Shown: positions 1 to 64,000 of the stretch, piece after piece
Position numbering within the stretch: position 1 is the stretch's first letter
Layout: each line of letters starts with the position of its first letter
Source: Paramacrobiotus metropolitanus
Lineage: Eukaryota; Tardigrada; Eutardigrada; Parachela; Macrobiotidae
DNA: 64,000 nucleotides
Reading direction: 5' to 3'
Assembly: GCF_019649055.1 (NCBI RefSeq)
Contig: NW_026570221.1
Span: 2,790,001 to 2,854,000, forward strand
Translations under genes and position numbers: made by a program
The notes under the pieces: generated by a model
Told to the model about the DNA's origin: nothing
Databases searched by the model: none
The model's input: only the letters and a program-made list of their open reading frames with translations

Positions 1-41
1 GCGAATAGTGCTTTGGTGGTCGCGCAGAAAAAACATATTTT

Positions 42-236
42 ATGCCTATAATGGTTTTTTTACCAGGAAAATTTTCTTTTGACCACAAAAAATTCCTTCC
101 TCTTTTTGACCCGAAAAATTTCCTTCCTCCTTTTGACTCCAGAAATTTTCCTTTCTCAAACATTTCCTTCCTCCTTTTGACCACACAAAATTTCCTTCCT
201 CTAAACTTTCCTTCCTCCTTTTGACATTGGCCATTT
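42..236. repeat. Minisatellite of about 30-bp units
   Basis: Five to six imperfect copies of a pyrimidine-rich unit with the core TTCCTTCCTCCTTTTGAC, spaced about 30 bases apart. Short open frames on both strands here come from the repeat and are not genes. Confidence 0.8.
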
Positions 237-1736
237 AAGAAGAGATTATACCGATTTCGACTTCTTTTGACTATTCTCGCTGGCGCAATGCGTGCGCTTA
301 TGCTGCAACATAACTACTCATCTGACCTAATACTATGATATTTTCGCTACATACATTGAAAGTCTGAAATTGGTTAGACAATTTTAAAATGTTAAAGTCA
401 CTGATCAAAAGCCGTTATTTTCCGGAAGCAATAAAAATTCAAGCAGATTTTTGAAATTTTTCTTTCAAGCGTAGCGATGTGTTCCGCTAAAATGACTAAA
501 GCTCTGTAGAGCGTTTTTCCAAAAAACTCAACCATTCTTGAAAAAAAACAAACTTTTTTACGCTCAAAGTTACCTTCTTTTATTTTTTACAGAATATGCA
601 ATCATTTTTCACAAAAACGCTCCACAATTCTTCTTGAAAATGATTTTTCTTGAATCTGATCAGATGTCAGAATTTTCTGACATCTTTCAAACTTGTTATT
701 GAGTTCAGAAGTCAATTTTGAAAATTTTTCAGAAAGTGGCGAAGAACCTTCTTTGTTCTGCGCTTTCCTTTGGTCTTACCGATTCTGTGCTTGCAGTGCC
801 GCCACACTGAATGTGTGCACAGCGAAGAATGGACTTTGGCCACTCTTTCATGTGCACTCACGGGATCGAGCTACGTGTTTCCATTGTCTAGCGCCTTTGT
901 TATGCTGTATTCGTCCTCACTGTGTGAACCTGAGCCTTGTCTGGTCCTATTACACTTGCAGTCTGGCACGGAATATAACAGCCACAAGGTATATTCCAGA
1001 TTGAAAGAAAGCACATCTGGTGCAATCTTTCTTTCGCTTATTTTGACCACAGGTGGCAGTACTGTAGAAAGATGCGATAGCCCGCCAAATCGCTCCTGGT
1101 CGGCAACGAAAAAACTTGAATAAGTTTTTTCGTTGCTACCTGAATCTACTGAACTTTCGCCCAGTAACAGATCAAACTATTCTTATTACACTGCAGAATT
1201 TCGAAAATCTCATTTTCAGTCTTGCTACCATCGTATAATTCTCCTTAAGCCGATTAGCAGCGAATTTTATATTTTGCTCGATACACTTATGTGGGGTTGC
1301 CTAATAAATGCGGTTCCTCATCCAGATACCACTATTTCTACAGCCTACAAGACTTTGTATGATGCAAAGAACTATGAAAGTACAGTTAAATCCTGAATGC
1401 CGATACCACACTCCACACTCCACAGTAATAACGTTTACTGAGTAATCCTCTTTTGTTACTGGAGTTTTATTACCATTACCGTATACGGCGGCCAAAAATT
1501 AGTTCAGAACGGTTCAACCGACCCTAATTACTATGTAATCCATTTCAGGAAAGAAAAGCACTGAAATGCCTTATAAATATCATCACATAGAACTTTGGTA
1601 TGTCTCCTCACATTGTGCGGAACGCCGAAAGCAAATTAAATACCCATTCCGGAGTTAGAACAGAAACGCTACAGATCCACAGAGCGACCGAAACGTATGC
1701 ACACACTGTCGAACCGCTATCTGAATATCGCTCTGC
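237..1736. other. AT-rich stretch without a convincing gene
   Basis: No supported gene. Overlapping open frames on the plus strand at 693-1004 and 770-1123 are Cys-rich, but I see no domain or splice pattern that makes them convincing. The only sharp structure is a hairpin at 1103-1136. Confidence 0.5.
1103..1136. repeat. Perfect 15-bp inverted repeat (hairpin)
   Basis: GCAACGAAAAAACTT is followed by a 4-nt spacer (GAAT) and its exact reverse complement. It could be a terminator-like or mobile-element remnant structure; no neighbouring gene explains it. Confidence 0.75.
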
Positions 1737-2422
1737 TTAGATAACGTGGAGATGGGCTTCCTGGACGATCCATTCATCCAGACGGTCGTTAATTCGGAAC
1801 CAGCATTCGTACAGCCCGGCGTCCTTCCACGTGACGCGGTCGATCTTCATCTTCGAGTCGCATCGGCCCTGATCATCCACACCGAAATGGAAGACGCTGC
1901 TAGAAGCCTTGATCTTATCGGCCACGTCGGAAATGGACCTGGCCATCAGCAGGTAGCTTTCCTTGCGCCACAGGAAGCGGGTCTTCAGAGCGCCGGGGAG
2001 GAAGTTGAAGCGGACATGGCACACCATCTCCACTGGGTCGCCGTAGCGAGCGGTGAGGTTCTTCATGGGCGGATCGAAGACCTGATGGCGGAAGAGGGTC
2101 GCGCTGACCCAATAGCGTTTGGTCACCACCAACTGGCTCCCGTTGGAGTGCAGGCACTCGTACAGGCCGGTGTGGATGTACGTAAAGTTTGGCAACGCGA
2201 TGGAAAACGTACCCGTCATCAGATCATATCCGGATAGCGCCAACGTGTGGTGCAAAACTATTTTCCCGGTACTGAATTCATTTGTGCAGTTGCAACAATA
2301 ACTCATTTCCCCGGACGGCTCGCTGCTTCCACTGCCAAACTGTTCTCCATTGAATGCAAATGTCGGCGGGATCGCGATGTGGGACACCTGTGCGTAATGC
2401 CGACGGTCATTCACAAGAAAAC
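1737..2422 (-). CDS. Ig-domain protein, exon 2 (two Ig-like domains and stop)
   Basis: Second, terminal coding exon of a minus-strand gene. The exon starts after a consensus acceptor (TTTTTAAATCAG, AG at 2423-2424) and continues the frame of exon 1 through a split Gly codon. It carries two Ig-like folds. The first ends in the Ig signature HTGLYEC. The second has MVCHV, the core Trp in FLWRKE and the closing signature DAGLYEC. No transmembrane segment follows the second domain, so with the signal peptide in exon 1 the product is probably secreted. N-x-S/T sites (for example NFT, NGS, NLT) fit an extracellular protein. Total predicted length is about 304 residues. I cannot assign a family beyond Ig superfamily. 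Confidence 0.72.
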
Positions 2423-2686
2423 CTGATTTAAAAATGACAAGATGAATTTAACCGCAAATAATAAAACCGGTTCGCTCAGTCGAAAAAATTACTTTTTCCG
2501 TCAGATCATGTTCAAAAGCTTGAGCGCCAAATAATTGTTTAATATTCCTAGCCCATAAGAAAGAAGGCCATATCAAATTATTGCGATATAAACGTGTGCT
2601 GCCGTTCTTACAGAACACTTTCTAACTGCACATAAAACTTAATGGTGAATCAAACGCACCGGTTGTTGAAAAAGTCTTATATATAC

Positions 2687-2915
2687 CTGAATGCCGTTCG
2701 TGTTGTTGCAGGGAAGGAAAAGTTGTGCCGCCTTCAGGCGCCCGGATGATCTCCGTCTGGGGCGGCCATTCCGCTATCGGATAATCCAGAGACGAGGGAC
2801 CCAGTCCATATCCGTGCAGGTGCATGGTGCCGTGGCCGCTTCGCTGTTTCGCTTCGTTCAAAATTCGATTCACTAAAAAGAGAAAAATGAAAAAAGTGAA
2901 CGCAATACGAAGCAA
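2687..2915 (-). CDS. Ig-domain protein, exon 1 (signal peptide)
   Basis: First coding exon, starting at an ATG. The N-terminus MLRIAFTFFIFLFLVN is a classic signal peptide (basic residue, then a hydrophobic run), followed by a His/Pro-rich linker. The exon ends in TTCAG with donor GTATAT at 2686-2681. Splicing over the 264-bp intron (2423-2686) joins it in frame to exon 2 with phase 1. The intact frame across the junction and a real ATG make this the best-supported host gene in the window. Confidence 0.72.
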
Positions 2916-3458
2916 CTACGTGTACTTTGTGTTAGCATGGAAATCCGAGAAAGAACAGCGGTATGCAGATACATTAAAAAAGCAGTGTCTCTTAAGAAAA
3001 AATTGATTTTTGAAAATATCAAGGAGATAATTCCTGAACAAAGCACAAATCTACGGCTTTGTTCACTGGCATACGTCTATAATCAATCCATTCAGATCTG
3101 AAATCCGTACACAGCGATAGTACAGCACGCATACACCCACACTCACTACAGCGAGTTTGCGCTAAACATTTCCGAGTGACTGCAGTTTATTCTAGGGAAA
3201 CAACCAAGTTTAAAAGAAAAACCTGGAAGACCTTATAACACAAAGTCTACGGAACTTTGCAACAGCCAATCAGAAGAACTCCGAAACCAGTTGACATTTG
3301 AGTACCGTCTTCAGAGGCGGTATGCTCATTTTATTTATAAGTAATACTCCGCCCATGGGGTGGGACCATAAGACTACTGTGATGCCAAGTGGCACTTTGT
3401 AAGTGTTGCTTGCTACACGAGAAAACGGCTGCGTTCTAAATATGGCTGCGAACGGAAT
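2916..3458. other. Intergenic, no gene seen
   Basis: Upstream side of the Ig-domain gene up to the edge of the giant retrotransposon. It would hold that gene's promoter, but I see no recognisable motif or coding exon. Confidence 0.5.
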
Positions 3459-3884
3459 TGTGACAGCAGGCGAACAAAGGCTCACGATAGTGAGAAGAAG
3501 GCTTTATTGTGAATAGCAATAAAGTACAGAAAACCCAAACACAAAGGCTCGATGTGAGCTGTAGCATGAAAATCACCGAATGTCAGCTAGTGAATGAAAA
3601 ATGAACGGCACATCGAGCCGTAACATGGGAAAAAGCCTAATGCGGCACTGGGCAGATCCAACACGAGCGAACGAACGCTGATAGGCCGAGATGTGGAAAG
3701 GAGGCGTGGCTCCGCCTACATCGTGGCCGATGATTGGCCGAGACGTGAGGCTGGGCGGAAAGCTGCCTGAGTCGAGGCCGATCTAGCGCTCGACAGCGAG
3801 TGCGACTCGGTGTGAGTCAGCACACCGGAAGCGGGACCGTCGCTGGCTGCCTACTCGTAGGCTGCCATAGCGACTGGCCCAACA
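3459..3884 (-). repeat. 3' LTR of the giant retrotransposon
   Basis: 426 bp. On the minus strand it begins TGTTGGGCCAGTC and ends CTGTCACA. It contains AATAAA in both orientations; the minus-strand copy (CACAATAAAGCC) is the candidate polyadenylation signal. It differs from the other LTR by about four positions, for example an extra A near 3591 and GACC versus GTCT near 3836. Confidence 0.93.
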
Positions 3885-3954
3885 TGCCTCTGGGCGGGAG
3901 TCCGAGCCCCTGCGAAGGACCGGCCTCGTACCGCTCCAGTGCCCGCTCCGCACA

Positions 3955-3971
3955 CGACCCTATTGGGGTCG
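3955..3971. repeat. Conserved-loop hairpin
   Basis: CGACCC-TATTG-GGGTCG: six perfect stem pairs around the family loop. It lies in the 3' region, close to the 3' LTR. Confidence 0.75.
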
Positions 3972-4801
3972 GTGGCTGCGCCTCGGGGGTGTCCGATGGC
4001 GAAGGTCTCTCGGTGCCGCGTTCTCCTCCGGACCCGTGGTGGCGATACAACTCACGGCCGAAATCCGAAGGTCGGTCGGTGGTATTGTTGGACCGGTGTA
4101 GGCATCTGTTGGTTGTGTCCGTAACGGCGAAAAAGTAAAAAAATAAAGTATTATTCCATTTCTCTCTCTCTAGTAAAAATAACATCACAATTCCTGGTGA
4201 GCAGGTTAGTGAAAAGATCAATAAAATTGAGAACATCATTTCGAGATTAGAAAAGTAAACTCAAAGTCTTTGGTCCGGGGCTTTGGTCCGGGTGCTCATT
4301 CCGACTAGAGCTGATCCGCTCACGGGGGCTCCAGTCCACAGGATATCCGGCCATCTAGGTCCGAGGCATCGGTTCTCGGGATACCCAGTGGTACCGGTTC
4401 ATTCACCGAGGGTCGGAGGTTCGACCCTCGAGGGTCAAAGGTTCGACCCTATCAGCTTCAAGTAAAGGGTATGGATCTCCATTGCCGGGTGTGAAACGGG
4501 CGTGAAACACACTTTCCGACCGGAATCCTCCGGTAAAAGCTTGATTCGAACCATCAGAGCCGGTCTGCGAGTCATGTCTTTGCGCTGGCACGAGCCACGT
4601 CTGGCCATCGGCATCTATGCTGAATCCGGCTGAGGTTCATCGGGTAAAGTTGATGGAGAGGCACTGTCGCATTCGCGAGTACTGTGAGGTACCCTCTCTG
4701 GGTGCAGGATAGGACCTATTGGGTCTATTGATCGGTGAACCCTCCGGGGAAGTCCGGTGATCCGAGATTTGACGCGGGCAAAAACCGTAATATTGCATCC
4801 T

Positions 4802-4818
4802 GTCGCCTATTGGGCAAC
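4802..4818. repeat. Conserved-loop hairpin
   Basis: GTcGCC-TATTG-GGCaAC: three inner and two outer pairs around a C/A mismatch. It is in the first of the tandem units. Confidence 0.7.
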
Positions 4819-4865
4819 AAGGACCGGTTGAATGCCTGGTCTCCATAGGGTTAAATGGTCGATGG

Positions 4866-4902
4866 ACGTGGTTTACACTGCACTGTGCAGTGTAAACCAC
4901 GT
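4866..4902. repeat. Perfect palindrome, 18-bp arms, 1-nt centre
   Basis: ACGTGGTTTACACTGCAC, then T, then its exact reverse complement. It lies in the 3' untranslated region of the retrotransposon. It does not contain the TATTG loop, so it is separate from the hairpin family. Confidence 0.85.
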
Positions 4903-5160
4903 TCTGGTTTGAATAATGGCATGGCCTCTGTGCGGGAGTCCGACCCTATATCCGGTTGGCTTCAAGGTTTTGAATTCCGATGGTAGGCTCGGTGACCGAG
5001 GTCAGCTCCGGTTGTGAAATCAGAGTCCAAGCTCAGCCTCGGTTGCTGAGTCTAAGTCCATTGGCAGCCTCGGTACTCGAGTTAGAGTCCGGGTTGTACC
5101 CTCGGCTGCGCTGGCAATTGGATACGGTGATGTTCCGCTCGGCTGAAAATCCTAAATTCG

Positions 5161-5190
5161 TCTCCTGTCACCTATTGGGTAACTCGGAGA
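5161..5190. repeat. Conserved-loop hairpin, extended stem
   Basis: Inner stem GTcACC/GGTaAC around TATTG, with an outer TCTCC/GGAGA stem. The same architecture recurs at 5626-5655. Confidence 0.75.
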
Positions 5191-5341
5191 GAATAGTCGC
5201 CGGGGTTCGAAGGGTCCGAGCCTGAGGGTCGGAGGTTCAACCCTCGAGGGTCGGAGATTCCAAGCCTCGGCTGTGCTGGTAAGTCACAGTTCCGCGATAT
5301 GCTGGGTGTTCCGTCCGGTTGAAATCCCTAGTTCATCCGTG

Positions 5342-5358
5342 GTTATCTATTGGATAAC
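5342..5358. repeat. Conserved-loop hairpin, compensatory variant
   Basis: GTTATC-TATTG-GATAAC: six perfect pairs. Relative to sister units, both sides of two pairs have changed together, so pairing is kept. Confidence 0.8.
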
Positions 5359-5470
5359 TCGGAAAGGGTGGATTGCGGACTTGAAGGTTGAGATCCGAGG
5401 GTCGGGGGTTCCAAACCTCGGTATCCGAAGGTCTGATGGTCGTTCCATCTCGGCAAAAACCCTTGTTAAC

Positions 5471-5500
5471 GGTGTAGGTCGCCTATTGGGCAACTCTACC
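5471..5500. repeat. Conserved-loop hairpin, extended stem
   Basis: GTcGCC/GGCaAC around TATTG, with an outer GTAG/CTAC extension that differs from the TCTCC/GGAGA extension in neighbouring units but also pairs. Confidence 0.75.
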
Positions 5501-5625
5501 GAGGGTCTTACCGGTAAGGTAAAATTGCTGCCTCGGGTGTCCGGGGTAGCCTCGGTGGTGAGGTAGTCAGCATCCGTTAAGGCTGGTCCGAAGGCATTCT
5601 GCCCGGGCAAAAATCTTTTTTAACG

Positions 5626-5655
5626 TCTCCCGTCACCTATTGGGTAACATGGAGA
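5626..5655. repeat. Conserved-loop hairpin, extended stem
   Basis: Outer TCTCC/GGAGA and inner GTcACC/GGTaAC around TATTG. Confidence 0.75.
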
Positions 5656-5740
5656 GGGTCGATGCCTCTTGACAGGGTCCGAACGAGTATCCGAGGGTTA
5701 ATCAGCCTCGGTGTCCGGGAGTCTGAGCCTCGGTAACGAG

Positions 5741-5770
5741 ACTGGCCCAACATGCTCTGGTGGGAGTCCG
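5741..5770 (-). repeat. Internal copy of the LTR/PPT-junction sequence
   Basis: GACTGGCCCAACATG followed by CTCTGG-x-GGGAGTCCG repeats the junction at 3871-3906, where the 3' LTR meets internal sequence. A third, shorter copy of the internal half is at about 4921-4944. These look like relics of junction duplication. Confidence 0.6.
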
Positions 5771-5977
5771 CTTGATGCTGGAAATGTCCACCGGGTGACT
5801 AGCAGAAAATCATGCAAGGAGAGGCTCCCCGACAGCTATATAAGACCTAATTGGGTCAAAGCTGCGAGGTAGACACTCTAAGTTTTAAAGACGGAGTCCA
5901 AGCTGGTCCGTTCCTCAGCTGATCCCGTGCTTCCACTTAGGCGGAAACACCCGGGATGCCGGAATATGGGGGCTAAA

Positions 5978-5990
5978 GGCCTATTGGGCC
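5978..5990. repeat. Conserved-loop hairpin
   Basis: GGCC-TATTG-GGCC. A related member with loop TAATTG and stem GACC/GGTC is at 5844-5857. Confidence 0.65.
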
Positions 5991-6002
5991 TGTTTGGTGT
6001 AG

Positions 6003-6494
6003 TTATGGACGTCCGTAGCCTCCTTCTGGGCGTGCCCGTTTGTCGTGCTCGCGCTGGGCCTTAGCGATCCGTCGGTCAGCTGCCGCTATTTCTCGGCAGT
6101 CATCCTCGCGCTCCTGCTCCCGTCGTTGTTCACGGGCATGGACCAATCGGGCGTTATCCGGGACTGCTGGGGTGTTATCCCAGCCGGGCTCGTGGGTACG
6201 TCTGCGGTAACGTTGCATGTCCCACATGTAGAGCAGTTGCCGACCGTCCAACTCGTCAAGGATGCGTCTGTTGTGGACGGCGTGCATGTAGGCACTCAGG
6301 TTCCCGGTGACGACCTGGACGTACAGGGCATTGGCCTGGTCCCGTCGTGTGACTCTGTGATCCCCGGCTTGTCTGTCCAAGTGTCGTAACAGGCATTCTG
6401 CACAAGGTTGGCGTGTCCGAGGAGAGTTGTTATTGGCCTTGCACGCCTGGCAATCCGGGTCGTAGGCTTCTGTTCGGGGCTGGGAAGGCTGTGG
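6003..6494 (-). CDS. C4 zinc-finger ORF, last ORF of the retrotransposon
   Basis: An open frame of 163 codons that begins just after a TGA at 6495-6497 and has no clear ATG, so it may be expressed by splicing or frameshifting from upstream. Its N-terminal third has two paired-cysteine knuckles, DPDCQAC and CAEC, separated by 12 residues (CX2C-X12-CX2C), which fits a small zinc finger. The rest is helical and very rich in Arg, Glu and Asp (for example HAREQRREQEREDD), likely an RNA- or DNA-binding or coiled segment. I do not recognise a named family. Confidence 0.5.
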   Translation of the reverse strand, partial: PQPSQPRTEAYDPDCQACKANNNSPRTRQPCAECLLRHLDRQAGDHRVTRRDQANALYVQVVTGNLSAYMHAVHNRRILDELDGRQLLYMWDMQRYRRRTHEPGWDNTPAVPDNARLVHAREQRREQEREDDCREIAAADRRIAKAQREHDKRARPEGGYGRP

Positions 6495-6558
6495 TCAAAA
6501 CACTTAACTTAATATTGTTAAGTTATTTTTGTTTTTAAACCTTTTGGGTTATTACGTA

Positions 6559-6571
6559 AACCTATTGGGTT
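6559..6571. repeat. Conserved-loop hairpin
   Basis: AACC-TATTG-GGTT, between two coding blocks. A second loop variant (AACC-TTTTG-GGTT) lies just to its left near 6538-6550. Confidence 0.65.
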
Positions 6572-6637
6572 AAACGTTCTATGGTTAGATGTAAGCTTAA
6601 ACGGTCGGGTACGGTCAGGTCTTATCCGCTCCTTTTC

Positions 6638-6661
6638 TTTCTCGCCTATTGGGCAAGAGAA
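6638..6661. repeat. Conserved-loop hairpin, extended stem
   Basis: TTTCTC and GAGAAA form an outer stem around GCC-TATTG-GGC. Another member follows at 6689-6705 (CTcGCC/GGCaAG). Confidence 0.7.
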
Positions 6662-6729
6662 ACATCCGCGTTACGGAGGTTATAAGGTCTCGCCTATTGG
6701 GCAAGGATTCTCCGATGATGTACTTCCGT

Positions 6730-8175
6730 TTAGCTCTTCTTCTTCGGCAGGTCAGCAGGGTTAGTTGACTTGGCCCGTGCCAACCGCTTCTGGGCTTCCG
6801 TTTCGGCCGAAGTAGGGGCTTTCACCGGGCTCGCCGAGCTTGCCCGCGTCTTAGGCAGGTGTTGTCCGAAGTCTTCAGGTAGATAGAAGACGGAGAAACG
6901 CTGCCCGTGGATCTTGTAAACCTCACTCGATCCGAGGACTTTCTGTCGGCAGGCTTGCTCCAGGACGTACTCCAGCTCATCGGCCAGGTAGTATAGGTTG
7001 GTTTCCTTTCGTCGGACCGGTCGGTACCGTGCGTCTTCCAGTTGAGGGTAAGCGGACATCAGGATGAACTCGAACCGACCTATTAGGTGGATCAGAATCT
7101 CCCGGCGAGTTAATCCTTCCGGCTGTCGATCCGTCCGCAGGCAGGCGATCACCGCATCACGCCATCCAAGGTAAGTCTTCGGCGCGGGGTCTTGTTCTTC
7201 CCTCGGAAAGACGTAGTACGGTCGTTCCGTTTTGGTATATACCCGGAGGATGGCACCAGTCTCGTATGCCATCCGACAGTAGATCTTCACCCTGTCCAGG
7301 CTAAGGTCATACCAGCTTCCATCCTTGTCGACGCGCCAATGCTTCAGCAGCTGGTAAGCCATCTCCGGGGTTGCGTACGTTGGGCCCGACCAAGACAGCG
7401 CCTTGAGTGCAGCATGTACATGCACCCATCCAGGGTCGGTGTCGGAGACCCGAGGCTTCGGCTTAGATGCCCGCATGGTTGCCGGCTGTTTTGGCCGGGG
7501 AAGCCGGATAATAGGCTTCGATGGGATCTCCCGAGGCAGGACTTGCGCTGTGTCTTCGTGCCACTTCATAAGTAGCTGGTCGGCCGGGGGGCTCGGGGTC
7601 TTTTGGTCGAAAAAGCCCGAGGCTTGTTGTCCGGAGGGGACTGTCGGTCTTGTATCCTCCATTGGATCGTCCGGGTCATCTGCCGGAGGTTGATCCTGGT
7701 TGTCAGTCTCATCTTCTGGCTCTGGGTGTTCGGGTGCCGCTGTTGGCGGCTGCCCTTTGCCATCTTCGTTATCATCATCATCGCCATCCGAGTCGTCGGA
7801 TTTGTCAGAGTCTTGGTCTGACTTGGCGTCCTTGTCATCATCATCCTCCGAAGAGGGTTTTTCCTCCTCCTCGAGGGACTGAGCATTCCGCGAAGTCCTA
7901 CCCTTGTTCTTGCGCTTCTTAGTCAAGGACTGGCCCCTTGTTGAGGTTCCAGCCTGCGAAGTCGACAAGTCCATGGGTGACGGGGGTTGGGATCCCGGAG
8001 GGGCTGAATGTGTGTCCTTGACGAATTTACCCCTTCTGTCTCGGGTCGAATGCTTAATAGGTTTACTGCCGGAGTCTTGGTCGGCTGAAGCAGACCTTTG
8101 CAAGCCACCCGGGGCCCTTGGTCGTTCCGGAGGAAATCTGCTACCCGAGGAGGCCGCTGTTGATCTGGCCAGCAC
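6730..8175 (-). CDS. Chromatin-like accessory protein: acidic tract plus two winged-helix-like domains
   Basis: About 480 codons on the element strand; the listed start is a GTG, so the true N-terminus is unclear and may fuse to the upstream ORF. The N-terminal 90 residues are basic and Ser/Pro-rich. A long Asp/Glu/Ser tract follows at about 105-160, of the kind seen in histone-binding proteins. Two tandem alpha/beta blocks come next: WVHVHAALKAL...YYVFP (about 250-325) and WRDAVIACLR...RFSVFYLPEDFG (about 340-440). Both end with the helix then beta-hairpin typical of winged helices, and the second resembles a linker-histone (H15) fold with an insertion. The tail is Lys/Ala/Pro-rich. Fold calls come from pattern only. 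Confidence 0.55.
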   Translation of the reverse strand: MLARSTAASSGSRFPPERPRAPGGLQRSASADQDSGSKPIKHSTRDRRGKFVKDTHSAPPGSQPPSPMDLSTSQAGTSTRGQSLTKKRKNKGRTSRNAQSLEEEEKPSSEDDDDKDAKSDQDSDKSDDSDGDDDDNEDGKGQPPTAAPEHPEPEDETDNQDQPPADDPDDPMEDTRPTVPSGQQASGFFDQKTPSPPADQLLMKWHEDTAQVLPREIPSKPIIRLPRPKQPATMRASKPKPRVSDTDPGWVHVHAALKALSWSGPTYATPEMAYQLLKHWRVDKDGSWYDLSLDRVKIYCRMAYETGAILRVYTKTERPYYVFPREEQDPAPKTYLGWRDAVIACLRTDRQPEGLTRREILIHLIGRFEFILMSAYPQLEDARYRPVRRKETNLYYLADELEYVLEQACRQKVLGSSEVYKIHGQRFSVFYLPEDFGQHLPKTRASSASPVKAPTSAETEAQKRLARAKSTNPADLPKKKS

Positions 8176-8294
8176 CAGCCATATTCTGGCCTGGGGCGCA
8201 GGGTCCTCCGCCGGTCTGACCTGAGTATCCGCTCCTTCCGGTCATAGGTCTTTGCATGGATACACGACATCCGAAGCTTCTGTTGTCTCCGGGT

Positions 8295-9074
8295 CTATTC
8301 AGGAATGAAATTCGGCACGGTGTACCGGAGATGACGTCCTCGCTGCGCGTTGGTGGTCTGCAGCTCTCGACGTTCCACCATTGCCTTGAGGATGGGGTTC
8401 ACATTCTTCATAATGTCCTCAATCTCGGCTTCCCCTTTGGGTGTATCGCCGTAGGTATACATTTTGTTGAGGAACCGAGCTATCTGGAGACGGGTGGAAC
8501 CTCTTGGGTTCCGATAGTAGCCAATGGCTCGGACTATCCGTTCTTCGGGCGTCTCCTGCTGGTCTAGCTTACTCGGTGGTTTCGGGAACACTAATTCACC
8601 CATTCGATCCCAGGATCGATGGAGTACCAAGGCTAGGCACTCATTCTGGATCCAAGTGACTATCTTCCTCATAAGTTGTGCTGTGAGGAAGTTTCCTTCT
8701 TTCACCTCATATTCCTCGTTGAGTTTCTCTACCAATGCCTGGTAGACGTCTTTCCTATCCATATCGGCTTTGGCGATAATGCGCCGGACATCCTCTTTGA
8801 AGATTGCTTTGGGGAAAGTTGGCTCCGGCTCCGAGGGTTGTCGGTCCGGCAACCTGTTTCGAAGGTTATCCGGGGCCGGTAGGTCGGACTCATCGGTATC
8901 GGCGTGGTAATCCCACATCTCGACTTGGGGACCCTCGGCTAGATGTTTGGCCGAGCCTGGTTCCAGTTGGTCCGATTCGTTGAGCTTCCGCTTAACTGAA
9001 GTATCCTCCATTTGGATCTCCGGGGATGCCGAGCGTTCTAAGTCCCGGTCCCTTTGCTGGATGTTGTCAACCAT
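8295..9074 (-). CDS. DEK_C-like plus linker-histone-like accessory protein
   Basis: 259 residues with a genuine ATG that overlaps the preceding ORF's stop (ATGgtTGA). A segment at about 91-145 beginning DVRRIIAKADMDRKDVYQAL matches the DEK C-terminal domain pattern (helix, ADL/ADM, Val helix, Leu-rich helix). Residues about 175-255 match the globular H1/H5 domain pattern: EERIVRAIGYYRNPRGST, then the LNKMY helix, then VNPILKAMVERRELQTTN and a final beta-hairpin (RHLRYTVPNF). Both folds occur in host chromatin and DNA-binding proteins. A retroelement carrying them is unexpected; I infer nucleic acid compaction or chromatin docking. The assignments are by eye and need profile searches. Confidence 0.6.
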   Translation of the reverse strand: MVDNIQQRDRDLERSASPEIQMEDTSVKRKLNESDQLEPGSAKHLAEGPQVEMWDYHADTDESDLPAPDNLRNRLPDRQPSEPEPTFPKAIFKEDVRRIIAKADMDRKDVYQALVEKLNEEYEVKEGNFLTAQLMRKIVTWIQNECLALVLHRSWDRMGELVFPKPPSKLDQQETPEERIVRAIGYYRNPRGSTRLQIARFLNKMYTYGDTPKGEAEIEDIMKNVNPILKAMVERRELQTTNAQRGRHLRYTVPNFIPE

Positions 9075-9555
9075 CCGCTGGAGATATGGTGGAAGCGAGG
9101 AGTCTCCTTGCGGCTCCTTTTTCTCCTTCTTGACCTTGGGTGCCTCTTTTGGAGGCTTCTCCTCGGCCCAGTTTCGGATCTCGTTGATCCAACTCGATGC
9201 TCTGGCCGGGTTTCAACTCAGGCCTAGGCCCCCGATTCTTGTCGGGTTCCTGTCGGCTTGATGTTGACTCTGGTTCGCTATCCGAGGATGGTTGCTCGGG
9301 TCGGACCTTCCTTCGGCCCTTGTTACGGCGAACTTCTACGTCCGAGACATCAGTATCTCCGCCGCCGCGAGGTTTCTTAGGCAGTCGGTTCGGAGACTCC
9401 TTCTTTGAGGTCGACTTCTTAGCCTCGCGCTTCTTCCGTGCGGTTGTGAAGTTGGCCGAATGGACCACTGAGCCGCTAAATGCCGGCATTTCCTCATCCT
9501 CGATCTCCACTGATGGCTGCCGTTTAGGGTCAACCATCCTTTTTGACGGGACCAC
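9067..9555 (-). CDS. Basic, disordered accessory ORF
   Basis: 162 codons rich in Lys, Arg, Ser and Glu (ARKKREAKKSTSKKES, VRRNKGRRKVRPEQ), without a recognisable fold. The frame is also open upstream of the listed start, and it overlaps the 3' end of the 739-codon ORF in another frame. I therefore think it is the natural continuation of that protein after a frame change near 9.6 kb. Its stop codon overlaps the ATG of the next ORF by 8 nt, a geometry known from termination-reinitiation in other viruses and retroelements. Confidence 0.5.
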   Translation of the reverse strand: MVPSKRMVDPKRQPSVEIEDEEMPAFSGSVVHSANFTTARKKREAKKSTSKKESPNRLPKKPRGGGDTDVSDVEVRRNKGRRKVRPEQPSSDSEPESTSSRQEPDKNRGPRPELKPGQSIELDQRDPKLGRGEASKRGTQGQEGEKGAARRLLASTISPADG

Positions 9556-11555
9556 AGAAACCTTTTGGGGTACCGTGGCTTGCGAGGCTTCTTGTCCGCT
9601 AATTGGGGAAGGTGCGATGGGTGCGGCGCCGGAATTTCTCCGGAGGCTCGCTTCTTCCGATAGTCGTCGCCCATCTGCTGCACGATCTCCCTCATCCGTT
9701 GGGTCAGGTTATGGTACTCACGGATGGTTTCGTTGGAGTCGTTGTCGGGCAGGTTATCGCGGCGACTCTTAAGGGCGTTATAATAGTTACGCTCCGCGCT
9801 CGCGGCCCTATTATTGCAGTCATCCCTTTCGGTCATGGTCAGGTCCTTTATGGAGTCCATGGCCGGGTCGTCATGGTACTGGCGGTGGGTCTGGTTACTA
9901 ACCGCGGGCCCTGATTGGGGCTGCACAGCCGGTTGTACCTGACTTTCGACCGTCACTTCGGCGGCTATGTCCGGCACCGAGGTTGACATCGATGCGGTGC
10001 TGCCCGGCTCTTTTGCCGCTATCTGCAGTTTTGCCGGAGATGAAGTGTCCATCCGTTCTTGGGAGGCTTGCCGAGGGGTCCGTTTCGGAGAAAACCTCGG
10101 TGGCGGAGGCTGGAGAGGGGTCATACTGGGCATCCGGTTCGGCTTAGACAGAGCCCTAGTTGGGGACACCTGTTTCACCGGGGACCTGCTTCGTCCACTA
10201 GTTGACCGAGGCTCAGTCGAGAGCCTTGATGTTGACCGAAGGTCGTTTAACAGGGCTTGTTGCCACTGTCGTTCCTCTTCGCTATCCTCCGCGCCGTAAA
10301 CGTTAGGGTCATCATCATTACCTCCCGAGTTGTCGGGTTCAGTTTCACGGATGAGGTCGATCTTGGGCTGGCCTTCCTCCAGGGGTGGTTCGCGGATGTA
10401 TACGGCCGGGTTGATCCTCGGGTTCCGTAACAGCTGGACATAGTCCAAAACTACCCTCGGTAACATCTGTGTCCGAAGTACCTGCATACCGCTACGGAGG
10501 GCCATAAGTCTTCGTATGTTAGTATCACGGTCGGTCGCAAAGTCCAAGATCTTCTGGGTTATGCGGTTCCGATCTCTTGACGACATCTTATGTTCGAGCT
10601 GTCCGCCGGAAAGTTCTCCTTCTTGGATGATCCGGTAAAACTCGGCCTGCTTAATCTGGTCTACCAGCTGGTTGTGGTAAGCCAAGGCTTCCCGTTCCGT
10701 TGCGGTTAAATCCGGTTGGATGGCCTGTAGTACTAACTGAGGCTGGGGGGCCGTCTTGTGGCTCTCACCAGGCGTCGGTCGTACCTTCTGACGGGGCTTC
10801 GATGGGTCTGAAGCCGTTTCCCGCATCACAATCTCTCGGACCTGTTCGAGGGTCCGGACTTGTCTCGGTGGTGATGAGAACAGCTTCCGTTTCGGGCCTT
10901 TGTCCTCATCCCTGTCCTTAGACCGAGGCTTCCTCGCGAACTTAGGCGAATCTGGGCCTCCGGGCTGATGAATAGCCCTACCATCCGGGGTTCTCTCCGG
11001 GTTATCGGACTGTTCTGTCGGACGTCGGATGACGAGCACCTGTTCCGTTCGTTTTGGCCGAGCCGAACCGCCTATTGGGGGTACCGGCAATGTCGTTGGC
11101 CTCGATGCCTTACTTGTGCTCGGTGGGTCCGGGGTTAAGTCCCGTGTCAGAGCATAAGCTTCTCGTTCTGCCGTGGTGGGCTCAAGATTCTGCTCTTCAC
11201 CTTCTAAGGGTGGAACGTCCATTGGTTCACCGGGTTGCGTAGCTGGTCCTGCGGGTGGTTTAGCCTTTTGGGCTTTACGCTCCGCAGCTTCACGTCGCTT
11301 GTTACGGTAGTAACCTTCGGTGATCCGCTTAATGTCTTGCAGCGCCTGTATCAAGGTCTCCTCGGTATCCGAAGATCTCGCTGCCGATAGGGTAAGTATG
11401 GTGGCAATGGTCTTTCGGTTCGTATCCAAGGTATTGGTGTCGACGTCGAGCCTTGCCGCCCTAGAGTCCCAGGCGTTCATGGCATGCAATTGGGCATGCA
11501 TCTCGTGGCTGGCATCACCGGCTCGCTGAAGTGCTCGCCGAATCGTTTCCTCCAT
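9336..11555 (-). CDS. Large helical and Pro-rich accessory protein
   Basis: 739 codons beginning at an ATG. It has three helical charged blocks separated by Pro/Ser/Thr/Gln-rich linkers: about 1-85 (MEETIRRALQRAGDASHEM...), about 285-390 (ATEREALAYHNQLVDQ...RVVLDYVQLLRNP) and about 590-670 (TERDDCNNRAASAERNYY...). It resembles the helical blocks of the neighbouring ORFs at 11.8-14.4 kb, so it is probably part of one long repeat protein. The last 75 residues, past about 9.6 kb, have low-quality composition and are likely out of the natural frame. No enzymatic motif is visible. Confidence 0.5.
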   Translation of the reverse strand: MEETIRRALQRAGDASHEMHAQLHAMNAWDSRAARLDVDTNTLDTNRKTIATILTLSAARSSDTEETLIQALQDIKRITEGYYRNKRREAAERKAQKAKPPAGPATQPGEPMDVPPLEGEEQNLEPTTAEREAYALTRDLTPDPPSTSKASRPTTLPVPPIGGSARPKRTEQVLVIRRPTEQSDNPERTPDGRAIHQPGGPDSPKFARKPRSKDRDEDKGPKRKLFSSPPRQVRTLEQVREIVMRETASDPSKPRQKVRPTPGESHKTAPQPQLVLQAIQPDLTATEREALAYHNQLVDQIKQAEFYRIIQEGELSGGQLEHKMSSRDRNRITQKILDFATDRDTNIRRLMALRSGMQVLRTQMLPRVVLDYVQLLRNPRINPAVYIREPPLEEGQPKIDLIRETEPDNSGGNDDDPNVYGAEDSEEERQWQQALLNDLRSTSRLSTEPRSTSGRSRSPVKQVSPTRALSKPNRMPSMTPLQPPPPRFSPKRTPRQASQERMDTSSPAKLQIAAKEPGSTASMSTSVPDIAAEVTVESQVQPAVQPQSGPAVSNQTHRQYHDDPAMDSIKDLTMTERDDCNNRAASAERNYYNALKSRRDNLPDNDSNETIREYHNLTQRMREIVQQMGDDYRKKRASGEIPAPHPSHLPQLADKKPRKPRYPKRFLWSRQKGWLTLNGSHQWRSRMRKCRHLAAQWSIRPTSQPHGRSARLRSRPQRRSLRTDCLRNLAAAEILMSRT

Positions 11556-13288
11556 TCCGGGTACTGCCAGTGGCCAATTTCCTGACGGTGGAGTAGCCGT
11601 CGAGGGTGGCTTGATGGTCGGTCTTCGGGTTGATTGGTCAGATGTACCCTGCTCTGGGGTTCGATCTGCCTAATCCGAGACTGATCCTTGGAGGCTCGGT
11701 CTGCCTCTCGCCGTTCTTTGGCCTGCTTTTCTTCCTCATAATCCCGGATGAAGCCCGAGAGCCAAAGCACGCATGATTGCAGCTGAGACTGGCTGTACTA
11801 GTGTTTCGGGGTATCCGGGTGTAGAAGGATCCGAGTTGCCCGGGTATGGTTTTCAACTCCGGTGATATCACCGTCCAGTTTAAAAAATTCCGCGCTATGA
11901 CGGTCGCAGAAGCCTCGGCGAGTCCGCATCTCAGTCAAGATGCTATTAGCCCGAGTCATGGCTTCAACTATGTAAGGTTGAGCATCGGGCGGCAGGACTC
12001 CCGGGTCCGATATGTTTTCCATCGCCCGTACCATTGAGCGGGGTGAAAGGCGCTGAGTCGGTGCAACCTGTTGGGTCGCTACCGGCCGTTCCGGTTGCTG
12101 CGGTAGGTTCGCGGAGGCTTGGGTCGGCGGAGTAGCCGGAGGCTGAGTTGCCTGGGTTGCCGAGAGTTGGGTCGGCTGAGTGGCCGGAGGCTGAGGTGGA
12201 ACCGTTTTGCGGCTCTCTTCCTCATGCTTCCTTTTTGCAAGTGCCACTTCTAAATCAGCTTTTAGGCTCTCCAGGTCCATTGTGGCTACCCGGTGTTGAT
12301 CTTGGATCCGCTCCTTCAGCTTCCTCTGAGCCGGGGTCCGATCCTCCAATTGGTTAGCCTGAGCGGCTAAGTCCCGGACATAGCCTTCATTAAGGGCTAT
12401 GTCGTCGCGGAGAGTTTGGATCTCCTGTTCTGTCGGGGCTGGTTCCAGTTGAGGTGGCTCAAGTGGGTTGACCCTTGAGGTTCCGGGGGTCCGAGATAGA
12501 GGAAACCCCGATGGTTGAGCCTGTTGAGGTCCGGGGGTCCGAGGTTGAGCCTCCTCGTGGCTTCTTTCCTCTAACTTCCTCCGGAGTTTCTCAGCGTGCC
12601 CACGAGCCATGTCGCGCTGTTCGGTGATGGTTCGTAGAGTCGCATCGCCTGGCTGTAGCGTGGCAATCCGCTGAGTCAGAAGGTCCGCGGTTAGCTCGGT
12701 TTCGGCTAAGTCCCTCGTCAATTCTTCGGTAGTTATGGTGATACCGAAGTCCATTTCCGGTGGGTCATCGAACATCTCGATGTCCGGTGAGTTTATCGGT
12801 GACGGAGGTTCTGACATAAGTGATGCGCTTCGGTGTGAGCCTGGGCCGGGGGTCACTGTTGGTTCCCCATCGCGGCTACGGCTCCGACTCGGACTATATT
12901 CCGAGTATTCATCCGAGTCCAGGTCGCCTTCTTCGGCAATACGTGTACCGAGGTATCCAAGTAGCGCATCTAATTCACGGATGTCAGCCGGTGCTGTTGG
13001 CATTCCAGCCTCGGTGAGTCTGGCCACTTGGCGGAGGTTAGCCGTCAAGTTGTTCCGGTCGTTCAGATACTTAGCTTGTTCACGGTCTTTGTCGAAGTAG
13101 GGCTTGTCCTCCGGCTTGTTTCTCTGCTCTAGGGTAGAAAGGAGCGTATGGCCCTTTTCTAAGGTCTTCCTGATCTCCTGCCACTTCCAAAGTCTGCCTT
13201 CGACTTCGTCAGGCCGGTTTGATGAGTCGTCAGAGAGGACAATGCCGTAATTGTCGGCACGTCGTTCAATGGAGTGCCATTCTGTCTC
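11477..13288 (-). CDS. Helical-repeat accessory protein with one in-frame TAG
   Basis: The frame is open from about 13288 to 11798 and continues after a single TAG (11798-11800) to 11477. It contains repeated long amphipathic helices: WKWQEIRKTLEKGHTLLST, TEELTRDLAETELTADLL, ALNEGYVRDLAAQANQLE and LESLKADLEVALAKRKHEEE, separated by acidic or Pro/Gln/Thr linkers. The pattern suggests helical hairpins or short coiled coils arranged in tandem. No known domain is recognised. There is no ATG at the beginning; it overlaps the preceding fragment (13266-13601) in another frame, so one frameshift joins them. Confidence 0.45.
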
Positions 13289-13747
13289 TGGCTCGGTCGT
13301 ACGCCTGGCGGGTGGCGGGGCTTGGTTGTTGCCCTTGCGGTCCGGCTCCCTCGGTTAGGTTGAAGGCCGCTATCTGTTGGTCCACATAGGCCACCGCGCC
13401 TTCCAGGAGCCATCTGTCACGGACGTCTGCTGGAATTCTGTCGTGGCTGAGACGCTCAATTTCACCGAGCTTCAATTGGATCTCGATGTTGAGTTTCTCA
13501 GTTTCCGCCCATTGTTCCGAGTTAAAAGGGTATCGGTCTCGGCGCCGACGTAGTTCCGTTAGGAGTACGAGTCCTTGTTGCCGAGTTCTGCGGATAGCCA
13601 CAAACGCGGATAGGCTACGTCACGTGGGGTCGGTGATGCCGGGTTTTGGTTATCATCGATGATCCTACGCAGGTTCCGGAATGCTTGCCGGGACTGCTGA
13701 ATCTGCTGCGGGGAGAAGTTAGTAACTTCAGTTGACCGTCGGAGCAT
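13266..13747 (-). CDS. Fragments of the helical-repeat protein in two frames
   Basis: Two short open frames, 13559-13747 and 13266-13601, overlap by about 43 bases. Both encode the same sort of charged helices as their neighbours (SPQQIQQSRQAFRNLRRI; NIEIQLKLGEIERLSH). They look like consecutive parts of one protein broken by single-base indels, in the element copy or in the assembly. Confidence 0.4.
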
Positions 13748-13754
13748 GTAGGAA

Positions 13755-15470
13755 TCATGGATGATACTCCTGATCCAAGTACCGAGGGTCGGTCGGTGAA
13801 GCTTCTTGATGCTCGCGGTTAAGTCGCACCGCTAAGTCGTCCGACTCCCTCAAGGTCGCGTAAACTTGTAGCCGGCTTGGGCTCGCTTCTCTGTCATCCG
13901 GGGTCCTTGTTGTTCCAGCCGAAGCCCCCATACTTGTGGTTGCGACGGCTGATCCCCGTTCTGTCCCTCGGCTTGTTAATCCGGGCACATTGTCCACCGT
14001 TCTTGGGGGTGCCAGAGGGTGTTCGTCTCGAGCCTCTTCTATCTGGGCCTTCAGAATCCAATAGTGGGTGCGGATTAGACCCAGTTGTTCCTCTTGCAAA
14101 GGGGTCCGCGATAGCAGTTTCCGGAGTACTTCGGCTCCGAGGTTCAAGGAGCTGACCCACGTGCGTTCGGATGCCGGATTTTCCAGTCCTTCGGCTTGTA
14201 TCTGGCCTCTCATTCGTTTCACGAGAGCTTCGGTCTGTCCGAGCAATGCGTGTACTTCGGCCATTGAAGGGTGAGGAGGAGGGTTGGTCGACCCAGCCGG
14301 AGCCCCCGTAGTTGCGGTTGCTAGGGCTGGCCCTCTCTCCGAAGCTGGAGTCTCGGAGGTTGACTTCCTGGCTCTACGTATGGCTCGGGTATCCTGGATA
14401 TATTGTTCCAGTTCTTTCATTTCCGAGTTCAATCAGGTCAATTCTTGCGCAAAGTTAGGGTCGCTCAACTTGAGAGCTTCTATCTTGCGCTGGACAAGAG
14501 TCCATTCACTTTCAGCCTCCATAAGACCCAGCGTGAGTTCTTCCGATGGTCGGATCTGCCTTCGCGATCCGGCTGAAAATGCAACCGAAGTCGGTTCAAC
14601 CGTAATTGCGGTTGCCGAAGGTCTTGCTGCGGAAGATCCGGGTGTTGAGGGTTCAGCTGTGGGTTGAGCTGGGGCTGCCTCTGCCGTCGATGTCGGAGGC
14701 TTCGGTCTTTTCAGCATGTGGACTGAAAAAGCCTTCGTTCCATCCTCGTAGTATCGGGTAAACGGGGATGGTGTCCGTTGACGTTCCGGCCTAGCCGTCG
14801 CTGATACCACCGGAGGCATATTTGTGCCGTCCTGTCGTGGCGCCGCCGGTAAAGTCGGCTGCTGCGAGGCTCCCATGGGTCCAGTAACTATGGGGTATCC
14901 CATCAGAGGGTTGACCGCGCCGCCTTGTGGCTGGTTCATGCCCATCTGGTTGCACCATTGGGTGAACATGGCGAACATTTGGTTCGGCATGGGATTCATC
15001 CCGGCTTGAGTCATCAGCGGCCCTATTGGGGCCGGCTGAATGCTCGTTACCGTAATCGGGATGTATGGTAGCGTTGGTGGCATGACTGGTCCGGGAATGA
15101 ATGGTCCCGGTAGAAGTGGCGGGCGGATCTGACCTGTTGGGTCGATCGGTACTGCCGGTACGTTCTGACCGGTGGCCGCGCTCACATTCACCAAAAGTCC
15201 GGTTTCGTCGAGCATAGTGCCCGGTGGCAAGGTCTGGAGGGGGATCGTCCGGGGTTGAGTGACCATCCGTGACCCGACCGTTAAACCTGCCAAAGAATCA
15301 GCCGCTACGTTCGCATGCGGGTTTATTACCTGTGGGATTGGGGTTTGGTTGGCCGAACGCGTTTCAGCTCGGGAACCCGATCGGTCGTGCGGGTACGGCT
15401 GAGATCGTCGGTTGTCGCGTCGGCTGCTGTTCGATCCGCTCGATGGAGGGTCTCGTCGTCGGTCAGACAT
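13755..15470 (-). CDS. Post-Pol ORF: Pro/Met-rich protein and helical segment, split by one TGA
   Basis: It starts at an ATG (15470) preceded by a good splice-acceptor-like tract (CTCCTTTATCCTAATAG), so I infer expression from a spliced mRNA, as known for env-type genes of retroviruses. The first 345 codons are basic Ser/Arg-rich at the N-terminus, then rich in Pro, Met, Gln and Gly (PLLPGPFIPGPVMPPTLP), ending in a charged helix. A single in-frame TGA (14433-14435) follows, and the same frame continues for 225 codons with helices such as MKELEQYIQDTRAIRRA. It contains at least two conserved-loop hairpins. There is no env, transmembrane segment or signal peptide. Confidence 0.55.
15019..15033. 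repeat. Conserved-loop hairpin inside coding sequence
   Basis: GGCCC-TATTG-GGGCC, inside the 14433-15470 reading frame, where it encodes Pro-Ile-Gly. A second copy at 15131-15143 (GACC-TGTTG-GGTC) encodes Pro-Thr-Gly. Confidence 0.75.
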
Positions 15471-15644
15471 CGTTATGAGAGGCTATTAGGATAAAGGAGA
15501 TACGGCTCGTTAGCATTCTGATAAGGCCCAATAAGTTCAACTGAAGATTCCAGGCACAACTGAAGAGGTCCCATTCCGACACCAAAGGTCCATTCTTAAC
15601 TTTGTCCTAGCTAATCCCTAACTTATTCTAAGTTAACTATGGCC

Positions 15645-16655
15645 CTATGTTTGTGGTGTGGTGGGTTTTGATGTTTTGGGCTTCTTTGTGGGTTTGGTCG
15701 ATTTGACCGGTTCTGGCCGTCCTTCAGCAATCCTGTCGAGGATATCCTTGTGTGCTTCATCTTCGGCCACTTGAGCTTCTTCAAGTACCTCCTGAGCCGT
15801 TAACCTCGGCTTCTTAACCGTCCCGTACTTCCGCTTTGGAGCCGGGGGTTCAACCGCCTTATCGGTTGAAACTGCCGGGACCGGTGTGTCAGGTCGCTTC
15901 TTCACCGGTTTCTTCGCTTTTACCGGCTTCTCCTTCGGTGCCTTAGGCTCCTTAGGCTTGGTTAAGGTAGCCTCGGGTTCTACGGCTAAGTCCACTGACT
16001 TCTCCGGGTTAGCCTCGGATGATCCGGCTAAGTCCTTGGGCTTCTCCGGGACGGCCTCGGGTTCATCCTCTATCACAGCCTGCTTCTGCAATTCTTGCAG
16101 GGCTGGTGTCTCGAAGTCCGACGGAGGCTTCTTCCTCGGTCGGCCACGTTTTCCTTTTGGTCTGGGGGGTTCCACTGGACTTAATTTGTCGGGCGAACCC
16201 TTATTGGGGTCCTGAACCGGCGTTAAGTCCAGTTTCTGAGGCTCCTTTGGCGGTTCCTTCGGCTTCTCTTCGGCTGGATTCGCCTTTCGGACCCGGGTAT
16301 TGCGAGCGGGCTGACCCTCATGGGGGTACGGCACCGTTGCAGGGCTGTTACCCGGGGTTACCTCGGCTTTCTTCTGGCCATAAGATCGGGTGATCCGCCG
16401 ACGCTTGTTGCTCGGATGATGCTTGCATCTATCCACGGCGACAACGTCTTCCTTTGCGGTTTCGACGTTGCGGAGCCAAAGGTTGTTGGGTCCAGTATAG
16501 TCGAGTACCGTCCATACTCCATCGTACCGTTCCTTCCTGGTAGGATCCTTATTGAGATACTCTACCAGGACGAGGTCTCTCTTCTGGAAGTCCGGTACGG
16601 ACTTCCAGAAGATCGGGTGATCCGCCGACGCTTGTTGCTCGGATGATGCTTGCAT
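15645..16655 (-). CDS. Integrase C-terminal end and basic tail with AT-hook
   Basis: The first 70 residues (SVPDFQKRDLVLVEYLNK to CKHHPSNKRRRITRS) repeat the end of the Pol ORF because of a 227-bp-offset tandem duplication. They correspond to the beta-rich GPY/F-like module after the integrase core. The next 250 residues are a Lys/Pro/Glu-rich tail with a canonical AT-hook core, KGKRGRPRKKPP, and further basic blocks (KKPVKKRPDTP). In the undamaged element this tail is probably continuous with Pol. AT-hooks bind the minor groove of AT-rich DNA; here the motif could tether the integrase to chromatin in place of a chromodomain. Confidence 0.65.
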   Translation of the reverse strand: MQASSEQQASADHPIFWKSVPDFQKRDLVLVEYLNKDPTRKERYDGVWTVLDYTGPNNLWLRNVETAKEDVVAVDRCKHHPSNKRRRITRSYGQKKAEVTPGNSPATVPYPHEGQPARNTRVRKANPAEEKPKEPPKEPQKLDLTPVQDPNKGSPDKLSPVEPPRPKGKRGRPRKKPPSDFETPALQELQKQAVIEDEPEAVPEKPKDLAGSSEANPEKSVDLAVEPEATLTKPKEPKAPKEKPVKAKKPVKKRPDTPVPAVSTDKAVEPPAPKRKYGTVKKPRLTAQEVLEEAQVAEDEAHKDILDRIAEGRPEPVKSTKPTKKPKTSKPTTPQT

Positions 16656-16828
16656 CTATCCACGGCGACAACGTCTTCCTTTGCGGTTTCGACGTTGCGG
16701 AGCCAAAGGTTGTTGGGTCCAGTATAGTTGAGTACCGTCCATACTCCATCGTACCGTTCCTTCCTGGTAGGATCCTTATTGAGATACTCTACCAGGACGA
16801 GGTCTCTCTTCTGGAAGTCCGGTACGGA
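16382..16828 (-). repeat. Tandem duplication of about 220 bp at the end of Pol
   Basis: Copies 16382-16601 and 16609-16828 differ at one base (C16499 versus T16726). The 227-bp offset is not a multiple of three, so the duplication cuts Pol from its basic tail. At the junction, 16581-16611 is a perfect inverted repeat (CTTCTGGAAGTCC, GGTAC, then the complement), suggesting a fold-back copying event. Confidence 0.9.
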
Positions 16829-19800
16829 TTTCTTCTTGTTGTAGAGTTCGGCTGCTTTCTGGAAGGCTTCGTCGATGTTCGTCTTCGCGATGTCGTGAGC
16901 CCTCTGGAGCCGTTCCTTCATCCTCCTGATGTATTGTTCCTTATCAGTGTAGTGTTCCGGTGCATTGGTTCCGGTGATGACGTCCTGGGGTATGGTCATC
17001 TCACGTCCGTACAACATGTAGTAGGGTGAGAACCCGGTGGTCGCATGTTTGGCTCGGTTGATTCCGCATACTACGTACTGTAGGTTCCGGTGCCATCGGT
17101 GACCATCCTTGGCGTCGCATTCCTTCCGAATTCCATCCCATATCGTCTGCATGGAATGTTCGACTTGGCCTTGACCCTCTGGGTGGTAGGCTGTTCCGAA
17201 GGTATGCTCGATCCCGAAGATCCTGGCGACTTTGGCGAAGGTCTTAGCCGTAAAGTGGGATCCTTGGTCGGTGTGAAGGTGGGTCGGTATGCCATATTTC
17301 AGGACCACGTCCTCCACAAAGAACTTTTCGAACTCTTTTGCCGAGTTAGTCTTGGTTGCTTGGGCTATGGTGAACTTGGTGAACTGGTCGGTGACGACCG
17401 CGATGTACTGGTAGCCTTTCGACTCGGTGCGGGGTAAGGGTCCTTTGAAGTCCGCGTAAATTCGAAACCATGGTTCACCTACTTCCATCTTCTGGAGTTT
17501 ACCGGGTGGTTTAGTCCGGGGTTTGTTCACCAAGGTACACCGAGGGCAGTTATCCACGTAATCGTGAATATCGGATAGCATCCGGTCCCAGTAGTACCGA
17601 AGCTTCGCGGCCTCCAGTGTCTTCACGCGGCCGAAGTGGTTGCCGGTTTTTCCGTCGTGAAGTGCTCGGATGATGCCTTTTCGCATAAAGAGCGGGACCA
17701 CGAACCGTCGTTCCAACTTGGTGTTGTGGGTGGTCAGCCGGTACAGTAGACCTACGCTCATCTGGTAATGTTCCAGCAGTGGGGACTTATGGTCGAGCTG
17801 GTCCTGGTTTTCCAGTTCGTCGATCTTCTTCCGGAGGTGAGGGTCCCGGAGTTGTAGTCTACGTAACTCCTTGTTGGATTCCATCGGCTTTTCCTCTTCA
17901 TCCTCGGGTTCGCCTTGTGAACCCGGAGCCTCCGGTCCGTTAACCTCGGTAGTCCGTACCTTTGCGGTTCCAACCCTCGGCTCGCCTTGTGAGCCCGGAC
18001 CGTCCGGTACGACTACGTTGATTACCCGTACGTATGGGGTGGACAGGTCGTTCCAGTCCGAGATGACCTTACATCCGGGCAGCGGAGTTACTTTCGGAAC
18101 GGGGCGACACATATTTGTGGTCTGCCTCCATTCAGCTGCCACTCGGAGAGACCTTACTTTAGCCTCATCCGTCCAGCCTCCGGGCTCGAGTATGAGGTCC
18201 GGATGTCTTCGGCTCTTCTCCTTCATTTCGTGTCGTTGTACCCGGAGGGACCTTATTTTGATCTCATCCTTGAAGTCTTCGAAGTTGGGTACCTGGTCCA
18301 GCTCTTCATGGGGGTCGTTCTCATCGGGTCGTTCAAGGGGCCACCGAGACAGAGCATCCGCATTGTCGCAGAAAACTCCAGGTTTATACTCGATGGTGAT
18401 GTCCTTGCCTTGCAGAGCCAGAGCCCACCGTGTTAACCGGGGGTTGATGCCGGGTCTATTGGACTCACAGCGCATCCGGTTCTGTAAGGCTCGGTGATCC
18501 GTTCTGACGGTGAAGGGTCCATGGTCAATGAAGTGTTTAAACTTCTGGACGGCCCAAACTACGGCTAGGCATTCCCATTCGGTGACTCCGTAGTTCTTCT
18601 CGGCTCCATGGAGAACTCGGCTGGCAAATGCTACGGGGTGTCCGTCTTGAGACAACACCGCGCCAAGTCCGGCTCCACTGGCATTGCACTCGATTACCGT
18701 CTTATTGGTCGGGTCGAACTTTGCGAGTACCGGGGCTGTAGTTAGAGCCTCTTTAATGCCGTTGAACTTTGCTGTATGGTCATCCGTCCAGTCTGTCCGG
18801 ATGGAATTAGTCTTCCGAAGGAGTTCATACATCTTCGATGTCCGTTGAGCGTAGTTGCGGATGAACTTCCGGTAGTAGTTGGCCAACCCGAGGAACGACC
18901 GCAATTGGCGTTCAGTTCGCGGGGGTTGGTGTTGTGCAATAGCCGCTACTTTCTCGTCGTCAGTCTGGACTCCGGCTTTGCTAAGGACATGTCCGAGGAA
19001 GGGTAACTTGTCCGTTCCAACCTCGCACTTCGAGGGTTTAATGGTGAACCCGGCCTCAAGTAGGCAGTCCAGGGTGGCTCGGAAGGCTTCTTTGAGTTTT
19101 TCGAAGGTCCGGCCGAAGAAGATGATGTCATCGATGTACGCGAAAACACCTTTCCTGCGGGCTTTTGCGGTTATCTTATCGACATGCATCTGGAAGGTTG
19201 CGGGTCCGTTACAGACTCCGAACGGCATCCGGTTGAACCTGTACATGCCTTCTGGCGTAACGAAGGTTGTCATATCCTTCGAGGCTTCGTCCATTGGGAT
19301 CTGCCAAAAACCGGATTGGCAATCTACCTTGCCGTAGTACTCCATCCCGGCGCACTTGTCCAGCAGCTCGTCCGGGTTCGGAAGAGGGTAGTTGTTCTTC
19401 TTGGTTACTGCGTTCAACTTAATGTAGTTGATGCAGAACCTGGTTCCGACGGAGCCGTCCGGGTTCTTCTTGGCTGCCAAGACCACGGGGAAGCTCCATG
19501 CTGCGTCGGAGGGTTCAATCACTCCTTGGTCCAGCATCTCTTGGACGTGTTTGGAGATGAACTCGCGACCCTTCCAACTAGTTCTAGTTGGGTTCAACTT
19601 TATAGGCTTTGCACCTTGGACGTCGATGACGTGGGTGACTCCCTTGACGTCACCGTAGGGTCGTTTTGAGGTTGGAAAGACGAGCCGATACTCCCATGCG
19701 ATGTCCCGTAGAACTTGTCGCTGCTCATCGGTTACGTTCTCACCGAGCTTCATGGAGTTGATGGCTTTCTTTTGTTCTTCGACGGTTGCCGGGTCTTCGT

Positions 19801-20476
19801 CACCTTCTTGGGTAAGTCGGACCCGGGCCTTTTGGTCGACCGTCATGTGTTCGTACGGCTCGACTCGACCCATTGGGGTTCCTTTCCGGATGGTTATGTC
19901 CTTATTAGTATGGTTGGCCACGAGGATGGTAAACTTCTTGCCGTCATGTGGGGTCGGACCATCCTTCATTTCGATACCCTCCGCTAAGGCTTCCTCCGAG
20001 CCGAGGTACATTAGGTACTTGTTTTTAGCGAGGTCAACTTCTATGTCGAGGGTTACCGTGACTTCGACGATAGCCCTGGGAAGTAGCTGGACCTTCTGTT
20101 GGGTCCGTACCGTGGTAGCGTCGTACTGTGTCGTCCTCGGTAAGCTATATGGCCGGTCTCCATGTTGTGAGACTCGGGCTACTCCCATCGGGATTTCCCA
20201 TTCGATCCCTTCGTTGTCAGGTTCGAACCCGTAAGTGTCGCTGTAATGCATGTATCCGATCTTCGCACCCCTTCGGAGTATCTGGTTGTACTCGGTCGCG
20301 TTCTGGACCTTGATCCATGCGGTATCGCAAGTTGGTCGGATCTCGATAGTGTCTTCGATCGGCCGAACTCCGGAGTGCCTCCGCCGGAAAGATTCGAAAT
20401 GGATATCCCGGTGAGGGGCCATGCTCTTGAGGGTCGCACCAGTACGGCGCAGGTTGAGAAAGGTGGTAGGGTACAC
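16562..20476 (-). CDS. pol: Pol: reverse transcriptase, RNase H, integrase (Ty3/gypsy type)
   Basis: 1304 codons. The N-terminal 260 residues are beta-rich with no clear family. RT spans about 290-490 with VDCQSGFWQIP (motif A), FGVCNGPATFQ and the catalytic YIDDI near 447. RNase H follows with E in TEWECLAVVWA and D in RTDHRAL, but the usual first catalytic Asp of the DASG motif is Asn here (ECNASG, residue 598). Integrase has an HHCC finger (HDGKTGNHFG, CPRC at about 974-977), then D,D-35-E: YADFKG (about 1007), HTDQGSHF (about 1069) and GQVEHS (about 1105). The ORF ends in the GPY/F-like module because of the local duplication. The listed start is GTG; the first ATG is at about residue 19. 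The frame lies -1 to an open frame (about 20179-20660) that in turn lies -1 to the protease frame, so expression needs frameshifts or this copy is damaged. Confidence 0.93.
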   Translation of the reverse strand: MYPTTFLNLRRTGATLKSMAPHRDIHFESFRRRHSGVRPIEDTIEIRPTCDTAWIKVQNATEYNQILRRGAKIGYMHYSDTYGFEPDNEGIEWEIPMGVARVSQHGDRPYSLPRTTQYDATTVRTQQKVQLLPRAIVEVTVTLDIEVDLAKNKYLMYLGSEEALAEGIEMKDGPTPHDGKKFTILVANHTNKDITIRKGTPMGRVEPYEHMTVDQKARVRLTQEGDEDPATVEEQKKAINSMKLGENVTDEQRQVLRDIAWEYRLVFPTSKRPYGDVKGVTHVIDVQGAKPIKLNPTRTSWKGREFISKHVQEMLDQGVIEPSDAAWSFPVVLAAKKNPDGSVGTRFCINYIKLNAVTKKNNYPLPNPDELLDKCAGMEYYGKVDCQSGFWQIPMDEASKDMTTFVTPEGMYRFNRMPFGVCNGPATFQMHVDKITAKARRKGVFAYIDDIIFFGRTFEKLKEAFRATLDCLLEAGFTIKPSKCEVGTDKLPFLGHVLSKAGVQTDDEKVAAIAQHQPPRTERQLRSFLGLANYYRKFIRNYAQRTSKMYELLRKTNSIRTDWTDDHTAKFNGIKEALTTAPVLAKFDPTNKTVIECNASGAGLGAVLSQDGHPVAFASRVLHGAEKNYGVTEWECLAVVWAVQKFKHFIDHGPFTVRTDHRALQNRMRCESNRPGINPRLTRWALALQGKDITIEYKPGVFCDNADALSRWPLERPDENDPHEELDQVPNFEDFKDEIKIRSLRVQRHEMKEKSRRHPDLILEPGGWTDEAKVRSLRVAAEWRQTTNMCRPVPKVTPLPGCKVISDWNDLSTPYVRVINVVVPDGPGSQGEPRVGTAKVRTTEVNGPEAPGSQGEPEDEEEKPMESNKELRRLQLRDPHLRKKIDELENQDQLDHKSPLLEHYQMSVGLLYRLTTHNTKLERRFVVPLFMRKGIIRALHDGKTGNHFGRVKTLEAAKLRYYWDRMLSDIHDYVDNCPRCTLVNKPRTKPPGKLQKMEVGEPWFRIYADFKGPLPRTESKGYQYIAVVTDQFTKFTIAQATKTNSAKEFEKFFVEDVVLKYGIPTHLHTDQGSHFTAKTFAKVARIFGIEHTFGTAYHPEGQGQVEHSMQTIWDGIRKECDAKDGHRWHRNLQYVVCGINRAKHATTGFSPYYMLYGREMTIPQDVITGTNAPEHYTDKEQYIRRMKERLQRAHDIAKTNIDEAFQKAAELYNKKKSVPDFQKRDLVLVEYLNKDPTRKERYDGVWTVLNYTGPNNLWLRNVETAKEDVVAVDRCKHHPSNKRRRITRSSGSPYRTSRRETSSW

Positions 20477-20633
20477 TTGTTCTCAACGAACACGGGCTGT
20501 CGGTCTTCGTCCTTATCCTCGGTATGGAGCTGAAGACGATTGACGGTTGGGCCTGTAGCTACTGGCTTCGGCCTCCGTACCCGTTTCCATGGGTTATAGA
20601 CGGTCTTCTCGGACTTAGTCTGTCGTACCGAGG

Positions 20634-22577
20634 CTATCTTCGGTTTAGCCGAGGCTCCGTCTGGACTGTATTTTTGTCGGGTTCAACCGGGTTACCTCCG
20701 ACGAATGTCGCCTGTTGGGCAATCTGTTCGTCGTCGGTCTGAGATACCCGTTGTCCCGCCGCACGGACGTCGTACGTGGGGCTGCCTTCCGAGGATTCAG
20801 CTTCGGAAGTATCAGGGTCCTGTTCCAGGCCCATATCGCTAGACGTAGCCGAGGTTACAGGGCTTTCAGCCGGGTGAGAAACCGTAATTGCGATTAACTC
20901 AGCCCGTCGTTGGCCCGAGTCTCCGTTCTGGGGTTGCTGGGCTTCCTTTGAAGGTTCGTTGCCGGACGATCCACCTTTTGGGGGTTCGTCCGGGGGTGTG
21001 TCGATTCCCACCCATTGAACCGAAGGGTCGAAGCCGATATCATTATCGTCGTCGTCATCGGAGGTATCCGATGAGTTGTTATCTGAAGGGTCGGATGGCT
21101 CGTTATCGGAGTCAGTGTCCGGTGAGTCGCTTGTGCTCTGTACATCCGAGGCTTCCGAGTCCCAATCTCCAAATTCGTCGGCTTCGCCTTCCTCCGCTGT
21201 TCCGGCGGATGGTCCAAGTAGACCGTCAGTAACCCTAATTGGGGTCTGCTGAGTCGGTCCTTCCCACCTTCCCGGTTCGGGGGGTCCAGGGGATGGTGGC
21301 CTACCATGCTCCCAGACTTCTTCGTTCCGAGTTCTGAGGGCTTGGACGATCGCTCCATTGTTTTCGTGGCAGATCGGGCATTCCAGGGCCATATATTCTT
21401 GATCCGGGGCTTGTGCCCGTGTGTTGGCTAGGCGGCCCCCATTTTGTGGGTGCACAGCCTCGGCCAGCCTTACTTTCTTAGCCTGGTGCCAGTTACGAGG
21501 CTCGATCGGAGGTTCAGAGTCCGGCACGACCCTAGTTATGCGGGTGTCTTCGCCGTATCGACTCCAAAAGGAGGCAGTATCCAGGGTACCGAAGTGGTAA
21601 GGGTCCCGGAAGTGCCACATAAGGCGTCGGCCCAATTCATGGGACTGGATTTCCAGTATTGCCGGTATGGGGAGCTTGTGTTCCACAAATTGTGTGTGGA
21701 GTACGATCCGCTCTTCTTCCCACTCGATGATTTCCTCTTCTAAGGCTTCAGTTAGGTTGATTACCTCTTCGCATTCCTCCCTTGCGGCTCGGATTTGATC
21801 ATCCGTCCTTGCGCCGACTCGATCAAGTGCGAGTCTTATGCCGACCGTCCGGGTTTCAAGGAGGTGTCGAATGCCGGAAAACCAAGTTCGGTACCTTTGG
21901 TTGAGTATACCAGAAGCCGATGCCTCTGGTATCGGGATAGACTTTAGTATCCCTCGGACTGGTTCCAATCGGGTCGTCCGCACTTTCGCCAAATATTGTT
22001 CGATGGCGTTGTGGATTTGCAGCTCCGTTACGAGGCTTCGTTCGGTATCCGAGCATTGCGGGCAGACCGGGGGTCCGGGGTTCATCGGGTGATCAAGCCG
22101 ATTTATCCGAGCCTCATTCGCTGCCGTGCCCGATGCCTCTGGTATCGGGATAGGCTGCACTACACCCGAAGATGGGTTCCGCTGACCCTCATTGGGGGTC
22201 GGCGCCCGGGTGAAAACAAACTTGGAATGCAGGTAGTCGCATCCAAGAAGTACAGGAACGTCCGAATTGTTAGGTTGGACGTGGAATGTGTGGGGGCTGG
22301 TGAATCCTTGCAAGGTTACCGGTACGGTACAACAATGGGTTACCATAAAGGCAATTTGTCCGCCAACACCACGTATTTTGGTGAAATACCCCAGGGATTC
22401 GAGTTTGAGGTTGTTGGCCCGGCAGAAACGCTCCTCTATTAGGGATGTTTCGGCTCCGGTGTCCAACATGGCCGTGGTTGTTACCGGTACAATTTGAACT
22501 TCGTGTGTCCATGCCCGGACCACTTTCGGTCGTTCGGTGGACTGTAACGGTTGGATCGTTACTTCTCGGATGGTCAC
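20634..22577 (-). CDS. Retropepsin-type protease and acidic linker
   Basis: 647 codons. An aspartic protease domain occupies residues about 10-125 with the catalytic motif MLDTGAETSLI (Asp near 39), a Gly-rich flap (IRGVGGQ) and the closing VLLGCDYL. The long C-terminal part is acidic, Ser/Pro-rich and disordered (DDDDDNDIGFDPS region) with no homologue I can name. The frame is also open 5' of the listed start for 34 codons up to a TAA at 22680-22682. Processing of the Gag and Pol products is the expected role. Confidence 0.85.
   Translation of the reverse strand: MTIREVTIQPLQSTERPKVVRAWTHEVQIVPVTTTAMLDTGAETSLIEERFCRANNLKLESLGYFTKIRGVGGQIAFMVTHCCTVPVTLQGFTSPHTFHVQPNNSDVPVLLGCDYLHSKFVFTRAPTPNEGQRNPSSGVVQPIPIPEASGTAANEARINRLDHPMNPGPPVCPQCSDTERSLVTELQIHNAIEQYLAKVRTTRLEPVRGILKSIPIPEASASGILNQRYRTWFSGIRHLLETRTVGIRLALDRVGARTDDQIRAAREECEEVINLTEALEEEIIEWEEERIVLHTQFVEHKLPIPAILEIQSHELGRRLMWHFRDPYHFGTLDTASFWSRYGEDTRITRVVPDSEPPIEPRNWHQAKKVRLAEAVHPQNGGRLANTRAQAPDQEYMALECPICHENNGAIVQALRTRNEEVWEHGRPPSPGPPEPGRWEGPTQQTPIRVTDGLLGPSAGTAEEGEADEFGDWDSEASDVQSTSDSPDTDSDNEPSDPSDNNSSDTSDDDDDNDIGFDPSVQWVGIDTPPDEPPKGGSSGNEPSKEAQQPQNGDSGQRRAELIAITVSHPAESPVTSATSSDMGLEQDPDTSEAESSEGSPTYDVRAAGQRVSQTDDEQIAQQATFVGGNPVEPDKNTVQTEPRLNRR
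22181..22203. repeat. Conserved-loop hairpin inside the protease ORF
   Basis: Stem GCtGACCC with GGGTCgGC and loop TCATTG(G). Here the motif is read in a different phase (Pro-Asn-Glu-Gly) from the copies near 15 kb. Confidence 0.65.
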
Positions 22578-22679
22578 TTCGACCGGGATTAGAGTTGTCG
22601 TTGATCCGCCGGGGACACTATTGGTGTTAACACGCGGCGGTGATGAAATTCTATCCGACCTCGGTGGGTCTACTCCGTC

Positions 22680-23589
22680 TTATGGGTAGCCATCCGAGGG
22701 TTGATGTGGACTTAGTCGTTCTGCCGGAGCTGGTAAGCCTGGTGAAACCTCATTGACCGAGTTGTGCACCTCCGAACGGTTCGCGACGCCTTCCATCAGT
22801 GCTTCGGCGGTTTCTACCGGGTATATCCGGCTTGCTATCCGTTCTTCCATGGATGGTTGACCTTCTCGTAAAGTTGAGAGGTTATATTGCATGTTGAAGA
22901 ACGTCCGCGATCCGGTTACAGTTCGTGCCGGTTGTCGCTGGAAGAGGTCCGCTTCCTGCTGCAGACAGTAGGCGGGTACCTGTGCCTCCAAAAGTACTGC
23001 TTCCTAGTCTTCGAAGTACTCCGTTACTTCGTCGGTCGGAGCCTCCGGCCGTCTACCTGGTTGGCCTACCAAGGACGGTTCAGGCGTCATTCTGGCGTCC
23101 TGTGAAGTTGCGGGTCGGCGTCCCGATTCTCCGCTTAGCCCGTGGCTCGTAATGCCTAATTGGGCACTGAGCCGTCCGGGCAGGCTGGTGACGTTTCTCG
23201 TCCCGGCTGGTCGGGTCCGGTTTCTCCGGGCGACATCCCCGGCTTCACCTTCTGGGCCTGGGGGTCCGGGCACATTCTGTGTCCCGGCTGCCGATCGGAT
23301 CCAAGTTCCTTGGCCGATCCTCCCAGGTACCTGTTCTGGTCCGGGAGCCGCAATTATCGGCGTGGCGAGGTTCGGGTCGATTCTCCGAGTATCCGAACCG
23401 GGGATGTTCGGCGCCTAGTTGGGCTGCCGTCCCCGCCGCTAAGATTCTAGCGGACTCGCTGACCGTTGCGGAGGCTAAGTCCTCGTTGAGGTTCCAAGTT
23501 GTGTCCAAAGGGTTATTCCGGTTAGTGGGGTTATCCTTATCCGGTGGTTTTGTTGGATGGCAGAGGTCGGATGAGTCACCGGAGCTCAT
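22680..23589 (-). CDS. Gag-protease spacer coding region, interrupted
   Basis: Three pieces. One ORF with ATG at 23589, 5 nt after the Gag stop (TAAGGTCGATG), runs to 23245. A second frame, 23273-23004, follows after a frame change. The second frame continues after a single TAG (23004-23006) to 22680, and after a TAA continues in the same frame into the protease. The encoded sequence is hydrophilic, Pro/Arg/Glu-rich, without a known domain. I read it as a linker of the Gag-Pol polyprotein whose frame is disrupted in this copy. Confidence 0.45.
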
Positions 23590-23594
23590 CGACC

Positions 23595-25196
23595 TTAGGC
23601 GTTTCCCTGGGATGTACCCGGGACAGGCCCGCCAACTGCCGGTTGGTATCCGCCCGAGCCCCTATTGGGGGCCGGGGACGGCGGCAGTTGCGGCCGTTGG
23701 GCTGGTGGTGGGGTTGCCAATGGGGGTCGGCCACCGTTCTGGGGGTTCCCTCCATTTCCCTGGCCAGGCTGCCGGTTGGGGCTGCCTTGGCCGCCGAATC
23801 CGCCGGCATTCTGCTGACGGGGGCGCGGGGGTGGTACGATGTTCGGGTAGTTCTGATTCGCCGAACCTAACGGCCATCCGTTATCGTACCGGTACCTCCA
23901 GTCCAGGTACCATCTCCGGTTTGGGTTGTCTTCCAGCCGGAGGTTGGCATAGCCACAACTCGCTTGGTTGTGGTTGCCCCATAGGCAATGGCTACAGGAA
24001 AATGTTCCGTCCTGGGTCCACTGAAAGAACTTAGCTTCCATCCGGTCAACGTAGGTTGCCTGCTGGCGAGCCTCCTGCTGTGGTGTCCGGGGCTGCCGTT
24101 GCACGTTCTGAGGCTGGCCGCCTCCACCCGCGCGGCTGCCGAAGTTTCCGCGGCCGCGATTCCCGCCGCCACGTCTTCCGCCGGGGCCGCCATATTGTGA
24201 GGCTCCGCCGCGTCCGTATCCACCTCCGAAGCCGTACCCCTGGTTCTGAGGTTGGCCGTAGCCGGAGTTCTGGCCGTAGCCCTGTTGGGGCTGGCCATAG
24301 CCGGGGCTCCGAGGTTGGCTGTAGCCCTGTTGGGGCTGGCCATAGCCGGAGTAACCCTGGCTCTGTGGTTGGCCGTAGCCGGGGCTCCGAGGCTGATTCG
24401 GTTGGCCGCTGTTCCCGTAGGCTGGCGGCGTGACCATGGTCCCTGTTGGGGCTCCATTCAGGTTCATCGCCGCCATTGCTGCCCAAGTCTGTTCGATCTG
24501 ACCACGGGCCTGAGGGGGTGGTGTCGCCGGGGGGCTCTGTCGGTGAAGCCCCAGTTGCACATTCTGGTAACCTGGCGAGTTGGGTTGTATGTATCCGGGG
24601 GCCGGCTGAGTCACGGGAACGGGCGTCGCCGTCCTGACGGTGATGTAGTTGGTGGAGTTGCCACCTTTAACTACCTGGTACATCGGCTTTCCCCGGGTGA
24701 AGTCCCGTACGTAGTCCCGGAACTCCCGCGTCGTCTTCGGCATCCGGACGTCCAGAGCTGCCCGAAGAATTGGCTCCGTGACATTCGTCCGCAGGTAGAA
24801 GACTGCCAGTTCATCGGTGAGGTTGCCTCGTTGCTTGAGGTTGATGATGGCGTCATAGTACTGCTCGGGGGTCTCTTGCCCCAGCATGTACTTTCTGGTA
24901 GTGATGTCCGCGACTGCCGTAACCTGCCTGTCTGGGTCCATGAACCGGGCCGCAAATTGCTGCAGCCAGTATTCCACGGGCCACCCATTTTCGGGTTCCA
25001 AGCCGGACTGGTTCTGGTACCAATCCAAGGCTTGTCCTGTGAGGGCGCCTTCCAGCTCCGTCATAAACGCGACGCTCGTCATTCCGACGTCGTCTTCCTC
25101 CTGACGGTAGATTCGCCAGATTTTAGTGATCCAGCCGTCCACCTTAGCCCCGTCGCCGTTGAACTTCGGCAACTCCGCTCGGTTCTTTCGAGCCAT
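23595..25196 (-). CDS. gag: Gag-like nucleocapsid polyprotein with CCHC knuckle
   Basis: 533 codons from ATG, with 29 further open codons upstream up to the ORF1 stop. Residues about 1-190 are a helical capsid-like domain typical of retrotransposon Gag (WITKIWRIYRQEEDD, ALTGQALDWYQ, RFMDPDRQ, NLTDELAVFYLRTNV). A Gly/Tyr/Gln/Pro-rich low-complexity region of GYGQPQ repeats (about 270-340) looks prion-like. An RGG-rich stretch follows, then a perfect zinc knuckle, CSHCLWGNHNQASC (C-X2-C-X4-H-X4-C, about 400-413), for RNA binding. The C-terminus is Pro/Gly/Asn-rich. Expected role: particle assembly and genome packaging in the cytoplasm. Confidence 0.88.
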   Translation of the reverse strand: MARKNRAELPKFNGDGAKVDGWITKIWRIYRQEEDDVGMTSVAFMTELEGALTGQALDWYQNQSGLEPENGWPVEYWLQQFAARFMDPDRQVTAVADITTRKYMLGQETPEQYYDAIINLKQRGNLTDELAVFYLRTNVTEPILRAALDVRMPKTTREFRDYVRDFTRGKPMYQVVKGGNSTNYITVRTATPVPVTQPAPGYIQPNSPGYQNVQLGLHRQSPPATPPPQARGQIEQTWAAMAAMNLNGAPTGTMVTPPAYGNSGQPNQPRSPGYGQPQSQGYSGYGQPQQGYSQPRSPGYGQPQQGYGQNSGYGQPQNQGYGFGGGYGRGGASQYGGPGGRRGGGNRGRGNFGSRAGGGGQPQNVQRQPRTPQQEARQQATYVDRMEAKFFQWTQDGTFSCSHCLWGNHNQASCGYANLRLEDNPNRRWYLDWRYRYDNGWPLGSANQNYPNIVPPPRPRQQNAGGFGGQGSPNRQPGQGNGGNPQNGGRPPLATPPPAQRPQLPPSPAPNRGSGGYQPAVGGPVPGTSQGNA

Positions 25197-25271
25197 GATC
25201 CGGTTCGTCCGCTCTTCGTAGCGGCGCCGACCCTCCTCATAGCCTTCTAGCCGGGCTTGAACAATATCTTT

Positions 25272-25287
25272 GTGCCTGTTGGGCTAC
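25272..25287 (-). promoter_or_regulatory. In-frame TAG with overlapping hairpin between ORF1 and Gag
   Basis: The ORF1 stop TAG (25284-25286) is in the same frame as Gag, with 29 open codons between it and the Gag ATG. The stop is embedded in a member of the hairpin family: the RNA-sense reading is GTA-GCC-CAACA-GGC-AC, where the TAG overlaps the 5' stem. The layout resembles stop-codon readthrough as known in gammaretroviruses, but a simple nonsense mutation is possible. Confidence 0.55.
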
Positions 25288-28200
25288 CGGGGGTTCCAAG
25301 CCAATGGGTAGGCCGCTTGATGGTTTTGCGCAGCCGGGGCGGGTTGAGGTGGGTTCGGTTGTGGTTGAGGATGCGGGTTGCCAAGGGGTGCCGGTTGTTG
25401 CGGCTGTCCCGGCCCGGGCGGAGGATTCTGCGCTCCGTGCCCCTGGTTCGGTGGGAGATTCGGTGCCACATACCCGGGGATCCTCTGGAGGACTCGGTTT
25501 TGATCGAGCCACATCCCTGGTGGTATAACCACGTATTGGTCAGCCTGAGGCACCGGACCTGTTGGGTCCATGTTGCCTTGCTGAGGCTGATGAGGGACAT
25601 TGCCGGGGCCAACCAGACCTATTGGGTCACGGTTATCTGACCGAGGCTGCTGTGGTCCATTATCTGGATAGCCGGGGCGTACCGGGTCAGCCCAATTGCG
25701 CTGCCCTGCCGATACGGGTTGTACTTCGATCCTCGGCGGGTACGTGTTCTGGGAGCCTGAGCGTTGTCGGTCCCGGTTGGAATTCCCCGAATTGGGTTGT
25801 GAGCTTGCCGCCGAAGCGTTCGCCGGCGGTCTAAGTCCCATGCCAGGTCCGGTTGCCGGGGCTCGAGGGTTCGAGCCTCGGGCGAAGTCTTGTCCGGTTG
25901 AGGTTGATGCCACGGGCCTGGTTCCGGTTGAGAACATCGTCGTTGTGGATGTTCCTCCGTAGGCCGTAGTTGTTGTAGTGGTGGAATGGGTCGGTACGTT
26001 GGGAGTGGCCGTCGAAGTGTTTCGCTCCGGCTCCGGGGCTGACGGTACCACCGGCGCCCTTGGTACGGGTCCTACCGATGGTTCAGCCCTAAGCATCCCG
26101 ACCTGATAAGTCTGTTCCGCGAGAGCCCCCGTTTGACCTGTTGGGTTCAGCAGGGGGTTATCTCGACGCAGGTAGTCATCGATCTGCTGACATTTATCCT
26201 GCTCTTGGGTAGTCCGGTAGGACGGGGGTTGCTCGGTCATGGAGTCCTCGAGGTATGTCTTCTCTTCCTTCAGGCATGCGACCTCGATGCCCAGGTTTTC
26301 TCGTTCCTGGAACATCTGGTTGTACTTATCACCCAGGTCGTTGTATCGGTTAGATAGGTCGACGCCGAAGTTGTAGAGCTCCTGTTGGTACTTCAGGAGA
26401 CGGTCCTTGTCCATCTCCCATTGGGTCTTCTCGGACTCAAGCTGTGTGATCCGGGCTCGTTGAGCCTCGATGACTGCGAGGTTCTCGATACGAGCCTGTT
26501 CGAACCGGGCTGTCTCGTTCTGGAGATGGGTGGTGAGGGCAAGAATCTGCTGGCCGAGTTGGGCCTGGCATAGCCGAAGGTCTACGGCCACACCCTCTGG
26601 GTCGTTTTGGTTTTGCCGGAGGTTCTCATAGGCTGTCCGGAGGAAGTCAAGTTCCGTCTGGAGCTCGTCGATCTCTCCCTCCAGGCCGATAATGCCCTGT
26701 TTGAGGTGGTGGTTCTCCTCACGGTATTCGTCAACTCGGCTGAACATGTTTTGAAGTTCGGCCGAGCCAGCCTCGGAGTAGCCGAGGGCCTGTAACCGCT
26801 GCTCCAAGTCTTCGCGCAGGGTGGCCACTTCGGCCCGAGACTGCTCCAGCATGTCCTGGAGTCTGGTGACTTCAGCTTGGTCATGACGGCAGGGCTCCTC
26901 AGTTGCTTGCAACTGGGCCTCTAACCGTTCGATCTCCTGGGTGAGGTCATCGATGACAGTGTTCGCACGTTCCCGTTCATCAGTGAGCCTCTTGCGCTCC
27001 TGCTTGTGCGAAGCAACCGTCTGGGACAGAACATTCTCCGTCGATTCGACAATGTTTTGCCCGGCCAAGAGCTGATTTTGCAGCTCGTAAATCCGTTGAC
27101 GGAGGACCTGTGGGTTGTCGATCTTCTCCGGAGGGGTCTTTGTCAGGTACCGCCGAGGTGTATAGTCCGAGGCTCCGGTATGCGAGCCTGGGTACTGCTT
27201 CGGTGACGGAAACCTGAAGCCCTTTCTGCTGTCCGGACGCTCGGTCACCTTATTGGGTAACACGGTCGCGTCGAACACGTCCTCAGTCGGTGATGGAGTC
27301 TTGTCAGCCCCGAGGCCCAAGGGTTCGAACATCGGGGGTGTGGCCGGGAGGTCCGAGGTCGGCTTTGCAACCTTCGATGAAGCCGATTTCGACTTACGAT
27401 CAGCCTGTGAGGCTTCAATCCGGCTGGCTCGGGTCAGCGTAGGTTCACTGCCGGGGGTTTTGGGTTTCGGGGATGACGGTCCGCCAGCCGAGGTTAAGTT
27501 AACCTCGGTAACCGAACCCTCAACCTCGTCTACGGAGGTTGCAACCGACGAAATCCGGAATTTGACCGGGGAAACAGCTTTCTTAGCCGAGGGAGTGGAG
27601 GTTGCCGACCGGGTCTTGGGTGTTCCAACCTGTTGGGTCGGAGTCCGGACCCCGGTGTTAGGGGTCCGAGCCTCGGTATCCGAGGCTCGAGCCTCGGTAT
27701 TCGAGGTTCCAACCGACTGCAACCTTCCCGTTGAGGATTTTGAAGTCCCCGAGGTCGGCTTCGATAAGTTCGAAGTCCGAGTTGGGGTCCCGGTGAGGGT
27801 CCTCGGGTCCGGTGTGGTCGCCTTCGGAGTCCCCGAGGGTCGTTTTGGGTCCGGCGACGTCGATTTCCGGCTGTTGTCCGAAGATTTTGGCTTGTTGCCT
27901 GTTGGTTTAGGGCTTTGAGCCAGGGTCGATGGGGACTTAGTCGGTGAACCCGCCTTGTGGGTCACCCCCCGGGTCGGTGATGCCGTACCCTTCATCTGGC
28001 TCGGGCTCATCTGGCCTTGCCTCGGTTTCGGTCCAGCCATGCCGCCCTGTTGGGGCTGCACAGGGTCACCCATGTCTGGTGACGCCTCGGAGCTACTTAG
28101 CGCCGGGCTCGAGGCTCCATGGTCCGGGGTGATGGCCGGGAAGAAGACTGGCGAGGCACCTATTGGGTGCACAAGTCCAGCCGCAGGCTCGGAGTTCGCG

Positions 28201-28511
28201 TTTCGACCTATTGGGCCGTGCAGAACCTCCGGTTCAGCCTGTGGTAGCTCGAGGAACGTCCGGTTGTGTGCGTCCTCGAAGCTATCCTCCGGCGATTGGG
28301 TAAAGTCGTTCGCCAGGATCCGCGCATCTCGCTTCTCCTTGGCCGACTTGGTCGACTGGTTCGACTTGCCGGACTTGTTCGATCGATTGGAGTAAGACGA
28401 GTGAGGCTCACTACCCGGGCCGGCATGGCGGAAGGTGTACCCGCCTGCGTTGTCCCTTCGGGCGTAGCCTTGATCGAACTTCCGTTCGTATGGGTTCTCT
28501 CGACCGGACAT
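25284..28511 (-). CDS. ORF1: long coiled-coil protein upstream of Gag
   Basis: 1075 codons from an ATG at 28511. Residues 1 to about 465 are disordered, rich in Ser, Thr, Pro and Lys, with short degenerate repeats (TPNTGVRTP, ASDTEARTP). Residues about 467-757 form a long, near-continuous coiled coil with heptads (LRQRIYELQNQLLAGQ, IDDLTQEIERLEAQLQA, GEIDELQTELDFLRTAYENL). The last 300 residues are rich in Pro, Gln, Asn and Thr. It has no enzymatic motif. The position before Gag and the shared frame suggest an extended Gag matrix or assembly region. Several conserved-loop hairpins lie inside. It looks intact over its full length. Confidence 0.75.
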   Translation of the reverse strand: MSGRENPYERKFDQGYARRDNAGGYTFRHAGPGSEPHSSYSNRSNKSGKSNQSTKSAKEKRDARILANDFTQSPEDSFEDAHNRTFLELPQAEPEVLHGPIGRNANSEPAAGLVHPIGASPVFFPAITPDHGASSPALSSSEASPDMGDPVQPQQGGMAGPKPRQGQMSPSQMKGTASPTRGVTHKAGSPTKSPSTLAQSPKPTGNKPKSSDNSRKSTSPDPKRPSGTPKATTPDPRTLTGTPTRTSNLSKPTSGTSKSSTGRLQSVGTSNTEARASDTEARTPNTGVRTPTQQVGTPKTRSATSTPSAKKAVSPVKFRISSVATSVDEVEGSVTEVNLTSAGGPSSPKPKTPGSEPTLTRASRIEASQADRKSKSASSKVAKPTSDLPATPPMFEPLGLGADKTPSPTEDVFDATVLPNKVTERPDSRKGFRFPSPKQYPGSHTGASDYTPRRYLTKTPPEKIDNPQVLRQRIYELQNQLLAGQNIVESTENVLSQTVASHKQERKRLTDERERANTVIDDLTQEIERLEAQLQATEEPCRHDQAEVTRLQDMLEQSRAEVATLREDLEQRLQALGYSEAGSAELQNMFSRVDEYREENHHLKQGIIGLEGEIDELQTELDFLRTAYENLRQNQNDPEGVAVDLRLCQAQLGQQILALTTHLQNETARFEQARIENLAVIEAQRARITQLESEKTQWEMDKDRLLKYQQELYNFGVDLSNRYNDLGDKYNQMFQERENLGIEVACLKEEKTYLEDSMTEQPPSYRTTQEQDKCQQIDDYLRRDNPLLNPTGQTGALAEQTYQVGMLRAEPSVGPVPRAPVVPSAPEPERNTSTATPNVPTHSTTTTTTAYGGTSTTTMFSTGTRPVASTSTGQDFARGSNPRAPATGPGMGLRPPANASAASSQPNSGNSNRDRQRSGSQNTYPPRIEVQPVSAGQRNWADPVRPGYPDNGPQQPRSDNRDPIGLVGPGNVPHQPQQGNMDPTGPVPQADQYVVIPPGMWLDQNRVLQRIPGYVAPNLPPNQGHGAQNPPPGPGQPQQPAPLGNPHPQPQPNPPQPAPAAQNHQAAYPLAWNPR
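25555..25569. repeat. Conserved-loop hairpin inside ORF1
   Basis: GGACC-TGTTG-GGTCC: five perfect pairs. A sister copy 61 bases away at 25616-25628 has GACC-TATTG-GGTC. Confidence 0.7.
27244..27261. repeat. Conserved-loop hairpin inside ORF1
   Basis: GTcACC-TTATTG-GGTaAC, read as Leu-Pro-Asn-Lys-Val in ORF1, with the same stem as hairpins in the 3' untranslated units. Confidence 0.65.
28156..28170. repeat. Conserved-loop hairpin inside ORF1
   Basis: GCACC-TATTG-GGTGC: five perfect pairs, near the ORF1 start. Confidence 0.7.
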
Positions 28512-29712
28512 CTTCGGCTCTATTGGAGCCTTGAAGTAGCCTCCGGGTTGACCCTTCAGCCAAGAAGTCAGACTATCCCTATTTGGGACTTGTCCGAAGT
28601 TGATGAGGCTTTTCGCCTGTTGAAGGTCCGAGGGTCCGGAGGGGGGGCAGAGGTCCGGTGGTGTGTGGGGTGATGGTGTAGGTGTGCTTGTACTACTTGC
28701 AACTCAGTACTGTTGTCAATACAGGGTACAGCTTACGTACGTCCTATACTACAGCACTGACCGCTATGACGTCACACACCACTAAGTGGTCTTGCAGATT
28801 ATCGCCTACGTCACGATTCTGCGCGCCGCGCGCAAAATTCCAAAAAACTATGAGTCACTACGGGCCTATAGCATAGGGAATCTCCCCGCTATCCTGATTG
28901 GTTAATTATTATAATGTAAAATCGGCCGTCGTGACGTCACAATTATTTAAATTTTTGAATTAGTTAATTTCCGAGATGGAAAAATTCGGAAAAATCGCAG
29001 AAAAATCAGCAAAATTAATTTTACCGACCAAAAATTATTTTAGCCGGGGGAAAGTTATTCCCTTAATTTTCCGTAAATTCAGAAAGGTTGTTAGCCGAGG
29101 CTCAGAGGGTCTACACAGAGGCTCGAGGGTCCGGCCTAGTAAGGCTAGCTAACCCTATTTTTACCCTAAATAGATGTTTTTAAGCCCGTTTTTTCGGGTA
29201 AAAATAAGTTTTAGCCGGCCAAAACTACTTTTGGTCCGGTGAAAAGGAAAGTTGCCCGGCTATATCGGGTTTCTAGAGGCTCTACAAGGTTTACCGAGGG
29301 TCAGTCGACCCTTTTTACCGGGTAAATCCGAGTGAATCCGCTTGGAGATCCGGTGAATCCCGCGCTGTTAAAGTTGCGGGTGCTACTTAAGGCAAAGGCG
29401 ACCCCGATTGATGAGGCTGCGAGGGTCCGCTGGGTCCGTGCCGTCCGTTCCGTCCGGGGATCCGCGGTAACCGCTTATCAACCCGGGCAAAGTCCGTCCG
29501 AGGGTTGTTGCCGCGAGGAACGTTCCGTCCACGCGCAAGAAGAGGGTTCGCCGAGGCTTTCTACCCGCAAAAGAGAGAAGAGAGACCAGACCGTTCTGGC
29601 TGGCGGCGATCAGATGGGGATAGGACCCGTTGGTTCTCCCCTGTCTTCACGTCGGCCGTTACGGATGCAATTCTACACCGTCTCTCAGAACTTCCGTGAG
29701 AAGGAAAACACA
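28512..29712 (-). other. Leader (5' untranslated region) of the retrotransposon
   Basis: About 1.2 kb between PBS and the ORF1 start without a sizeable ORF on the coding strand. It is AT-rich in its middle part and contains two members of the conserved-loop hairpin family close to the ORF1 start (28516-28530 and 28577-28588). A leader this long is the expected place for a main packaging or dimerisation signal or an internal ribosome entry region; nothing proves either. Confidence 0.55.
28516..28530. repeat. Conserved-loop hairpin directly upstream of the ORF1 start codon
   Basis: GGCTC-TATTG-GAGCC. The usual C-G closing pairs are replaced by T/A and C/G pairs that still match. On the element RNA it ends only 4 nt before the ORF1 AUG, so it could affect initiation. 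Confidence 0.75.
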
Positions 29713-29725
29713 GGATCTGCTACCA
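29713..29725 (-). promoter_or_regulatory. Primer-binding site (tRNA 3' end complement)
   Basis: Immediately inside the 5' LTR with no gap. The minus strand reads TGGTAGCAGATCC, the complement of a tRNA 3' terminus ending ...CCA. This is the canonical position and form of a retroelement PBS. I cannot assign the tRNA isotype without the host tRNA set. Confidence 0.85.
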
Positions 29726-30150
29726 TGTGACAGCAGGCGAACAAAGGCTCACGATAGTGAGAAGAAGGCTTTATTGTGAATAGCAATAAAGTACAGAAAA
29801 CCCAAACACAAAGGCTCGATGTGAGCTGTAGCATGAAAATCACCGAATGTCAGCTAGTGAATGAAAATGAACGGCACATCGAGCCGTAACATGGGAAAAA
29901 GCCTAATGCGGCACTGGGCAGATCCAACACGAGCGAACGAACGCTGATAGGCCGAGATGTGGAAAGGAGGCGTGGCTCCGCCTACATCGAGGCCGATGAT
30001 TGGCCGAGACGTGAGGCTGGGCGGAAAGCTGCCTGAGTCGAGGCCGATCTAGCGCTCGACAGCGAGTGCGACTCGGTGTGAGTCAGCACACCGGAAGCGG
30101 GTCTGTCGCTGGCTGCCTACTCGTAGGCTGCCATAGCGACTGGCCCAACA
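29726..30150 (-). repeat. 5' LTR of the giant retrotransposon
   Basis: 425 bp and about 99% identical to 3459-3884. On the minus strand it is the upstream LTR and would carry the promoter and transcription start. The internal end (29726) is directly followed by the primer-binding site. Confidence 0.93.
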
Positions 30151-30177
30151 TTCTGAATAAGCCTTAACCGTGTGCTG

Positions 30178-31542
30178 AGTGTTGCCGAACGAAAATGTTT
30201 TCGTTTTCGTATTCGTTATCGTAACGCATACGAAATCATCGTGACTTTTCGTTATCGTAACGAAAACGAAAAGGCCGAGAGTTTTCGTTTTCGTTACGAT
30301 AACGAAAACTGTCTGGATTTTTGTTTTCGTAAGGATAACTAAAATTCAGGGACTTTTCGTTTTCGTAACGAACGAAAACTTTTTCGTAGCTTTTCGTATA
30401 CCTACCTTTTTATAATAAATAACTTAATGAAAGTTGAAAACGATTAATTTTATCAATTTAATCACGGTTATAGGCTTCTAGCTAAACATTCTCAATAAAA
30501 ATTATGAAATGCACAATGACTATCAGTGCGTTGGCTCAAGGCTGGTTGTACTTGTCACCGATACTTAATTTGCAAATGTACGGTGTTCTTTGAATCGCTC
30601 CGATTCACTTTGGAATGGTTTACACAGCCTATTGGATCTGTTCAAAAGTTTACGATTAAATTTACCGTATATTATGTTTCAATTTTCCATTGGAAATGCG
30701 TATTAATTTTAACTCGTACTATTATAGCGCTCAGCGCTGTTAACTTTCTTAGCTGTTATCTTTTATTTCGCGTAAGTTATTGCCTAGTTAATTTTTTGAA
30801 TTTATGTTAAACTGCAATTACTGCATGCACTAAATGTTTTAAAGAAGTCTGACTTGCTACCGCAAATTATAGAATAACCTTAAGCCGGCAAAACAAAATG
30901 CGAAGTACTTTCATGTTTAATAATAAAAGTCAACATCAAGTTAACATACCTGAATCAGAGCTTTGTTTTTAATACATAATTAACAGCAATAATTTCATTT
31001 CTTTATAAAGGTTTCTCCACTGAGTACGAAAATTAAGCGACAATATATTAAAAGTTGAAAACATTTTCAGGCTGCTTTTCGGAGTGATTCGGTATTTTTA
31101 GATTTTTACCTGATCGCCACTGGTCCTTTAGCCTTTGATTTAAAAGTACTTCAAGTGTTATAATATCAATTTTATCAGATGTAATTACAAGTTCCACTAC
31201 GTCTTGTACTTCAACAGTACTTGTACAGTTGTGCTGTATTTCAAACGGGCACAGATAATTGGTAACATTCCTCCATAAAAACATCAAGCTTTTAATGAGT
31301 GCTCCCGAATAAAAAGATTTTCGTATTAACTTTCGTAACGAAAACGAAATACCCAGACCTTTAAGTTTTCGTAACGGAAACTAAAAGTTCTGGGGTTATC
31401 GTTTTCGTTACGAAAACTAAAAATCTGACACTTTTCGTTTTCGTAACAAAAACGAAAAGTACCAGACTTTTAGTTTTCGTTACGATAACGAAAGTTATAC
31501 GAAATCGTATACGAAAAGGTTTTCGTAACGGACGGCAACACT
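30178..31542. mobile_element. hAT-like non-autonomous foldback element
   Basis: Ends AGTGTTGCCG and CGGCAACACT, a terminus type common in hAT elements. Terminal inverted regions (about 30178-30410 and 31313-31542) are packed with GTTTTCGTTACGATAACGAAAAC-type palindromic repeats. The 0.9-kb AT-rich core has no transposase. An 8-bp target duplication is not evident. It sits only 27 bp from the giant retrotransposon's 5' LTR. Confidence 0.7.
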
Positions 31543-34097
31543 AGAGCCTCAGCCTCAGCCTCAGTCGTTGCCCTCCTGGAAAACGTTACCTGCTTTGCGA
31601 ACAGTTTTGCAACAGATAACCAATCTGACGTTCATGAAGTACCGATTTGGAATAAAACATTCGTTGATATTCGATTATTAAAGCTAACAGCAAATTCGAT
31701 TTGATGTACAGTATTACTAACTCGTCATATTTCTGGCTCCTCTTGAATTTTTGTCGATCGCTCAGCCATCGATTTACACTCGGGATTCTGCCAGTTTAAT
31801 AAACTTGAATGTACCGCTGACACAGGGTGTTCTATCGTGGTAGGCGGCTACTCTAGTATGCGAAGCGCCATGTGTGGTGATCGACCGAAAAATATCGGTG
31901 ATCTCGCACGCCGGGTTTCGCAGCGTGGTTTTCGGAGAAGGGGCATGAACAATCGCTACCCAAACCTTCTGATCAAGACTGTGTCCATATTGCACTGTAA
32001 TTCGGCTTTCGTCATCCAGGCATGCACTTAAGCACTGTGCTTTGGAATATTTGTCTGTTTTGCAACGGAATTCACCGGACATTTCGTTATTTTGTCTTTC
32101 GTCATCTAGAAAATAGTCAATTTGAACGGCAAAGCATTTATCAGCGAGCCATCTACCCGTTAGCAATGCAGAGGGATGCCAATAACTGTTCCGTAGCCTA
32201 GGCCGGAGATATCCGCGTCCCAGAACTCCGGCGGATATTAGTAACGCACTCCTACCTCGATTGGAGCCAAGGGAACCGCCTCTGCAGTTGGACAAACAAC
32301 TCGAAGGTCGTAGGCTCCATAGGCCTACCTGACAGGCCAGAAGTGATATTCACGACGCCGTTTATTGCCGAGAAAATGTGCAGAGCGGGAGTGGACGAAC
32401 TGCACCCGCACCCCGGACGGACGGGATAAAATGTGTCCGGCAGTGGGCAAATTGGGATTTACAGTGCAGTACGTTATTTCCGTGGTTCCTTTAAAATTGC
32501 GGCAGGTGTGATGCACTCAGCACACCGCACGTTTAGTAAGGAACATATTTTGGCGTATTTTTCTCAAAACCGTTACTTTACCAGCCTAAACAGCGCAGAG
32601 TTTTAAGCAAATACCGGCCTTGAAACATGAAAATAAACCTTGCATGCATATAGTTGAGGTTCGCTTTACATTTTGAAGTTTTCGAAACAATATTTGAACG
32701 CACCCTCGATTAAAGCGTGGTGCAGGGACTAGCGGCACGAATGAAGCAATTTGCTGGACTTCCGGAGTTGACTTGTGCTGGTATGTGTAGTTCGTTTTTA
32801 AACTTCACAATCGCGAAATTCGAAAATTTTAAAGAAAGAGCTGAAAAGCTAAAAGAATAGCTGAAGAACCTACTCCTCGAGGGAAAACCCAAAGCTTTCC
32901 TCGTTGACGGCGATTAGCGATATCCTATCGGCATCATGCACCAAAAGGATTTTAAAAATTTCTTGGTTCCGTCTGCCTGAACCCATCCCAAGCCGATATC
33001 CTCCACCGCCTCATTAATCACTGCGCTAAACGACAGTACGACCTACTGGCACCAACTGGACCTGAAGGCGTCATTCTTCTGCGTGACACGTTCCAACGTG
33101 TCTTGACCGAACATGTCTCAGGTATAGACCACTGCTGAACTTGCCTGGAAACTGTCAGAAAAATGATTTTTAAATTAATAAATGACACCAGATATATTAG
33201 TATTTCGTGCTTAATATTGCGCTTACCCACCAACGATCCGTCTTTATAATGTCCGCCTGACGTGCTTCACGCGATTTGCCTGGGACAAATAAAAAACACT
33301 CACCAGTGCTGGACCATAGATTCTAAGAAAACGCTGGCAGGGTACACTACAATGTGGGATAAAAGAAAAAATACTGAGTAATGCTCGCCTTGTGGAGGTC
33401 GACTTCCAAATTTTAAGAGTCAAGTTTCCATGAGAGTTCTCACGATCAATGCTACCGCTCCTAACAAACGGATACTACCATGGGAGCGAGTACCTCAGTT
33501 TTTTGCTGTACGGTGCGTTTCGCGTGTTTGACGGTCACGTGCCTCATGTTTTGTACAAAAATTTAATGGATCTTGTAATGACAGCGCACTTTTTGTTAGC
33601 GGATAGCTAATTGTATCACGGAAATTTGCAAGACTTTCGGAATTGGTGAGACAATTTGTGGAAAAGTTTTCAGAACAACTCCAAAATTTGTATGGGAAAA
33701 GCCAGATGATGTACAATACCCACCAGCTAAATCTTTTTGCTAAAGCGCTGAGCAACTAGGGCCCAATTTAAAAATGGTCAACTTTTTCTGCCGAAGATTT
33801 TTTAGGCCAACCTAACCTTGGTCCATGGGAGCACAGATGTCTGTTCCCAGCTAATCCGAAACTACCAACGCACTGAATTGCTTCGACAATATGAAGACAA
33901 GACTTAGAAGGTTTTGCAGGTCGGCCAGCCGAATTCTTTAAAGAAAGGAGCATCAGTTTTGAATTTTCTTGCTTCCGATGAAATGCCGTTAAACCTCCGT
34001 TTCGACTGTGCGGTTCTAAGAGATGACAACGTAACCTCCGAATGCCGTGGATGTGGAAAGAAAACCCGTTAGCCCAACAGCTGGATCCAAACTGTTG
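31543..34097. other. Region without a firmly supported gene
   Basis: Minus-strand open frames at 31774-32295 (173 codons, five spaced Cys) and 32325-32516 could be exons: a donor-like CAG/GTAGGC is at 32326-32331 and an acceptor-like TTTTCTAG near 32107, but joining them directly gives a stop. On plus, about 32976-33132 is an open helical stretch followed by a donor-like CAG/GTATAG. No family is recognised in any of them. Confidence 0.35.
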
Positions 34098-34361
34098 TCA
34101 GAGACCGCACTCTCGATGGGTAGACACCTCTCGTGGCTTGCACAGGAAATAGTCACAGCCAAGAGTGATAATACCGGTTTCGTGGGTTTGCAACACCGAA
34201 TGTTTTTCCATACAAACAGGGCATTCATCCAGGTTATAGCGGTTGCTGATGTGAGGGACCAACACAGGTAGATCGTCACTAGTCGGAGACAGGCCTGCTG
34301 CACTTATATGTGCTAGAGAATTAGTAGTCCGCTGACTCCGCTCTACAGAGGATGTCCGCAT
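34098..34361 (-). pseudogene. RING-finger-like fragment
   Basis: A short frame containing NLDECPVCMEKHS...ITLGCDYFLC, which fits the start of a RING domain (CPVC, then TLGC-x-H-x-x-C), except that the usual His is Tyr. The second half of the RING is missing, so it is a broken or exon-limited ubiquitin-ligase-like fragment. Confidence 0.45.
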
Positions 34362-37300
34362 GGTGCGGTACCGGGGGCGCTATGGTGGGCGATTCGTAGA
34401 CCTTCTCGCAGTTTGTACTGGCCTGCGTGGTGCCGGCTGGGAGTGAGTAGGTCTCGGCCGTAGTTGTTGCGCGGCGTGCCGCGTGTCTTCAATTTCTGGG
34501 GAGTCATGACCAAGCCGGGCGGAGGTAAAAATGCGCACAATTAGGCGGTGGAACTGATGCGGTATGCCACTGGATGCGGTATGCTGTTGAATATCAGGAA
34601 TACCAGCAAAGTTAATGACTAGTTAATGGTAATTAGTTGCGTTACTATCAGCCGGTTATGAAGCCGATTCAGGTGGAAGTGGAATCCAGTAGCGGTGAGG
34701 TTTGAGAGACAGGATGGGTGTGCGAGGACGAAAAACTGTGCGCATTTCTGATGGAAAATGTGACCATTAACCCTTCCGTTGCAGTAGGTTCTATGATCTT
34801 GACGGTGACGAGCAGGTTTTTTTTCCATAGCCAACGGAGTCTTTCGAGGTATGAAAAATCGTTCTTCGACCAACAGGGGGCTTCAGAAAAACTAGGGGGA
34901 TTGGCGATAACGGTAGCTTTCCAATTCGTTGATTCTCCTTGATTGTAGAAATGTCTTTCGTATTCCATGCAACGCGTTAATAACCAGAGCTTTGTCGGGA
35001 TTATTGATCTATTGTTGGACGTAGCGATAACGTTTAAAGCTAGCATAGCTGGCGATCAATCGCAATGAAAACAGAAATAAACTTCTCGTTTTCTACACCG
35101 GTAATCACAATCTGAATTTATCGCTATTGGGTGAAAATAAAACTGCACTGTTGCAGAAGTCGTAGGTATAAAGCGCACTGTAGACGTAGATGAAACAGAC
35201 GATGAAGCATTTCGTTCATGCTACCACTTTCGGATACGTTTACGGCACGCACGTATCCGAAACGTTGCATGGCACGTTGTCGGTTTAGTTTATACATAGA
35301 CCAGCAGAGTAAACAGCAACAAAAAAGGTCCTGCTGAAGCGAACTAGTTGTAAATAAGAATACTTATCACGACTCGTCAAACAGGACGATATTTACCGCT
35401 CTTGCAAGCGATAGGGAGCTCCTTTTAGCGATTACAGGATTAAAGTCAGCGGCGCGCAGCCCGCTTGCATGGCACGTTGTCGGGTTGGGAGGTTGGTCAA
35501 GCGATATGTCCCTCAACTTTATATAGGCAAAGATCTGCGTTAGAACATAAGTATAAAGGTCAAATGCATAGAGGTAGTTATTGTATAGAATATTTGCTAT
35601 CAGGAAATATCGAAGGAAGTTGAAATTATTTTTAAAAAATAGGGCCCTCATTACCGTAATAGTGGGTTAAAGGCCCAGTCCATGCCCGCTCTCTGAGGCA
35701 GTCAGGGTGAGTCAGAGCACGATCCTAATAATAGGTTCTGTATTGCGCGTTGATCTAATTTTTTTGCAAGGCGGCGTACTGCCCAGTTGGTTGAGCAGCA
35801 CCAGGATGCGGACCCACACCAAATGCCTCTAAATATTGAAAAATCATTTTGCTGAATCCCTTGTTTGGATATTCCCGCGGACCGCACCCTAAATATTCGT
35901 GATGCTCGTTTCCGAGCATATTCAAAAATTTTCCGAATCTGAAAGGTTCGTTGCACAAAAGCGAGTTTACAAAAAAACTAAATTATAACGAGATTTCTCT
36001 TATGCCGTAGCTTAATAACGTTTTTAATTATCTGTATCGTTATTAGGAATTGCGATACAAAATTAAAAAGACGCGCAATAAATAATTTAAGAACAGTATC
36101 ATAAAAATAACTGATTATTTACAGGAATCGTGAAATAAATAAAAAAATGATTTGCAAAACTTAACTAACAATAAACAGCCCTCGTATTATGTATACTTCC
36201 TATGCAGTGAAACGTGAAGGTGGGGTAATGCCTTATAAAAGAGGAGGCATCTTTTTCATTTCGTCGTCGGATGATCGCTTTTCGTTACGGCCGACTGTGA
36301 GCGAGCAAGGGTATTCGAAACTGAATACGCGGCTGCGATTAGCCGCGAAAGTGCAACAGCGCGAAACGTGACAAATATTCAGAGATAAGGAATCGGTTAA
36401 TAACTGGATCGTTTTAGAGATGACATACATTCACGCAACAGGCGTTACGCCCACAAAAAGCTTAAAACGCCAAAATGAAGAAGCTACTCGCGAGTAGCTA
36501 TTTCAAGCGCCAAAGGCGCTTATATCCTTTCTCTTGCATACACCAACAGCAAGTGCAGCTAGTCGTTCGCTCTTCGCACTTCTCATCCGCTTTGCTGCAG
36601 TAATATAATTACTATAATGATGACTGATCTAGATGTCGGGCAAGAAAAGATGTCGGGTTTAGCGCTCTCGAAGTAAGACGGCGTGAAAGAATGTGTGATG
36701 CATGATCAATTTCTGTTTACTGGTTCATATTTTTATGCATCAACAATCACGTCCGCTGATAATCGCGGCGAAAATATTCAGCGTATTCAGTTTCGAATAC
36801 CAGCGGTGCATATTGGCGGGAAATTTGCACGAAAAACAATTAAGCCTACTTCAGCTATCCGGTGATATAGTTTTCACTGGACACATTCGAGTATCCGCCA
36901 AAGGATAACAGACGGGGCTGTGCAGTAGTCGGTCGGCGTGACACAAATCAAAATCAGATCTGACTCCAATGTGTGGCACCTAATTGGCTATGTTCGGTCC
37001 CACTTTTCTCTTATTTATATTCGCGTTACGGCGAAATGTGGATTGCACCGCCACGAAGAGAGAACGGATGTGGGAGCAGACATTGCTGTTGAAGCGGTCG
37101 TACACATAAGAAAGTAAGGCAAAGCTAAAGGAGATGCACCAATAGCCGTCCTTTTCCATCAAGGATTGTTTTAGTACGACGTCCGGCGTCATCCAGTAGG
37201 ATTCCAGAAGAATTATTACAACATATGGCCCCGACGACAGCAGGATATGGTTTGTTATAATAACGATTGCCGGCACATCGCGACCAAAGTTATCGGTGCA

Positions 37301-37845
37301 ATCCACCACCCTCGTCGAGGAATCCTGGGGCGTGCTTATCCCGTCTATTAAACCGATGGGAAAAATTGGGGGAATTAAAATTAGGGGAATTAATTAATTA
37401 CACTAATATTACACTCCTATAAGAAGGAGACTGCTGATGTCCCACGCACTTATACTTTATTCCGAGGCATAAAACAATAAAAAGAAATAAACAGTACGAT
37501 ACTTTTGTGTAAATAAGTACAGAAGGTATCCCCCGGGCTTTCCAACCAATATCAAATCGGATGTCGACAACACTTCGATATATCCTAATGTCCGTCATAC
37601 GGCCGGTAATAACGACGCGCAAACAGAGCATGCACGCAAACTGGTTCAAAAGGCTGGTCTAACCGAACGCCGTTATGCCATCAGCGATTTAACTGATTTT
37701 CAGCCGTATTGTTGGGGAAGATCATGATTGTGGCTGGCGTTGAAATTCATTCAGATCTGTACTTTCATTTCTACTTGTTTCCAGAAGCTTTGACGGCTAT
37801 TTTATCCTAAATTATTAACTGCACAACGAACCGATACCCAAAAAT
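34362..37845. other. AT-rich region, possible membrane-protein exons
   Basis: Mostly non-coding. Minus-strand frames 37398-37649 (with a hydrophobic run YCLFLFIVLCLGI) and 36980-37309 (hydrophobic runs around IVIITNHILLSSGPYVVIILL and ISFSFALLSYVY) could be neighbouring exons of a multi-pass membrane protein. No splice sites are certain. A short inverted repeat (GGTATTCGAAACTGAATACG at 36309 and its complement at 36781) flanks part of the stretch. Confidence 0.3.
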
Positions 37846-38262
37846 ATGTTTAAGGAATGCAAGCTTCTGCAGCAAGATGTTCCGCATCTCAAAGTTTGTT
37901 TTCGTGACTCGCTAATCTATGCTGCAATGAGCCTTGATGCATGGGCTTGCTCTTTTGGCGTACCACACGATAAAGGTAAATTTCCTGATCAATCTAACCA
38001 AAAAGATAATTGGAGTGAGATCATACCGTTTCCTGATCGCGAAATGTATGGATATTCAGAAATGTTTAAAAAAAACAGTATGAAATTTATCGCAAAGACC
38101 AGTGCAAAAGAAAAATAATTTGATTTTAATGAAGAATTTGTTGGCTACTTTGTACAAGATGTGCAAGCTTTGCGCCTGTGCTGCCAGAAAGTACGTGCCT
38201 TATTCGGAGAATTTACGGAAAGCCACTGCCCGTTCTGCTTTAACAATTGCAGCGATATGTAG
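37846..38262 (+). pseudogene. Protein-primed DNA polymerase B fragment (Polinton/Maverick type), exonuclease end
   Basis: The frame is broken by one TAA (38116-38118). The pattern fits the 3'-5' exonuclease region of family B polymerases of Polintons: FRDSLIYAAMSLDAWACSFG, then HDKGKFPDQ, FPDREMYGYSEMF, and after the stop FDFNEEFVGYFVQDVQALRL, which corresponds to the ExoIII-type YC-x-x-D-V-x-x-L motif. It is followed directly by Helitron-like sequence, so it is a relic. Confidence 0.6.
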
Positions 38263-38479
38263 TTTTTTTCTAGCAGTGCTGCAAGAAAACTGAATAACTC
38301 TTGTTCCACCGCAAGGGTTTCTTCAAAAAAGCGCAGCCTTTGCATGCGCAGAGCAAGAAGAGGAAACTTTTGGGCAATTAAAAAAACCGGGTGACCACAG
38401 CGCCGGGCGCTTGTCCATTTCGATGGAACCGTCCGTTAGGAAATCTACACTGGCGCGTCCGTGAGACCATCAGTGGTTA

Positions 38480-39291
38480 TAAAAGTATAACGGTATTGTG
38501 ATCGCTACATCCATTAGTCAAAAAAATGAAAAATTATTGATTGAGCCTAATTATGTAGGTGGCCAGCTGGCATATAAAGGTCATGCAATCAATTTTCAGC
38601 AAGACGTCCAGGGATTTGTTACTGATTTACCATGTAAAACTCAGAGCTCGATATGATCATGGTGAGAATGTCCAAGACGATTGCTCGTACCGATATTTTC
38701 GAGTAAGCCGACCAGCAGTTTTTGAGGCGTTGGGTTGGTTAAAAGTAAACACCTCGTACTACAAAAACATCAAAATTGTTCAGTCTAAATTTGACGATTT
38801 ACCAATGGATGATTACGTAGACGATGCGCTGCGGTTCTTCGAATAGCCAAACAGCATCGATCCTATACCGGTAGATCCAGAACTACAGGTAGCCGTAATA
38901 GGCAGAAATGTAAATTCGAGCAATGTGCCAACAGAAACGGTTGTCGTCGAGACTCCTGCGTTCATTAAACGGAAAGAGGGTGTCGAAAGGCATCAGACGA
39001 CATTGTTGCCAAACAATGTTCGTTGATTGGCCACCATTAGATAACAGGAAAATAAGCTAGTTCACGGCAGAAAGTTACGTGGTTAAAGCGTTTCCGACGC
39101 TCTTTTCTAGAGGCAAAGGTGATCTACAGAGACCCAGGCAACTAACTATCCATCCAGCGGAGTACTTTAAACATTTGATAAAACACAGAGGCCGCAGTTT
39201 TGCACGTCACAGCCGTTTCCGGTACTTCGCCTAAAACAGTTTATCAAGGAATGCCATAAGTCAAGGTTCAGTTTTGCTCAAACAGGAAAGA
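38480..39291 (+). pseudogene. Helitron N-terminal region relic
   Basis: Several blocks in order and on one strand match the N-terminal part of animal Helitron proteins: LAYKGHAINFQQDVQGFVTD near 38562-38625, FRVSRPAVFEALGWLKVNTS near 38700-38760, then AFPTLFSRGKGD and YFKHLIKHRGRSFARHSRFR near 39085-39230. Frameshifts and stops separate the blocks, and no Rep HUH motif or helicase follows. It is a truncated, decayed copy. Confidence 0.7.
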
Positions 39292-39438
39292 CACCTTTTA
39301 CGATAAAAGAAACGAAAAATCTACGCAAGCAGGGTAGCGAAAAACTTGTACCATGGATTATTTTTTTGGCGCCACTATACTGGTAGCCCTCAATACTGGT
39401 GGAAACAAAAGTCAAAGATTGGTGGGGAGATTCGATGA

Positions 39439-41065
39439 TCAACTCACAAGGGAAATGATGAAATTCCATGTCCACTTTTTGACATCGGTCTCCCCTTGTT
39501 TGGGACAATCTTTCTGGTGATACTTCTCTTTCTTCAGCGTCTCCACCTTGTTAGCCATGTTGACCAGCTCATCCTGCAACTTTGACTTTTCTTTTTCCGC
39601 AAATGCTTTGGCTCGCTTCGCCGTCTCGAGTTGGGCTCTCGACTGCTCAACTTGTCGCTTGTACTGACCTTGAATTTCTGTAATTATTTCCGCGAAAGGT
39701 TTCTCCTCCTCTCTGACATTGTTCTGCTCCATTACATGAGCCGGACCATCAGCCGGTCTGCGTGCCCAACCTGCAGACTCCGTTTCCAGGCCGGTAAGTT
39801 GTACTATCACCACGTATTCCATCAACGAATTGTTTTCCGTTCCGGCTAATCATCATCTTTCTGTTTGCATGGGAAAATTTAAATCCCTTCTGCCCCAACG
39901 CTTTCGTTGAAAACAGCAGTGTCGTCTTGCACGCGTCTGGTGAGTAATACACTTCTCCCCACACCATTGGTCTCCAACGCTTGCCGTCCGTTGAGACTTC
40001 GACGTTTGTGCTTCCAACATGCGCCTGGCGTATGCGTTTACTGTTTCCTACGGTGAACTCCAAAGGGACTTTCAACTTCTCCCTTCTTGCAAACCAGTGA
40101 TCCTGGCTTGAGATACGGTGCGATGCACCGCTATCTGCTATAATGCCTGACATTTGACCGGAAGCATGCAGTGCAGATACTATCAACGATTCCGCTGTGT
40201 TGTCAAACGCGTACCGGCGTACATGGCTGCGCGCTGTCGTCTCTTTACTCATCGGCTTCGATCAACAGTCTACGGCTTTGTGTCCGGTTTTACCACACTT
40301 GTTGCACCTTCCATAAGTCTCCGTTCTCACAGAATGGCTGCTTCTGCTATAGTATGACTCACCGACCTTCGTATGGCTTTCGAATTGTGCTTTAATCGAC
40401 TGTTCTGCAAAATGCAATTTTTCTCTGAAAACCGCTAACTAAGGATCCGCATCCGCCATCATATTCCATGATGATATAAACGATCCGTACTTTGCAGGTA
40501 AGCTCGACAACGCTTTCGCAATGATCCACTCATCGTTCGTCTTCGTCGACTTCCAGCACCCATCTATCTTCGCTGCTTGCACATGCAATGTCGCCATAAA
40601 CGTATTCACGTCATCCGTCTCTTGCCACTTCACGTTGAAGAATTCCGTCATTGCCGACAATAGGTCAATGGCAGACTCCAGTTCCCGCAGCTCTTTAATC
40701 CTGTCGAGAATTGCTTTCCACGTCTTGCAGTCTTACTTGATTAAACGTTGCTACGTCAATCATGGCACGGAGAATACTCCTGGCCTTTCCATCTCCGGCA
40801 ATCCACTTCTTGTATAGCGCATGCTTCTTCGCATCCTCCGGTACATCCACAGGCATCGCTTGCGTCCCATTCACGATGGACCAACGTCCTCACCCGTCAG
40901 CCCATCTTCAATCTGCACTCTCCACCGTGCATAATTCGAATCATCCAACACAGTTATCTTGATCCCTTTAATAGACATTCTACCGTGGACTGGATCCACC
41001 TGATCCCTACACTGTACGAATTCTACGCAACCAAAGGTCAAGACTAACTTCCTGCTTAGAGACAA
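39439..41065 (-). pseudogene. Ty1/copia-type gag-protease remnant
   Basis: The minus strand shows, in order, a copia Gag start (GIKITVLDDSNYARWRVQIE, about 40900-40965), a zinc knuckle CNKCGKTGHKAVDC near 40270-40310, and a protease with ADSGASHRIS near 40125, followed by gag-pre-integrase-like sequence (MVWGEVYYSPDACKTTLLFS). Several frame changes and stops interrupt it. Integrase, RT and LTRs are not seen. A charged coiled-coil frame (39439-39825) lies at its 3' end. Confidence 0.75.
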
Positions 41066-42262
41066 GCAGGTCTCATAATCTGTTAGAATATATTGGATAA
41101 TGTTCTGACTACACGTATCCTATAACGAACCAACACACTTCCCATCGTATTATTCACTAGACTGATACACGATGTTCAAGGAATACATGTTACTGACAGG
41201 GCTTTAAGTACCACACATTGTACGGTAAGCACACTCACTGACACATGACTTAGCCCGTATGTATCATCGGTTAGGGATCTGTATACTGGGTGCATATGAT
41301 CAGATATTAAGTTACACATACACAATGAGTAATCATAATAAAAATCCTAACAGATTTGCGACTAGTTTTGCCCTAAGATAAATCTCCTAGTCAGAATAAC
41401 ACGGTACTTTTAGTTTCTTTTTGTTGCTTCGCGTCTTTAAATATAGTACACGGGGCATCATCGGATACAGTTGATGAAACAAAAACGTCCAGTGACACAA
41501 GGCCTGAGTTTTCGTTTGAAGTGTTTTCTAATTGATTGCGTCCCTGCTGTCCCCTTTTCATATAAAGTCGTTCTTTTTTCGTGTCATGGAACAGACGCCG
41601 TTCGGTGTTCGGAAAACACTTCAGTGAATTTTCGGCAGACATTTCAATGAACCGGGAAACCTCCGTAGAATGCATCAAGCGGATTCATCGGTTTTTTAAG
41701 GTTAACGGTTGCACAAATTCTGCGAAAATCAAATCGTTTTGGAAACGCTGGCCGAACACATCTTCCTAGGATGTTACGACAGTAAGACCCATTCTTTTCA
41801 AACCATGCAGATGCCGTGCCTTCTGATTAAAGGGCCTTCTTCTCTGGCTCGAGCGGATGCAGCACCTGCAACTGCCGGCCGCCGGAATCTTGGTGATACA
41901 ATAACTGAAAAGGATTGTCCTTATTTGCTTACAAGATATCTGCTTCTGAGTTCAATTCGCACTCTGTCCTGAATTCCAAATGCAAACGGGATAATTTTTG
42001 GGCATTATAGCACACAAGGTGGAGTGAACGGGCAAGTGTATCCCATCCGGGCACAATTTTGGCTCACCAAGCAGGTTCTCAGTGAAGTTGACGAAACGCA
42101 GACGTTTGCCATTTCCTCCGGGACTGATAATAGCAAAATCCATAATTTGAAGCTTTTCTTATACCTTTTTTGATTGCTATTATGCCCTGCAGGCTTGTTT
42201 TTTCGTTTTGCTTTTTAAGAGATTCGGCCCCGTATAAGCACCGCGTTTATGAATGAGTTGGT
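41066..42262. other. No gene seen
   Basis: Only short open frames without recognisable motifs. The plus frame at about 41581-41769 has a degenerate Cys/His content but no domain. The region borders the left inverted arm. Confidence 0.4.
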
Positions 42263-45200
42263 TTTAGTCGTACTATCGCATTCGTTAACCGGGGATATGA
42301 ATAATAACAGTGTTATGATCATCATGGTGGAAAGCGCAGGTAAGTGAAACATCTTTCGTCAAACTACTGTGTTCCCCTTAAGTGAGATAAAGTAGACAGG
42401 AGAAGAATCTCGTACTAAGAAGTAGGACTTGTTGGAAGGTTTAATTGGCCATAAATGGCCCGCGCTCAAGCTCTGACTCTGACCGCTCAAACTCTGACTC
42501 TGACTAGTCACTACGCACCCTTGAACCTGGGCAATAAATATGAAGCGTCCGCAAAGATTTTGCAGAATCAAGACAGCTCACCATTTCGGCAGCTTAAGGT
42601 GATGTTCCGGCTTTGTGACCGCATGTGTACTGGGAGAAACACAGTGATCACATAACGTACCAAACGTTCGCCGTGGTTCGGACACAGTTGTATGTCTTTA
42701 TCTGGCAAGGCACAATTATGAATATTAGTTTGCTGGAATGCCAATTTAGAGCCGATGGTTTCTTAAAATCTGCGCTGCACTCTTTTTTTGCATCTGATAA
42801 TAAAGCCACGAACTCCGCTTTTGATGTGGCACTTAAATTTGCTATCCATAGCAACTGGTGCAGGCTGTCGTCTGCATCCAGCTACATATTGTTTAAGTTG
42901 TAGCTGCGTAAATAAAATGGGTAAATTTGGAAAACGCGAGCTTCCATACAAAGGAATTTTGAAAATGATTCACATGGTTAATCCGCAGAGCTCAGACGAT
43001 TCATTCAAAACAGGACTGGCTCGATCCGTACCAACTTACCAAGATCGTGTTGCGCAACTTGTTGCGCAAATCAGTCAACATTATTTGGTGCCACTGGACC
43101 GCAAGCGTGGCTGATGGACAGACTAGTCGCCAGCTTAATCTATAAGCCGCCACACACGTCAGGGGTCGGTTAGGCTGCCGCAACAGGGCTTATAAACCGT
43201 GCTGCGGCAGCCTGTGCTAGCCTGACCCTAGCACTTGTTGCGGCTCGTTGCTGCGTGTTGCGGCTTATAACCCGTGTTGCGGCGTTGCAGCAGCATGGTT
43301 TGACATGCTGTTTGTATTTGTGCACATGATGCTGCGGTCGTTGCGGATTCTCGTCCAAAACGAGACATTGACGAACACAGCCGAACAGTGTATAGGTTGA
43401 GCCACTTCTCACTATTGGTACTGTAACACGAGCGCATTTTTGCCGTTGCAGGTTATCGCGAAGTTATAAATGTGTGAGGATGCCATATAGGATGAATGGA
43501 AAATCGAACTTTACGATGTATTTTATCTGTGCGTTTAGTCGGGATGTAACTAGCGTCCGCTGTTATTAAGCATAATACTCGTACAAAAAAAGTTAATATT
43601 GTTTAAACTTTGCGTTTAATTACTCTAAGTGAAGTAATAGCACGTGAACCCAATCACATAACATTTGATTCTACACGAAATCATTGGCATTTTTGCTGCT
43701 GTTAAAGTAGTTTTCGACCGAAGCGAAGCGAAGGTCCTCTATGTTCAAGAAAACGGGACTTTCTGTCACGTCGGTCACGCACATAAATTATTGCGCAATC
43801 GTGGCCACGCAGAATAACTTAAGGTGACCACTCTGTAAACTACCTTCACCTACATTTCACTCTGTACATTGCCTTTCACCCTGTACACAGAACAGACCAA
43901 GCGGCAACTTCTAATACCGAAAAAACCTGCGAAACTGGTCGAAACGTCTTTCAAAAATGAAAACTGCAACGTCCAAGGTTTCAATCCCAGTGCAAAGAAA
44001 AATCGGCATCCGGAGCCAAGAGTTACTTACGCATAATTGGTGATAATGCGTGCAGTTATTATATTTACGCGGCAATGGCAGATGTTAACGAAACAAAGGC
44101 ATGTCCGGAAATAACGTTAACGTGAAATATTTTATAAAAGTAAAAGGTCGCAAACGCAGATAAAAGTTTTGCCGAAAGGTAGTGTACGGAGTAAAAGATA
44201 AGGAAAGGTAATGTAAGGGGTAGTTACCATGGCTCACATACGTATACACCTTAATATACAGTACTTTCTCTAAGGAGCTCTATCCAGTAATTGATAATAA
44301 TATAAAAGCACAATTGTACAGTGCTTTACGCATACAAATAAGTATAACATAGCTCGTCCTGCCGCACACCTTAAACCTACTGACGCCGGCGTCGCCGGGT
44401 ACCAAAAGGAGTGGGGATACTGATTTGAACATTGGCATTCGTTGACCAACAAATTCAATTAAGAAAAGCCACTCTTTTTGCAATTCTCCTGAACATAGGT
44501 CAAGCAGGGCTCCATGTTGCCGAAATGACACGCATGGGAACGGAGTATGTATTTTTGGCATTGTATAGCTTTTTTCAAATAATAATTCATAAAACAAATC
44601 GTATAAATTCATAAAAATAGACTGGAATTGGACACCGGACACATCATTTTAAGTTTTTGTTTCGTTGCTCTGTAACGCTCTGTAAGATTCAGCGCTACAC
44701 CATTGGTAGGTTCACTTTTACAGAACATCCGGCATTTTAGTTACTGAACGTATGTACAGATAAAGTGTGTGGCGAGAGGAGCTAATGTCGGCATTTCTGT
44801 GTCAGCCTATCTATGTCGGCTTTTCCCCGATAAAAACTGGGTGGATTGGCGATAGATCAGGTTTCCATTTGAATCTTCTGCAGTCCATAAAGCAGAAAAA
44901 AGCTACCGCTCAAAAGTAAAAAGAACTGGACAATTAAAACAGAACGCCTGCGCCAGCTTTTTTAAATAAGCATATTAGTATACATATATCCTTCGTAAAT
45001 ATTACCCTATGTATACAGTAAATGAATCTAATAAAGTGTCTGATATTGTTCAATATTCCATCAGTCACTATTATGGTGATATAGAGAGAGTCAGTAGAAG
45101 GAAAAATTTTTTGCTCAGTGCTTCAACATTCGTGCGTGTAATTCACTTCCCCAGTTCTAACTTCTAAATACTTCTCCAAATATTTCTAGCTTCGCTTCGA

Positions 45201-45792
45201 TCTGTTAGTGCTATCGAGCAGCGGTGCACTTCCCTAGTTATTGGCATTTTTGCTGCTGTTAAAGTAGTAGATGGGAGAGCGAGAGCCGCCGATGTTCTGC
45301 GGCTTGGTGCAACTAATGAATGCTTAATTCCGGCTGCACCCGGCTTTTAACCATCACCGGAAAATACAACACAACGATCGCACATTGGATGTTACAGACG
45401 TACGAATTCATGCAGTATAGGATAAAAATAGGTTAGGCTTGGTAGCGTCTACCATCATCAGAAGAATGTAGCCTCCCACGCTCCGCCCTCATCCTTCCAG
45501 TCTCCCAGCCTCTCAACCTTCCTGTTTCCTGCCTTCGAAGCCTTCTAGCCTTTATACGTTAGATCACTGACTTCCACATGCATGTAGAAATGCAACATCA
45601 AGGAACACTAGTCTGACTGGTATATGGGCGTGTTTAAAAACATAGAAAATGAAGACATTGGAAATATTCTTAACACAAATGTCTTTTAAGAAGTATTGGA
45701 AACAAGGGCGTACAGGGTCTGCTTCCACTGCCTTCGCGAAGCACTTCAGATAATACAATCGGGTGAGCTAAGACCGTGTTTAATGAACCACC
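42263..45792 (+). repeat. Left arm of a long inverted repeat (with 1.5-kb insert)
   Basis: 42263-43714 and 45239-45792 together match, inverted, 53102-55120. Identity looks above 95% with small indels (for example an extra 12-bp GCGCAACTTGTT-type block in the right arm). The outer end is TTTAGTCGTACTATCGC. Frames in the arm (for example 42788-43114) carry no known domain. Confidence 0.85.
43715..45238. mobile_element. 1.5-kb insertion in the left arm, absent from the right arm
   Basis: Flanked by two copies of TTGGCATTTTTGCTGCTGTT (28-bp direct repeat). In the right arm the two repeats are adjacent (separated by about 5 bp), giving an empty-site comparison. The insert begins CGACCGAAGCGAAGC and ends CTTCCCTAGT; its ends carry short GCGAAGC/GCTTCGC inverted motifs. 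There is no clear coding capacity. Confidence 0.6.
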
Positions 45793-45798
45793 GTGATT

Positions 45799-45935
45799 TG
45801 CCCAGATGTCTCTACCTAGACGTTTTCACCCAGACATTTCTCTCCAAGTGTTTCTCCCCAGATGTAGCTCCCCGAATGTCTCTTCCCAGATGGCTCTCCC
45901 GAGATGTCTCTCCCAAAATGTCTCCCCAGATGGCG
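45799..45935 (+). repeat. Minisatellite of about 15-16 bp units
   Basis: Eight to nine imperfect units of the type CCCAGATGTCTCTCC, starting just inside the left arm's inner edge. The open frame across it comes from the repeat. Confidence 0.75.
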
Positions 45936-48484
45936 AGCATATATGATTGCCTATTTCTCCGCTACAACAATTGTGTTGTTCCCGGCCTTTTTACTTTTTT
46001 CGGTTTCGTACGGAAACTTCATGACTGGTTGAGAAAATGTGGTTTTTTAAAAGAAGATTCTGTTTTTTTTAAAGAAACCATGAATCCGCCTTTGCCACCG
46101 CGGTATTTTGATTATAATTCACAAATCGTTCACCTGTAATCGTACAGTTACTGATATTCTGAGTATGGACCGGTTATGGATAAATAATGCACTGGTACCT
46201 GTTACAAGAGGAAACGCACAACTCTACCGAAGGTAGGATCGGATTTTTCATTCAAACTCAAGTTCTAGCAAAGTTTGTACCCATTTCCTTTCCAAAATCA
46301 TTCTATCGAGATGTTTACGTTTGCTTAAATCGCCCCGCATAAAGGTCCGCAGGGAGCCCTTCCAGGCTCTGAACAACAGCCGCTGTCTTTTATCACAACC
46401 ATATGGTTCGCGATAACATCGTCTGAGAAAATTAACCCGTAATATCTAGCAAACAGCAACCAACACAAACGAACGGTCTATTACAAAATCACAAAATACA
46501 TACTACGGTGCCCCTCGTCCTATCTGCGTTGACAAAGCCCTACCTACGCTAAATAAAGGAATAAAATAAAAATTTCTGTATAAACGGGAAAATTAGCAGT
46601 TCTCTTAAATAATTTCTCTTCGGAATTTGGTATTTTGGATCACACGGTTTTTTCGAAATCGCTTGTAGTGCAAAATTGGTAGATCGCAGTCAAGTAAATC
46701 AGTATAGAGCAAGCACAGCGCGTATGCAGTTATTTCGCTTGCCGTGCTAAAAACAGTGAAGTTCATATATATTCTGATTTGACACAATTCCAGGCATTTT
46801 TTGTCCTGTCATATGGCTTATGATCAAAAAGAAAGCCAAATAATCTCCTAAAAACAGATCCAGGCTAAAAAACTAAGTTACCAAATTCTCATTTCTGCTA
46901 GCTACTCAGCAAAGTCATCTTCCTGAAACAATCGGTGACAAAGTTACTCGCAGCGCCTTTGCATTAACAGGACCAGTGATCATATTTCTAAATGGTTATT
47001 GCATTCAATACTGTAACTAAAAAGTATAGCTGTGCCTTCTCAAAAAAGGTTTTTGTGAGCACAACGGATTGTCTAAATACGCAATAGAGCTACTGCAAAA
47101 TGTTTAACATGCCAGGAGGCATGTCAAGAAGACGGCTTTCGATGCGGTCGAACGCGTTGTTGCTTTATCTAAACTGCTGATAAGGAATTGTTTGTAATGG
47201 CGGTGCTAGAAACTGATTGACTGGGTAGCAGTAGCGTGGCAACGAACGAAAGGCTTCACTCCAAAAGGTCGTGTATGATGAGCAAATAGGGGCTTCTATG
47301 AACAACGCAACAGCGCTAAAGAGAGGTTCGATGGAAATCTGATGACTAAAGATCTGCTTCGGTACAATCTGGGGCAATGGAAACTGTGATTCGCATATAT
47401 GAGAACCCTGGAACGCGCACGCACCAAGAGCATTCGTCTAGAACACGAAAGGGAAAATGGAGTAAGTGAGATCAAAAAGTTTTTCGATAAGCTTGAGTAT
47501 GAAGTTCTTGCGCCATAAACCGCAATCCCCGCTAAGCCAAAGTGCAGACTGGATTTCGAATTCCAGTGAGCGCTAATGGTAAACACTGCGGAGCGTTGAA
47601 CGCATTGCGGCGGAAAGGCTGCCTGCCGTAACCTAATTTCTTGGTCCGGAACCGGTTTTGACCCAGCTGAGGGTATGACTAAAACGTTGCAAGACATCGA
47701 GAAACTAAAAGAACTATGTTGTCGTTGAAAACTGACCCCACAAATATGCACAAAAACTGCTCAACCTTTGTTTGCTGTAAAAATCGCATGGATCTCTTAA
47801 AATGCAAGGAAGACTGCTGCATTTGCCAAACAGTGCAAAGGCAATTTCAAAAGCCGGAAATCTACCTGGTCCGAGTAAATATCTCAGCAGGGCTTTCTTC
47901 GATTCCGAAGGTTGCTGCGCTGTTCCAGTTTCTAGGGAATCCGTAAGGTATTGTGGATCTTCCCCGCTGTAATTTCCAAACTGAGATGTTTGCATATGCT
48001 AGTAATGCTACCATTGCGATTCTTCTTTAAAATTGGTGCTTTGCAAAGATGGGCTCGAATGCTCGAACAAACAGCATTGCCAATTTTATTCCGATCTTGC
48101 TTCTGCAACTTCTCGTCCCCGCTCGATTTGACTCGCAAAGCCGTAAAGTGGCGGTGTAGAAGCATCTTTTGCGGTTACCAACTTGGACTCCATGTAGGAG
48201 TTGTAAAGTTTCAGCCGGGTGGCAAAACGCATTTCCTTTGATTCGGACAGTATATAACTTGCCATTAAGGAGCAGTCCAATTCTTGGATGTAGGACAATA
48301 TAAACTTTTTTTGTCGCGCTTGGGAAGCGATTTATCTCGATAATCCATAGGCTGTTCTTTGAATTCTGAGCTCTTATCCGATTCAACTTCTACATGAACA
48401 TCCGCAAGAGCTGCTTGTCTCTGTACTGCATTCGGTAAGTAGAACAAGATGCGAACTCGTCTTCATCATCATCAGCATACTACC
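45936..48484. other. Inner spacer, no recognised gene
   Basis: Minus-strand open frames at 47165-47377, 47296-47751, 47714-47995 and 48027-48447 overlap in different frames and could be a decayed mobile gene. I cannot name a domain in any of them. Confidence 0.35.
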
Positions 48485-49344
48485 CGTATGGTCGTTTGAG
48501 TGGGCCACTATGGTAAGTCAATGAGGATGGTCATTTGAGTGGGCCACCTCAATTTTTTTTTTCCGAAACCGATTTTCCTCTGGTTTTGTTCTTTATCTGA
48601 CCATGCAAGACTTACCCTTCACAGGGTACTTGAAATTTTAAAAAAAGGTTTAACCGTTCTTTTGCAAATGCGACGTAAAAAAATCAGTGACGAAAGCGCT
48701 TTAGCCACGCCACCGAAGCCACTGCACTACACCAAGAAAAATGTAGCCACTGCCACACATGTGCGGCTGTTGTGAACGACACATGTGCACAATTTCGTAA
48801 CGCTTCAGTTCAACTTTCAACGGTCAATTTATAAGAAATAAAGGCTTAAATTTAGATAGAATCAAATAAATCTAAACTGAATTGCTCAGCAGCACATCAG
48901 CGATCGTGATTGCATTTTCCTTAGTGTACTGCTGATGCGCTGCTGAGCAATTCAGTTCAGATTCATTTGATTTTTTTTAATTTTTGCCATTACTTCTTCA
49001 AAATTGACCTTTGTAAGTTGGACTGAAGTGTTACGAATTGTACACATGTGTCGTTCACAACAGCCGCACATGTGGGGCAGTGGCTACATTTTTTTTGGTG
49101 TAGTGCAGTGGCTTCGGTGGCGTGGCTAAAGCGCTTTCGTCACTGGTTTTTTACGTCGCATTTGCAAAAGAACGGTTTTTTAAAATTTCAAGTACTCTGT
49201 GAAGGGTAAGTCTTGCATGGTCAGATAAAGAAGAAAACCGGAAGAAAATCGGTTTCGGGAAAAAATTATTTAAGGTGGCCCACTCAAACGACCATCCCTC
49301 ATAGTTGCCGACTTGCCATAGTTGCCCACTCAAACGACCATACG
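48485..49344. mobile_element. Foldback element, 860 bp, nearly full-length palindrome
   Basis: Arms of about 400 bp run from CGTATGGTCGTTTGAGTGGG to its complement, with an inner loop of about 35 nt near 48895-48955. The end motif GGTCGTTTGAGTGGGCCAC is doubled in each arm. The arms differ at several percent of positions, so it is not freshly made. No transposase. Confidence 0.8.
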
Positions 49345-52300
49345 TAGTCAGTCGCCTTGGATCCCAACGTGGTGAACATCCCTGTGTGTGTCATGCAGAC
49401 GACTTTTTTAGCGCTAACCTATCTCCTGACAGCAAACAAACATCTCAACCGAATTACTGAGTCTCGCACTGGTACTGCCACTGTGCACACTTCCAAACTC
49501 AGTCACATCACACTGACCTCTGATTTCTTGATCAGGACTGACAATATAGCCCACAGCATGAGGATCCACTTCCGCTAGAAAACGATGCGTTTCCAATCTG
49601 ACTCATCCGCAAAATTAGCACTCGAATCACTGCAACTTCTAGAACTGCTACTAGAACTACTAGAAAAACCGTAATACGGGTCAGCTGAACCTTCTTGATT
49701 AGCAACATTGGTTCAGCTTTAATTGTCTGGCGAGACGATTTTCCGTTTTGCTTAATTTTGGGCTACCGCTATTTTAGCCTCACTTGCCGCTCCAGTGAAC
49801 CGTCCCGGGGACACAGATATTTACCACAGATATTTAGCACAGCCTCCGGAAAGCAGGCACACTCCTGGATGTCCGACCTGCCATGCCCCGTCACCTACTC
49901 GAAATGCGGGCGGAAGCTCGCGCGCGGGAGCACGGCGGCAACTGCGCTGCGGGAGAGACAGCGTGATCGGCAGACTGGGCGGAGCGCGGGACGAAGGACG
50001 GGATGCCGGGACGGCTGTGCCTGGACGATAAGGACGACATTCCTGCATTTTCCGTTCCATACAGTTGTAGCTGATATGGCTCCGTGTGGAAAGATATGAA
50101 AGAGGGTACGATTTTAAACTTACGATTCCGGATCCGTCGAGGACGATTCCACTCCAACTGCGGACATCATCTACGATTATATCACCGTGATCACAACATA
50201 CGGTGCCGACAAAAATAAATACGACAGGATGATAACTATGTTGCCGATTTTTTTAAAACTGCGACACCGACGCATCCAAGCAACGTGGTCAGTTTCCGTA
50301 CGCCGCTCCAGTCACGTCCATTGCCAAAATTACGCGCTCCTGAAAACTTTTGAATCGAAAAGATTCGGAACAAACCATCTGGTATCTACACGGCGGAAAA
50401 ATAGCGCTTGCAACAGCTGGCTTGATTAACTAGTGTTATGTAATTCAGTCTGACAGGACAATTATGGTCTGTTTTGCACTAGTTTTTGGTAGAACGTCTG
50501 GAACGCCAATGGAAGTTTTTGATCTCCATGAATTCAAGAGAAGCTGCAGGAGGTTCGGCTGCACCCACGGTTAACCGATTTAAGCCGCTTCAGAGTGTGC
50601 CTGGTAAGGGCGCGTGTTGGCGATTACGGTAGCGGGTTGTTTGAAAAAATAAAACGTGATCTCCAGCCTAGCGCCTTCGAGGCGGTTGTGGAAACACAGT
50701 CCTTCAAGAACTGCTGGCTACAATGCGACGTATCGTATTTGAGCGGGGCGGTAGCGCAATCACCGAATGATTGCCCAAAATTTGTCGATGCCCATGTTGC
50801 TCAGGACCTGGTCATTGGCTTCTTTGAATTTCTCGAAAGTCAAAATTTCTTAATACCGTTAAAGACGTGTTATTCCGTTCAAGCTAAACGGAATCCAGAC
50901 AGAAACAGTAGATTTTCCGGCCGCCCAATAATTCCGTGGAACTAACTCGTACATGATTGGTGTCTCTGTTCGACTGGCACCGTTGGTCGTGCGTAGCATG
51001 ATTTTTTTCTGTTTTGAACGAAATCGATCAAAGTTCTAGTTTAACAAACGGCAATTTGCTTGCTGTTCGCGGAGCTCAGCTGAAGGCTCGTGCCATTTAC
51101 GAGGCTCTGCATTTGCAACACCCAGACGCTGCTAGGGTTATCAATACTTTTATCACTTTTTGTGACAGTATGAAAGTCAGCAATCAGTTTAAGTTTGTAG
51201 TAGCCGTTTCCAAAAGAATACAGAGATCCCTCGCGGACAAGACAGATCCGAAAAACATTTGTAGAGCCTAGGGTAACGGAATACAGGCGTCGGGAGCCAA
51301 ACAGTAGGCGATCTGTTGCTTTCCACGTGCATTGACACCAGTTGCCGGGATCCACACGGATAACCCTTTCGGGCGATCGATGATTTTGGTTACTCCTATG
51401 GGAAGAGACACCAACATCATCGCCAGCATGGCCGCAGCCATTACAGTTGCAAGGCAAAGAAACGGGAGAAGTCCAGTGTTCATTTCTAAAATTACCCAAT
51501 GCTCTAGCGGGATCTTCTGATGTTTGCGTCATTGGTACTTCCCTCTGGTGAGCTTACTTCCCTCTGGTGAGCTTGCAAATTTATTCTCTGGTGAACTCAC
51601 CGTAGAATGCTGATCAAGAACAGAATCTGTGGTAGTGCCTATTGTAAAAGCTTCAAGTTCCTCGCAACAAGCAGGCTGAAAATGATGTCCGGCAATGCAA
51701 ATAAACCATCGTCCTCTGAAAAACCAGTTTTATAACGTTGCATCTGCTCCACCTGTGAAGTCGCATTAACGAATCAACAATAGTAGAATAATCTTGTATG
51801 AATCTCCAGTAGTAAATCGTAAAACCTAAAAAGCTTTACAAGGTTTTTTGTTTCCGAACTTTGTTGGGAATTTGCAATTCTTTAATAGTTCTCACTCCAT
51901 CCGCATTTTGTTTAATAACGTCCCCGGAAATTTCATTAACCAAAAAGTTTAAATTAAAGTAGCCAAAAGAACAATTTTATATATTAAGCTTTATTCCCGC
52001 TACTGCAAGACCACCAGCTGCTTCATTCTGATCTTGAGTCCGCCACCGCCCACCGGTTCCAAAGATCCAGCAAGTGATATGCGGTGCCCTTATTTTTCAG
52101 CTTGACCTTTTTCACAAATTAATATCGTCATCCTCTTTTTCGATGTGGTTGATCGATGAGCAGGTCACATTTTGAGCTCCGTGCACTGCAAGCACCCGTA
52201 GGACAGCACCAACCGTCCATATAGTACTCGTATATAGAAAACCGGAAAGAGCAGGACTTTATCTCGACACTGACACTGACTCTCTCGAACAACAGAGCCG

Positions 52301-53101
52301 GCCGCCCTATTATAGCGGCGAGCCGGCACGTACATGTAAATGGAAAGATCCCGCTGACTTCAATGGACGTCAGCGGGGAAATCGATGATCATGTACTGCG
52401 CGCTCCAAAATCATGCATCCCCGGCGTGCTATCGATCCACACGGGCATACACCGTCTCAGGTCTGTGGGGAAAACCTTACAGAATGCCCTTCTTCGAGAC
52501 CAGAACATATACAAAACACTGTTGCCAAGACAGAGAGAAAGAGATTGCATAGATAGAATAGGATAGACAACTAAGAATACGTCGGCAACTGTAAAAGTTT
52601 CAAAAAACCAGTTACCTGAAACGACAAGACAAGGTGACGTTGCGCGAAAAGAGGTATTTTAATTTTTATATTATTTTAATGCTATTCATCCTGGATAAGA
52701 TCGAAATCCAGGTTCGCGGCATCCAGGTATCCGTCCAAACCTGGATGTGCGTTCGATTTGTCCAAATCTTCTACTGTATTGTGCTCGGAAGATTCAGCTT
52801 GTTGTACATTTTTGCTCTCTGTGGACGTTCATGATTGGGGCGACGGGGTATGCTCTCTTCGTTCAATTTCTTTGTTGTCGCGGTAATACTCATATCGGTT
52901 TCCGGGCTGTCTGTATAGTTTAGTAGACAGCGCCATAAAATTCCGCATTAATATGGCATTTCAGGACATGTTTTAGTAATCGTACCGCAAGTTTTCTCAG
53001 CGTATAGTTGCTTTTGCGTGTGTAGAGATAATCTTCTTTTGTGGCGCTTTTGCTGTGATTTTTCGGTTTAAAATCCATAGAGTTTGACAGCAACATACCA
53101 A
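49345..53101. other. Inner spacer, weak open frames only
   Basis: Plus frames 50595-50945 (116 codons, well-composed, six Cys) and 51014-51271 (85 codons, helical) are possible relics of one gene. A minus frame 51268-51483 begins with a hydrophobic, signal-peptide-like run (LLPFLCLATVMAAAMLAMML) but ends soon after. I recognise no family. Confidence 0.35.
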
Positions 53102-55120
53102 GGTGGTTCATTAAACACGGTCTTAGCTCACCCGATTGTATTATCTGAAGTGCTTCGCGAAGGCAGTGGAAGCAGACCCTGTACGCCCTTGTTTCCAATA
53201 CTTCTTAAAAGACATTTGTGTTAAGAATATTTCCAATGTCTTCATTTTCTATGTTTTTAAACACGCCCATATACCAGTCAGACTAGTGTTCCTTGATGTT
53301 GCATTTCTACATGCATGTGGAAGTCAGTGATCTAACGTATAAAGGCTAGAAGGCTTCGAAGGCAGGAAACAGGAAGGTTGAGAGGCTGGGAGACTGGAAG
53401 GATGAGGGCGGAGCGTGGGAGGCTACATTCTTCTGATGATGGTAGACGCTACCAAGCCTAACCTATTTTTATCCTATACTGCATGAATTCGTACGTCTGT
53501 AACATCCAATGTGCGATCGTTGTGTTGTATTTTCCGGTGATGGTTAAAAGCCGGGTGCAGCCGGAATTAAGCATTCATTAGTTGCACCAAGCCGCAGAAC
53601 ATCGGCGGCTCTCGCTCTCCCATCTACTACTTTAACAGCAGCAAAAATGCCAATAAAAACTACTTTAACAGCAGCAAAAATGCCAATGATTTCGTGTAGA
53701 ATCAAATGTTATGTGATTGGGTTCACGTGCTATTACTTCACTTAGAGTAATTACACGCAAAGTTTAAACAATATTAACTTTTTTTGTACGAGTATTATGC
53801 TTAATAACAGCGGACGCTAGTTACATCCCGACTAAACGCACAGATAAAATACATCGTAAAGTTCGATTTTCCATTCATCCTATATGGCATCCTCACACAT
53901 TTATAACTTCGCGATAACCTGCAACGGCAAAAATGCGCTCGTGTTACAGTACCAATAGTGAGAAGTGGCTCAACCTACACACTGTTCGGCTGTGTTCGTC
54001 AATGTCTCGTTTTGGACGAGAATCCGCAACGACCGCAGCATCATGTGCACAAATACAAACAGCATGTCAAACCATGCTGCTGCAACGCCGCAACACGGGT
54101 TATAAGCCGCAACACGCAGCAACGAGCCGCAACCAGTGGTCAGGCTAGCACAGGCTGCCGCAGCACGGTTTATAAGCCCTGTTGCGGCAGCCTAACCGAC
54201 CCCTGACGTGTGTGGCGGCTTATAGATTAAGCTGACGACTAGTCTGTCCATCAGCCACGCTTGCGGTCCAGTGGCACCAAATAATGTTGACTGATTTGCG
54301 CAACTTGTTGCGCACAAGTTGCGCAACACGATCTTGGTAAGTTGGTACGGATCGAGCCAGTCCTGTTTTGAATGAATCGTCTGAGCTCTGCGGATTAACC
54401 ATGTGAATCATTTTCAAAATTCCTTTGTATGGAAGCTCGCGTTTTCCAAATTTACCCATTTTATTTACGCAGCTACAACTTATACAATATGTAGCTGGAT
54501 GCGGACGACAGCCTGCACCAGTTGCTATGGGTAGCAAATTTAAGTGCCACATCAAAAGCGGAGTTCGTGGCTTTATTATCAGATGCAAAAAAAGAGTGCA
54601 GCGCAGATTTTAAGAAACCATCGGCTCTAAATTGGCATTCCAGCAAACTAATATTCATAATTGTGCCTTGCCAGATAAAGACATACAACTGTGTCCGAAC
54701 CACGGCGAACGTTTGGTACGTTATGTCATCACTGTGTTTCTCCCAGTACACATGCGGTCACAAAGCCGGAACATCACCTTAAGCTGCCGAAATGGTGAGC
54801 TGTCTTGATTCTGCAAAATATTTGCGGACGCTTCATATTTATTGCCCAGGCTCAAGGGTGCGTAGTGAGTAGTCAGAGTCAGAGTTTGAGCGGTCAGAGT
54901 CAGAGTCAGAGCTTGAGCGCGGGCCATTTATGGCCAATTAAACCTTCCAACAATTCCTACTTCTTAGTACGACTGTTCTTCTCCTGTCTACTTTATCTCA
55001 CTTAAGGGGAACACAGTAGTTTGACGAAAGATGTTTCACTTACCTGCGCTTTCCACCATGATGATCATAACACTGTTATTATTCATATCCCCGGTTAACG
55101 AATGCGATAGTACGACTAAA
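53102..55120 (-). repeat. Right arm of the long inverted repeat
   Basis: Contiguous inverted copy of the left arm without the 1.5-kb insert. At 53625-53690 it holds the tandem direct repeat that marks the empty site. The arms enclose a 7.3-kb spacer. Confidence 0.85.
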
Positions 55121-56579
55121 GCCTTGCGACCTTTAGAAGGCACTGGAGGTGAAGCGTGTAACGACAAAAATGGATACCTGCCACAGACGAAGGGATGATG
55201 CAGAAAGTTTAATCAAACGCTTGCTGACATGATTTCAGAATTTACAGAACGCTGTACAGCGCACCTGGGATGAGGTGATGCAGTTCGTTGTGGTCGCTTC
55301 AATACCAGCAAGCACGACCCGATAAAGGAATCGCCTTTTAAGCCATTGTATGGCCGCGTTATCCAGGGCGACTGCGAACAGGACTCAGCGCACGCGGAAT
55401 ACTCTCTTGCAGGTATTTTATGACGAACGGAAGCTGCATCAGAGAGATGCAATTGATTCAGTTTTCATAACAAATAATATCGTCACTTAATACTAATGCA
55501 TTTTTTCACTTAATGCCCACAAAGGTTAAATCCATAGCACGTTGAAAGGCTGCTTGGACATCCTTTATTCCAAAAGGGGATACCTTGTACTGATATTGGA
55601 AATCTTCGCCTACCGTGGTGGCTTTTTGAAGGTTACAACATAGTCAAGAAAACTGGCGAGCAATCCGCGCAATTTCCCAAAACGAGTCACCGAGTAAGCC
55701 CTTACCATGGTGAACTAAAGATCCGGACAAGGGAACCCCAGGGCATATTCATCCATCCCTGTTGCCAGAATGGAGTGAACTGGCTGGTATGTGTCGATTT
55801 CCCCATGCAACGATGAACCACGAACGCGAAGAATACCAAGAGTTCAGGCTTTAAAATCTAGAAATACGAAGCCGTAATTTCATGCTGTAGGTGTCTTATA
55901 TGCGTCCATGAAAAAACTTGATGCCCAGGAGACATTTGCCGTCTAAGAAGTCTATCTGCAGCGTGTCCCGTGGATGCTTCCATAAATAAGATAATGAGCA
56001 TTCAATGAAATCGTTCGCATCATCGGGTCTTGAAAAAAGACATTTCGCAAAGCAAATATAACAGACCGAATTAAACGATGAGTTACTCGCATAAAAATAG
56101 ATACAACCACTAGTTTTAAATTTTATATTTGATCATCCAGAATGATTAATAACGGTTCGCATTTATTAGTGAATGACTCATCTGAGATGTTTTCTTCCAT
56201 GTTTTGAATAAATCCTATTCCTTTAGCCGCTTTTTACCTTTCTAAAAAATAGTAGGATCAAAGGAATAAATAAAAAATGTTTTTAGGAAATGGTGTAATT
56301 TTTTTAATCGTAGAAGTCGAGCAATCCAAGATGTTTTACTTCCATGACTTTGACTACTGCAGACTAGATTAAATTTATGTGCAAAAAGTGGATTAAACCG
56401 CAAAAGCTGAAAAATTTCAAGAAACTACAAAACATTTTAGCATTCAGTCTACTTATGTCCGTAACCAGAATGCAGTGTGGAATATTCGTTGACGATAACT
56501 TGTTAATCGAAAGTCATTTGAACTGTTTCTTCTGAGGTCTTGATTCAAGCCGCCAGTTTCCTTTAACTCGAAAAATTTT
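55121..56579. other. No supported gene
   Basis: AT-rich, with minus-strand fragments around 55640-56000 that read as short coding-like runs (VHSILATGMDEYALGFP) broken by stops. They could belong to a decayed mobile element, possibly the one that supplied the polymerase fragment to the right. Confidence 0.35.
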
Positions 56580-57236
56580 GAATATATAATAAATATGCTG
56601 CGTACATCAGTAGGATCTAGGACCATCGTTCGCAATGTTGACGAATTAAAAAGAGACTCATTTCCGTGATCGATTGTAAATCCTTTCGCCTTGTATGATG
56701 AATCACCAGATCGCGTCTGATTGGCGTAAATTTTCTAACTACGACAAACAAAAAAGTGGTTCTATCAGCTCGGATTTCTTATTGAGATTGCCCAGAAACA
56801 ATCGCCAACATGTAAGCCATTTCAACCTGTAACTTCTAAAGCTGTGACGCAGTCCGTGTCGACGTAAAGTAGAAGGGCAATACTAACAAATGCCATAGCA
56901 TTATATAACTCTAACTTTGCGTAGCGTGTTACAAAAGCTGCAGTCACAACGAAAGAGTGCAGGTCGTCTCCGTAAATATCGCAGGAAAACGTGCATTTCA
57001 CTTGGAGCACATCTTTCTTTACAACATCAACGTAAGAAACGTTATATTTCCAGTATAAAATAGTTCATCAAAACCTCGTATATTTTTTGCGTATTAAATT
57101 TCGATCGGATTTCTTTAATTTCGGATCTTGCCCATAATGTATTTAACATTAATTTTGATAATAAACGTCTTATTGGATTACTACCCATTTTTTGTGGGTC
57201 AACAAGCGCACCATCCGCTTCCGTAACGCGTCGCAA
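56580..57236 (-). pseudogene. Protein-primed DNA polymerase B fragment, polymerase palm end
   Basis: Family B hallmarks appear in order on the minus strand: NPIRRLLSKLMLNTLWAR (motif B, K-x3-N-x2-W/Y-x) in 57042-57236, VTRYAKLELYNAM then YVDTDCVTALEV (motif C DTD) in 56822-57010, and KGFTIDHGNESLFNSSTLRT near 56630-56700, which matches the segment after the palm in Polinton polymerases. Frame breaks separate the blocks. The Asp pair of DTD is kept, but Ser is Cys. Confidence 0.72.
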
Positions 57237-57934
57237 ATATTAAACTTCTTCTTTCCCATTTCACAGTCTCTTTCACTTCTTCAGTATTCAAATGTTTTGA
57301 ACCGTTAACACGGAATTCTAGGTCTCGTAAGTCAGATGGAAATTGGGGGAATAGGATGAGCCACGGTAGTTAAGGGTGATGAAATCACCAATCGGAGCAG
57401 TTTCAGGATCCATTCCAGCGCTGAGTACGGAGATAACTGCTGGCTAGCGGCAAAAGTTTGTAGCACACCTGGAACAAAAACTGTAGGGAGCGGTCAACCC
57501 GGAAGCGATTTGAACTAAGCGAACGGATTCAGTCGTGTGGTATTGTGCGTCTTAAACTCCATGATTGGTTGATTAGTGGAGCGATCGTTGTATGCACGAA
57601 TCCAGATCACTGCGGCCATCTGGACCTACTTTCTTTCCCTTAAAGGCTTCAAGCATTAATAGCCTGCCGTGCCACCTTGTACACGTAATCTTGGGCGTTT
57701 AACGGATACAGCATGCCGTGCGACAGTTATGTCTTGCGCTGTCATTTTCGAAAAAGCAGCTCCTTGCTGCCACGTTGTGTTTTAAAATGGCGCGGTGCAT
57801 GGCGAAGGCTATAATGAGGAATAATTTTATTAAAAAATCCTTACGAAATTAGGAAGCTGGTACCTATTTGCATGACATCAAGCAAATCAAACGTAAAATA
57901 ATGAGGAGCAGCCATAGTTAAGCAAAGAACACGT
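57237..57934. other. No gene seen
   Basis: No recognisable coding or structure between the polymerase and RING fragments. Confidence 0.4.
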
Positions 57935-58527
57935 TCAAACGTTTCTTAAGTGGGCGACGACAAACAAAGCACGCAGAGACGAAGAGCATTCGTGACAATT
58001 AGTAAAACGCTGACAAGGCAGGAAAACAACTACTCGTGGGCGATTCTTGCACAACCCACATCCAAACATATTTTTAGGGTAGCTACCTCTTCCGGTAGGC
58101 AGGCTGATTGCGCGTTCGTTAAGCGGACTGCTATTGCGCATGAAGGCAGCAGCCATCCATTGTCTGCGGTTTCTAATTGTTCCTGGTAGAAAATCCTGCT
58201 GGTGTTGCTGCCTAAGACTGTTCTCACCAGAGACCATGCTACGCCGTTTGCCGCCGCACTAGTGGCATATAGTCCGCCAATCATAGACTGCGTGAGCGTG
58301 CGTGCACCTGGAGAAAACGGAAACACACGGTAAGTCAAGTGACAAACCGATTGTTTTTCTCTTTCCTCATCCACCGGCAGCCATAGCTTTGCCGCGTTAT
58401 TCTGCATCAGTACATTATGGATAAAGCGCTGGCCGTAAGTGTCCAGGATAAAGGGATAATCGGGTAGGCGTTGAGTTTGTTGAATCAACGGGCTGTACAG
58501 CTCTTTTCGCTCCAACATATTTCTCAA
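57935..58527 (-). pseudogene. RING-finger gene fragment (IAP-type RING)
   Basis: Two overlapping minus-strand frames. The upstream one (58030-58527) encodes 165 residues of unknown fold (DTYGQRFIHNVLMQNN, LTYRVFPFSPGARTL). The downstream frame (57935-58237) ends in CGLCKNRPRVVVFLPCQRFT followed by NCHEC, which matches the compact RING at the end of IAP and related ubiquitin ligases (C-x2-C, VVFLPC-x-H, C-x2-C) but with Arg in place of the zinc-binding His. One frameshift within the overlap would join them. Probably decayed, or from a mobile element or virus-like host. Confidence 0.5.
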
Positions 58528-61040
58528 TGGTTCTGCTCAAAAATCAGACTTTAAATCAGACTTGGCCGATACGTGCGCGCGATGGAAGAGCACCATTGGT
58601 TTCAATGGTTTTCAGTCTGTGTGCCGTCAATGACGGCCACTGTCGCATCCTTGTAACGCGGGATGAATGTAGCCAGCAGTGCTTGGCAGTGCAAAAGTTG
58701 CATTTGCTCTGTGGTTAGAACTGGTGAAAACAAAAGGTCGTAATTTCTTATTAACGCCAAGTTGGTTTTATGAATACTTCGCCAGTCTTGTGGCATCTAG
58801 ACTACTCGAAACTGTGGAGGTTTACTTTATGTCCGAGGTGCATACGAAATGCCCTTATAATGATTTATTGGCATTAATTAATTCGAAAAAAAATTTATAC
58901 TCATCATTCTTACCAATGTTATGAATCGCTGACCAGTTGAATCGCTAGTAGTTGTAAGCTTTACGTCCTTACTACACGGATACCATGCGCGAAGTATTCC
59001 GTGCAGCAGGGGCCGCATTCAGGAATCCTGTATTCCGACGCACGCACTGCCCGTGTGCAAACTTTATTTTGGAGGAAGCTTACCACCAAACGTTTACTTA
59101 AGTCGACCTGGCGTACGCTTTGAAACTAGCGTATCGACGAAAATTCCATTGTCCTGATTTAGCTTTTAAAACCAATGATATTACTGGGACAGAGGAAATA
59201 TGTATGTGAATTTGGATTAATCACGGACACGCAGATTATAAACCGTAGTGAAACAGGGGGACCGCATCAGTCACACCCACAAGCCAGAAGACAAGATTCC
59301 CTTGAAATTTCGATATTTCACCCGCTGCACCACGGAGACGCCTATAACCAACTTATACCAGGGAGTGATTTAAGGAAGGTCTACAAGATGAGATTCGAAT
59401 GGAATTTTTTACGTTTTCTCCAAAATATGTTGCGATGTCATTCAAGGAATGCACGGGAGACATCGGAATCTAGCCACCACCATGTCATTCATACTCTAAC
59501 AAATGTCTGCCATTTTTCAGTGGAGCATTTGCATGGAACATTTCTTTTAATTCGCCAACATCGAACATCGCTGCAATTGTTTTAGGGTAAAAGAACTAAT
59601 AAAATTTGGGAAGGTTTTCACTTAGCCATGTACGCAAGTAAACTCTTAATAATTTATTATAACATCAATAACAGATTAGTGTATGTTAACCAGTCAAGCA
59701 AGAAAGGGTGATATGCAAGTTATAGTAAATCTCGACCAAACTGTTGACTTCGAAAGCTAAAAAGTCGGCATCCGGATTCCCAGCGTGGTCTTGCAATAGC
59801 AAACGAAGGGCTTCAATGCTTTCTTTGAAAGCGGTACTGCTCCGCACATGGTGGCATGCGAGAGAGTTCTCCACATGCGTACCAGGTGCTCCACGTCGCA
59901 TACAAACATCGCAATTTTTAACACACACACATAAATCACCTTCTACTGTTTTTAAATTATATTTCGCAGAGTTTTCTGAAGGCAGAAACAGTATTTCTAA
60001 AATAATGGCCTGAAACTATTTACCAAGAATAACTACGACGGGTGGCAAAATATGGAATGGTGTAGAATAAAATCGCAGGTTGCAAAGGTCACTAGCACGA
60101 AAACACGGTTAAACCTAGAAAACGCACTGCAAGATTGATTATTGAAAAATTGTCCGGCAAAGGTTCACCTCACGCAAATGTGATTCTTCAATGAATAAAA
60201 CAAGGGTTTTTACCCACTGAGCAGGATATACAATACTTTTCATAAAAAAGTTTGGGAAACAAGGACGAAAACCTTTATTCGCGAATTGAGGTCCATACCG
60301 AATATCCTTAGATCAGAAAGGATTCTCCCTACCCTCTGATCCGAGACGGCCTGTTACCTTACGTTACTTGAGAGGGATCGCTGTGAAGCCTCAAGATTTT
60401 CTGTACACTTTTCAAACCACAACAGAATACATCGACCTGACCCATCACTAAAGATTGCATCAGCATGAACACCAAATTTCAAGCTAACAAAGCGATTGGT
60501 ACGGCACCACACATATCCAAATGTACGTCTGCTCGGAGCCGTTACGGCAATGGTATTTCCCACATTTGAGCCGTTATGGCAATGGTATTTTCCACATTCT
60601 ACGATTCACTTTCCATGGCTTTCGTTATTTCCGTAGGTTCTTTCAACGGATCCACGCGATTGGTTTCCCACACAACCATGGCTTTCATGCCTTTTTTATT
60701 GTACGTATCAGGATTGGCTTCGAATTTTGTTTTCACTTCCCTTTTATCACAACCTTTATACAGCACGGTCTTTATTTTTAAATGTTTTGCCAAAAAATCC
60801 ACATAATTAAGAATTGTGCAATGTTGGCTGTGGTGATATTATGATTAGGATTGGAATCATGACTGTTATATCGCGATAACAGCATCCATAAGAAAGGTAC
60901 TTATTAAGATTTTAACGCAAAGTATGAACCGTAATAAAATATATCCAAGAACGGCGGTAAACAACTTATCCGCTTTGAGAATTTCACTTGCATGCATATA
61001 ATTTTATTAATATATTATTTTTTTATTGATAATGCATATA
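58528..61040. other. Region without a supported gene
   Basis: Weak candidates only: a minus frame at 59686-59928 with Cys-rich start (CVKNCDVCMRRGAPG) and a helical tail, and a minus frame at 60599-60802 that is Lys-rich (KGCDKREVKTKFEANPD). Both could be exons; neither shows a known domain. Confidence 0.35.
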
Positions 61041-61671
61041 CTGTAATGACACAGGTTTAAGGGACACGAAAATACCCTAGGTTAGCTTGCAAGCACCCGG
61101 GGCCTGCAGCTACGTTCAGTCCTGCTCATTCAGCCCTGAAACCAAAAAATTAATAAGATTAAATCTGAAGTTGCTTTCGCTCATCGCGTGCTACCACTTC
61201 ACAATCTTTATCACTCCTCGTTTCTGGATATCCATTGACTATCTAATAAGTTTTGATACGAGAATTTATAATGGAAAATTTTGCTTTGCTTTTTGGCACA
61301 AAACTGTGATTCTTCTGCTGTGCAGCACCGTTTGCCTGTGGCTACCCCTGGCTAGGGGGGACCTAGGGGCATCATGATTCTTCTGCGTTTCTGCAGATTC
61401 GTTTACGTTTTCCTTTATGTTGTATCATCTGTTTTGGTTTTCTGGTTTTCTGGAGCCCTCGAGTTCTTAATTTTAGCGAGGTAAGACCGTAACAAACTAA
61501 CAATCATACTTTGCGATTCGCGAAACTGATGAAATTTTTCATCATAATTCGAATTTCCCTGCAATTTTGAAAAGCACTCCCAGTGAATCAGTTTGAACGA
61601 AACTGCAGGCCCCGGGTGCTTGCAAGCAGACCTAGGGTATTTTCGTGTCCCTTAAACCTGTGTCATTACAG
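61041..61671. mobile_element. MITE with TA target duplication, Tc1/mariner-like
   Basis: Terminal inverted repeats of about 70 bp start CTGTAATGACACAGGTTTAA and are exact apart from about two bases. TA flanks both ends, fitting a Tc1/mariner-type insertion. 631 bp long, no transposase. Confidence 0.85.
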
Positions 61672-61744
61672 TAATTTTATTTTATTTTTATATAATTTAT
61701 TAGAATGCTTATAATTTATTTATAATGCATGTATGTACGTCGCA

Positions 61745-62375
61745 TTATCTGAATGCGATGTTACCGCTGTTGGCAAATTTTGCCCATTCAAAGTTGCCTT
61801 CCTGCAGATTTGTCTCCACATTCACAAATGGCAGATCCACACTAACTGCCGCCTTCGCGTCTGCGTACCAGTAGATTAATCCATAATGTGACCTTTCCAT
61901 GGCGAATAGTAAGAAAAACAAGGCGGCGAAGCACAGACTGAAAAGTATGCAGTCTGCGACGAACTGTGCAGTACGAAATCTCTCAGATAAGATGAGCATT
62001 TTTGCTGTCAGCCCAACGAGTGACGCGACAAACAATGGAAAAATTTGTCCAGCACTATGGCTCCATAAAAGACATAAGTGTCATTGGCAGACATATTTAT
62101 TACTATAAATGGCTCAGTAAGAAGAACTAAAAACATTTCCTTGTTCTGAAACCGGTTGCGACGTTGTAGTCAACAGGAATATCAACTGCAGAAACAAATA
62201 GAGTATTGCACGCTGTGCACACAGTCAGTGGCGACACACAAATGAGGCGCCAGTTTGCTCCATTAATAAGGTCATAGAAAACTAGGCCACACCGCCAGTC
62301 AGATCGTACGAATGTCTTTATGTAATTATGGTGCTGTAGACAACACCATTCGCACTGTGTTGCGCTTATTTTCAT
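61745..62375 (-). CDS. Possible exons of a multi-pass membrane protein
   Basis: Two minus-strand frames, 62127-62375 and 61745-62035. The second has strongly hydrophobic stretches (VADCILFSLCFAALFFLLFA and SLVGLTAKMLIL) and ends with a stop after EFAK-type polar sequence. The first is Cys/Trp-rich with a less hydrophobic segment. They could be parts of a four-helix membrane protein, but the joining splice sites are not evident and the frames do not fuse directly. I do not name a family. Confidence 0.35.
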
Positions 62376-62381
62376 CCGAAG

Positions 62382-62572
62382 AACCTGTTGGAGTTATTGC
62401 GGAAGAAAGTCCCCGAAATTACGGTTACGCTTCAACGTGAGAATGTGGTGCAATTGTGCGCGGACTTATTGGAGCGCTTTCAAAGCGTACATCACTTTCG
62501 GAGTACAAAATTCCGATGGGCCCTCGGTTCAATCTTGACATTTTTGGGGATGGATCATGCCCGTTCGCCAAG
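62382..62572 (+). CDS. Candidate exon of the right-edge gene
   Basis: Open from an AG acceptor (62380-62381) to a strong donor AAG/GTAAGC at 62573. In one frame it reads LLELLRKKVPEITVTLQREN. In another it ends FNLDIFGDGSCPFAK, which echoes the GDGDC motif of the later exon, so the true frame is uncertain. Confidence 0.4.
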
Positions 62573-62856
62573 GTAAGCCCGTCCGCAGATGTATATAAAT
62601 TATTTCCATGCTGGAGTCGTGGATTACACTGACTTTATGTCGCTTAATTCAGCTCGTAATTTATTCGCACACGATAGCCATATTTTTGCAATGCCTGTAG
62701 TTTAGGTACGAGATTGTCTTTACAGTCTCGTACCGTCTACCGTCTTTACAAACTCGTACCATATACCGTGTCTTTACAATTTCGTATCTCGAGTATGCCG
62801 TATGTGTTCACGATGTTGGTAATTTCGGTGACCGTCACCTTGTTCTCTCTTTGCAG

Positions 62857-63069
62857 AGATTTACAAAAAAGTTTGGGAATATTCTTGCGTCGGTGTGGAT
62901 TCCAGGGTCGCCGGAGTGGATCCACAAAAACAGCGAGAGTTGAATCGACAGCGGCTGAAAACCCACGGTAATTTCTATGAGCTGTACAGCAACACATGGT
63001 GTGACATTGAGTTCGTCAACCTAAACGGAGCGCCGTTCTATTGCAACAAAATTTGCCACCGTTTATCGA
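62857..63069 (+). CDS. Candidate exon of the right-edge gene, frame uncertain
   Basis: Preceded by an excellent acceptor (TTGTTCTCTCTTTGCAG). The best frame reads EIYKKVWEYSCVGVDSRVAG and later ELYSNTWCDIEF, but this frame must shift to reach the next exon. A small intron or an indel near 63000-63070 is needed. Confidence 0.4.
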
Positions 63070-63697
63070 GCGTTCGGATATCGGGGATGGGGACTGTTTC
63101 CCTGAACTGGGCATAAGTCCCGAAATGGTGACGGAATTTCGTGAGAACCGAAGTAGTTCCAGATCGGCTTTCGTTGATCTAATCCACATGCGGGCGCTCG
63201 AGAAATTCACAGATCTGGGAGGTTGCGATGCTCAGCTACTCTTAGTTGGAGACCTAGAGAATAATTCCTTCATGAGACATCAAAAGTCAATCCAGCTTCT
63301 GGTCTTTAGTGGGCATGTCGTAATTTTAGCACGACGTAGGAATGGTGTAGTTCACGAATTCCTGTACTGGGACACTTTAAATAAGGAGATTCCCCAAGCG
63401 GTATACCGAGTTATCGCAGTCTTGACGGACACCCAGCCTGGAGACCAAATTCAAGTCAAGCGAATCACCGTCCAAGAGCAGTTAAATAATCACCCGATTC
63501 CGTTGAGTGCAGCGCTTTTATACATGTTCGCCCTGGACGACAAGGTTGTGGGTAAATTGAGGTTCAAAGACCTCGAGAATGTCGGTATGTCCATTATCAG
63601 TGCAATGCTGGAATACAAAGATGTGGAACTGGAAACGGAGGCCATGTTACCAAAAACCGCCACGCAGACTATCACGGCACCGCCTTGGTTCTTCCAG
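63041..63697 (+). CDS. Main exon of the right-edge gene
   Basis: Long open exon ending at donor CAG/GTAAAC. It begins around NLPPFIERSDIGDGDCFPEL. The GDGDC motif resembles the Cys loop of OTU-type cysteine proteases (DG-x-C) but the usual following residues are absent, so this is only a hint. Later parts are alternating beta/alpha (IQLLVFSGHVVILARRRNGV, YWDTLNKEIPQAVYRVIAVL, LSAALLYMFALDDKVVGKL). No membrane segment. Codon use and the clean 55-bp intron downstream support a live gene. Confidence 0.6.
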
Positions 63698-63752
63698 GTA
63701 AACTGTTTTGTAGTCCGCTTGAAGGTCTAATTGGTGTACTTAGCTATTGCAG

Positions 63753-63905
63753 CTGACTGATGATGATTTCCTATACGGATTCCCGCGGCATATCGGAGCG
63801 ATTGGCATTGTGGGGCATGCCTCCAACCTGTCTTTGTGGTTGTATCCCTCCTCCAAGTATCACCTGTATAATTGGTGTCGCGAACGCCAACTGGTAATGT
63901 TTGAG
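63753..63905 (+). CDS. Next exon of the right-edge gene
   Basis: Follows a 55-bp intron (63698-63752, GT...AG, phase 0) and ends at donor GAG/GTATGC. It encodes LTDDDFLYGFPRHIGAIGIV and a Trp/Tyr-rich continuation. The gene runs past the window. Confidence 0.65.
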
Positions 63906-64000
63906 GTATGCCTTTGATTCATTCGAATTGCTGATTCACACAGTACGACTTTTTGCGAGCTATTGCGAGCTACTTTTTCACTTTTTTTACTTTTTCACGA

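Follow-up and report, generated by a model that had tools for sequence, protein, structure and literature searches.

A giant Ty3/gypsy element with fixed-loop hairpins

The window, a stretch of 64,000 nucleotides from the tardigrade Paramacrobiotus metropolitanus, contains a retroelement in which one short loop sequence recurs between flanks that pair, the paired bases differing from site to site. This raises the question of whether the hairpins are structures under selection and, if they are, what recognizes them. The element has the marks of a Ty3/gypsy LTR retrotransposon (Table 1): its paired LTRs begin with TG, end in CA and agree at 423 of 427 positions, a PBS-like TGG follows the 5' LTR, and Pfam places the protease ahead of reverse transcriptase (RT), RNase H and integrase. 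Eleven of the 15 ORFs of at least 200 aa inside the element are on the minus strand; the remaining four, on the plus strand, overlap these. Since the minus strand carries the main ORFs, the loop in RNA is CAAUA or CAACA, not UAUUG or UGUUG. Nine of the 11 ORFs lack a Pfam match above the cut-off. Rfam returned nothing at gathering score over positions 3400-30200, with two sub-threshold matches (22 of 40 and 20.1 of 45 bits).

Table 1. Features of the element and its hairpins, all on the minus strand (positions in the window; hairpins written as stem-loop-stem in the sense direction)
Feature	Positions	Basis or remark
Giant Ty3/gypsy LTR retrotransposon, about 26.7 kb	3459..30151	sense is the minus strand
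5' LTR (sense)	29726..30151	LTR repeat; then PBS-like TGGTAGCAGATCC
3' LTR (sense)	3459..3885	LTR repeat
ORF1, 1075 aa, upstream accessory ORF	25284..28511	Pfam matches sub-threshold only
Gag candidate, 533 aa	23595..25196	GYGQ low-complexity and RGG stretches, CCHC motif
Aspartyl protease ORF	20634..22577	Pfam
RT, RNase H and integrase ORF	16562..20476	Pfam
3' noncoding region, hairpin-dense	3886..6729	13 hairpins
CGACCC-CAATA-GGGTCG	3955..3971	exact 23-mer kept in 28 of 37 aligned copies
GACC-CAATA-GGTC	4711..4727	AGGCC/GGCCT in one other copy
GTTGCC-CAATA-GGCGAC	4802..4818	other copies GTTACC/GGTGAC
GTTACC-CAATA-GGTGAC	5167..5183	copy alignment
GTTATC-CAATA-GATAAC	5342..5358	other copies GTTACC/GGTAAC
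GTTGCC-CAATA-GGCGAC	5478..5494	copy alignment
GTTACC-CAATA-GGTGAC	5632..5648	copy alignment
GACC-CAATTA-GGTC	5842..5859	copy alignment
AGGCC-CAATA-GGCCT, loop at 5986	5976..5992	17 of 29 aligned copies retain it
Four hairpins, loops at 6517, 6567, 6651, 6699	6505..6705	alignable in 0-1 of 40 other copies
GCCGC-CAACA-GCGGC	7735..7751	in ORF
GCGACC-CAACA-GGTTGC	12063..12079	frame 0
CAACCG-CAATTA-CGGTTG	14597..14614	in ORF 15470-14433
CGGCCC-CAATA-GGGCCG	15018..15034	in ORF
GACC-CAACA-GGTC, loop at 15139	15129..15145	sister copy: other codon, no insertion
TTGCC-CAACA-GGCGA	20707..20723	frame 0
AATCG-CAATTA-CGGTT	20879..20896	in protease ORF
GACCC-CAATTA-GGGTT	21230..21247	in protease ORF
ACAC-CAATA-GTGT	22613..22629	between ORFs
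TGCC-CAATTA-GGCA	23151..23168	between ORFs
GGCCCC-CAATA-GGGGCT	23657..23673	frame 2
AGCCC-CAACA-GGGCT, two hairpins	24277..24338	frame 0, within tandem repeat
Two ORF1 hairpins, loops 25564 and 25624	25554..25630	25624 weakly predicted, pair probability 0.16
CCGACC-CAACA-GGTTGG	27625..27641	frame 0
GCCC-CAACA-GGGC	28042..28058	frame 0
GCACC-CAATA-GGTGC	28155..28171	copy alignment
CGGCC-CAATA-GGTCG	28203..28219	other copies TGACC/GGTCA
Leader hairpin GGCTC-CAATA-GAGCC	28515..28531	other copies AGCTC/GAGCT
Leader site, loop CAAATA here	28574..28591	CAATA in most other copies (GTCCC/GGGAT stem); outside the 33

In sense RNA the motif is CC-CAAYA-GG, a CAAUA or CAACA loop with C-G closing pairs on a variable paired stem. 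The preliminary description spoke of about 40 hairpins. Its pattern class does match 40 times on the plus strand and never on the minus, 37 of these falling within 3955-28525 by closing pairs only, but 33 hairpins are left when at least four Watson-Crick pairs are required and G-U is tolerated inside the stem. Their loops are CAATA (19), CAACA (9) and CAATTA (5), and 31 of them are predicted at a pair probability of at least 0.5 in a 155-nt context. All six sites quoted in that description have pairing flanks as it stated. Among the minor loop variants it listed, TAATTG (sense CAATTA) accounts for the five hairpins above, and TCATTG (sense CAATGA; one of two sites, with 3 bp) and TTATTG (sense CAATAA; one of eight, with 4 bp) are weak.

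The pairing is far above chance. Perfect stems of at least 4 bp number 22 in sense and 0 in antisense, while 200 dinucleotide shuffles, the control the preliminary description had proposed, gave a mean of 0.245 and a maximum of 2. Over pairs 1-6 of the 40 CAATA sites, 137 of 240 cells are Watson-Crick (permutation mean 71.8, maximum 102 in 20000), and over pairs 3-6 of the 16 CAATA sites with CC/GG, 45 of 64 are paired (mean 18.3, maximum 35). Some subsets are weaker: the observed pairing was reached in 2 of 20000 permutations for CAACA (59 sites), in 60 for CAATTA (7 sites) and in 51 for the six ORF-block CAATA sites with CC/GG, and the CAATTA sites with CC/GG are not significant (n=3; 3329 of 20000). 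Among all 1024 pentaloops in the element CAATA ranks top with 12, against 6 for CAACA and 4 for CAAAA, and the 19 anagrams of CAATA form hairpins at 5 of 348 sites. These results confirm a real and strong hairpin family, although single CAACA sites may be due to chance.

Hairpin density is 4.57/kb in the 3' noncoding region versus 0.87/kb in the ORF block. ORF1 bears six hairpins (28213, 28165, 28052, 27635, 25624 and 25564) and the Gag candidate three (24332, 24287 and 23667).

Covariation and conservation among copies

The earlier claim that stems covary under a fixed loop is borne out between sites and, at several sites, between copies. The covariation score between sites is 0.546 versus 0.162 in shuffles (0/500), with slid controls reaching at most 0.181, and 84.1% of cells are paired versus 62.0% (0/500). 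Two of five covariation measures equal the shuffles: pairs changed on both sides (4 vs 4.0) and further pair types (14 vs 13.8). Double changes that restore pairing are shared among copies at 5352 (pairs 2 and 4), 4812 (pair 3) and 28213 (pair 5), and another was read from the raw aligned strings at 28525 (pair 5). Eight of the 19 shared pair variants are single pair-breaking changes, one of these being an alignment artefact at 28525.

Loop and closing pairs are about four times less variable than the flanks, with non-modal frequencies across copies of 0.019 in the loop, 0.014-0.016 in the closing pairs and 0.065-0.067 in the flanks. Variants shared by copies number 7 in 75 loop columns, of which five fall on the Y base, whereas the 1282 flank columns have 363. 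Loop conservation does not exceed that of the flanks at the two CAATA sites of ORF1 that were tested (0.031 vs 0.033).

The 3' region of 40 fetched copies contains 4-16 hairpins per copy and no antisense hairpin, and hairpins are present in copies from two subfamilies. Nine of the 13 sites in this region align in 26-37 of 40 copies. The preliminary description had made its case depend on other copies retaining hairpins at these places: those that can be aligned mostly do, but the four sites at 6517-6699 barely align (0 or 1 copy) and 5986 is kept in 17 of 29.

A sister copy without hairpins in 13 kb sampled

The same genome contains a sister family that had no hairpins where it was sampled and can serve as a ready-made control. 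The sister copy is 88% identical to this element in RT and 47% in the N-terminus of Gag, and ORF1 falls to 33-44% in aligned stretches of at least 48 codons. Across 13 kb sampled, none of its 78 loop-word sites has at least three pairs, versus 37 of 106 in this element. The sister copy can be aligned gap-free and codon by codon across 15139, where it has the GACC/GGTC stem; the loop differs because the codon differs there. A stem can therefore precede its loop. The sister Gag also has RGG and CCHC, and thus those features alone fail to explain the hairpins.

A structure under selection, serving as a repeated recognition element, was the original proposal. It is backed by covariation, compensatory changes, loop conservation and the hairpin-free sister (13 kb sampled); together with the non-chance pairing, the sense-only orientation and the occurrence in two subfamilies, we consider an RNA-level recognition element well supported.

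Possible readers of the hairpins

With belief and doubt nearly balanced, we favor a reading in which the hairpins are recognition sites in the sense RNA that serve packaging, each molecule offering many of them to a single protein; the element's Gag is the likeliest one. Genomic RNA would display a few dozen short hairpins with one exposed loop, CAAYA, mostly CAAUA, on stems usually closed by C-G pairs, for which many different complementary sequences would serve. Recognition would be by loop and shape, so that the stem would mainly need only to pair. The hairpins presumably act as RNA, and their number would yield multivalent binding to one protein. The candidate reader, the product of the putative Gag ORF at 25196-23595 with its RGG stretch and CCHC motif, would use these sites in selecting, condensing and packaging an RNA of unusual length, a role ascribed to dispersed packaging signals in some RNA viruses. 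Packaging signals of retroviruses usually lie near the 5' leader; it counts against a packaging role here that hairpin density peaks in the 3' noncoding region and the leader has one.

Gag as reader is our inference. The closest parallel comes from MS2 and further ssRNA viruses, whose dispersed packaging signals are several stem-loops per genomic RNA with a common loop motif and variable stems, the motif for MS2 being given as (x)xYA (PMC6281560). The element likewise has several stem-loops with one loop motif on variable stems, and CAAYA, like the MS2 loop, ends in YA. In contrast, its motif lacks the bulged A, its RNA is that of a retrotransposon of ~26 kb, not of an icosahedral phage, and its hairpins are candidate sites for Gag. 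By description, the nearest elements are the giant gypsy-like Burro elements of planarians, with a ~25 kb internal region, gypsy pol and extra coding content. Burro has one huge ORF1 polyprotein with other domains rather than eleven separate ORFs of at least 200 aa, and the available part of its description mentions no hairpin family (PMC6431247). Recognition of fixed-loop hairpins on free stems is a known strategy, but among the papers listed in searches of open-access literature, outside which most subscription papers lie, we found no LTR retrotransposon with dozens of such hairpins dispersed along it. A packaging array, if true, would carry dispersed multi-site RNA recognition beyond ssRNA viruses into LTR retroelements and could account for the handling of a 26-27 kb retroelement RNA. 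With Gag as the reader, this would be a naturally occurring system, open to evolution, in which RNA is selected through many sites, and it would raise the matter of the packaging of very long retroelement RNAs. A single loop motif whose stems change in compensatory fashion lends itself to direct tests.

Alternatively, a host RNA-binding protein could read the hairpins for export, stability, translation or localization of the element RNA, or as a tolerated restriction factor. We regard this as unlikely but credible. Host proteins are known that recognize a loop whatever the sequence of its stem, and site density in the 3' noncoding region would suit an mRNA-regulatory role. Smaug recognition elements share the fixed loop, non-specific stem and several sites per transcript, a title cited there naming multiple elements in one ORF (PMC4053848), and LIN41 response elements are tri-loop hairpins read by shape, in which compensatory stem mutations restore LIN41 binding (PMC5908797). 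Neither describes the present family: the Smaug loop is CNGGN0-3 and belongs to the regulation of host genes, whereas ours is CAAYA and belongs to a mobile element, and LIN41 hairpins have exactly three loop bases where ours have five, or six in the CAATTA variant. Nor is a large host regulon of the exact form apparent, since among the 100 matches to CCCAATAGG listed of 901, stems occur at 70 of 77 element-clustered places, whereas pairs 3 and 4 form together at 5 of the 23 isolated places. The sister copy, in the same host, also lacks hairpins across the 13 kb sampled. A host reader, if true, would have a hairpin-binding specificity for which we found no known match.

Rather improbable is that the binding protein is another product of the element, from ORF1 or from one of the ORFs that follow integrase, and acts in RNA transport, condensate formation or protection from silencing. 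The many ORFs without a Pfam match above cut-off leave room for this, as does the divergence of ORF1 from the sister while RT is conserved, but Pfam recognized no RNA-binding domain in these ORFs.

Structure at the DNA level, whether a cruciform of the integrated DNA or hairpins in the single-stranded cDNA that reverse transcription produces, is very unlikely. Perfect stems can form in DNA too, and the comparison of G-U with A-C, a weak test of RNA versus DNA, was mixed: 24 vs 7 for flanks in at least two copies, 27 vs 20 for singletons and 7 vs 4 over 23 distinct sites, but 8 vs 11 at the outermost pair. However, the loop is oriented in sense only, 40 to 0, as it is in the 40 copies, and for a cruciform 4-6 bp makes a short stem.

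The preliminary description also offered a self-spreading palindromic micro-element, which together with palindromes from template switching by reverse transcriptase we find extremely doubtful. Some 3' sites do sit within local duplications, the 33 hairpins forming 21 flank groups, and the sister has the 15139 stem under another loop. A palindromic micro-transposon would have a near-constant inserted sequence, but it is the loop that is constant and not the stems, 101 distinct stem-plus-loop strings occur among the 40 copies, and at 15139, the sole clearly comparable site, the gap-free sister alignment leaves no insertion. A template-switch bias would be expected in the sister, given its RT identity, yet no CAAYA hairpin occurs in its 13 kb, and no other of the 1024 pentaloops comes near.

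A coding artefact from the recurrence of a peptide like PIG or PQQG has practically no chance of explaining the family and is largely refuted by the noncoding hairpins (16 of 33 lie outside ORFs): several ORF sites read PIG/PTG or QQ and a tandem repeat contains 24287 and 24332, but ORF hairpins occupy all three reading frames and ORF-block pairing beats permutation (CAATA 0/20000, CAACA 2/20000).

It is possible, with doubt somewhat outweighing belief, that an LTR retrotransposon lineage evolved element-wide, covarying, packaging-signal-like hairpins co-selected with coding, to the point of taking CAACA where CAAUAG would end translation. In frame 0, where CAAUAG would be a stop, the loop is CAACA in all six hairpins, against 3 of 22 outside that frame (Fisher p 2e-4), and CAACA loops in this copy occur only within ORFs.

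A hairpin family with a constant loop

A preliminary description of the sequence had proposed about 40 hairpins with a fixed loop throughout one retroelement. The family is real. In the sense RNA of this Ty3/gypsy element the motif reads CC-CAAYA-GG, and the pattern class as described matches 40 times, always on the same strand, but 33 hairpins are left when at least four Watson-Crick pairs are required, the definition used here. The ORF block holds 19 of them, the 2.84-kb 3' noncoding region 13 and the leader one. Folding prediction in a 155-nt context gives 31 of the 33 a pair probability of at least 0.5; hairpins 25624 (0.16) and 6517 (0.38) fall below.

Comparison with shuffled sequence, proposed in that description, places stem pairing far above chance: perfect stems of at least four pairs number 22, against 0.245 in shuffles and 0 in antisense. 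When flanks were permuted 20000 times, the observed pairing was never reached for 40 CAATA sites, for 16 CAATA sites with CC/GG or for 23 ORF-block CAATA sites. It was reached 51 times for 6 ORF-block CAATA sites with CC/GG, twice for all 59 CAACA sites and 60 times for 7 CAATTA sites; three CAATTA sites with CC/GG gave no evidence of excess pairing (3329/20000). CAATA tops the 1024 pentaloops in the element (12 with four pairs), followed by CAACA (6) and CAAAA (4). It is also by far the leading loop in 3' regions of 40 fetched copies, with 245 of 548 CAATA words against 30 for the runner-up; none of 33 antisense CAATA words there has two pairs. From the data, the loop rule is C-A-A-Y-A, with CAATTA and CAAAA minor.

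Covariation and constraint

Variable paired stems under a constant loop, as originally described, are borne out by covariation between sites and by compensatory changes. Among 27 window sites with CC-CAAYA-GG (23 distinct), chosen regardless of outer stem, 84.1% of cells are paired against 62.0% in shuffles, and the covariation score is 0.546 against 0.162; neither value was reached in 500 shuffles, and slid partners scored at most 0.181. Two count measures of the same test showed no difference from shuffles. Stem pair 3 occurs as A-U, C-G, G-C and one G-U, and is paired in 22 of the 23 distinct sites.

Several copies share double compensatory changes at 5352 (two pairs), 4812, 28213 and 28525. 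The 19 shared pair variants comprise four double Watson-Crick, seven single pair-keeping and eight single pair-breaking changes. Among these eight, the change at 28525 is a misalignment caused by a deletion in the window copy; four affect pairs 5-6 (5986, 5853 twice, 5642) and three lie closer to the loop (5642 pair 3, 5352 pair 3, 28165 pair 1). Single-copy variants more commonly break pairs (30, with 20 single pair-keeping and 3 double changes), as expected of decaying insertions.

Non-modal bases are rare in the loop (frequency 0.019) and closing pairs (0.014-0.016) relative to pairs 3-5 (0.054-0.057) and flanks (0.065-0.067). Variants common to copies number 7 across 75 loop columns, the Y position accounting for five, compared with 363 across 1282 columns in the flanks. 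Loop constraint is clear at ten noncoding sites (0.016 vs 0.072 in flanks), moderate at two CAACA sites in ORF1 (0.025 vs 0.045; closing pairs 0.004) and not seen at two ORF1 CAATA sites (0.031 vs 0.033; closing pairs 0.017). Read in frame 0, CAATAG gives a TAG stop, and it is absent there because the ORFs remain open. CAACA is the loop in all six frame-0 hairpins versus 3 of 22 other CAATA/CAACA hairpins (Fisher p 2.2e-4), and in none of 14 noncoding hairpins. The informative point is that frame-0 hairpins persist, using the single loop change also tolerated among copies.

Retention and genomic distribution

The preliminary description had staked its reading in part on other copies, and where these align they mostly keep the hairpins: 9 of the 13 in the 3' region align in 26-37 of the 40 fetched copies, a chosen subset of all copies (one candidate source had 40 of 142 scored), with loop and stem mostly kept. 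The exceptions are 5986, retained in just 17 of 29 aligned copies, and four hairpins at 6517-6699, which align in 0 or 1 of 40. Six 5' sites examined aligned in 26-29 of 29 copies. We divided the copies into subfamilies, labelled here A1 (that of the window; 30 copies, 4-16 hairpins in ~3.5 kb) and A2 (10 copies, 8-15 in ~3.5 kb). Many hairpins lie at places that cannot be aligned between the two; alignable ones are nearly all kept.

Exact searches of the 169.8-Mb P. metropolitanus assembly with three stem classes found 76, 89 and 42 places, versus 2, 1 and 0 for reversed patterns, with Watson-Crick outer letters in 70, 84 and 34 respectively. CCCAATAGG with one flanking restriction occurs at 901 places versus 408 for a control pattern. 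Among the 100 of these 901 listed, 77 are clustered (same strand, within 30 kb; C4:213478 solely through the 30 kb rule) and 23 isolated. Stem pair 3 and stem pair 4 are both present in 70 of the 77 versus 5 of the 23, and in 21 of 27 distinct clustered 17-mers. For nine other-family RT loci on contigs C1-C10, the nearest of these 100 is 30.7 kb away, outside the 30-kb limit. By eye, three other-family RT loci have a place of the first two stem classes within 30 kb: those near C138:81318 and C48:200743 belong to copies that were fetched for the present family (L009 and L048), and C71:101801 has a single place nearby, C71:117402.

A related element with no hairpins where sampled

The exact searches found no place on C25, the contig carrying a related sister copy. 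In four stretches of this one copy (13,004 bases, 3' end partly covered), none of 78 CAATA/CAACA/CAATTA words has three pairs, whereas 37 of 106 do so in the internal region of the window element. A fifth stretch, L082, was left out as dissimilar to the window and probably outside the sister element. Identity to the window element is 88% in RT over 420 aa, 47% in the N-terminal 200 residues of the Gag candidate and 33-44% in longer aligned stretches of ORF1, a mosaic that suggests either recombination or strongly unequal rates.

The sister copy can be aligned with the window by codons at site 15139, where it reads CCA CGT GGT for CCA ACA GGT here and has the GACC and GGTC arms around a CACGT loop. 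Because the arms are shared in an ungapped alignment, this hairpin differs by substitution, in the loop. The 33 hairpins form 21 flank groups, and local duplication multiplied some in the 3' region. Elsewhere in the genome, three exact GGACC-CAATA-GGTCC hairpins within ~220 bp of one copy (C86:553427-553648) are a local multiplication. A constant loop, free stems and a sister with closely related RT but no hairpins where sampled do not fit a self-spreading palindromic micro-element, the alternative in the preliminary description, and fit a general template-switching bias no better.

Possible function

Pairing beyond chance, covariation, constraint and retention lend good support to the earlier proposal of a recognition element under selection, and the hairpins very probably serve as one in the sense RNA. 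RNA is the likeliest level of action because orientation is sense-only and folding favourable. The wobble test of this level is mixed: G-U versus A-C counts are 24 vs 7 for flanks in at least two copies, 27 vs 20 for singletons, 7 vs 4 at 23 distinct sites, and 8 vs 11 at the outermost pair of exact-search places.

A fixed loop and a free but paired stem, in one orientation at many sites, would serve a protein whose recognition depends on the loop and on shape. Our first choice would be the element's Gag, since an LTR element needs multivalent Gag-RNA recognition and since the sister lacks hairpins where sampled and diverges at the Gag N-terminus. Since the sister Gag shares RGG and CCHC, the case for Gag turns on specificity and is unproven. 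The whole chain, with Gag packaging as the use of the hairpins, is our best single guess, and a tentative one. Host proteins that read such hairpins are described in accounts of LIN41 (PMC5908797) and Smaug (PMC4053848). The MS2 packaging motif, (x)xYA as quoted in PMC6281560, resembles CAAYA in likeness, not membership.

The host element

The two LTRs agree at 423 of 427 positions, and a PBS-like TGGTAGCAGATCC follows the 5' LTR. No matching target-site duplication was found in the bases flanking the LTRs of this copy (3440-3462 vs 30145-30170). The internal region spans 25,840 bp, similar to that of planarian Burro elements, given as 'up to 25 kb' in PMC6431247. The element holds 15 ORFs of at least 200 aa, 11 on the minus strand and 4 on the plus strand overlapping them; the minus-strand ORFs include aspartyl protease, and RT, RNase H and integrase. 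Because of a 227-bp tandem duplication, the C-terminal part of the RT/integrase ORF is repeated in the next ORF. The Gag candidate carries a GYGQPQQGY stretch, which we take to be FUS-like, and its RGG stretch adjoins the CCHC motif; this make-up might promote condensates. Database model P0001 bears the name 'tyrosine-protein phosphatase non-receptor type 23-like'; being 90% identical to ORF1 over 60% of ORF1, it probably represents a transposon ORF under a wrong annotation.

Features of the element and its surroundings (window coordinates)
Feature	Position	Strand	Remarks
LTR retrotransposon	3459-30151	minus	
Palindromic repeats, e.g. GAGGGTCGGAGGTTCGACCCTC	4407-5269		interspersed among 3' noncoding hairpins
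Near-perfect palindrome, ~35 nt	4867-4901		3' noncoding region; core exact in 9/40 fetched copies
Tandem duplication	16378-16831		end of RT/integrase ORF
Gag candidate	25196-23595	minus	GYGQ low-complexity stretch, RGG stretch, CCHC motif
ORF1	25284-28511		
Arrays of ~36-nt TTTCGTTACGAAAACGAAAA-type repeats	30212-30380; 31331-31493		mutually inverted, ~1 kb apart, just beyond 5' LTR
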